In this document: in pieces, positions 1 to 64,000 of the stretch
How positions within the stretch are numbered: the stretch's first letter is position 1
Layout: each line of letters starts with the position of its first letter
Source: Acanthopleura granulata
Taxonomy: Eukaryota; Mollusca; Polyplacophora; Chitonida; Chitonidae
DNA: 64,000 nt
Direction of reading: 5' to 3'
Assembly (NCBI GenBank): GCA_016165875.1
Contig: JABBOT010000012.1
Location: forward strand, 14,573,168-14,637,167
The notes under the pieces: model-generated
Seen by the model: the letters and a program-made list of their open reading frames with translations, nothing else
Database searches by the model: none
Told to the model about the DNA's origin: nothing
Position numbers and translations under genes: made by a program

Positions 1-758
1 AAAACAACAAAATATTCCCCCATGTAGAGGAGAAAAAAATGACATTGGTTGCACTTAGGTCAACAACTTAAGGTCTGAGAGTTGGGAAATTGTCATGACT
101 ATATAGTGCACTGATATGTATTCGTATAGAATACATCAAAAAGGACATCAGCATTTTCAAGGTATTCTTCTGCGTTTGTGCCGGGTGGCCAAAAATTACT
201 CTTTTCTTCAAAAATAACTCGGTTCACAGGTACAAGAGAGCCAGAAGATGTTGGAGTGAAAACCACTGTACCGTGTGGAACTGAGGTTTCTTATGTAAAG
301 CTAAAGCAGAGCCAACACAAGTAACATCTGGGGTCTGGGGCTTGTGGTCTTCAGTGAGGGTACCTTAGACTACTGAGCCAAAAAGCAGTACATAAGGAGT
401 TCCCTCATAAAACAAATGATAAAATTGCCAATGATAATGTCAAGTATCTCAACTATAAAATTTACTGAGATAAATCTCTGACAGAACCTATCCAATCAGC
501 AAGAAAAAAAACCCAAAAAACAAACAGGAATCAACTCTGGATCAGGGCATCTGTTTAAGTCAAATAACAGGGACAAAGCAACTGTGACTAAAGCATAAAC
601 CCATCAGCAGGTTCCAAAAAACAAAAACAAAAACAAAAAGGAACAGACTCTGCAGCAAAATATTCATTAACGTTAAATTCAACAGTCAAAACCACTGTGA
701 TTTCAAACCAGCTCAATTGTTGGCATGCTAACCAACTAGTGACCCAATGCCACTGTAC

Positions 759-17672
<16,914 letters not shown>

Positions 17673-17729
17673 TGTGATTAACTGTCAATGCGGAAAACTA
17701 CGAAAACAAAATATTTGTATGCCTTTGAC

Positions 17730-17775
17730 GAGAAATGGCGTTTACTGCGGAGTGCGCATGCTTGGCGCGAACTTT
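17730..17775 (-). promoter_or_regulatory. DDB1 core promoter candidate with YY1-, NRF1- and E2F-like sites
   Basis: Sixty to 100 bp upstream of the DDB1 ATG, a GC-rich patch in AT-rich surroundings carries AAATGGCG (17733-17740, YY1-like), TGCGCATGC (17753-17761, NRF1-like) and TTGGCGCGAA (17762-17771, an E2F-type match). There is no TATA box nearby. Such motif sets are usual for TATA-less housekeeping and cell-cycle gene promoters, which suits DDB1. The motifs are directly visible; their use is inferred. The transcription start is not mapped. Confidence 0.4.
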
Positions 17776-18867
17776 CCTATGGAGAAATACAGAAATAATA
17801 TGGAGAGTTACCTCCCCTCTGTGTACTGTTAGTGTGGACCTCACACAAAACTCAACCAAACACAGGTGGAGGCGAAGCGTGTACAACATTTAATTAAACA
17901 AAAATAAAGAATATTGTCGGGCCAGCTTTACACAGCTGTTCCACTAGAGTGAATTTAGGTACTAGCGTGAAACATTACTGAAGTGTACATAACATATAAG
18001 CCTGTATATACCAGCAAAACTTCTAATGGGGGGTGGTGCTAGTTAATCCATATTTTTGAAGCTTTAAAAACACTTTCAAAGCTCCATTTACATGTTGCTC
18101 ACGGGATGTCCCAAAAGCATCCGGGGAGGAAGCCAGCATCGGTATAGATTTTACCTTTCATTTTATATATGGTAACCTATTTTTTATAGGCCCGTGGAAT
18201 GAACCGATAACTATAAAGTAGAATTAAATTCAGAAGGCTCGATAACATAAGACGTTTTACCATTGCTATAAACGATTTTCCCTAAGTCTGTATAGGCCTA
18301 TATAGAAGCTGGGATAAGGAAATCTTCCACCCACCCCGTAAACTATTTGGGACTAATCTCGCAAAAAGGGATATGCAATCTTATGATTCTAAATTACAAC
18401 TACACACACGTATATATGTCAAGGGTGTGGCAAACAATGCATGTCAGACGACAGATCTGACGTCACTGTGCTTCAGTCTGTTCGGTATAGTGCAAACAGC
18501 TCACAACACCTCAATGTCCATTTCCGTTTCAATTACTGACAAAAAAGTGTATTTGGAATCAGCACGTAATGGCTTTGTAGACGGTGCGCACTTCATTTAA
18601 AGGTAGTATTCATGCAAATAATTATTCACCTGATTGTCGCTTAACGTAACGTTAAGGTTGGAGGAAACCTTATACCACAGAACTTTGGCAAATTACTGAA
18701 GAACTTTCCCAATTGAGCACTAATGAAAAAGAGCAAAGACCCCTGAATTCGAACGTTGAAACGTAGAGAATATATAGGGACTAAACAAATACCCCAGCTG
18801 TCAATGGAGTCGATGTCAGCGGAGTTATAAGCCCGTGCTTTTCGGTCGAGCACTTGATATATATATG

Positions 18868-19030
18868 GAGGGAACTTATTTATTGGTTTATTTATTTTAT
18901 TTAACTGGTGTTTTACGCCAGTTATTTCACTTATACGACAGCGACCAACATTATGGTGAGAGAAAACCGGACAGATCATGGGGGCTAGCCACGACCATCC
19001 GGTAGATGGCCGGAGAAGAAGGCAACATAG
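18868..19030 (-). mobile_element. MetaSINE-type fragment, intergenic
   Basis: Tail (TTATTTATTTTATTTAACTG) and centre (ATTTCACTTATACGACAGCG, ATTATGGTGAGAGAAAACCG) are recognisable. The remainder is diverged. Confidence 0.75.
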
Positions 19031-19689
19031 TGAGAGGCACCTGTGCTATTACGCTGCACTATAGCACCGTAACTCCAGCGTTTCTCTGTTATAGGCCCTT
19101 GTGTCCGCCTATCATAGTTCCAGGTTTACCTGGGCGTTCAGACCAATCTGGTCATGCCATTTCATTTGATGTAACTTAACTTGTGTTAAGCCGGCATGGG
19201 CTAGTGGCATCACATCATTGATGCAGCAGACAAATGATACAGGGAAAATGTTACGGGTATAATATGTGGCGGTATTATACAAGTTAAAGGATATTGCGGA
19301 GCAATTTAAATTACCACACGGGCAACGGGTTTCCGGCCTAAAGTATATCGGGTAAACTGCGTACAGTTATTGTCCATTTCAGCCTTTGCGATGTCGTCTT
19401 GTGGACAAGTTGGTAACGTAATACAGCTGGAACCAGAATCTAAATTGCGTGTGAATAGTGCACCACTGCAGACTGTGTGTGTTGGGGTCTATTTTGTCAA
19501 TGACGTGGCTCGATTTAGCGTCATATTCCCGTTGCTGTTTTTTTTGTGCATGCTCTCTGAAAACTATTTTGTACGAGTGGTACACATTACTGTGGCAAAA
19601 ATGCATATCCACATAATTTTTGTGTACCGGCTGTACGTCGTACTCAACAATTTTTCAGTTATGTGATGACAAAGGAGTCCTCAGAATGT

Positions 19690-19945
19690 GTCTTCTTGTG
19701 TCAGGGCGAGTCCATGCCTCCAAAAGTGTTGCCGCCACTGGGAACATCATTGCAGAAGACACCTGACAGGACACCCCACCCAGTCAGAGACGCCGGGCCG
19801 ACCTGTTTCTTTGCCTTAAACTTTCAGTGCTGAGCACCAAGCACCATTTTTAACTCTTTGGTATGACCGGACCCGGAATTGATCTCGGATCATAGGACCC
19901 CGTAGCGGAAGCTCTACCCACCAGGCCACCGAGGTGGTTAGATGG
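19690..19945 (-). mobile_element. Second tRNA-derived SINE family, copy 1
   Basis: On the minus strand it begins CCACCTCGGTGGCCTGGTGG then GTAGAGC, an A-box-like start. It has a B-box-like GAGATCAATTCCGGG, then a body with CACTGAAAGTTTAAGGCAAA and GTCGGCCCGGCGTCTCTGAC. A diverged second copy is at ~54300-54580, sharing AGGGCGAGT(C/T)(C/T)ATGCC, CCGCCAC and CCGGGCCGACC. Family unnamed. Confidence 0.55.
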
Positions 19946-20264
19946 GAAGTACATGTACATATTGATCGGAAATTAAACTTGGTGTTCACGAAATCAAACT
20001 GAACAGTAACCATCCATGCAGTGTTCATCCATTCATGAATGGGCAGTATATAACGTTCTTTGAAGACCATTTGTCTTCCAATAACTATGGAGTCCATATC
20101 TGTTCTTCACAAGTGGCAAATTTCGTCAGTAACTCGGCGAAAGTCGGCGGCGGAACACCTTCCTCCACTCAAAAAACTGCCTGCCATTGTGTGTATGTGA
20201 GAAATTGTCGAGTACACATGCATGCTTTATCGAGCAATCGCATGAATGGAATAAATATGTGCCT

Positions 20265-20480
20265 AAGATGTGTGACCGGACTAATCAATTGGGGATATGA
20301 AGCAGCGATTTTTATATTTCGAGTCCACGATTCTACCACTATAGCATCATGACCTGCTACATAAGCCACCCCGGCAACCCTGCTCACAGGGCCATGTGTG
20401 ACCGAGCTAACCAGCTGGGGTTTGGAGCCAGTGATCTTTGGATTTCGAGTCCATGCTTCTACCCCTAGACTGAAGGGAAA
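20265..20480 (+). repeat. Two ~125-bp direct repeats, SINE-like
   Basis: Two stretches share TGTGTGACCG, AATTGGGGATATGAAGCAGC versus AGCTGGGGTTTGGAGCCAGT, then TTTCGAGTCCA(C/T)G(A/C)TTCTACC. They start about 126 bp apart (~20271 and ~20397). TTTCGAGTCC resembles a B box, so this may be a dimeric tRNA-derived SINE remnant. Confidence 0.45.
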
Positions 20481-21286
20481 TTTCCTCCAGCCCGGGAGTA
20501 GATAGCGCTTACATTTCACCCTGTTACATATGTAACAACAAAGATGAATATTCATGGTCATGGCTTTAATAAGCACGTGGTGGTGGAACTGCACATAATG
20601 TTTTGTCAAAACATATGGCAACAACTCTTTCCTTATACATCTCCACATGTATACATAACAATTACTAGACCACATAAATTAATTTATTTCGCCGTTTTTC
20701 ATCTATTTTAGGTATCGCAATCAAGTGTGCCTACAAGAATGATTATGCCAGCCTCTGCAAATGATGCATGATCTGACGTCTTTCACAAATTAAACATTGT
20801 TCATAGCCTAGACGTTTTACGACATGATTTGATTTAAAAACATAGAAAAGCCTATGATATACCCTGGAACTGACAATATATAAATTTTGTTGTCATGTAA
20901 ACGGTAAAAATCTGGAACATTGAGTAGAGTTCTCTTTTCACATAGTCGAACCAATGAAGCATCGACAATTTTAACAAAAAAGGGAAATGAATCAAACATG
21001 TAATTAATGTGCTACACATGAATATTTGCAAGAATCTTAAAAACAAGACATATAATTAAAGAAAATGCCTATTAAAATTACAAATTACCGGTAAATACAT
21101 TTAACCATACTAGCTTTAAAATCACGAGAAAATCATCAACAAATGATATAAAAAGCACTATGAAGTAGGTGACGAAGAGATAGAGGTACTAGATCAACGA
21201 TGTGACGGGAAAAGAATTTCACTCCTATTGTGCGGTTTAAGAGCAATAGCGAAAATATGTCATCGTCGCCGTCGTCGCCGTAGTCG

Positions 21287-21316
21287 TCGTCATCATCATC
21301 ATCATCATCATCATCA
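21287..21316. repeat. (CAT)n microsatellite
   Basis: About ten CAT triplets after CGTCGTCAT. It explains the poly-Met minus ORF at 21237-21431. Confidence 0.95.
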
Positions 21317-22822
21317 GCATGGCAATCATGTAATAGACCGTCATGTTGTAGACAAAAATGTATATATGGCTTTCTGACGGAAGTTTTTTCTCCCTTTTCT
21401 TATACCTGCAGAAATTCGATATCAGAGACAAACAGTGTCGTTTTCATTCAGTTGACAGCAAGCTTAAAACACAAAGAAAATATACAAGTTTGATTTCATT
21501 GTGATTTTATACCTGCGCTTCCTCGCCAGTATATAACAGGCATTTCTTATGATGTTTGATCATTTATGGTGGAATGGAAAACGAATTAAACGTATACCAG
21601 ACAACCATGCACAGTCACAACCACACTGAAAACCACAACCACAGCAATTGTGCAACAACTCCACCGCGAGATCGAGCATGGCGTAAAGATCCAAGAATGA
21701 ATGATTATGGCTTAGCGCCACCACGGCAATATTGCAACCATGTCGTGGCGAGCATGAAAGAGAACTGGCTAAGCCCTGCATAGGTTTAACCCTGTACAAG
21801 ATAGACAAATAAAATATACTCAGCCAGTACACTCAGACACTATAATCGGCTTTCTCCATAAAGATGTTCAAGTAAAAATAAAAGACAGCGCGATCGTCTT
21901 CACAAATGTTTCGAAATATAAATTCATAAATTATGTCATATTACTATACAGGCTACATTGTTCCGTTGTTTTAGCATATTGAGGAACATATATCCTTTAG
22001 TTCCCTTGCTGGCGTCGTAAAACCTCAACACCGACTGCCATGGCTTCTGTATGCATGCAATGCCAAGTCCTCATTGTCTATCTGTCTCCTGCAGGAAGAT
22101 TCCGGAAACCTGCGTATGCTCAGAAAGCACACTTTGGCCACTTTGGAACAAGAGTGTACTAAATTTAAATGGTAGCAAAGCTGAATTTAGGACTTGATTC
22201 AGCTTCCTGCTACTGCATAACATTATCACATTTATGAAAACAGCATGAAATGATCTGGTACACATAAGTCATAGAAAAAATCAATCTTTTAGCTCATATT
22301 GATAACGGCTAATAATTTTTTAAACAATCTGGACACAGGGAGACCAATGTTCAGTAAAAGCACAACAAGAGCTGAAATTACATTCCTCTTCTCCGAAAAC
22401 GGATGTCTAAGAGCGACTCTTCCAGCAAATTTTATAAGCTGAATTGGTAGAAAAGCCAATAAGATAACTCTACCAAACAGATTTAACCTAAAACATATAT
22501 CTAAGGGAATTGGAGTGTGAGTTAAGCATTTCAAAACATTGGTGAACTAACGATCTTTTGATTACCGGTAATTAAAATGACTAAATTTTATGCCAAAAAA
22601 AAATCAAATAGGGTTCTACACTGACGTGTCACAACGACAACAGAATACAGCTAATTTCCTTGCTTTCTTAACAAAAACACTCATCTTTCACAGATGTTTA
22701 AATTTTGCTGGAGTCCTTACATTTGTGGAGGAGCCAATGACGTATACAGTGTGTATTGAGAGATAAAAAGATGCATAGCTCCGCGCTACCGAATGATCTT
22801 TAATCTAATCAAAATCCTTTCC

Positions 22823-23084
22823 GGGGACCTCCGTAGCTCAGACGGTTAGCGCTTTAACGCAGCACAATGACCGAAGCCTCCCACCAATGTGGTCGCTGTG
22901 AGTTCAAGACCAGCTCATGCTGGCTTCCTCTACGCCTGTAGGTGGGAAGGTCCGCCTGCAACCTGCGGATGGTTGTGGGTTTCCCCCGGGCTCTGCCCGG
23001 TTTCCTCCCACCATAATGCTGGCCACCGTCGTATAAGTGAAATATTCTTGAGTACGACGTAAAACACCAATCAAATAAATAAAT
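22823..23084 (+). mobile_element. Full-length MetaSINE-type element downstream of the laminin-G stop codon
   Basis: Complete head (CCTCCGTAGCTCAGACGG), B box (GTGAGTTCAAGACC), centre and AATAAATAAAT tail. Its tail abuts the 90-bp UTR repeats. It lies antisense to the gene and may fall within the 3' UTR. Confidence 0.88.
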
Positions 23085-23345
23085 CAAAATCCTTTCAGCC
23101 ACGTAATCTTCCCACAGCCATCTATCACCACGTCGAAGGCTGACGAACCAAAGTTTGTAAAGTAATATTGATGTCAAAATCCTTTCAACCACATCATCTT
23201 CCTATATCCATCCATCACCATGTCGAAGGCTGATGAACCAAACTTTGTCATGTAATCTTCATGTCAATATCCTTTCAGCCACATAATCTTCCCACATCCA
23301 TCTATCAGCACGTCGAAGGCTGACGAACCAAAGTTTTCAAAGCTG
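23084..23345 (-). repeat. Three 90-bp tandem repeats in the 3' UTR of the laminin-G gene
   Basis: Anchors tcaaaatcctttca(g/a)cca at ~23084, ~23174 and ~23264 give a 90-bp period. Each unit also carries a conserved cgtcgaaggctgacgaacca. The block ends 8 bp from the stop codon at 23353. No part of it is coding in the gene's frame. Confidence 0.9.
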
Positions 23346-23352
23346 TATCACA

Positions 23353-26300
23353 TCACTGGCAAACGCTTCCAACAGGACCACGTCCCAGCATGGCCTTGGC
23401 TGAGGATGGTTGAAGCCTGCAGCCACCCAGGTTGTTGGGCAGGGCGTACTCTCCCAAATCCACCGGGCTGAAATTAAAGACAAATATCTATTATATTTAC
23501 TTCATTTATTTGACTGGTATTAAATCAGCCAAGAATATATCAATTGCATGATGGCGGTTACCACTGTGGTAGGAAGAAACCGGGCCGAGCCCGGGGCAAA
23601 ATATGTATTATATGAAACGCACATAAAAATTTGAGAAAAATATCCGTAATCGTATTATGCAAGGAATTATTTTTTTTTATTTAATTGTTGTTTGACGCCA
23701 TACTCAACAAATTGTTCACTTACAGGATGCAAAGCAGCCATTTTTATGGGTGGACGAAAGTGTCCGGGTAAAACCTCTGCCTGCTGGCAAGCCACTGACG
23801 AACCTTCCTACCTGAGACATCTACATATGAACGCCACTTTGATGGACTGAGATGTGTTTTTCAAATGTAATGTCCTGCAGATGATGGTATGAACATAATC
23901 CTGAGGGGGAATATGGTAAGAAGTACACGAATATATAGTTTAGGCCTGTGTGGTTTTGTTGTCCATCTTGTTGAGACTGAAAGAGGGAAACTTGCCAGCA
24001 GGTACGCAGGTTAAAAGTCACAAAACGTATGTTACCAATTATCAAGGAAATCCACAATGATGTCACCTGTATAAGACTACACTCACTTATTAGATGATTA
24101 CTGCGGTAAGGACACTACAAACTAACACATCGTCTTTAACTCTAGCCCTTTAGAAGTTTCTGTGAAGCGTTCCACAAGGTATAATAAAATAACGGTGTTT
24201 GATCTCCGGATTCTGCTCATTTCGTTCAATCTCATTATGTCTTTATTACGGCACTGTCAGACGTGACCAATACTAAAGCTTATACGTGTCATCATAACAG
24301 TCAGAATACAATTTTAGCAGACGTACCACAGAAACATGGGCATAATGCATTGGTCATACCAGAGTTGGTTTTGACTGAGATGCAAGTGTGGATTTTTTAA
24401 CAGCGTAGTGGTGTCAATTACAATACTATAATAACACTATTTTTCTTTGAACTGTTGGTAGAAACGCTGGCTTCGGTCACTCAGGTCGTTGATTAAAACC
24501 CTATACGGCCGCAGCACTTTGTGCAGGATTTGGGGAACTTAATTGCAGTTCAATGCTTTGAAGAGTCCCGTTGGATTAAATACCCTTGTCATGTCGGAAA
24601 TCATGAAAAATACAGCTACCCACTGGAGTTGCATCATAATCCCACAAAACTACTGATAGTCTTTGGGATTCCATGTCACTATTTTTAACCGTTTAGCTCA
24701 CCTGTTATCTACCAATAAATGAGCAATGCTTCCTTCATAAAGATACGCGTTTCCAGTTGCGTCTTCCGGTGTTCCACGTATCGCTATGGTTACGGGACCG
24801 TCTGCTTTACGTTGTCCCCAAAACCCCCCGGAATAATCGAAGGATTTCTCGTCGCTATCGTCCACCCGGACATAAACCCTGGTAAAAAAAGAACAACAAA
24901 ACACAATGGTACCTGTGTCTCACAATTTTCAGAAGTAGCCTTAGGTTGTTTTTTTTTTTGCTTTAAGAATAACAAGGCATTCAAACATGAAGTTGTAAAT
25001 AAGTTTCCAGCAAGGCGATTGTTGCGTCGGATTTGTGATTATCGATTTATAAGGTCCTTTTCTTGGGTGTGCGACCGATGAATCGAAATCCGAAATTCGA
25101 ATCTATGAATGAATGTACCTCTGATTAAGTAAAATTCTCTACATAAACATTTTAGCGAACATAACGAACAGCATCATAGCATACATTACATCTTGGATGG
25201 CCACGAGTCAAGTGTAATTTCATTACATAATGAGCAAGGCTTTCGACAACAATACAACATAAATTGGAAGGATTCTCATCAGCATCAAGCGTCATTAAGT
25301 CATTAAACCAGCTATCACTTACGAAGGAACACTATATTATTTAGGAACTTACTACCAAATGCCAATAGAAATAAAGTAAAGAGGCAAAGAATTATCGAGA
25401 TTTAAATTCGTTGAAAGAGATAACAAATTAATACCGCGAATTTCGAGTCTGGGGCAACGCGTGATGCAATGACAAACGTATAAATACAAAGTACATAATT
25501 ATTAAAAGCAACAATGGTAGGGGACACTGTCAAGTCCCTTATGAGATCTCACTTTTCGTCTTCTTCGTCTGTTCTGAGCACGACGTGATGCCAACCGTCG
25601 TCTGGTTTCATTTTAATGAGCTCATCGGCAGATTCCACTTCTTCTGTTAGCTCGGCACCCGTTTTTGTCAAACGCATATATAGGTCAATTCTCTGAAAGT
25701 ATGGAATGAAAACAAAAGGAGTTGTAAATGTTGATGTTTTACACGACATTTTTCTTACATCAGATGTTGTTTATGATTGCAGTATCTGGGCAATTTGTCA
25801 TCACAACTGCAGAACGAATGCTTATAGACAAAAGAATACAAAGCAGTGTGCAACTTGAAGAAACAAACCTCGATGTTATATAGCACGTTGTTAATTTGTT
25901 CTGTTGTTAAGCGGGGTGCAGCACGATGTTAGAATTGAATACACTGGGGTTAACAAAGTAAAATAATTCTACGGCCAATAATGTTGCTGTTAGCACTGAC
26001 ATAATTATCAAGCACCACTGTAGACAAAGCACAGGTAGATATAGATGGACACAGAAAATCAACACAACAGGGGATAGATGGATTCGGTAAAGAGATGAGA
26101 TGTGGCGACCTAACATACGGTTGCCCTTTATAGAACTGAAAAGAAACTAGGAAGCAAAGGTCAAGTTTTCTCTTCGTTGGGGAAGGTGGTGCTGGGGGCG
26201 GGGTGGAGGGTGGGGAGCTTGAGCTGGGTAAGAGTGTGAGATAAGTGACGTCAACAGTTGGGGATTCCTAGAATACAGTCTAAGCTGATACCCAGCGTTT

Positions 26301-28110
26301 ACTGAGTGGAATCATATCATTTTATTGACATTATTCCTTTTGTCATATGAGCAAAGCCACTAAGGACTTGTCAAGCCAACAGAGACTTTTCAAGACAACA
26401 GGAACTTGAGTTGGCCTCAGGTGGATGATATTTACCAGAAATGTTCTCGCAATGACCTTGACACACCGTACCCTAAAGGTCACCGAAATCTCATCAGCTT
26501 TTCGCGGGCTCCTTATGTGACTGCTTTAAAGCAGGATTAGTATCAACAAGAATCCTTGTCCACAAGACCATTATCTATGGCGGCTGCCAAAGGTAAGTTC
26601 GGTCACACAGAAAATATTCCGATTGCAGAGTTTAATCATTTGGCCTATATACTGATTCAGAATGAATGAATGATTATGGCTCAACGTTACTTCGGCACAT
26701 TCATTTAAAACAATATGATATCCACCTTTTAGTGAGTATCTTTTCTTTGTTGCCACGATATAGATGAAAAATTGCTGATGTGGCTTTACATACCATAATC
26801 ATTAATTCATTCAACGTTTCTGCGTGACGTAAACTTTTTGTTCGACATGAGCACGGACCGCACACGGAACTCTGGACATCTGGATGTCAAGTGACTTCGG
26901 CGTTTATCAATAAAATGATGAATAACATATTAATTAAAAGTTGGTAATCGAAAAACCTATCATCGTACAGTAATAAAAAGACTAAGTCAAAATGAAATCT
27001 TCGTCTTGTGAAGTCATACTCTTTCTGCACTGCGTGAAACTTATCACAGGATTTTGAAATACAATTACTTCCATTTCAAAATGGAGGTTTAGTCAAATTT
27101 TGAAAGGGTTGTGGATATAGAGGGAGAAAAGCTAGGGTTTATTGAATTTTGGGGTTGAGGGATATCTGCACACACTGACCACTGCAGACTGTCCGCCGGA
27201 CCGAATCCGACCCGCCGCTGCCTAAAGAGAACAAATAACATGCGGGCAAAAGTGCCGGTTATTTAACACGATGAACAAGACAAGCAGTTAATATGAACAT
27301 GTGTCCTACATTTTACAATGAAACAAAACACATCGATCACTTAACACAAATGCAATTCTATAGAATTGAGGCGGGAGACATTTTACAGTTCACACAAAAG
27401 CCATTCTAGAATTTATACAGAAAACATTCACAAACGGAAAACAAAGAATATTCTGCAGCCAATGTAAAGATAATTCTATACAGTTAATTCAAAGGAACAT
27501 CTACACAATTAATATGAAAAGATATCACAAGAAGACACATACGATAGACAGATCTGATGTTAATGAGCATTACGTTTTAAAACATAGTCACTAATCGTGT
27601 CGTGCATTTCTGATATTCAGAGAGAAAGATGGTCCAGAGATTAAACTCCTATACATCCTGTAGTAAATCCGACGAATTCTGGCTTTGTTAGATTAGGAAA
27701 TATCAGGATTCAGGAATGGTGTTATATTGGCGAAAGGTATATGGTTAAAAGGATTAACAACTGTTTCATCTGAGTGCAATTATAGCTTGAACGCGGCAGC
27801 CATGTTAGAACTCGCTTCTGGCCTAGGCAGAAAATACAACTATATTCTTACTACGAGCAGTTTCCAATTACGCCACAAGAACGAGCATGTGAGTAAGTAG
27901 CTTTAGGAAACTCTGCTTGTGATAATAATTAGAGCTATCTTAATTGCCATAACATAGTATATTGCTACTCACCAGCCCCCTTTTGTAATGGAACAGGTAA
28001 CCTTTGAACTTGTCCGCTTTGAACATAAAGCTGACGGAACGACCCACTTCATATTCGGGTAAGATAATTGCCTTACTCTTTTGGGTGAAGCTGACGCAGT
28101 TAGACACCAT
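23353..28110 (-). CDS. Laminin G domain 3 (LG3) and C-terminus
   Basis: Four exons: 27973-28110 (NCVSFTQKSKAIILPEYEVG, SFMFKADKFKGYLFHYKRGL), 25553-25692 (RIDLYMRLTKTG, DDGWHHVVLRTDEEDEK), 24702-24878 (VYVRVDDSDEKSFDYSGGFW, NAYLYEGSIAHLLVDN) and 23353-23467 (PVDLGEYALPNNLGGCRLQP, ending GSVCQ then TGA). The last Cys pair fits the LG end disulfide. The protein stops here, so LG4 and LG5 of a standard laminin alpha chain are absent. The 3' UTR runs into a 90-bp triplicated repeat and then a SINE. An ATTAAA on the minus strand (22799-22804) is the only poly(A)-signal candidate I noticed, and it is weak. Confidence 0.9.
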
Positions 28111-31100
28111 CTGTAACACGTACAATGGAAGCTAATGAAATTATGGAATTGGTAAATGTCCGGGGTCAATGATAAATATAAGGAAATAACTCAAGTTTAT
28201 GGGTGGAAGATATCAGGGTAAACGCTCTTTAAAGCACGAATCGAGAACCTTTCCCGCCTAAAGTAACTCTAAGCTATGTATAGTCTTTTGTTCATTCATA
28301 CCTTTGCAATGACGTTTTGTTGAAAACCTGGCAACGCATCACCCATGCATTGAAACAGAACAATAGTCAATACAGCTTGGACCCGGGTCCCCATTGCACG
28401 GGAAAAGGTAACCCACAGTCCTCATACAACCGCGGACAGACTTGGGACCCCTTCCGCAATCTTTCTCATGACTCTCTTTGGAACAGGGGAGTTTTATAAG
28501 TTCGAACTCTTTTATCGCTGGAGATAAAAGAAGCCCTCTTGTAACCTGTGACTTGTCAGAAATGTTAGAAAATAGTTTTGATAGCATTTACCATAACACG
28601 GATGTCTGAAAAAATTTTACAAAATTTATTTAGAGTTGACTAACGACAGAGAAAATTAAGGAACTTTACGTTTGTGAGCTTAAGAAGTTTGTGCTGGAAG
28701 GAGATGTCATATTTCCGTCCGAACCAGGGCGAGACAGAGGATCGGTAATTTAATGTTAACAAAGGGTACCGAACATTTTTGACTGGTCACATGAAACAGC
28801 ATGACATTTTTTACCTCCAACGATAAAAGAGTTCGAAGTAGAAGCTCCCCTATTAATGAGAAACGTTGAGAAGAAATGCATTCTGAAGATTGATTTGAGA
28901 AAGTGACCCCTGACTTATTAATTCTCAGCGGGATAATGAATAATCACAAATCATTCTTTAGGACTTCGCAAAGCAACCAATCAACGGAACGACTAAGTGG
29001 GTATCACGATCACCTGGCCTATACATGAGCCGCATTGCAGAATTGAGATAATTTTTTGTGTAGTATCGTAGGATAATAGCATTCTCTGACAGCACAAAAT
29101 CTAAAACATTAATAGTGCATTATTAAAGCAGATTCCCAGAAGTCAAAGAATGCCAATGACCATGTAAGATGCATCTTTATCCATCAATATGAGTGTTGCT
29201 GTGGTCATATTATGCAAACGTTTAAAATTTCACGAAGGCACCTTGTTGAACCAGTGTTTATGTAACACTTGAGATGCATGCACATACCGACTGTGAGCAA
29301 CTACCCGTGCTGACTCCTCGAGCGGCGTTCGAGTCAGATATGAATAACTCCTGCTGGTTGATCTCTAGTTTCCTCACACAACCAGATAAAGAACTGTGGG
29401 GAAAAAATGGAGAAGAACTGATCAAAACAAGTTGAAACAAAGGATTTCTAAGTACATGCATGGATGAGGCAAGGTTTCAAGTTGATTTGAGGTGTGACAA
29501 AATGAATGTATACACTGAATTTTATCAAAATGAGACCATATTTCAAGAAATCATTGCAAGAAACCAATGACCATTTAAAATAAAGGAGATTGTTAAATAT
29601 GCTAAACGTATGTGCGGGTCTGGGCAATTTTCGGTCTTTCAGTACAGCGGGAAACATATCTACTTTTTATTTCACTTACCTCATATTTCTTTTTAAGTAT
29701 GTTTGTGCCTCTGTGGATACCCCACCGACCAGTAAATTATTGAGTCGATAATTCGTTAAAAAATCGGCACTATTTTCTGACGTAAATGTTTCCGGTTTGC
29801 CGTCAATTGCTGCTATCAATTTGTTATCAACCAACGAAATCTGTTTAAACGGAAAGTATCATTTTGTTACAAAATCATGGAGTGTATATAAACCCCCAGG
29901 ATAGCAACATAATCTCAAAATATATACATGTATGTGCTGCAGTCTCCAGATGTTCTTCATTCCCACCAAGGGAATGGCCTACTGACGGCCGTCATAACAA
30001 CGCTGAAACTAAACAATTTACGACTAACTCCAGGATCTGGGCGATTTGACTTAACGCAAGTTACTAAAACAAATTACACCAAACCTGCATAATTTACTGA
30101 GGACAAGTAACGCAAAAATCGACCAAGTAATGTGGACAAGCCACGCCAGGGTATTTCTAGCCACTTCATCGATGTGGTTAACACAACGAGAAATGTTTGA
30201 AAATTGAGTTTGAGACAAATTTTGTACTGATTTTTCTGATACATTGTCGACAAAAACATATAGAATTTCCTGATTTGTTCAAATTTAGTTTCTAAAAAGA
30301 AATTGTCCTAGAAAAACCCCTGCAACGCCGTTGCTCATCAGGTACTGCACATCCAAAGCGTCATTTTCAACACTGATGTATATCATCTGTCAACCCTAGA
30401 AAATAACCTCGTACATTGGTACACGTATATGACCCGTCAACATTGATATATGGCCCTAAATACTGATACATCACCTGTCAATACAAGTATATCATGGCAT
30501 GCATCTAAGTTATGCGGTAGAATTTGATATTACCATTAAATTATAGAACTTCCCGTTTGAATAAGAAGTTTCTACCGTCCTTTGCGACGTGGTACTTCCC
30601 CTTGATGTCATGGAAACCACTACAATTCCTTTCTCTATCGAAGCTATCAGAAACACATCCTGTAGAAGAAACATACCAAACAGTTTAACAATCTAGCACT
30701 GGTAATGGCTTCCTTTGAAATTTTAATAAAAATGTCATGATCGAACGGAGATGCAGCTACGTAATCAGTTTTGTAAAGCACATTTGGACTCACATTTCTA
30801 GAAGACTTAAGATGCACCTTAAGTGTAACACAGGTGTGTGTTTTTTTTGACCACTGAGGAATGAAAGAATATATCCACAGACGGGGGAGTGATGTAACTA
30901 CATTCTGTCCAGTTTGACCAACGATTCGAGGTGGATATTACATTGCTACTCAGAGAAGCCGCAAATATAACACTCCTGTATAACAATATGGCACAAGGAA
31001 ACAATTCAACGGACACGGAAACAATGAAAAAACATGACTGCATGTTATCCGAACCTTCTGAAGATATCCTAAAAGAAATAACAATGTGTTCCTCTGTAAT

Positions 31101-34100
31101 GTTCGAAAGAACACATTTATAGAGCTGATTCCTCTTCTGGGGTAAATGGAGGAGGGGAAGGATACAAAACCGGAACCGTCAAATATCAAGGAGGATTGGG
31201 AAACACTGAAACAGATCAAGTCATCAATACTGCAGTGCGATGTAATCCATGGTGACAAGCGACGTCCGTGTAAAGTGAGACATGAAATGGGAGATAACTG
31301 TAATGCGAAATGCTGATTTCGCCAACATTTTATTTCTACATTATATACGATATTATAATTGAAATACGTATAAATGGGTAAATGGCGGCTCAGTCTAACA
31401 AATTTCTGAGTCAAATGCACGATAAGAGTGATGTGAAATATTATACATATGTTAAGTTTGTACAGATGATAAACTTTTTATTGCTTTACTGTTTATTGAC
31501 ACCAGAGTGATGAAATTAAGCTGAAATTCTATAATTAATCTATCAAACATTTGCTGAAAATGCCTTTCGCTTGTTTTTCACGCATGGTAACAACAACTTA
31601 AAACACCTAATTATTATTATTAATTATTATTAATGTTTCTTTTTCAGTGCCCGGTGGGGTGCACCTACCATCCACTTGAACACAAGGGTGGATGTAAACC
31701 TGTCACATCCGGTCTGTAGACGTTGATCTCTCTCCCGCCAAACCGGACGTCGCTAACACAGCCCGTAAAAAAGTTTTTGCCCTGGAAAAAAGCACAAACC
31801 AATTAAACATACCATTCTTTACATTTATTTATTTGATTATTGATTAAACACAACGCGCAATAGTTTTTTACCCACATACGATGATGCTCAGTTTTACGGG
31901 TGGAGTAAACTACAATACCTCGGATAAAACCACAGACCTGTACTGAGGTACTGACAAACTTAGCTACATGTGACGTACGCCATAATGATGGAAATGAACA
32001 CAGTCTTCAACGAGCGCAAATCTGTGCACACGGCCACAGCAGTGCCGTCCAGTGTTTATTGTGAGGGCGTTACAAATCCAACGTTTTGCTCTACATGTAC
32101 CTCTAATCGGAAGTATGTGGGAGCAACTGAACTGAGCTCCTGTATTTTCTAAACCACTGTGGCATTGTTTCTCGAAGAACATCGATGGGTTACATAAAAA
32201 TATACATTTCATAAATTCCCCGGTTAATAAAATGAAAAACAACCGGTCAATTCAGTTGTACTGATTTTCTTTATATGTTACAACTTACTGCAAATGAGTA
32301 ATAAAAAAAATTCCCCGGTTAATAAAATGAGAAACAACCGGTCAATTCAGTTGTACTGATTTTCTTTATATGTTACAACTTACTGCAAATGAGTAATAAA
32401 AAATACTTTAAAATAGCGACATCTACCACTAATAAGAGAAATTAATATGTAATAGGTTTACAACAGTAAAATGTTATGTTTGCTCGAAAAATAAACGCAC
32501 TACCTTTTTATTTTATAAAAGGACAGTTATGAACCAACATTCTTGCACAGAGACATACCTGTTTTTTCCCTGGTTTCCCACCAATGAAAACGGATGATGG
32601 CAAGACTTGGACCGGATTGGCCTGATTTAACACAATTGCTGATTGGCTACCGTTTGCCTTGTCTGCCTTCAATGAGAGCACCGACAGTTTGTAGCGCAGA
32701 CCGTACCTTCAAAGAAAACAAAGAATCGCAATCTACTACCTCATATGCAACAATCTGACAGGGAACACATAATAATTTCCGCAAAATGACAAAAGTCGTA
32801 GACGTACACCTATTTATTTGATTGGTGTTTTAGTCAATAATATTTCATTTATACCACGGCGGCCAGCATTATGGTGGGAGGAAACCGGGCCGAGCTCTGC
32901 GGAAACCCACAATCATTCCCTGTCAAATCTCCTCAAGTAAGGCCGGAGAGGAAGCCAGCCAAAACTGAATCTGCATTCACAGCAATCGTATTGGTAAGAG
33001 ACACCTGGGTGGTTGTGTAGCGTTAGAACCCTGCATCAGGCATACATAAACAGCAAGAACATTACATTTTATATCGTTTTTTCGATTAAGACTTGTGTTG
33101 GGTAGTTTGCACAACAATAAACGTAATGTCCCTTTCCAATACGTCATATCTGAATATAATCCTGTCAGTAAACGATCAAAATTTGCGGACTTTACCAAAA
33201 GTCAACGGAATATTAACAAAGTAATATTTGTCAAGTTATTTATTTCCACAAACGGATGTTTACCTGAACTGGACTGCATGTGAAAAGTGTATGAAATTTA
33301 AGAATTTAACCGAATCTAATCAAGAAGTGTATACTGTATTATTCTGTCTTAGACTTGTGAAAGTACGTCGGGTGTGCATCTTTGTTAGCAGCGGAGAGAA
33401 ATATGTGTGGAGAAATTAGCCAGAAATTGTTCCATTTTGCTTTAATTCCATTAGGGGCCTCCGTGGCTCAGCGCGATATCGCAGCACAATGATCTGAAGC
33501 CTCCCACCAGCGCGGTCGCTGTGAGTTCAAGACCAGCTCATGCTGGCTTCCTCTCCGGCCGTAGGTGGGAAGGTCAGGCAGCAACCTGTGGATGGTCGTG
33601 GGATTCCCCCGGGCTCTGCCCGGTTTCCTCCCACCATAATACTGGCCACCGTCGTATAAGTGAAATATTCTTGAGTACGGCGTAAAAAAACACCAATCAA
33701 ATAAATCAAAACATTAATTCCATTAATTTTTTTCAAAATATATAAAAAAGTAAGAGGCTAATAGCGACATTTTGCTGTTACCATCCGGCGTTCACAAACC
33801 AACTTTAGCTTTTTGGACTAATAGATTCTTAGTTTATACCGGTTTGAAACGAATGATTGGGGCGACCACACAGCAAAGGTCACACTTACCTATTGACGAA
33901 GACCTTGTACCAGTGATCGCTTTTCAGATCGGCAGGGTTGGTCACCGAGTCAATCTCCTTACCGTCAGGCCCGATTACCGACATGGATAGTAAGCCTTCT
34001 TTGAGCGCTATGATCAGAGAGTGCTGGAATCAAAGAACTTGACTTTATTCTATACATCCTGAAAGATGTTTGACCAACAGACAATGCGTTTTTAAGCTTG

Positions 34101-37100
34101 GAGAACTGGACATACACATGCACTAACTGGGCAAATCATGCTATGCCACAATCTTCAGATAAGACCACACATAATTACTTATGATGTTATACGTATAATA
34201 AAACCGGGTTGCTCGAGGAAGACAAATTTCCTTCAACGGACGTCATAAACACTCAAACAGGCCGCACGTTTCCAACGCACCCTTGGGAAGTGGATGGTGT
34301 TCATTGCTGGCATGCATTTCTCGATGTCAATTCAATGTTCAATTCCACATGAAATCCACTGAGGTTGTATTAGCAATCCTCAGCACTGATGTCTCCCTCG
34401 TGTATAACCATTGCTTTGCACATAAATATTGCTTTTCCACACCATGTGATCTGACTTTTGATACAGACACTTCATCTATTACATGCATATATTGGACGCA
34501 AAGCCGCCAAAATATCCCCAAACACCTACAACTGTCTTGTGCAACAAAGGACAATTTAAAGACGGTGACTTAGGGAGCTAGACCTAAACGTATGTCTTTA
34601 CAACTCATGAAGAAGATTCAAGAGGTCCCTTCCTAATATAAGTCGGGCTAAAGTTTCTCTGAACTTTCATAATCCTTTAGCCTGAAAGTAGTTTGTTTGC
34701 GATCCGCTATCAAGCTGGTAATGGAACGCTGAAAGAATTCTGGAACTGACAGGTTAATAAATTAATATGACACAGCATTATCTCTACTGTCTTTGTAGAT
34801 GGCCACTGGTTGTATATATATATATATATGGCAGTGGAATAAGAGAAGCCCGCTGGTGTACAAGTAACGACCTAATAGTGTGCTATTCGTGAACTAGTTG
34901 TGAACTAGAGGCTACTTCGTGGTGCACTATTCGTGGAGTACTACTCGTGAAGTTTTTAGAGGTGAACTAGTTGCGATCTCGTGATCTGCCTCTGATAAGC
35001 TCTCAGAGTATGACTGGTTCTGCATTTGCTCGACCGGTTGGAAAATGATACGCTTCGTTTACAGACTTACAGAATTGTTCCCTTGCAACATGGCCAACAC
35101 TCCCTCAGCTGAAGCTCGTTTGACGCAAAACTCAAAAGAGGACACATGGGACTTGGTCGTCTCGTGTTTGAGCGGGGCTTCCAGGTAGTTACCTCCGCTC
35201 AGAGATACTGGCAGCTGAGGACATTAAACATGCAGAAAACGTCTAAGTAAAAACATCCCAGCCCACAGAAATGGCCCTCCTGTGCACTGCTTTCATGTTA
35301 TTGTGTACATGTATTAAATGAGATGACAACATAGCATTTTGAGTAACTCAAGATCGGTGGTGTCTAGTATATTGCATTTAACATCACTGCAATTTGTTTA
35401 CCTTATTCTTCTTAAGCCATGGTGCTAGGTGGGGAAGGTGTGGGGGGGAGGGGGGGTAAAGTTGGTACTTCTTTAACACTCATATGAACATTTAGAACAA
35501 AACAATATATGACGTAAACTGAAAAGAGGCCGGGTTTTCGGGTTGCCACTTATCACACTGTCGTCGCTGCTCTGCTTTTACTCTCTATGCTGTACAGTTA
35601 TATTATGAAATATAGCTATCCAACTTCCCCATCTGACAGCTTTACTTGGGCTGTTTAAAGACAACACTATGCTTACACTACAGCATGGACACAGTGTAGT
35701 AACAAGTGATGGGCAAATTTTCTAGGCCATTTTATACCAAACTGTCTGTTTTTACCTTTTTGCTAAATGAAGTATCTCAACACATGTGATGTATTCATCC
35801 ACATATTGCTTACGTTAATAGCGGAGGTGATGGCTTTAAATCTCTGTATGTTTTCCCGCAGTTGTGTCAAGTTTGTGCCAATAATGTTCCGTAGTTGGGT
35901 TGTTTGAACACAAGGATCGGGTTGGACCAGTTTCAGTTCCCGGATCTTCTTCATGTTGCTAGTAGCCTCGCCGACTTAGAAACGAAAGTAAAGTTTTAAT
36001 ACAATTAAAAGTCAAAACAGATTTGATTTCATTTGACTGGTGTTTCATTCCACACTTAGGAATGCTGCAGTGACACAACGGTGGTCATGCATAGGGAGAG
36101 ATAGATAATACATAGACATATACCACGTGAGTTAAACTTGTGTGAATGAATGAAAGAAAGAACGCATGAATCAAAGATAATAGTTTCCAACTGAAAATCA
36201 ACAGTGGGGAAGGGGTTTTTGGATGTCCATTGAGCGCGTCTTAGACAACCGAGGATGGCGTAGCAGAATCAAACTTGAATACGATTTCGAAGTTCAAAGA
36301 GTTTAGTTTAAAATGGATATATACTTTTTCCCACGCAGTGGAGATTCGGTCCGAAGTGGACTTGATCATTGTTGAACTGTTGCTCTGCAGGAGTAATACG
36401 TTATCAGTTTGCCCAAAAAACACCATCAAACATGACGAAATGAACAATATAGACTACATAGCTTTGACCCGAATGACCTGTGACGAGAAAGGTTCCCCAT
36501 TGAAAGCATGGGGTATCTCTTCCCTTGCAATGGCGACTCGGGTCCAAGCCCGACTTGTGACAGATAAACGCTCAGGAATGAACAACAGTCTACAGTCATT
36601 TAGGCGGGACAGGTACCTCACTCGATATCCAACTAAGTAAGCTGGCTTTGTTGAATACGCTTAAGCAAGTTGTCTTTTTTTTTTTCTTGCAATAGGCAAC
36701 TTTTCCTGATGCAGTTACCTAATTGTAAGACTTGAGGGAAGCCTCCTTGACCTCCCGCTCCCGTCACTTTACCCATCACTCGCTCCACCGTGCCTTGTAC
36801 TTGTTGGACTTTGCTCTGAATTGTCTTGTTAAAAGCTCGCACGTTTTTCACGATAATGGCCACCCTGTCATGGATATCCTCATACTTAGGCCTGTCCTCA
36901 CCCCAGGCTGCTAACAGGGTCACGCCGTCCTGGTAGGCATTGTCAACTCTTCCCACTGCTCCGCCCAGTCTGCCAGATGATGCACGAAGTACTGCAAGTC
37001 GAAGTAACGCAGGGAAACATAAAAATATAAATGACGGCTTAACAAATTCAAATATCTCAAGAAGGATATTGAACGGTTAAAGCCAGTAAAAGAAGGTCTA

Positions 37101-40100
37101 ATAAAGAAAGAGTGAAAGATGGGAAGGTTTGTTACAGAATTGCAATAACAAACATTATGATCATACCAATTTAAAGATTCCTTTCATAGGGTCAAATTCA
37201 TTGTACCAATGCACGATCACCTCAACTCCTCGATAAGGAATAAACTCTAACCACACAGAGTATGATGAATACGTATTTCTACTGTATGACGAATACGTGT
37301 TTCTCCTGTAAGGCACAGTTCCATTCTATCCGTACCAGACTCTGACTGCAACATCCAATGAAAAAGCAAGACTGGCTGGTAAGCCACAATTCATGGTCGC
37401 TTGGTTCAGCGAGCAGTATCATTATTTCGATTAAGAAATCCTGGGTTTCACAAGCCGAAGTGACATTTTAATCCCAGTTGTTTTGTACCGAGTCAGGGGT
37501 ATGCAGAATCGACACTGATTAGCTTATAGCTGAGATGGGTTTTCCTGTGCTTATAAGGCTGTAACATTGAATAAATACACAGAATTTCGCTAGGCCTAGG
37601 CTTAGCTTGCACATGCCTGCGTCTCATACGATTCTGCACCGATTCAAAAACCAAATCTGCCAAACCATCTGATTTGTAGACAATTCCGAATGCCTTCAGA
37701 CGGAAACCCGTACGGTACTGTTTCACTGATCCAATCTCTTATCCTTCGTGTCTTCAGTTAACAGAGGGGTCCTTCGTGGCTCAGTTGGTTATCGCGATAG
37801 GGCAGTGTAATGATCCAGAAGTCTCCCACCAATACGATCGATGTGATTTCAAGTCGAGCTCATGCTGGCTTCCTCTCCGACCGTACGTGGGAAGGTTTGC
37901 CAGCAACCTGCGGATGGCCGTTTGTTTACCACGGGCTCTGTCAGGTTTCCTCCCATCGTAATGCTGACCGCCGTCGTAGAAGTGAAACATTCTTGAGTAC
38001 GGCATAAAACACAAAACAATTATTCAGTCAATGAGTTAAAAGACGTGTCAAACGGCAGGTGAACAGATTAGTTTCATACATCGGACATAAAGTTAGATTC
38101 CAACTCACCTGCCAGGCGACTGGCGATGTTCAAAGATTCCCTGTATAACTTCTCACTGCGTTCTCGGAGCTTTCCTGTGAGTGCTGTTAATCTATTACCT
38201 GCGGATAGACGGACTATCATAAACACAGACATGCATCTATGCACAAATGTAAACACACAATGGAAACCTTCAGCGAGATTCAGGATTATCAATCTCAGGA
38301 TTATCATTTAACTCATTTACATCATCATAAGCCAACCCAAGGTCTTAAGATATAATGTTATCAAAAGGCAGCTTATTTTGCGTCTGTGATCTAGAATTCT
38401 TCGCTAAGCGCGACGCGCGACAGGAGAGTAATCAATAAAAAAAAGTATCTTACTGTAAAGGAATCAATGTATGTCGGCCTGTGTATCATTTGATTTTCCT
38501 CGACAACTGTTCATATTACGGATTTGCCGGTTGCATTTCTGAACACTGAATTTATTCATGCATTGTTGAGTTTTTGAAAACTTTCTTATTGCGTATGTAA
38601 AACTTATGTAATAATGACGTCACTGGTTTATAATAAGAAGACAGACTTCCATCATCTTGCATTTCATACAAGGCAATCTCCAAAGGCAAGTTCACCGCAT
38701 AGTTAATATAGTCGGGTATGTATAACGTAAGAAATAAATGTGGTTCATCACGAAACTTTGAACTTTTTGTGTATAGCTTACTCAGATGGTAGCATAACTA
38801 TAAAATTATATGCACATTGTACTTATGAATAAAATTGGAATCCAGAAATTTTTAATTTAGGGTCTGCGAAGGCCATATAGCTCTGATTACCAAAGGCAGA
38901 TGTCTTTCTTTCACGAGCGGGGTCTGTCCTTGTGTCGACAAACACGAAGTCATCTTCGCCATTCTCCACTCCATCCCCGCTGGACAGTAGCCCACCATCG
39001 AGGTCGGCCCCACCCAGGCCGCCGCTCCCACTTTCCTCCACTTCATCGCAGTCCTCTCCGTCATCACCCGACCCCACTTCGGACCGACAGTCACGTGTCC
39101 CGGAAGGCGGGCCCATGCCCACTTTCTGCCTTAATTTCTCTAGAGCTATTTCGATTTTCTGCACAGGGTAAAAATTCAAGGCGCCTTTGATCGTATAGGT
39201 ATACCAAATGCATGGTTTAATGGATCTGGTGTATCATTTGCATAAACCTATAATTTTCACCTATTCGACAAACATCCCAAGTCCAAATACTTTATAGGTG
39301 GCATCTTAGATGATCACCTCAAAACATTTTCGAGTGAGATTAAGTTACTTATTCAATTTGCCTTAAATTCTTTTCGCCTCAGAAAAGATGTTTCAATGAG
39401 CGGTTCGAATGTAGGACGATGTGCTATTGGAAAAGTGTGGAAAAATACTTTATGACTTTTATTTGAAAGTGAAAGCTTTGTTTCGTGGAAATGCTTACAG
39501 CCAATACATGTATAGTCAAACTAATTTTCTATATACAATCTCTATCACAACAATCACGAAGACGCAAAGGGGCGTGGTTTCATGGGAGCCTTATTTAGTT
39601 CATATTATGAGCATTTAAAAAATCATTTTCCTTCTTCCATGTTTGATGTTGCACTTGGTGCTCACCTGGGGGATTTCCTTTAGGTATCTTTCTACTTCTT
39701 GCGTGGTTCTGTCTGATGGTCGTGTACCAGGGGGGGCACCCCCACTGTGACCCCCTGTCTGGCCACGTTTCCGGTATTCTATCAACGCTTTCAGGTGTCT
39801 TAGCAGAGGGTAAACTTGTCTGCGTAAAAGGGGGAAACACGTGATGAGTTTGGAATGACTTTGTATGTGCAAAGTTTGTAGTGAGTCCACAACACTTCCG
39901 AACAGAAAAGTGAAACGTTCAGTTTCCATACGAGTCATCTATAGGAGTTGAATTCAAACAACACACCAAAGACTTACAAAAGTGCGTTGCAGTTTTTTAC
40001 CAGCTCTAACTTAAATTTGATAATACCACAGAGAATGGTGGTTCAGCTCTTGGAAGTTTACATTTGACAAATACACGATCAAACAGTTGGTAAGACATTT

Positions 40101-43100
40101 AGCGGGAATTCAAACTGGGTATTCGTCACTTTGACGTTCCACAAAGCAAACGCCATTTTACCCTCTTGTTTGAGAACCTTTTCCCTTTGTTACAGCCTAA
40201 CATCAAAAATACTTCTGGGAAGTATTTCCCGGAGGCAATTTACAATGTACAAAGTAAATAAAAAGACAATAGTCTGATTTAGGTAACAGCCTTTCAAGAC
40301 AATGCACTTATCACAAAAACCAGTTTACTGCAGGAAAAAAAGAAAAAAAATACCGTGCAAAGCACTTAAAATCCATTGGCCTTAAGTACATGTACAATGT
40401 AACAAATAGATACAAATGTCAAGAAATACTATGTCTAATTCCTGCCATTCATAAAATTGCGTAAGTTTGGTGAACTTGGGACAAACTTTCATTGATCTTG
40501 AAGAAAAAGGTCAAGATCGGTAAAAATCAATAGGGTTCTTTCTCATGCCAGAGTATAAGTATGGTGTAAGTCTGGTGAACTTGTGATATCACGTTTACAA
40601 GTCTGTTATAAAATTTACAATTTAAACGTTTACAAGAATTTTACCAATAACCTTGCAGAAAAAGATCAAGGTCGCTGAAAATCAATGAAGTTCTTCCAGA
40701 TGCCAATGTGTAAGTGTGGTGTAAGTTTGGCCAACTTGGGCTAAACCGTTCAAGAGACAGTGCGTTTACAAGCTTTGTATTAAATTTAACTTAAGTGACC
40801 CCAATGACCTTGAAGAGTGCCGTCAAGGTAGCTGAAAATCACCATGGTTCTTCCACATGCCAAAGTGTAAGTATGGTATAGGTTCGGTGAACATCGGTTA
40901 AACCGTTCTAGAGATAGTGCGTTTACAATGATAAGGTCAGACAGACGGACGGACGCCTCCCGCTACAACAATGGCTAATTTTGGTCAAGGGGTAAAAATA
41001 CATTCAGATGTGGGAATCATGTACTTTTCATTAATCCATGGTTTATACCTCTCGATCAACAGTCTGAGGTACTCCTGTTCCCGGACATGCTGGTGGACAC
41101 GGTCTAACGCCCGCCTCAGCATACTCCTGTCCGCAGGGGACAAGGTGGGCTGGCTCTCCCGGGGCGTCTGTTGGTAGTACTCTTTAGCTCTCTTCCACTT
41201 GACCTTGGCATTCCGAAAGGCATCACTACAACGCTGTCAGCAATAAACGATATTTAACATATTCTATGTAACATTGATAAAAATGGTAAAATTTCAAACA
41301 AGGGATTTGAGATACTTGGATTAGATTCGTTTTACAACCAAACATGAATCAGTGCACTGAAAAGAGTCTGAAAGAACCCGAATGTTTGGCCTCATTCTAA
41401 AACACATGTAACAAAAATTTCCTCTTACACTAGTATGGAAAAACAAACTAATATGTAGATAAATATATTTTCCAGGGACTTGCCATGGATTTAAAAATAC
41501 TTGAACTAAAAAATTCAGACTGACATCACACTAAACTGTTCAGTCGAAAATACACATGTATTACTTTCTCGCACTCTTTAGGGTATCATCGTGTCGGCAG
41601 TCACAATTGGCAATATTTGGCCATATCTTTGAAATCATTTCCGTGTGGTAGCAGAGTTAATATCTAGTAAAACTGAGATCTTGTAAGGGTAAATAATCGG
41701 GAAAAGGCAATTCCTTACACAATTTAAATTTGATATATCAGGCAAACTCTGACCAACACACCATTTGGTAACTGGTTGGTTACCAGTTGGTTTTGAAATG
41801 AATGGTACTGCAAGAAAACCCTCCTGTTTAGTACCAACCATTTAAAACTGAAGTGTTACTGATCGGCTAATGCCAGGTTAGCTGTTAACAAGCTATATCC
41901 AACTGATAACCACCCAGCTTTTCCAACAGGAAAATGGGGTTGTTTTCAAAGGTGTAACTGATGAGTTACCACTTGATACAGACGAGTTTAAAACCAGTTT
42001 AACTGATTGATTTCCTATCAACATGTAGCCAACCTGTAACAGACTGGTACCGAGCTGTAACCAGTTGGTGCAGCAAAGGAAGGGTCCAATTTGGTACAAA
42101 GCTGTGAAAGTTTGCCTGCGTAATTAATACGTTTTCGGTGACTGCTCTCAAACGCTAATTTGCTTAAGGCATCGACTTCGCCACAGCCGATCGACTGTGA
42201 TAAGTGATATAGTAGGATCGAATCCAGTACTCGCTGGTTTTACTTTATAAGACAAGAAATTTGTCACGTACACGGCATAGGCCGGATGTTCATTCCGGGC
42301 GCACCCGTATTCTCTAACAAGAAATCCGATCGTCGACGAGCAAGTGAAAAAAATCTGGAGTTAATAAATAAATGGTTTTTGTGGATTTAAAGAAATATAT
42401 GTTTGTAGGTAATAAAGTTTCCTTCATTTGTAGGTTTGCCTCACTCAACACTGCAACTCTGACGGAGGTCAGTATGTCACAGAATGACACGTAAACTCGT
42501 GAGCTAATATGTTGAACACCACAGTCTTAACAGTCTATATATATTGCGTTCGTGCCGCATTGGTCCTGTTACCTGAAATCTCCCACAATGATGTATGTCC
42601 TAAGACACAATGTCGTATTGCATGAAGTTCTAAGCTATCTCTTACCCATCCCTCCAGTGTACACTCCGTAATGTAATCAAACGCCATACGGTTATAATCC
42701 TTGGCATCCATTACAAGTTTTTTCGCCATGACCTGGGTGTCCTGAAGAATAAGAGTCGCAGAAGTGGTTGTATTAAACCGATTCATATTAACTAGAGCTG
42801 GACTATATAGTCTTCACTGATAGTGTGAAGTTACACAAATTTCAGAGCGAAATTGAAAGTGGGGGATGGCCAAATTATTTGAACAGATCGAGTGCATTTT
42901 ACTGGTGACGTGTCTGATACCATGTACACATACATACATGGACTGGTACGGAGGTTCACACTGTTGAGATGCTACACAATATACATTGCACGTCCTGGTG
43001 AAATTTGACCAGTACGTGAAGAAATGGTGAAGGGGTTTTCGGTCCCCATCCTGGCACCCTGGTCCATCAAGACCCCCCCCCCCCTGAAATGACCACTCCC

Positions 43101-46100
43101 ATCCGTTCCACTCATTATTAAGAGCATCAAATTATCTAAAATGCCACAAAGCCGTTGTCAATGACTTATTTGACTTATAGCTCCACAATACTAGAAAATG
43201 GATACGCCCACGACCGAATGTAAAACAATCAGTACTTACTCTTAAGTAGGTAATTTTCCGCTGTGCCATGTTGTACTGGATCACATTCTCCACTCTTCTT
43301 ATTGTCCGGTTGCTATAGTAACTTAACTCTCGCAGTTTGTACACTGCCTGCATTTTCATCAGCCTCGCTTTCATACCCATCTTCTGCGATTTCAGCTCAC
43401 TACAACGTCTTGAAAACGTTTTGAAGAGAAAGAGAAAGAGAATCATTTAACGTAACATGGGAGAAACGGACATTTTCAAAAATATCTTTACAGCTGGAAT
43501 GTGGTAATAGTTTTCAGACTCTAAAATTCACTTCTGCAGATCGCAACGTTCAGATTGTGTGAAATACTGACAATATAATTAATTAAAGGTGAACTGTCCC
43601 GGTTCTGTTTTTCATTTTACTTATCTGAATAATGTAACTGTGATATAACAAAAATGGTGGAAACAAAAACATGCCGAGTATTTTTACTTGTTCATAACAG
43701 AAATATATTTAATTTTAAGAAAAATCGTGCATTGCTTGTTTGCCCTCGAATGGCGCTAGAGTGTCAAATATACGTGACGTATTGTGACATTTCCGCTTTC
43801 CAAACACTAATTTAAGTCTGATTAAAACACATTTCCTCAAAATGGCTAGAGCCTAATTTAGAGCACTAATTCGATTCAAAATGGTCCATTTTCATTGCAT
43901 GGAGGCATGGATGGATAGGTATGAAAGCTAATCCCATCGTAATTCGGTGAATGATTAACACAGTTGAATGCTGCACAAAACGGCATATCGCCAGTGTGAC
44001 GTCATGCTTTACTGGGACATCAAGGGCAGATAAGAGTGTAGAGGATACCAGACTTCACGAAGACCCGCCGGTCCTGAAAAAATATATTTTTTCAAAACAT
44101 CGGGCGATTTTATTTCCTTAAATCGCTTTGTCTCCATGGTTCAGATACCTCTAGGATACACTGCGCCATTTTTTTGCGAAAAAATTAATCAAGCGGGACA
44201 GTAAATCATTCATCGAAATATTTCTCAAAAGACTTTCTAACAGCAGTATCCTCCGGCCGTACGTGGTAAAGTCCGCCAGCGACCTGCGGTTGGTCGTGGC
44301 CTTTCTCCCGGCTCTGCCCTGTGTGAACCCACCATAATCCTAGCCGCCGTCGTATACGTGAAATATTCTTGAATACAGCTTAAAACACTAATCAAATAAA
44401 TACATAAATAAATATCAGTACTATGTGGCATATGACATGAAAAACCACTCCATGGGTAGTGACACCAGAGCAGTGACAACACTGTGATAGTTAATGTGCC
44501 ACACGTAATCAGTTACATCGGCATTTCTGTCTAGCTACCTCAGTTTGGGTTTTAGTCTAACTGTTCATGCAAATGGTTAAATAGTAGCAACAATGTTTAA
44601 TCAGAATTACGTAAAAAAATACACTGACGTTGTTATTACACGTCCCTGATCTAGAATTTCTCCAACTGCTTTCATCACATTTAATAAACAATTACTTGAA
44701 ACCAATGAAAAGGGAATCCAATCTAGGAGAGGGTTTTTTTTAAAGGTAGAGAAAACATAAAAATGACATAAAGTTCAGATGAAAGAATGCGTAAAATTAG
44801 TTGTAAAATGTGGTCAATATTTTCTCGATTTTTCTTTAAGGAGAAAAACACATGAAAGTAAGTTTCATATAGTGGCTATTTGGGATCACCCTTTGATATA
44901 TATATAATCTTTGTGTAATAACGTCCAAAATGAGGATGTAACACATGTTTAATAAATATTTTTGCACTAGAATTTGTCCTTTTGAGCTAACAAATGTATT
45001 CAACCTGGATTAGAACAATATTTATATTTTTAAAATCTTCAAAAAATTCAGGCTAAATGCATATGTTTTGATATAAACAACAAATTTACATTCAAATAAT
45101 TTTATTAGACATGCATCACATCCTTTTAAGAACACTGTTGTGCAACAACGGTAAATACCAAAAGATGGCCCCAAATACTTAACGTACAAAAACAATTTCA
45201 AATAACCCTTTTCTCACTTCCTTAAGTTTTGACGCTCTGTTATCTGGGGAGAAGTCAATGAACTTAACTTAAACAGGATAATTCTCATAAATATACAAAT
45301 TAGGTTTACCTCTTCTGTCTTTTGGCTTTGTTCAGCATATACAAGGCAGAGTTGTATTCCTGTTCGGCACTGCGTCGCGCAGCCCGGAAGTCCCTCCGTT
45401 TGACAGGCTGTTCTATTTTTCTTCTCCTGGTGGATGGATTGATGAGATGTTGCTCATGCGCTCTCATGTAAACATGTCGCACCAACCGAGACATGTCCAG
45501 TATGATACCTGGCATAAAACACACATGATCATTGGTATAAGAAAGTATGCAGAATATTCATGCAAAGGAAAGCAGTCAACAGTTTTCAATGATATCGACA
45601 AGACGCAATGTATTTCTTTCGAGCAATCTCTCTCCCATCGTCGTAAATTGTTATCTCTGCCTTGTTTGCTGAATTTAATACTTGCATTGCTCATTTGTTA
45701 ATCAACTCTCATTGCCCCGATCGAATTTTGTTACCTTAGCATATATAGGACCAAACAGTCCTCGGGGTCTTACCATAAACTTCGTCGTTGGTATTGACCA
45801 CGGCATGAAGTCCCTCTCTCACCCCCATCATGATGTCGTAACGTGTCGTGTTAAATAGGCTGTCGTACTTGTTATACGCCTGAAAAACAATAGATGTATT
45901 GTCGATTTTCTACAAAATAAGTTGATCTCATAAGTCGCTCTAAAAGAACTGATGGTAATGGAAGAAACTCCGACCAATCAGAAATCCGATGTGAATGTAT
46001 AAGTGCGAAAACAACAACAACGACAAAAAAAAACAACAACAAAGAAATAACCCAAAAAAAAAAAACAGCCATATCGTCGCGTGGATTATTCTTATAGAAG

Positions 46101-49100
46101 ACATGCAGACACACTCCTCACTCGCATTACGAGGACAAACACAGAAGTACATTCCGATCTGGAACGCTCAAATGATTCAAGATGTAGTTTACGCCGATTT
46201 AATTCACAAGTCACCTCCCAGGAATGAAAGACTGGAATTTTTATATCCAGGAAATCCATACCGTAACAATATATCACCGACAATACATAATGGTACAAAG
46301 AAGAAAGTGACACAGCAACGACAAGAACCAAGTGAAAGACTGATAGTTCGTTGAATAATATGACTGTGAATTATCGCAGTATAATTTGGCCATGTAATTG
46401 CCTAAAGAACGCCACTCACTACGTTGACTTTACTCCGGAGGGCTTTCAAGACGGATTCCAGAGAGATCATGATCCTGTCGGAAAGCTGAGCGACCTTTGA
46501 CCTCAGCAGGCGGGCTTGATACTGAAACACAAGGGCAGAACATTAAACAAGACCACCTCCAATTAATGACTGAATATTAAGGCATGTGCGCACAAATTTG
46601 GATGGGAAAGCATCGAATTTGTAGGGAAAGATAAAGGTGCAGTAGTGACAGCGGGAACTACATTCAAACGGGCAACCATGAATGGCGAGGGAAAAACGTC
46701 TGACTCTGAGGCTGTGTAAGCACGTCAGTAATAGAGTCACCTACAGCCATGGACTATTCCAAACTGTCAGTCAAGAACATTCATTTGACCAATCATGATC
46801 AGCAGTGTAGCAAACAGGCCAATAGGAAGTCCCACACATTGGCTACATACATTAATTTTTTCAATGGCGTCAAGGCGTCGCAGTTGGAATGGAATGAAAA
46901 GAATAACGCTTGTCACGAGAAGGGTGATGAGACTGGGCGGGAAGGATCCGTCTACAATTTGTATGACACCAGGAACTCAGAAAGTGTGCATATGTGCTGA
47001 CAGAAAACAATATGATTCGCAATTGTGTATTTGTGTGACTTGTAGACGGACATCGTTACTTACCGCTCTGTTCCTATCTCGCTCCTTCTGCCGCCTCCAC
47101 TCCTGCGCTCTATTTCTGCTAGGCCATCTCCTTCGTGCATCCTGTTTTTTTGGGCTTTTCTCTGCCGAACCACTACCGCCAAACTTATTCCTCGACACCT
47201 TCTTGTGCCCCTTAGGCTCTACTTTCGTTGGCTTTGTCGCGGTAAGGAAAGATTTATTTTTACCTTTCTTTTCTGTCGGCTGTGTAGGCCTTTCCTGGGG
47301 CTGTTTCGGCTTCTTTTTCAGCTTTTCTCCTCTGTGTTCTGAAGGACTAACCTTTTCTTCAGTAGGTTCCGGTGTGCTCTCTTTGGTCTTTGTATGCACC
47401 CTCCTCGATCCCGTCTCCAACTTAATTTTTTTAGTTCTATCGATGGATTTAGAAATCTCGACTTTTACAGGAATTTTTTTATCCGCCGTTTTAGAAATTG
47501 CTACAGTGAGAGTTTTCGCCGTCGTCGGTGCTACCGTTGATGACGTTTTCTCACGATAGCCTTTCTTGCGTCGATTTCCCTTTCTTTCCTTACTGTCTTT
47601 CCGCCTGCCTTTTTTGTCTTTGGACTTTTCGGAGACATTCCTATGCGGTCTTTGGGGATTTGTGGTCAAAGCAAACGGTGTAATGGGCTTTGGACTGCTC
47701 TCAAACGATTCTCTCACAGATTCTTCCGGGATATCTTCTCGGGAGACATTTGGTTTGGGTCTTTTCCTTTCTTTCCGTGGACGCGGTCGTCTGTTTCCTC
47801 TTTCTCTTTCAGACTCTTCTTCGCCATTTTCTCCTCTGCGCCTGCCAGAGGGAGGCCGTCTGCGGCGGTTTGGGAGATAGGGCCGTCTAGGGACGTAACG
47901 ACCAATTGGACGCCGAGGTCTGGGTATATACCTGTCGAAATAGCCGTCATAGTAGCCATTATAATACCTGTCGTACACACGCGGCCCTCGCCATGTCTGG
48001 TTACGGCCCCTGCCTCTGGCTACCCCACGTCGTGGAGGATATCTTACCAGGGGTGGGGGATACCTCCTCCGACCAACCATGGGTCGAATGTCGTAATCGT
48101 AATCGTAGTCGTAATCTTCATAGTAATCGTAATTCTCTGCATAATCACCGTCACCGTAGTCATATTGGGATTTATTGCTCCCACGCAGTCGTCTGCTGGA
48201 GTTTTCTACCATCCGTGTGTCATCTCTTCCATGATTTCTATTACCACGTGACTTCCCTCTGCTTTTCGCGGCTTTTCGATTCTTCTTTCCACTTCGGCCA
48301 GCAGGTGACACAGGGCGTCTGTCGGATGAAAGAAGCTCGTCGCTGCGATTGCGAGACTTTTTCCGCTTTCTCGTCTTAGAAATGTGGCTTTTCTTAGTGC
48401 CCTTCTTAGTTTCTTCGTTTTCGTTCTCGTGAATTTTAGACACTTTAGTTTTAGCAGAGGCAATCATGTCATTCTGCTGACCAATAATGTTTGTTAGCTT
48501 CTGCTTACGACTTTTGCGTCTAGACTTACTGGTCTTTTTCTTTCCTGACGAGGCAACTTCAACGTTATCTTTCTTCTTTTCGTCCTCCTGATTGTTGGAA
48601 AACTTGTCATTATTGTGCTTTGAGGATCTAATTGTTGATTCTTGATTTTCTCTGCTCCTTTGCTTTTTCTGTTTTCCACGATGATTACGTTTGTAAGGTT
48701 TCTGCCGCTTGGGCTTATCTCCGCGTGTATTTCTTGACGCTGGGTGTGACGGATATTTACTCAGCTTTTTCTCAGGGGATAGTGAGCTTGTGTTGTCATG
48801 GTGATCTTTTGAGGGTTCTATCACGTGATGGCTGGAATTTTTTAACAGTTGAGAAGTTTTCTTTGCAGATCCCCCATTATATAGTTTATTTCGAGATTTG
48901 GCAGTTTTATGCTTCCCTGACTTTTTAGTCGAGTCTTTAGCACTGATTAAAGAGGAAGGCGTCGATATCGATGCATTTGGCACGTTTTCATTTTCATCAT
49001 CGTTATTGTCCGTTTCCTCTTTGGAACTTCCCCAAAAGGAGAAAAACTTGTCTATGAGAGAGTCACTTTTCGATTTCTTTTTACTCTTGTGTTTCTTTTT

Positions 49101-49195
49101 CTTTGTCCTGGACTTGTGTCTCTTGTGAGTCTTCTTTCTTCCTGATACCTCCCCACTACTTCTGGAGGCTGGTTTGGCACATTTCTCATCTTTCC
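23353..49195 (-). CDS. Laminin-G-domain matrix protein with a large polybasic N-terminal region (24 exons; 5' end not found)
   Basis: Exons in transcript order: 47064-49195, 46420-46521, 45774-45879, 45310-45508, 43240-43408, 42646-42741, 41049-41233, 39666-39819, 38891-39158, 38109-38198, 36719-36991, 35814-35974, 35071-35214, 33890-34023, 32559-32706, 31669-31781, 31055-31205, 30534-30659, 29680-29840, 29288-29393, 27973-28110, 25553-25692, 24702-24878, 23353-23467. All junction phases agree, giving 1,861 residues and a TGA stop at 23353-23355. Order: ~711 residues Lys/Arg/Ser-rich, ~601 residues helical and laminin-long-arm-like, three LG domains (~180 residues each). The first exon found starts in phase 1 after a good acceptor (ttttacag), so at least one upstream exon, presumably with the signal peptide, is missing. 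The LG part is secure. The laminin-alpha origin of the middle is inferred from length, position and helical pattern. I know no named gene with this architecture. Confidence 0.85.
23504..23605 (-). mobile_element. MetaSINE-type fragment beside the last laminin-G exon
   Basis: CATTTATTTGACTGGTATTA, then GGTAGGAAGAAACCGGGCCG. It lies 40 bp upstream (in transcript sense) of the acceptor of exon 23353-23467. Confidence 0.65.
23672..23815 (-). mobile_element. Old SINE-like fragment of a related but distinct family
   Basis: A TTTATTTAATTG-type tail is followed by GTTCACTTACAGGATGCAAA, ATTTTTATGGGTGGACGAAA and CCTGCTGGCAAGCCACTGAC. A relative of the same type seems to lie at 31826-31965 (TTTATTTATTTGATTATTGA, TTTTACGGGTGGAGTAAACT, CCTCGGATAAAACCACAGAC). 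The family is not identified. Confidence 0.45.
29288..31205 (-). CDS. Laminin G domain 2 (LG2)
   Basis: Four exons: 31055-31205, 30534-30659, 29680-29840, 29288-29393. It begins SQSSLIFDGSGFVSFPSS, then SINVFFRTLQRNTLLFLLGY, DVFLIASIEKGIVVVSM, YSNGKFYNLMISLVDNKLIA, NNLLVGGVSTEAQ and LSGCVRKLEINQQELFISD, closing GVSTGSCSQS. This is the most typical LG of the three: the usual D-Y/F-L-x-x-x-I-E-x-G and DGK(W/F) positions are present. The donor after 31055 reads GTTCGG, weaker than its neighbours, but it is the only phase-compatible site I found. Confidence 0.93.
31669..35214 (-). CDS. Laminin G domain 1 (LG1)
   Basis: Four exons: 35071-35214, 33890-34023, 32559-32706, 31669-31781. The domain opens LPVSLSGGNYLEAPLKHE, continues SFEFCVKRASAEGVLAML and HSLIIALKEGLLSMSVIGPD, then DHWYKVFVNRYGLRYKLSVL, and VFIGGKPGKKQGKNFFTGCV. 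It ends SDVRFGGREINVY ... LCSSGC, the usual LG closing strand and disulfide. Phases are 0/2/0/2. LG domains are ~180-residue beta-sandwiches; in laminin alpha chains they bind integrins, dystroglycan or heparin. The intron between 33890 and 32706 contains a SINE on each strand (33454-33707 and 32809-32965). Confidence 0.93.
31826..31965 (-). mobile_element. Old SINE-like fragment, relative of the copy at 23672
   Basis: It shares the tail and the 'ACGGGTGGAGTAAAC ... CTCGGATAAAACCACAGACC' type body. It lies in the intron upstream of exon 31669-31781. Confidence 0.4.
32216..32405. repeat. Recent 95-bp tandem duplication
   Basis: TTCCCCGGTTAATAAAATGA starts at 32216 and again at 32311. The two copies are almost identical through CAAATGAGTAATAAAAAA. 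Intronic, in the LG1 region. Confidence 0.92.
32809..32965 (-). mobile_element. MetaSINE-type fragment in the LG1 region
   Basis: It reads TTTATTTGATTGGTGTTTTA, ATTATGGTGGGAGGAAACCG, then GGCCGGAGAGGAAGCCAGCC. The tRNA head is lost. Confidence 0.83.
33454..33707 (+). mobile_element. MetaSINE-type element in the LG1 region
   Basis: It runs from GGGGCCTCCGTGGCTCAGCG to CACCAATCAAATAAAT. A short deletion removes part of the A-box arm. It is antisense to the gene, in the intron between exons 33890-34023 and 32559-32706. Confidence 0.87.
35814..46521 (-). CDS. Long-arm-like helical region (11 exons, ~601 residues) of the laminin-G gene
   Basis: Exons 46420-46521 to 35814-35974 give a Cys-poor, charged, mostly helical sequence directly before LG1. 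Examples are RLLRSKVAQLSDRIMISLES, DFRAARRSAEQEYNSALYML, NRLTALTGKLRERSEKLYRE, IHDRVAIIVKNVRAFNKTIQ and IGTNLTQLRENIQRFKAITS. Its length fits laminin alpha domains II+I (about 570-600 residues), which form the trimeric coiled-coil arm just before LG1. Sequence match to any one laminin is weak by eye, so trimer formation is inference. One exon (38891-39158) carries a Gly/Ser/Asp/Glu-rich insert. Exons 43240-43408 and 41049-41233 start with the same 11 bases. Introns hold SINEs (36020, 37766, 44240), the ~157-bp repeats at 40440-40980 and a MITE-like element at 43580-44210. Confidence 0.72.
37766..38022 (+). mobile_element. MetaSINE-type element, diverged, in the long-arm region
   Basis: The head CCTTCGTGGCTCAGTTGG and the body to cttgagtacggcataaaaca are clear. 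The tail is degraded (acaaaacaattattc), so the copy looks old. Confidence 0.82.
40440..40980 (+). repeat. Array of ~157-bp repeats with GACCTTGA-type blocks
   Basis: The phrase GTAAGT(T/C)(T/C)GG(T/C)(G/C)AACTTG recurs near 40462, 40566, 40721 and, as GGTTCGGTGAACATCGG, near 40877. The last two intervals are ~156 bp; the first is shortened. Each unit also has a GACCTTGA/AAGGTCAAG block and TAAACCGTTC(A/T)AGAGA(C/T)AGTGCG. It ends in CAGACAGACGGACGGACGCC, a signature of an abundant dispersed molluscan repeat. It lies in a laminin-G intron. Confidence 0.65.
43580..44210. mobile_element. MITE-like element with inverted ends in a laminin-G intron
   Basis: ACTGTCCCG at 43593-43601 matches the reverse complement of CGGGACAGT at 44194-44202, with AATTAA near each end. 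The ~620 bp between has no ORF and differs in texture from its surroundings. A target-site duplication was not convincingly resolved, so the call is tentative. Confidence 0.35.
44240..44414 (+). mobile_element. 5'-truncated MetaSINE-type element
   Basis: Only the body from TCCTCCGGCCGTACGTGG to the AATAAATACATAAATAAAT tail remains; the tRNA head is missing. It lies just after the MITE-like element ending near 44210. Confidence 0.8.
47064..49195 (-). CDS. Single 2.1-kb exon: Lys/Arg-rich low-complexity region of the laminin-G gene
   Basis: One exon of 2,132 bp (2 nt plus 710 codons) is open throughout. It starts KDEKCAKPASRSSGE and has runs such as KKKKHKSKKKSKS and SRRKSRKQK. A Tyr-Asp block (nt ~48090-48170, residues ~341-368) is followed by a Tyr/Pro/Arg block (nt ~47850-48085) with RYPPPLVRYPPRRG and PRRPIGRYVPRRP. 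Then come Pro/Arg, Lys/Ser/Thr and Pro/Glu/Thr-rich stretches, ending ERDRNRA before donor GTAAGT at 47063. I see no folded domain, transmembrane segment or laminin LE cysteine pattern; there is essentially one Cys, near the start. Many dibasic and RxxR sites could be proprotein cleavage points. A chromatin or splicing-type RS protein was considered, but the in-phase splice to laminin G domains argues for a secreted protein. Confidence 0.8.
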
Positions 49196-52100
49196 CTGTA
49201 AAATACACGGAAAAGGAATAGAAAGGATCACATTTAATAAAGTCCTTACTTTTGCATACGACAAATTTGGCTCTCATCTTAAGATACGTCACATCTGAAA
49301 TTAACACAACATTAAATAAATGTTTGGGCACAAAAGACTTTGCAATAAAGGGTTTAATGTTATTTTCACTGTTCATGTATTACGTTGGGTATATAATTCA
49401 GTTTCAGCAATGTCTCACACCATGACTCGAATATGCTTTGCACAACTTTAGTGTGCTCTGGTAATTTTCTGCATGCATGAGTGAGCGCATTTGTTGCGAG
49501 ATGTAAATAGATCGAGCACGCATTGGAAGAGATATTTCCACAAATCCTGAAAGTGATTCTTTTGGATTTTCTCTATACCTCCTTTTCGCATATGATTGCT
49601 CTGCGCGTTCTACAGAAATGGAAACCACCAAAATGCTTTCCGTGATACATTTGAAAAAATAGATGGCGAAAAATACTGAGACACATATGTCGCGATATAA
49701 TTAACACTAATTACGAGTTGAACTTTGTTGGGCACCTCATCGATCATGTAAATCCAAGCGTATGTAGGTAAAACAATATTCACTTCGGATCCATCAAAAA
49801 GAAGCCCAATGATCTAAACGAGGGAACGAGGAGCAACGTCGACACACCCCAACTGAAACAATACTGAAATTTCCAGATGCATGAGCTTATAGTAAATTCT
49901 ATATGTATTTACATTCTGCACATATCAATGTCTTGTTCATTCCAAGGGAATACTAATTTCGAATACGACGTCTAAATACACATACGTTACTTGTGAAGCA
50001 TTACTTTTCATTGTTATCATGTGTAAAATTAACAGCTGCTAGCCTCTTGACCTCGAAGCCAATGAAATCATCTAATTCTCCGGGGAAGTGACATGGAGTG
50101 AGCGACAGTGACCGAGTTTAGCAGTGCTTCTGGTAGCTTAGTTTCCTAAACCTGTCTGTCATTCGTTGTTTGACACGTACAGGATAAGATGGACTTTGGT
50201 CCCAACAACAACCACTTCAAGAGCTTACTAAATACTTTTCTTACATGACACTTCTGTAGTTCTTAACAGCAGCGAACTATTGGATTGCGAATAATAACAC
50301 GTTTAATGATGAGAAAAGCGCTAAAGTGATAGGGTGTTTGCAAGATAATGGAAGCAGGTACCCAACTAGCTTGAAGAAAATAGTGAAGGTTAATGATAAT
50401 AACGCAGATCATTTACATGACTAGTCGCACATGTAGAACAAGTAGGTTGAAAATTACGAGAAGAGCTCAACAGACACCATGTTTATACAATCCATTCTTA
50501 AAATATAACTTATATGACCACAGTAATATTAAAAAATAATGGTCCAAGGTTATTAAAAATAAATTCTTTCCAATGCCTGCGTAAAACTGTACGACAATTA
50601 GGACAAGCGTTCGAGACAAAGGCTGTTTTACAAGGACGCCGACGGTTATAGGAAAATTAGGACAAGCGTTCAAAGACAAAAGGACGCCAACGGGTACAGG
50701 AAAATTAGGACAAGCGTTCAAGACAAAGACTGTTTTACAGGGACGCCGACGGTTAGAGGACAATTATGACAAGCGTTTCAAAACAAACGGTGTTTTACAA
50801 GGACGCCAACGGTTATAGGACAATTAGGGCAAGCGTTCAAGACAAAGGGTGTTTTACAAGGACGCCGACGGTTATAGGACATTAGGACAAGCGTTCAAGG
50901 CAAAGGCTGTTTTACAAGGACGCCAACGGTTATAAGACAATCAGGACAAACGTTCAAGACAAAGAGTGTTTTACAAGGACGTCGACGGGTACATTAGTGT
51001 TTTATCCTTTTATAATTCCTTCCTTTATGGACTCGCTTGCTCTGGTAATTTTTATCCACAATCATTATATCCACTAAATTGTACGGAAACATGGATGGCC
51101 ACACGTCCATATGTTTTGATGTGCGAGAGCCAAATAAACTAAGGTATTGAAGCTGCGTCGTTAAAACGTATTTTTACCCCATATATATTTGATGAAAAAT
51201 GCACAAGTTGGTATCAGGTATAACAAAACAGTATGGCAGGTCTCGTCCAAAGAAGAAATATACATTCTCTCTTATATCAAATCAGTCACTTCATCTGGTA
51301 AACCATTATGTACATAACAGAGTACAAAGTCTAAAATCCGTATACTGTATTATCTAAGACAAGTCAACTCTCTTGCTAGCACATAACAAAAGTGTTTGAG
51401 CATTAACCTTTCTTCTGACAGAACCTACGTACTTTTGACTTGAAACAGGGAGGCGAGTACAAAGTCCAATCTTCACATTTAGCGGTAGATAATCAGTCGG
51501 TCAAAACAAAGACATACCTGGCCTTTTTTCAGGTTTGTGGAACAGATTATAGGGCATTACCCTCCTGTCATCGTAGACGAGCTTATCACATTTATAACAA
51601 ATTTCTACAAGTTGAAATTTTATTTTAGTGGTAGATAGTGCTTGTTTAGTTTCTTGTCACCTTAACAAACTGATCCTCCGAAGAAGAAGTATAAAGAGAA
51701 ACTTTAGTTCTAAAATCTGCGCATTTTTCTTCTCACGCTCACTTCTTAACATGGGTAACTATTTAACAATTAATGATGAAATGGTAAGTATCGATATAAT
51801 ATGGAGTGCTTTCCTGAAATGTAGCCAATTTACAGAGTACCAGTGTACATTTTTCACATCTTGGGGGTCGTACAGAAACATTTTGACGTCAATCAGCGGT
51901 GACGTATAAAATTACAATGAGAAGCCATCTCAGGTAACCTTAGGGATATGATCACGTGTCCGAAGAAATTGTAGCTGACAACATTAAAATTAGATTTTTT
52001 AAATCGTATGCTGATGTCAGTGAGATTTCTTTGATATAATTTTATGAAATTTTCATTCAGTTTTTTTTGAAACTAAAATATTACTGAAAACGTACAGAGG

Positions 52101-53187
52101 TTAAAATATTACAACAGCAGACTAATTACAACATATTATTACAGGGTGGTGGTAGACACGACTGCGAGGAACAGCACAGATCGTTGGTATCAAGCTGGGG
52201 TTTCCAATGTACCAAGTTGTCTGCAGACACAAGACTACGCGAAGCCAAACAGATTTGTTGGACTTATAATGATACCTTGGTTGTGTAGGCAGAAGACTAA
52301 ACGAATCGGGGATAACTGACGTTGTAAAGCCAGGTTCTTATTCGAGCAAGAATCAGGACAAATTTCTAATCAAGCAAGGTTTCTTATTCTAACACGTAAG
52401 CCGCAAGACGAATCGAAAGAAACTGTAATTGCTATTACAACAGATTGGCAGTGGACGCAATATTAAATGAATCGAGACTAATTAGTATTGCTTCTCTCAA
52501 GCTAGGCCTCATTACTCAATAGGGCAGCGGTCGATGCTACAGGATACTAAATTATGACAGATTAATATACTGTCACATCTATGGTATAGCCGAGCTATGG
52601 TTATACTTATAACATGTTTTGGTGGAGATATAATACAAGACTATACTCAAAGTGGTACAGGTTGTTATTGTCAAGCTAGAGCGTCTACTACAGATCTACT
52701 TCGTTTATTATAAACAGAGTACTTAGTACGCGGTTTTCCGCGTTCAGTGAACTGTGTGAAGCACCACATCGCTGACGTTGTTGTGCTATGTAAGAAGTGG
52801 TGATGAAACACTTTGCAAAGTCCGGAAAAGAAAACAACACAGAACTCGACCTAAAATCTTAATATCGAAAGTAGCAGTAAGTTTATATGGGACTATAGAT
52901 CATCAACTACGTTAACTTCAGAGCTTTATTTATCGCTCTCAGTTTGTGTTTGTCATTAGTTCATGGCTGGCTGTATAACCTTTCTCGTAGTCACTACACT
53001 TATAGGTGATGGGTGATAAGGGAAACCGACACAGTTACCACGGAGACAAATGACTTTGTGTCTTTATTAATAGAAACATGTTTCTGAGGAGAATTTACAT
53101 AACAAAATTCTGATTTAATATATGGCATTAAATCAAAAGGCTGTGTTATGCATATATATTGTAAATGTAATGCCTTATATTGTATCC
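49196..53187. other. Region upstream of the polybasic exon, no gene supported
   Basis: This is expected to hold an intron and perhaps the first exon(s) of the laminin-G gene. I found no signal-peptide exon on the minus strand ending in phase 1, and no cysteine-rich LE exon. It contains the 59-bp minisatellite and scattered AT-rich sequence. A short plus-strand ORF with ATG at 51751 starts MGNYLT. Confidence 0.5.
50590..50998. repeat. 59-bp minisatellite, seven copies
   Basis: GGACAAGCGTTCAAGACAAA recurs at 50601, 50660, 50708, 50767, 50827, 50885 and 50944. The third interval is short (48 bp, one copy lacking the CTGTTTTAC part). Each unit also has ACAAGGACGCCGACGG. The 98-residue minus ORF here is a by-product. 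Confidence 0.9.
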
Positions 53188-53394
53188 ACCAATGCGGCCG
53201 CTGTGAGTTCAAGTCCAGCTCATGTTGGCTTCCTCTCCGGCCGTACGTGGGAAAGTCTGTCAGCTACCTGCGGATGATCGTGGGTTTTCCCCGAGCTCTG
53301 CCCGGTTTCCTCCCACCATAATGCTGCTTGCCGTCGCATAAGTGAAATGTTCTTGAGAACGGCGTGAAGCAACAATCAAATGAATAAATAAATA
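53188..53394 (+). mobile_element. MetaSINE-type element lacking the A-box head
   Basis: Starts CACCAATGCGGCCGCTGTGA, keeps the B box and centre, and ends AATGAATAAATAAATA. Confidence 0.83.
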
Positions 53395-54299
53395 ACTGTG
53401 TATGTATATCGTTTTTTAGTGGTAGGAATGTAATAAAGTTTCTTTCGGTCATTCATTCATTCATTCACTAGTGGCGCCAACGGTACTGTCACATCCTTTT
53501 GCCCCGACTTCCATCACAGTTGGCCCCACCGGGTTGCCATACATAGCTCCACGACGTCACAACGCTTTTTTCATGTTCGTTTTGTTATGGACTCACGCCA
53601 CAGGATAACTCCATATTCTCAACGTGAGCTAAGCTGTCGTTCTCTCTTTTCTCACGTTCCTTCTTAGTGAAGCGGAAACTCCGAACAAAGCATGAGAATA
53701 GCATGGGTAATTATTTAACGCTAACACAGACAAATGACACGTTCAACACATGGAATATGCTGTGGCACCCCGCAGGCCACAGGTACTTGAAAATAATTCA
53801 CATCTTCTTGCAGACAGCCAGTTTATTACAGATGTTCAGTCAAATTACTGAGGAAAGATACAACTACACCTAGACTTATGGAGTCAAGTAACCAATTACC
53901 TAAACGCTATACAAAAAGGAAAGAAAGAAAACACCAGAATATCGTTCAGGTTCAGAAGCTGGCTTTCTGAGGACCATGGCCAAGATTCTAAAGCAAAAGC
54001 AGTCACGGCAGAATGGTATCAGATGGGTGGAGTGGGGAGGTGGCGTACAAAGAGTCAGGATTGTCAGATCAGTTAGCTTTTTCTGTCTTGACAATCATGC
54101 ACAAGTCCTGGACAAATCCTCACGCCTTATGGACTCAACAGTCGTAGACAATAAAAATTATTTCGATACTTTTATAATTACATAAATATGGATACTAATC
54201 TGAAGTCAGGACTAATAGACCACCTGATATTTCATATAATTCCCCATCTAATAATGAACGGGAATTAGGCTGCGACGAGGAGCCCTTAGAGTGTATATA

Positions 54300-54580
54300 C
54301 TTTATGTGTGTTCTGGTGGTAGGGCGAGTCTATGCCGGCAAAGTCCTGCCGCCACCGGAGCATCATGACGAAAGCACCAGACATGACACCCCATGCACCC
54401 AGTCACATTATACTGTCACCGGGCCGACCAATCCTGTTCCCTTGCTTTAGCCTCTGAGGGCTGCGCATCCAGTGAGGCAGCAACAAGTACCATTCTTAAA
54501 TTCTTTGATATCACCCGGCCCAGAACTGAGCCCGAATGTCTACACCCCGAGTCGGGCTCTCTAAGTACTAGACTGTCGAA
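54300..54580 (-). mobile_element. Second tRNA-derived SINE family, copy 2 (diverged)
   Basis: Same order of blocks as the 19690-19945 copy: AGGGCGAGTCTATGCCGGCA, CCGCCACCGGAGCATCATGA, CACCGGGCCGACCAATCCTG, and GATATCACCCGGCCCAGAAC. The 88-residue ORF here (54393-54659) comes from the repeat and is not a gene. Confidence 0.5.
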
Positions 54581-55480
54581 GACGGTGACCGTTGAAAAGA
54601 TTTACATTCAGTGCCTGACAAGTCTGAAGTTCAAACGTTTTGTAGAAAATCAGTTATGACATACGTAAATATACCTACATACAGTATTACAGAAGCATAC
54701 ATTATTAGGTATTACATATAAATCGCAGATTAATCCGGTGTTAAAGACTACTTAATTTATCTCAAAAAGCCTCGGGCGACGTCAAATATATCTGACCATC
54801 TGGGCATCAGTAACACAGAGACCTACACAATATAGCAGGGTTAACGTAGTGTGTAACGGTGTAGCCCTTCAGGTGTAGGGCTAATTTGTTCCGCGCACTC
54901 ATTTAGAGAGGTGAAGTTTTGCTTAACTCCACATCATAAAAAGTAAGTTTAGGGTAAATAATTTATGTAAATTATGCAACAGGCCGTTATGACCGCGACA
55001 GATGTTAATTGACATGTAAGTCCTGTATGACATGTTTTCCATGATACGCTTTTCATGGCCGAGTGATAGAAGAGACTATGTCACATAGAGTAAAACCACA
55101 GCAACGATGACGCTGTAATAGTTGGCAAATAACAATCATATAACATCTCTGACAGTATAAAGCCACAAAAAAAAAACGTCGTACAAATCTAGCCTATGAT
55201 ATTATTCAAAAGTTTTTAAAGAAGAAAATATAATTGTATTTGTAATGAATACATATTAATTAAATACATACAAAGCTAAATAGGGACATGGACAAAGACC
55301 TTATGGTTATTTTCGTGGGACTGTTTTTTCGGATTAATTTTTTTTGTTCTCAAAAATAAACAGAGCATTATGGGGAAATTTGAAATGCACGTAATCGAAT
55401 GCAGAGTCATTCAGGCGTGCCCCAGTGCAGGTGTTGAATACACCATAATGCTTAAAAAGATAACAAGCATAGACTGTCCA

Positions 55481-55825
55481 TATGAACCTTAGCAGACATG
55501 CCAAGGTTGGCTCATGTATATGAACATTAGCAGACATGCCAAGGTTGGCTCATGTATATGAACCTTAGCAGACATGCCAAGGTTGGCTCATGTATATGAA
55601 CCTCAGAAGACATGCCGAGGTTGGCTCATGTATATGAACCTTAGCAGACATGCCAAGGTTGGCTCATGTATATGAACCTCAGAAGACATGCCAAGGTTGG
55701 CTCATGTATATGAACCTCAGAAGACAAGCCGAGGTTGGCTCATGTATATGAACCTTGGCAGACATGCCAAGGTTGGCTCATGTATATGAACCTCAGAAGA
55801 CATGCCGAGGTTGGCTCATGTATAC
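55481..55825. repeat. 38-bp minisatellite, nine copies, two alternating variants
   Basis: The unit TATGAACCTTAGCAGACATG + CCAAGGTTGGCTCATGTA (38 bp) runs from 55481. Variants are CCTTAGCAGACATGCCAAGG and CCTCAGAAGACATGCCGAGG. The core GCCAAGGTTGGC has 5-bp inverted arms. Confidence 0.93.
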
Positions 55826-55984
55826 ATCGTTTTCCGTGATTCTAATACCTTAATTGTGAAGGTGGAACCCGTGTGTGTTGATGTGTATCAAAACTCATCT
55901 TCCATTGCAGTCAGTTGACTGACTAAACGAATTTATGACTGACTGACTGACTGGCTGTGTGCAGTGAATGCTAGAAATTTAGTC

Positions 55985-56092
55985 GTATAATAATAAATAA
56001 TAATAATAATAAACAACAACAATAATAATAACAATAATAATAATAATACTAACGATAATAACAACAACAATAATAATAATAACAATAGCATA
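55985..56092. repeat. AAT/AAC trinucleotide-rich microsatellite
   Basis: Over 100 bp of mixed ATA/ACA triplets. It explains the poly-Leu ORF on the minus strand at 55933-56217. Confidence 0.95.
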
Positions 56093-59000
56093 TTAAATTT
56101 CATAGGACATCCACATCGATTCCGTGGATCGGTTTTGGAGTTAGGTTTGGAGCAAGGTAAATGATTAGCAAAAGTGTTCACTTCAAAGTGGAAAAGAGAA
56201 ATTTGCTGCGCCATCACTACAGCCAGGCGCCCCTATATATTGTCACATAGTTTAATTACAAATCCACATTGCGGTTCAGCTGAATATACTCGTCCATATA
56301 TACTGGCATACATGCACCGACGAACATAGACAAACACATCAATGACCCCAGTGTTACAGATTTCTTTATTCGGGTCATTTGTGTTGACTGACAGAAACAC
56401 AGGGTCTCGTGTCAATTTACCCATGTAATGAAAAAAGGTCCTGACCTTTTAGACGTGGTCAGAATACCTACATGTATGTAATGGTGCAGAAATCTATCTG
56501 TACCGCTATTTGCTAACGACGTAAAAATAAAAAAAAATAAAAAATAGAATTAAAAATTTGACTGAAGTTCAAAGTCGTAAAGTGGCACTGGTGTGTAGCA
56601 TTTTTCCTACACGCTTCATCTGTCAACAAAGTCTTTATTCAGGCAATCAACTGTCAAAATGCACGTTCAACGCAACCAACACTTAAACCATGGCATCTGG
56701 CATATTATGTGCTTGGTTATGTATGTGGCAGCGTACCTTCTTCTCAATCATTCTTCATATCTCAGAACAGTTTAGAATATCAGACTACTAGAAACTAATC
56801 TGGCAATGATTTACAATGGAGTTGACGTATATGGTATATGGATCCGTCTGGAATCAATAAACAACTGAGTTTCAAATCTTTTCTTCACAGCCAATGTATA
56901 GAAGGACCGATGTATTGTGAGAAGTATTTGCAACGTACACATAACAGTCATAGTGGTGAAACCATTTATCTCGCACAACAGTAAACATATTTTCAGTAAA
57001 TTAACCAAGTACATAAACCAAAGGCGAGATATGCTTATCGCAGCTCAGTTCCAGAATGTCCTTTAAAACGTATACAACAGATCCAGCATGTCGATTGATA
57101 GATCTACAGATAACAACTATGCGTGGCTAATAATTTCTGCAGGGGTGACCATAGCCACAGTGACATTCATTGAACCCTTTGTTAACGGGCTCAAAGCCAG
57201 TTGGACTTTAAGAAAGATTTTCTAGGTGTCGTAACTCTAGGCCTCTACCAAGAAGATCGCTTGATTGAATCCAGGCATTGCAGCGTCACTTGCAATTTTA
57301 CGTCCCGAGATTTGGTATGTATACCTTGTGAACTGCAAGCAGTGTCAAACTCCCCCCCCCCACCAACCACCACCACCTCCCACCCGCCAAAAGAGTGCAC
57401 GCTTTTAGATTATGATGTAAGCTACAATTCCTAGAAATGTTTATCGCTCAATTACGTCAACAGAACAGCCAGTTTGGGAGTCTGGCAGAGCGCAGTTAGG
57501 CTATCAACCAGCCTCTTTACCAACTCACAGGGAAATAGTTAGTACCAATGCATAGCATGCTAATCATTGCTCGTTAAGTAGAAATTATGTTTGAATAATC
57601 TTAATATATAACTTCCCCCCCCCCCAAAAAGTTCAATCCAATTTCTCCAAGGAGCTAAGATTCATAAACATATTTAGTGGACATAGTAAAGGCGTTTTAT
57701 AGATAATAAGATTGCATTTAGGATTATCACATAGTCACTGTCCAACTTGATAGTAATACTGCTTAGCTATTATGCTTATTATGAGTTTAACAAGGACCAC
57801 TCTGTGTGATAAGGTACAGTAATATTAACCATTCGAGGTAGAGAGAATTTTATTCAGTTTTCCTCCTGGTTGCGAAAACAGCTTGTCACAGCAGAGAACC
57901 GGGATTGATGTCACTGGGTGCTACGAACAACGTGACATAGTTTGACACGAGCAGAGAAAACACAAACCTTTATTTGAACTAATTCCGTTACCCTTAGCAT
58001 GACCCTAGGGGAAAAGATTTGCACAGGACGTGTGGCCGCCATAACATCAGTATGGGACACAGTGTCGACTCCTGGGACTGGTTAGGTTCAGCTAGGTTAA
58101 TAGTGCAATGCTCCATGACAATACCGTCACTGAGATTTCCTTGTGTATCTATCAGAATATCATTATCTAGGAGCCATGCTAAAAAGTTTTGAGGTTACTT
58201 ATTTGGTGGCCAGGTTTAAGAGTGGAGGGCACCAGAGTGATTGTTAGAAACCACCGGCCTTTGGTTAGTTATTAGCGAGATTTCTTAGGCCTACGGGCTT
58301 GACGGCATAGTGTTGGTGCCAACACCCCATTATTTTCGCCATGGTCCTGGGAACAATGAGTGAGCCAGGGGATATAGCCCAGCCTCATGTATAATACTTG
58401 CTGTCTCTATTTAGCTGCACTAAATTAAAAAAAATAATAATAAAACACAAAAACAGTTTTCGCCATTGTTTGTGTAAATATCTGAGATTACACCCGCAAC
58501 CAATCGTCTGATTATTGGTATAGAACCATGTTTCTCAAACTTCTCGTTCTATAAAGTTTTTCTCGCCAAACACCAGAAACCTTCCAGAATCCTTCCTTAA
58601 AGACAGGCAATGAGCAAAGAAGCCAAATTCTCCTCTAAGCACCTCGGCAAAATACCCCTGCTATAGATTACTTTGACTAAGGTCTGACTGTGTCGTCGCT
58701 TGTTTCTGAAATTGACTTATCGCCAATGAAGATTTGTTACAAAACGTGTTTCAGAGCTGTCTCGATTTCACTTTCGAGTACATCGGCAATATTCCTGTAG
58801 GTTTTCGATGACCTCTGCTCAAGGTGTGTTTGTTAGAGGATTTGGTGGACAGGCTGAAAATGGGAAGCTTTTTTTACCAGCAGTGTGTAGAACATCATCT
58901 GCTAAGATAACAAGGCGGGATCCTTGGGCGAAGTGAGAATGATAAATAATACCTCACACAAATACCCCTATTGCCGTGTGCAGTTGATCATTCAAACTGG

Positions 59001-60011
59001 ACGTGAATTAATCGAGCGTTAACAATGCACCAGCGGAAAAAAGCGGTTATTCGGAGACTTTCGGGGTCAGTTGGTTTGTAAAGGGTGCCATACAGATGCT
59101 GTCAATCCCCGAACTGTCAATATTACCATGGGCTGGGTGCTCAGACTGACCCAGGACTCGTAAATAACCCTCATATATATACACACCTCTCAGTCACGGC
59201 CCAGCGGCCATCTATACCCAAGGACAAACAAACATGGCGTCCGCAGCAGTGGGACCCAACCAGTCTGGTTACACACCAAGTACAGACGTAACGCCTGTGA
59301 ATGAGATGCATTTGTACGTCGGCATATTACTATGTGTGTGACGTAACCCTGCCTCTGAATGACTACAGAGACAAGGGGTCAGTTGAATAGTATGGCAAAG
59401 ATGGGCACGGCGACTTCAAGTGCTTAACGTAAGCGCTTTGTCCTTTATGTCAGACTTCAGGATAGCAACGTCATCCTGCAGCCAATTTTACTTCCTCATA
59501 AAGTGTGCTCATTAAAACGGTTCCAGCCCATTCCCTTTTAGCCTTTTGTTCCCAATCTCCTAACCCTTCAAAGTCATGTTAAATGGAAGACCTCAACCTT
59601 CTCAAAACATATCCCCTGATTGTTTGCCATAAAGTTTAAATACTGCCTGTCCTGGGAACTGCACATTTATTCATTCATTACTTCAATTTGATTATATGTC
59701 CTGAAAATATCATTGAATAATAAAATGCGGATTTTAACTTATGCCGCAAATTATAACTTACAAGCCTAGATGTCATATCATTTCTATGAACATTTCTCCA
59801 CAGATTCAACGAACAGATCTATGACAGGACAACGTTGTTGTTGTTGGGGATGGTTCTCTGATTGTTCTTGAACGTGGGGTACATATTTGAAATGCTTATT
59901 CGTCGGACATTTTTCCTTGCTTAATATCTATCAGGCTCAAGCTGAAACAAGTGCGTACTTAGTGGGTCTTTTATGTGGTCCAGATTTACACATTGCAATT
60001 ACGGTTAGCAA

Positions 60012-60293
60012 AGAATTTAATTTATTTATTTAGTTTTTTTGATTGGCGCCTTACGCCGTGCGCAAGAATATTTCACTTATACGAGGGCATTAATAAACTA
60101 CAGGTAGGAGGAAAACGGGCAGAACCCGGGGAAAACCCACAACCATCCGCAGGTTGCTGGCAGACCTTCCCACGTACGCCCGGAGAGGAAGCCAGCATGA
60201 GCTGGACTTGAACTCACAGCGGCCACATTGGTGGGAAGCTTCCGCCATTGCGCTGCGTTAGCGCGCTAACCGACTGAGCTACGGAGACCCCCA
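60012..60293 (-). mobile_element. Full-length MetaSINE-type element
   Basis: On the minus strand it begins GGGGGTCTCCGTAGCTCAGT, with intact A box, B box (GTGAGTTCAAGTCC) and centre, and ends in AATAAATTAAAT. Its body is close to consensus, so it may be one of the younger copies here. Confidence 0.88.
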
Positions 60294-63200
60294 AAGAATT
60301 TAAGATATTTAGTTGCAATGCAGACAACAGCATTAAACTATGCATGCTTGGCTTTACCACAAGATTATTTTGCATAATCCACTCAACCGAAGATGTCAGA
60401 TGACAGCCAAACAGTTGAAAACCATCTTTTTCATGAGAATTAATGCACCGCTATCCAAAGGGTGACGAGACTTCATATGTAATAGGTAAGGTGTGCCACA
60501 TTGGGTGATTGATGATCGGGGTCAGGGGTCACATCAGTGCATAACAGATGTGATATTCTGGAAGTGGTCACGTCCAGGATGGAGTACGCACGTCAGGAAC
60601 AGAGCCTTCCCTGATTTATCTACGGGGACAGGATGTCATGTTGGCAGTCAGAGCCTTTTTTGCACTCTCTGTTTACTGAAGATACACCGTCTTATTAAGG
60701 CCGCTTTTTGTCGTCAGTAAAAAACCCTGGCGTAAGCTCACACTATAAATCAGAATCTACACATGCTAATACTTTCAATTGTCACCGTCTTATCATCGAT
60801 CTACTTTGTACTCAGTTTCACTGAAGTAGCGAGGCTCCCCCAGTCGCATCAGTTGTATGTCAACATCGAGCTAGTTCACCGTCGGTCCCATGCGCTTGCA
60901 AATTGTCGCTTCCTCTGCAGTGACACTTTTCTCGTCTGAAGCCGGTAAATCTGCTTCAACATGCACAAGCGTCAAATAATATGCTACAGAAAGAAGCGTT
61001 GACTCTTTATCCAAGGAATAAAAGTTACCAGATGCAACCAGCAATACACATGATGCAGCTGGGGATATATGTGGTCAAGTGCCAATTGTTTTTCTATGCA
61101 CTATAATTGCTGCATCTGCTGGAAGAGAACACCTTTAAATTAATTGTGCAACAGCTTAAAGGTCATATAATGGGGCTTCCAAGCAGGGTTTTCATTATTC
61201 GTTAAGCCTTTTTATACACTGAATATAATGTAGACTACTTGAGGCTCTTGTTGGTGGACTTCTGGGCCGTATTAAACAGGATGCAGCCCAGTGACGTCAA
61301 AGACAAGCTTCTAAAAACTCTACATTAAATACAGATGTATCGAATTACATGTATATTCATGTTGAAGATAAAAATAGAACAGTCAGAGGATGGTTAGCAG
61401 GTAAGAAAAATCAGTAACGTCACTGTGCTTCATCCGGTTCGGTATGGTCCAAAATGTCCTCTGTAAAACCCCAACCTTGTTGAGTGTAAAAACTGTCAAA
61501 AAACAAAACAAAAAAAAAAAACAAACAAAAAAAAAACAAAACAAAAAACAACAATCAATGAGAACCAACTTAGGAATCAACATGAAATGGCTTTTCAGAT
61601 CGTATGCACTTTATTTAAAGGCCATCTGTTCTTTTCAACACTGTCATATCACTGTGAATGGATAAACAATTATGACTTATAAACGATTCGTATGCATCAT
61701 TGCAACGATATCCTTCCTAGAACATGTTTAACCCAGAAAGCACTATGGCTTCCTATATGAAAATGACAACATCCAAAATCAAATTGAAAGACAAACACAT
61801 TTTTGAAATCCATCTACAAAAGTGAATTTCAGTTAAAACACTAAACCAATGTAGTTACTAATTTGACTTTTATGTTCAAACAAGATGTAAGATCTATATT
61901 TTTCGAGATCGTGATTCCAAATCTATAATAAGGAACTCGTCTCTGGGAGATTAATAGTGGAAGTAGGGTATTACGACTGGACCTAGAGGTCGAAATAGAT
62001 ATTCGTACACCCACTGTCAACCCAAATGGACGGTTCGGGACGGATTCATGCAAAGAGAAGCAGTCAACAATGATGTCACAAGATCTCCAGGGATTTTTCG
62101 TGTACCATCTAGCTCATAAGCTGCTGTGACTCAAAGTGTGTATCTCACAGTTGCGATGAGCTTGAAAATGATCACCCAACGTGGGGTGAACTGTGATGTT
62201 GATATTTTCACCCAGTATTCACGTCGGTTAAGCCTTGAAATGAATTCTGTCAGCTTGCACCCATTAACATGCGTTCAGGTTTGTCCTACATGGATGTATC
62301 TGCTATATAAAGAAAAAACGCAAGTATCGACCCAATCATAACATACCCAGCATTTTCATTATAGCACGACCCAACACTGGAGGTGAATTTCAAACATCAA
62401 CCTGCGTTCTAGCGAGCAATATTTCGCGCATAGTCTTTCATAAAAAGAAGCTATGTTACGTCTGAAGTTTCGTCAGAGTTTGCCTCCGGCTTGCAAGGAG
62501 AAAATATCCTGTAAGTTCATGTTCGTCAGAGAGTGGTTGTCTCACTTGAATCCTAATTCATGCTTTATCGCTTTAAACGGTCACAGAATTACCTTAAAAC
62601 ATACATGAAACGTATAGTTTGATTCCTTAGTATGCAGTTTAGGATGTGTCCTAACATCCTCCAAAAATCTTTTGTCATATTCATTACCTGAGGCAGGACG
62701 GAGTGCATTTTCGTCGCTCGATCTAACGGATCATCCCTGAACGAATTCATCCGTAATCAGAATGATTTTTTGAGGGCACACATAAGTACTAAACAACACT
62801 ATGGCCGGGAACATTTCGAAGGGGTGAGGCATGTGGGGTGGAGGGGTGGGGAGAATTAACCCGACCCCGCTATAAAGCTTCTTGTCTTGTCTTGTCTCCG
62901 TTTTGTTAACAACTGACGGAAAATAAAATACAGGGGTAATTTTGAAACATACAGTATGTCCCAAAAATGAAATTTAACGAAAATGCGTATATTTTGCATA
63001 CGTTTTTATTCCCCACATAACCACAATATTCATTTTGTACTTACTTTTCACATTAATACGTCAATATCATCCATATGCAGCAAAAATTAGCTAATATACC
63101 ATAATACCAGAACTTTGTCAATTGTCACGGATATGTTTGACGTCGATGACAAGCTTTCAGGTTATTGGGCAAACGCAGCAACTTGGCTGCATTTCAAGCC

Positions 63201-63523
63201 CGTGCCCGATGGTAAAACACATGTGAAAGAGTGTCACTCGATAGCCCTCGGAGACTTACGACAGACTTGCTATTGGATACATGTCATGCACGAAATGTGG
63301 GTCATATAAACACGGATGGATATAAAATGTAATTTTACTTCATCCCTACAAAATGACATTAATTTCCTCTTAAGGGAGATTCCTTCACACAATGGAAACA
63401 ATTAATTGAAGAGGAAAAGCACAACTTATATACAAATCAAAAATGTCAAATTGCTAGTGCTTGGTTAATGTGAAGGTCAAAAAAACAAATCACAGTTGTA
63501 CCTCAGTTTCATGAATCCTGCAA
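60294..63523. other. No gene supported
   Basis: AT-rich DNA with an A/C-rich run (61497-61560) and scattered short ORFs without family resemblance. Confidence 0.5.
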
Positions 63524-63539
63524 GTGAAAGCGACCGCTA

Positions 63540-63750
63540 ATGGTCATATACATTTAGTTGAAGCCGATAATGGTCATATACATTTAGTTGAAGCCGATAA
63601 TGGTCATATACATTTAGCTGAAGTCGATAATGGTCATATACATTTAGTTGAAGTCGATAATGGTCATATACATTTAGTTGAAGCCGATAATGGTCATATA
63701 CATTTAGTTGAAGTCGATAATGGTCATATACATTTAGTTGAAACCTGGGA
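63540..63750 (+). repeat. 30-bp minisatellite, seven copies, open in frame (decapeptide repeat)
   Basis: The unit AATGGTCATATACATTTAGT + TGAAGCCGAT is exactly 30 bp and occurs seven times. It lies within an ORF (63524-63880) that would encode NGHIHLVEAD repeats with A/V changes. The minus strand is also open, so openness is partly a product of the 30-bp period. No splice or gene context supports translation. Confidence 0.93.
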
Positions 63751-64000
63751 TATGAAGTACAAATACCACTGGATGATACAAGTACAAACACAAGTGGATG
63801 ATACACGGACAAATACAAGTGGTGCAGCAGGGGGAAATGTTAGTGAGAAATTCCATGATTGTGTAAGTGATTTCCTGTAATTACTGATGCATGAATATCA
63901 ACAACACACATAAATGCGCTGCTCGCGAAATACCGTTATACATTCCGCCCCTGTGGGCCAGGAGGGGTTTGGCACCGAAACAGACGGTTACCGAGCCCCA

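Follow-up and report, generated by a model that had tools for sequence, protein, structure and literature searches.

The window, the whole stretch of 64,000 nucleotides of chiton DNA that was analysed (Acanthopleura granulata, contig 12), holds a laminin-alpha-like gene between XRCC6, upstream, and DDB1, downstream (Table 1). The gene is predicted as a chain of 24 exons on the minus strand, from 49195 to 23353, in a model that is partly hand-built. All 23 internal junctions are phase-consistent, and the chain codes, in order, for a 710-residue polybasic region, 601 heptad-periodic residues and three LG units, with a stop at 23353. The initial annotation had already joined 24 phase-matched exons over this interval, as does our model; the outer ends and the junction 47064/46521, the sole coordinates that can be compared given that no exon ends had been listed, agree. 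With a predicted first exon further upstream (see below), the full gene would comprise 25 exons and 1948 residues. Its introns are 265-2280 bases long, apart from the predicted first intron of 21 kb, whose far greater length counts against the model.

The exons were taken from an automatic chain, from which 14 low-scoring or repeat rows were removed (49813, 49609, 44694, 44318, 42194, 33669, 30975, 29085, 28849, 27217, 26520, 23874, 23046 and 22088). Exon 31205 was added by hand and the ends 43408, 29288 and 23353 were moved, and a coil-like peptide near 45.7 kb (MQVLNSANKAEI...), which lacked an acceptor, was dropped. The 24-exon model was fixed before the canonical laminin alpha genes were retrieved. 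The exon chain scored 431, compared with 137 for the opposite strand, 139 for the reversed strand and 44-79 for five shuffles, a contrast biased in the model's favour, since the codon model used for scoring was seeded with by-eye exons from the same region. Within 1 kb after the stop at 23353 there is no AATAAA, and the only ATTAAA is at 22804. A 90-bp tandem repeat (2.8 copies, 23084-23336) starts about 16 bases past the stop, in the presumed 3′ UTR.

Six copies of a dispersed repeat, each about 197 bp long, also lie in the window (10448-10644, 22873-23069, 33496-33692, 37818-38014, 44194-44390 and 53178-53374). Five of them share 64-92% identity with the reference copy, and families D13 and D15 may be additional fragments of the repeat. 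Peptides like those of this repeat occur at other loci that we read, and imitate exons in the gene finder. Inside DDB1 (7582-9387, minus strand), an 82-bp unit is repeated in tandem about 22 times; 18 copies matched the pattern used. Each copy resembles the 3′ splice site of the next DDB1 exon together with its first bases, and the last copy continues into the real exon, so that the array presents many possible decoy acceptors ahead of one exon. No tRNA or known structured RNA was found in the window. On the upstream side, 80 kb beyond the window were added, and 144 kb were scanned in total. There, XRCC6 (Ku70) was recognised on the same strand from a single exon of 53 residues at about 90 kb (extended window coordinates; match 3e-14); the remaining XRCC6 exons, which we presume to lie between about 98 and 88 kb in the same coordinates, were assigned by position.

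Table 1. Predicted features of the laminin-alpha-like gene and its downstream neighbour, in window coordinates.
Feature	Position	Strand	Evidence and remarks
DDB1, downstream neighbour	759..17681	-	exon chain; PF10433; PDB DDB1 E about 1e-83 (157 joined residues); bounds the gene on its 3′ side
LG3-like unit and stop	23353..28110	-	exons 28110-27973, 25692-25553, 24878-24702, 23467-23353; weak by sequence; canonical LG3 exon phases
LG2	29288..31205	-	exons 31205-31055, 30659-30534, 29840-29680, 29393-29288; Laminin_G_2 54.1 bits
LG1	31669..35214	-	exons 35214-35071, 34023-33890, 32706-32559, 31781-31669; Laminin_G_2 46.4 bits
Coil, 11 exons, 601 residues	35814..46521	-	phases; heptad test; canonical contig-22 coil-exon phases in all 11
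Coil exons	46521-46420, 45879-45774, 45508-45310, 43408-43240, 42741-42646, 41233-41049	-	phase-consistent model
Coil exons, continued	39819-39666, 39158-38891, 38198-38109, 36991-36719, 35974-35814	-	phase-consistent model
Coil exon with acidic Gly-rich insertion	38891..39158	-	268 bases vs 97 and 94 in two canonical alpha genes
Polybasic exon, 2132 bases	47064..49195	-	phase 1 in, 0 out; acceptor score 8.1, donor score 5.5; codes for the 710-residue K/R/S-rich region

The polybasic exon

A Lys/Arg/Ser-rich exon of 2.1 kb, with 711 residues, had been described in the initial annotation, and it held up in shuffle and periodicity tests with 710. Its frame is open for 710 codons (800 residues from stop to stop, 49379-46977), whereas none of 500 dinucleotide shuffles had more than 202 open codons, and its three-base periodicity (χ² 65.7) lies far above the maximum of 18.6 in the same number of such shuffles. 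The exon is T-poor (16%), a composition that favours open frames, and its G+C content is nearly flat over the codon positions (0.449, 0.470 and 0.445), unlike that of the other 23 exons (0.520, 0.411 and 0.536). No second copy was found in a genome search, in which all three candidates were scored and the one match was the exon itself, and a search for phage relatives gave none.

The region starts with (G)KDEKCAKP and contains 15.9% Lys, 13.1% Arg and 11.5% Ser, with a net charge of +119 and one Cys. It includes 63 dibasic positions, 10 N-glycosylation sequons and, by the usual definitions of the heparin-type motifs, 11 XBBXBX and 4 XBBBXXBX matches, which are raw counts with no chance level for so basic a stretch set against them. 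Two Tyr-rich patches lie within it, one with Asp (DYDYDYDYD) and one with Arg; the former is encoded by a 6-base repeat (48091-48133), and we take it to be a possible tyrosine-sulphation site. The cationic segment is probably disordered.

The same genome contains two canonical laminin alpha genes, on contigs 4 and 22. Their coil-start exons are 149 and 152 bases long, enter in phase 1, leave in phase 0 and start with CDEGC or CDSC. The polybasic exon holds the place and the phases of this exon, and starts with KDEKC where the canonical exon has CDEGC. Because place, phases and start correspond, the simplest reading is that the polybasic exon is probably the coil-start exon, enlarged from some 150 bases to 2132; replacement of the coil-start exon is the alternative, the five-residue resemblance being weak.

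The basic region might steer carbonate or iron mineral rather than bind glycans, the whole being a mineral-matrix protein; the lysine-rich KRMPs of pearl oysters act on carbonate in this way. The host is a chiton, the exon has Tyr-rich patches, and, in the available excerpts of PMC4498902, the lysine-rich region of the KRMP proteins inhibits CaCO3 precipitation and their Gly/Tyr region binds chitin. The resemblance to the KRMPs is one of composition only, however, and we consider this reading rather unlikely. The excerpts of the chiton genome paper (PMC7850002) mention laminin once among matrix homologues.

Two separate genes would also account for the arrangement, if the polybasic exon closed an unrelated gene for a basic protein and a separate, short laminin-like gene started at or near 46521. 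The frame does run 28 codons beyond the donor to a stop at 46977, the exon is without a match elsewhere in the genome, and the 47064/46521 junction is a predicted splice. However, the donor is a consensus one (GCG/gtaagt, score 5.5) whose phase 0 suits the next exon, the phases of the polybasic exon are those of the canonical coil-start exon, and the laminin part would be left without any start that we could find here. Nothing was found that places the exon in another gene; between 46977 and 46522 there is no AATAAA or ATTAAA, a weak point, since the modelled stop at 23353 also lacks AATAAA. We regard two genes as improbable, and treat the polybasic exon as part of the laminin-alpha-like gene in what follows.

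Coil, LG units and gene structure

A laminin alpha chain has an alpha-helical coiled coil of about 570 residues directly before LG1, and a laminin-type coil of 601 residues precedes LG1 here, in keeping with the roughly 600 helical residues noted at the outset. Heptad periodicity (p<0.05, 28-residue windows) was found in 30/82 windows of the coil, compared with 5/98 in the polybasic part and 4/75 in the LG part. AlphaFold was run without an alignment on two of the 11 coil exons, 36991-36719 (mean pLDDT 73) and 41233-41049 (86), and modelled both as two long helices. No match to the Pfam laminin coil families (Laminin_I/Laminin_II) was found in the coil. This is no evidence against a laminin identity, because the canonical contig-22 coil of the same genome is likewise without a match. 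The inter-chain cysteines beside the coil start are not kept: about 705 residues separate KDEKC from the coil here, whereas the canonical CDEGC or CDSC stands at the coil start. Judged from this loss of the cysteine pair beside the coil, a laminin-like, disulphide-linked trimer with beta and gamma chains is doubtful.

Of the three LG domains that had been proposed, LG1 and LG2 are certain by Pfam, both being well above the Laminin_G_2 cut-off of 22.9 bits, and the third is seen by neither Pfam (E 0.13, below the cut-off) nor PDB searches. In an exon-by-exon Laminin_G_2 scan of the genome, 47 places were listed, none of them in the window; the cut-off was reached only by the spliced LG1 and LG2. 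A PDB phmmer search with the coil end and LG1-3 matched laminin alpha-2 LG1-3 (2wjs, 4.3e-18) and the alpha-1 mini-E8 fragment (5mc9, 1.2e-16), and LG2 matched 5mc9 with 4.9e-14. The mini-E8 alignment starts inside the last coil exon and spans the coil-LG1 junction (NLTQLRENIQRFK / NLSEIKLLISRAR). LG1 is closest to alpha-2 LG1 (z 11.3, compared with 4.2 for LG2 and 2.7 for LG3) and LG2 to alpha-2 LG2 (z 16.1, compared with 3.3 for LG1 and 10.4 for LG3), and both retain the columns that are invariant in the alignment with the alpha-1 and alpha-2 LG domains.

Two observations underlie the assignment of LG3, its intron phases and a weak alignment with alpha-2 LG3 (z 2.5, p 0.02; other alpha-2 LGs 1.6 and -0.6). 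Comparison with the piece of alpha-1 LG3 that was tried gave z 0.0, the PDB phmmer search returned no laminin among eight matches up to E 10, and the hhalign probability was 0.3 percent, compared with 0.2 for a non-LG control piece. In the alpha-2 LG3 alignment, Ser stands in place of the first LG cysteine (EGSIAHL) and the last one is retained (LGGC), so that only one of the two LG3 cysteines seems to remain. A disulphide between the two final cysteines of the chain (GGC...SVC) was considered and rejected, as the alpha-2 alignment puts EGSIAHL at the GC position; the hhalign register does so too, in an alignment that is itself not significant. The stop lies 21 residues beyond the last LG3 cysteine, where canonical chains start the LG3-LG4 linker. 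In the contig-22 alpha gene, two long open Ser/Thr/Pro-rich stretches (830 and 838 bases, at about 2148204-2149991) form a mucin-like LG3-LG4 linker.

The closest correspondence to canonical laminins is found in the gene structure. After the coil-start exon, the contig-22 alpha gene has 11 coil, four LG1, four LG2 and four LG3 exons, the same as here. Intron phases agree in order at 23 of 24 junctions, compared with a mean of 8.8 and a best of 19 in 200,000 shuffles; the lone mismatch lies inside LG2. The phase at the end of the contig-22 LG2 was inferred from the next exon, and the count without it is 22/23. The contig-22 exon rows were selected by eye from a chain printed only for scores above 0, and the rows left out include 2173885, 2173488, 2165612, 2165293, 2162234, 2161123, 2159202, 2156691, 2155459, 2154803, 2152433, 2151293 and 2151171; several of these are repeats, either tandem or dispersed. 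Fewer introns interrupt LG2 and part of the coil in the contig-4 alpha gene, which shares the phases of the last six coil exons (among which one 48-base row was dropped), the four LG1 exons and the first three LG3 exons.

Sequence similarity to the canonical chains is clear in LG1 (z 10.1) and LG2 (z 8.3) and marginal over the whole coil (z 2.1, p 0.047). LG3 showed no similarity to the canonical chains of the same genome (z 0.5 and -0.2); the canonical LG3 on contig 22 is a clear LG domain. Searched with the whole protein by tblastn, the canonical locus on contig 22 gave a match with E 0.79 and that on contig 4 gave none. The coil and LG3 thus no longer align convincingly with canonical chains. 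Because the phases match while these alignments and the tblastn search are nearly empty, it is the gene structure that identifies a laminin kinship which the sequence no longer shows. The proposal that the long arm and LG1-3 were kept and the short arm replaced by a cationic region is supported, most strongly by the 23/24 phases. The best tblastn match among the fetched loci, a weak one on contig 10 (20205001-20235000, E 0.005), was rejected as a laminin alpha gene; this locus carries LN, LE, fibronectin-type repeats and LG, and we take it to be usherin.

The strong divergence of the coil and LG3, together with the cysteine that LG3 seems to lack, could suggest a laminin alpha copy in decay. 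Against such a pseudogene, all 24 exons are open with splice sites in phase, the 710-codon exon is open and has a strong three-base periodicity, and LG1 and LG2 keep the invariant LG columns; we consider decay hardly probable.

The upstream region and the short arm

A candidate first exon was found at extended position 70805-70547 on the minus strand, 21 kb upstream of 49195 and outside the window. Its product is MKYFPAPLGLVSYGLLAFCWLGIAYS followed by another 60 residues, and its donor (GTAG/gtaagt, score 7.2) has the matching phase. Three ATG exons with a signal-like stretch, a donor score of at least 3 and the required phase were found between 49.2 and 88 kb, of which 70805-70547 was the best. 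When the 144 kb were scanned in four versions (minus, plus, reversed and complement), no other phase-1 candidate combined a donor score of 6 or more with a length of 200 bases or more. This signal-peptide-like exon, the signal peptide being judged from hydrophobicity alone, is likely to be the first exon of the gene. The predicted N-terminal region that includes it has a pI of 10.7 and a net charge of +122.

The initial annotation named LE or LN exons that splice in from further upstream as a finding that would refute it, and none was found as far as XRCC6. An LE-like cysteine pattern had no occurrence on either strand of the 144 kb, compared with nine on the coding strand of each canonical alpha locus, on contigs 4 and 22, and none of the 14 LN family matches in the genome is on contig 12. 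Eight upstream open frames, of 71 listed, gave one sub-threshold match in Pfam, and a Pfam search with the polybasic, helical and LG parts and the first exon gave no family above cut-off except LG. Additional LG exons before DDB1 were rejected after exon-chain and LG-profile scans; open frames found with the LG profile on contig 12 (144 kb) were the LG1-2 exons only, whereas contig 4 also gave LG4-5. With no LE-like pattern, no LN match and no LG frame beyond LG1-2 found here, the short arm and LG4-5 look absent rather than overlooked, in scans that covered LE, LN and LG. Other alpha genes, such as LAMA3, have alternative promoters and the search covered DNA alone, but with XRCC6 as the next same-strand gene upstream, recognised from the one exon of 53 residues that was tested, and these LE and LN counts, an ordinary laminin alpha gene with missed short-arm exons is very improbable.

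Proposed function and comparison with known systems

We consider it fairly probable that the gene is a remade laminin alpha paralogue, in which a cationic N-terminus holds the protein electrostatically in place of the lost LN and LG4 anchoring. According to the available excerpts of PMC6744579, laminins polymerise through the tips of their short arms, and integrin binding needs the coil end and LG1-3; the matriglycan site is on LG4, whose basic residues are important for heparin binding. The excerpts of PMC11260871 agree. A chain with only the coil and LG1-3 could present the cell-facing globe, but would lack polymerisation and the LG4 glycan site.

In the mechanism that we propose, the protein would be secreted by way of the signal-peptide-like first exon, its coil would still join beta and gamma chains, or itself, and the LG1-3 globe would face the cell, as in other laminins. 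With no LN domain, polymerisation as in full-length laminins would be impossible. The cationic N-terminus of about 770 residues might bind sulphated glycans or an acidic or mineralising matrix electrostatically, and so take over both the anchoring by LN and the heparin binding by LG4. More tentatively, a fourteen-fold or so growth of the coil-start exon, with loss of the short arm and LG4-5, may have converted a basement-membrane subunit that polymerises into an electrostatic linker from cells (through LG1-3) to an acidic or mineralising matrix that is possibly specific to chitons.

Laminins are usually seen as a near-fixed toolkit, with either a full alpha chain or a trimmed short arm. The initial annotation knew of no described family with this order of parts, and no description of a chain such as this was found in titles or abstracts of the open-access literature; homologues may exist under other names. 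If expressed as modelled, it would be an alpha chain in which the coil and LG3 have drifted past pairwise recognition with the exon phases unchanged, and in which a cationic segment seems to have replaced the lost anchoring parts. This makes it testable how a basement-membrane protein comes to serve in a new, perhaps mineralised, matrix, and indicates that gene structure can reveal laminin relatives that are only partly visible to domain searches.

Among mollusc matrix proteins, the KRMPs of Pinctada share basic and Tyr-rich regions with the present protein, a likeness of composition; the available excerpts of PMC4498902 name no coil or LG for them. The shell matrix proteins Pif and BMSP are, like this one, matrix proteins with an LG-like domain (PMC7747718, in excerpt), but the same excerpts give them VWA and chitin-binding domains of their own and describe no coil or tandem LG1-3. 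Membership of the Pif/BMSP family was rejected, as Pfam finds no VWA or chitin-binding domain here. Vertebrate alpha-4 and alpha-3A are similar in that they are without LN, and so are not expected to polymerise; LN is missing from them together with part or all of the LE repeats (PMC6744579), but the excerpts describe no long cationic replacement for them. The five LG domains found in all alpha chains, according to the excerpts of PMC11260871, compare with three here. Relative to the canonical laminin alpha chains, both those on contigs 4 and 22 and vertebrate alpha-1 and alpha-2, the predicted protein differs in that no LN or LE was found and LG4-5 are lacking, in the 2132-base polybasic coil-start exon, in the acidic insertion in the coil and in the diverged LG3; it shares with them the order of a coil followed by LG1-3, the exon phases and the sequences of LG1 and LG2.
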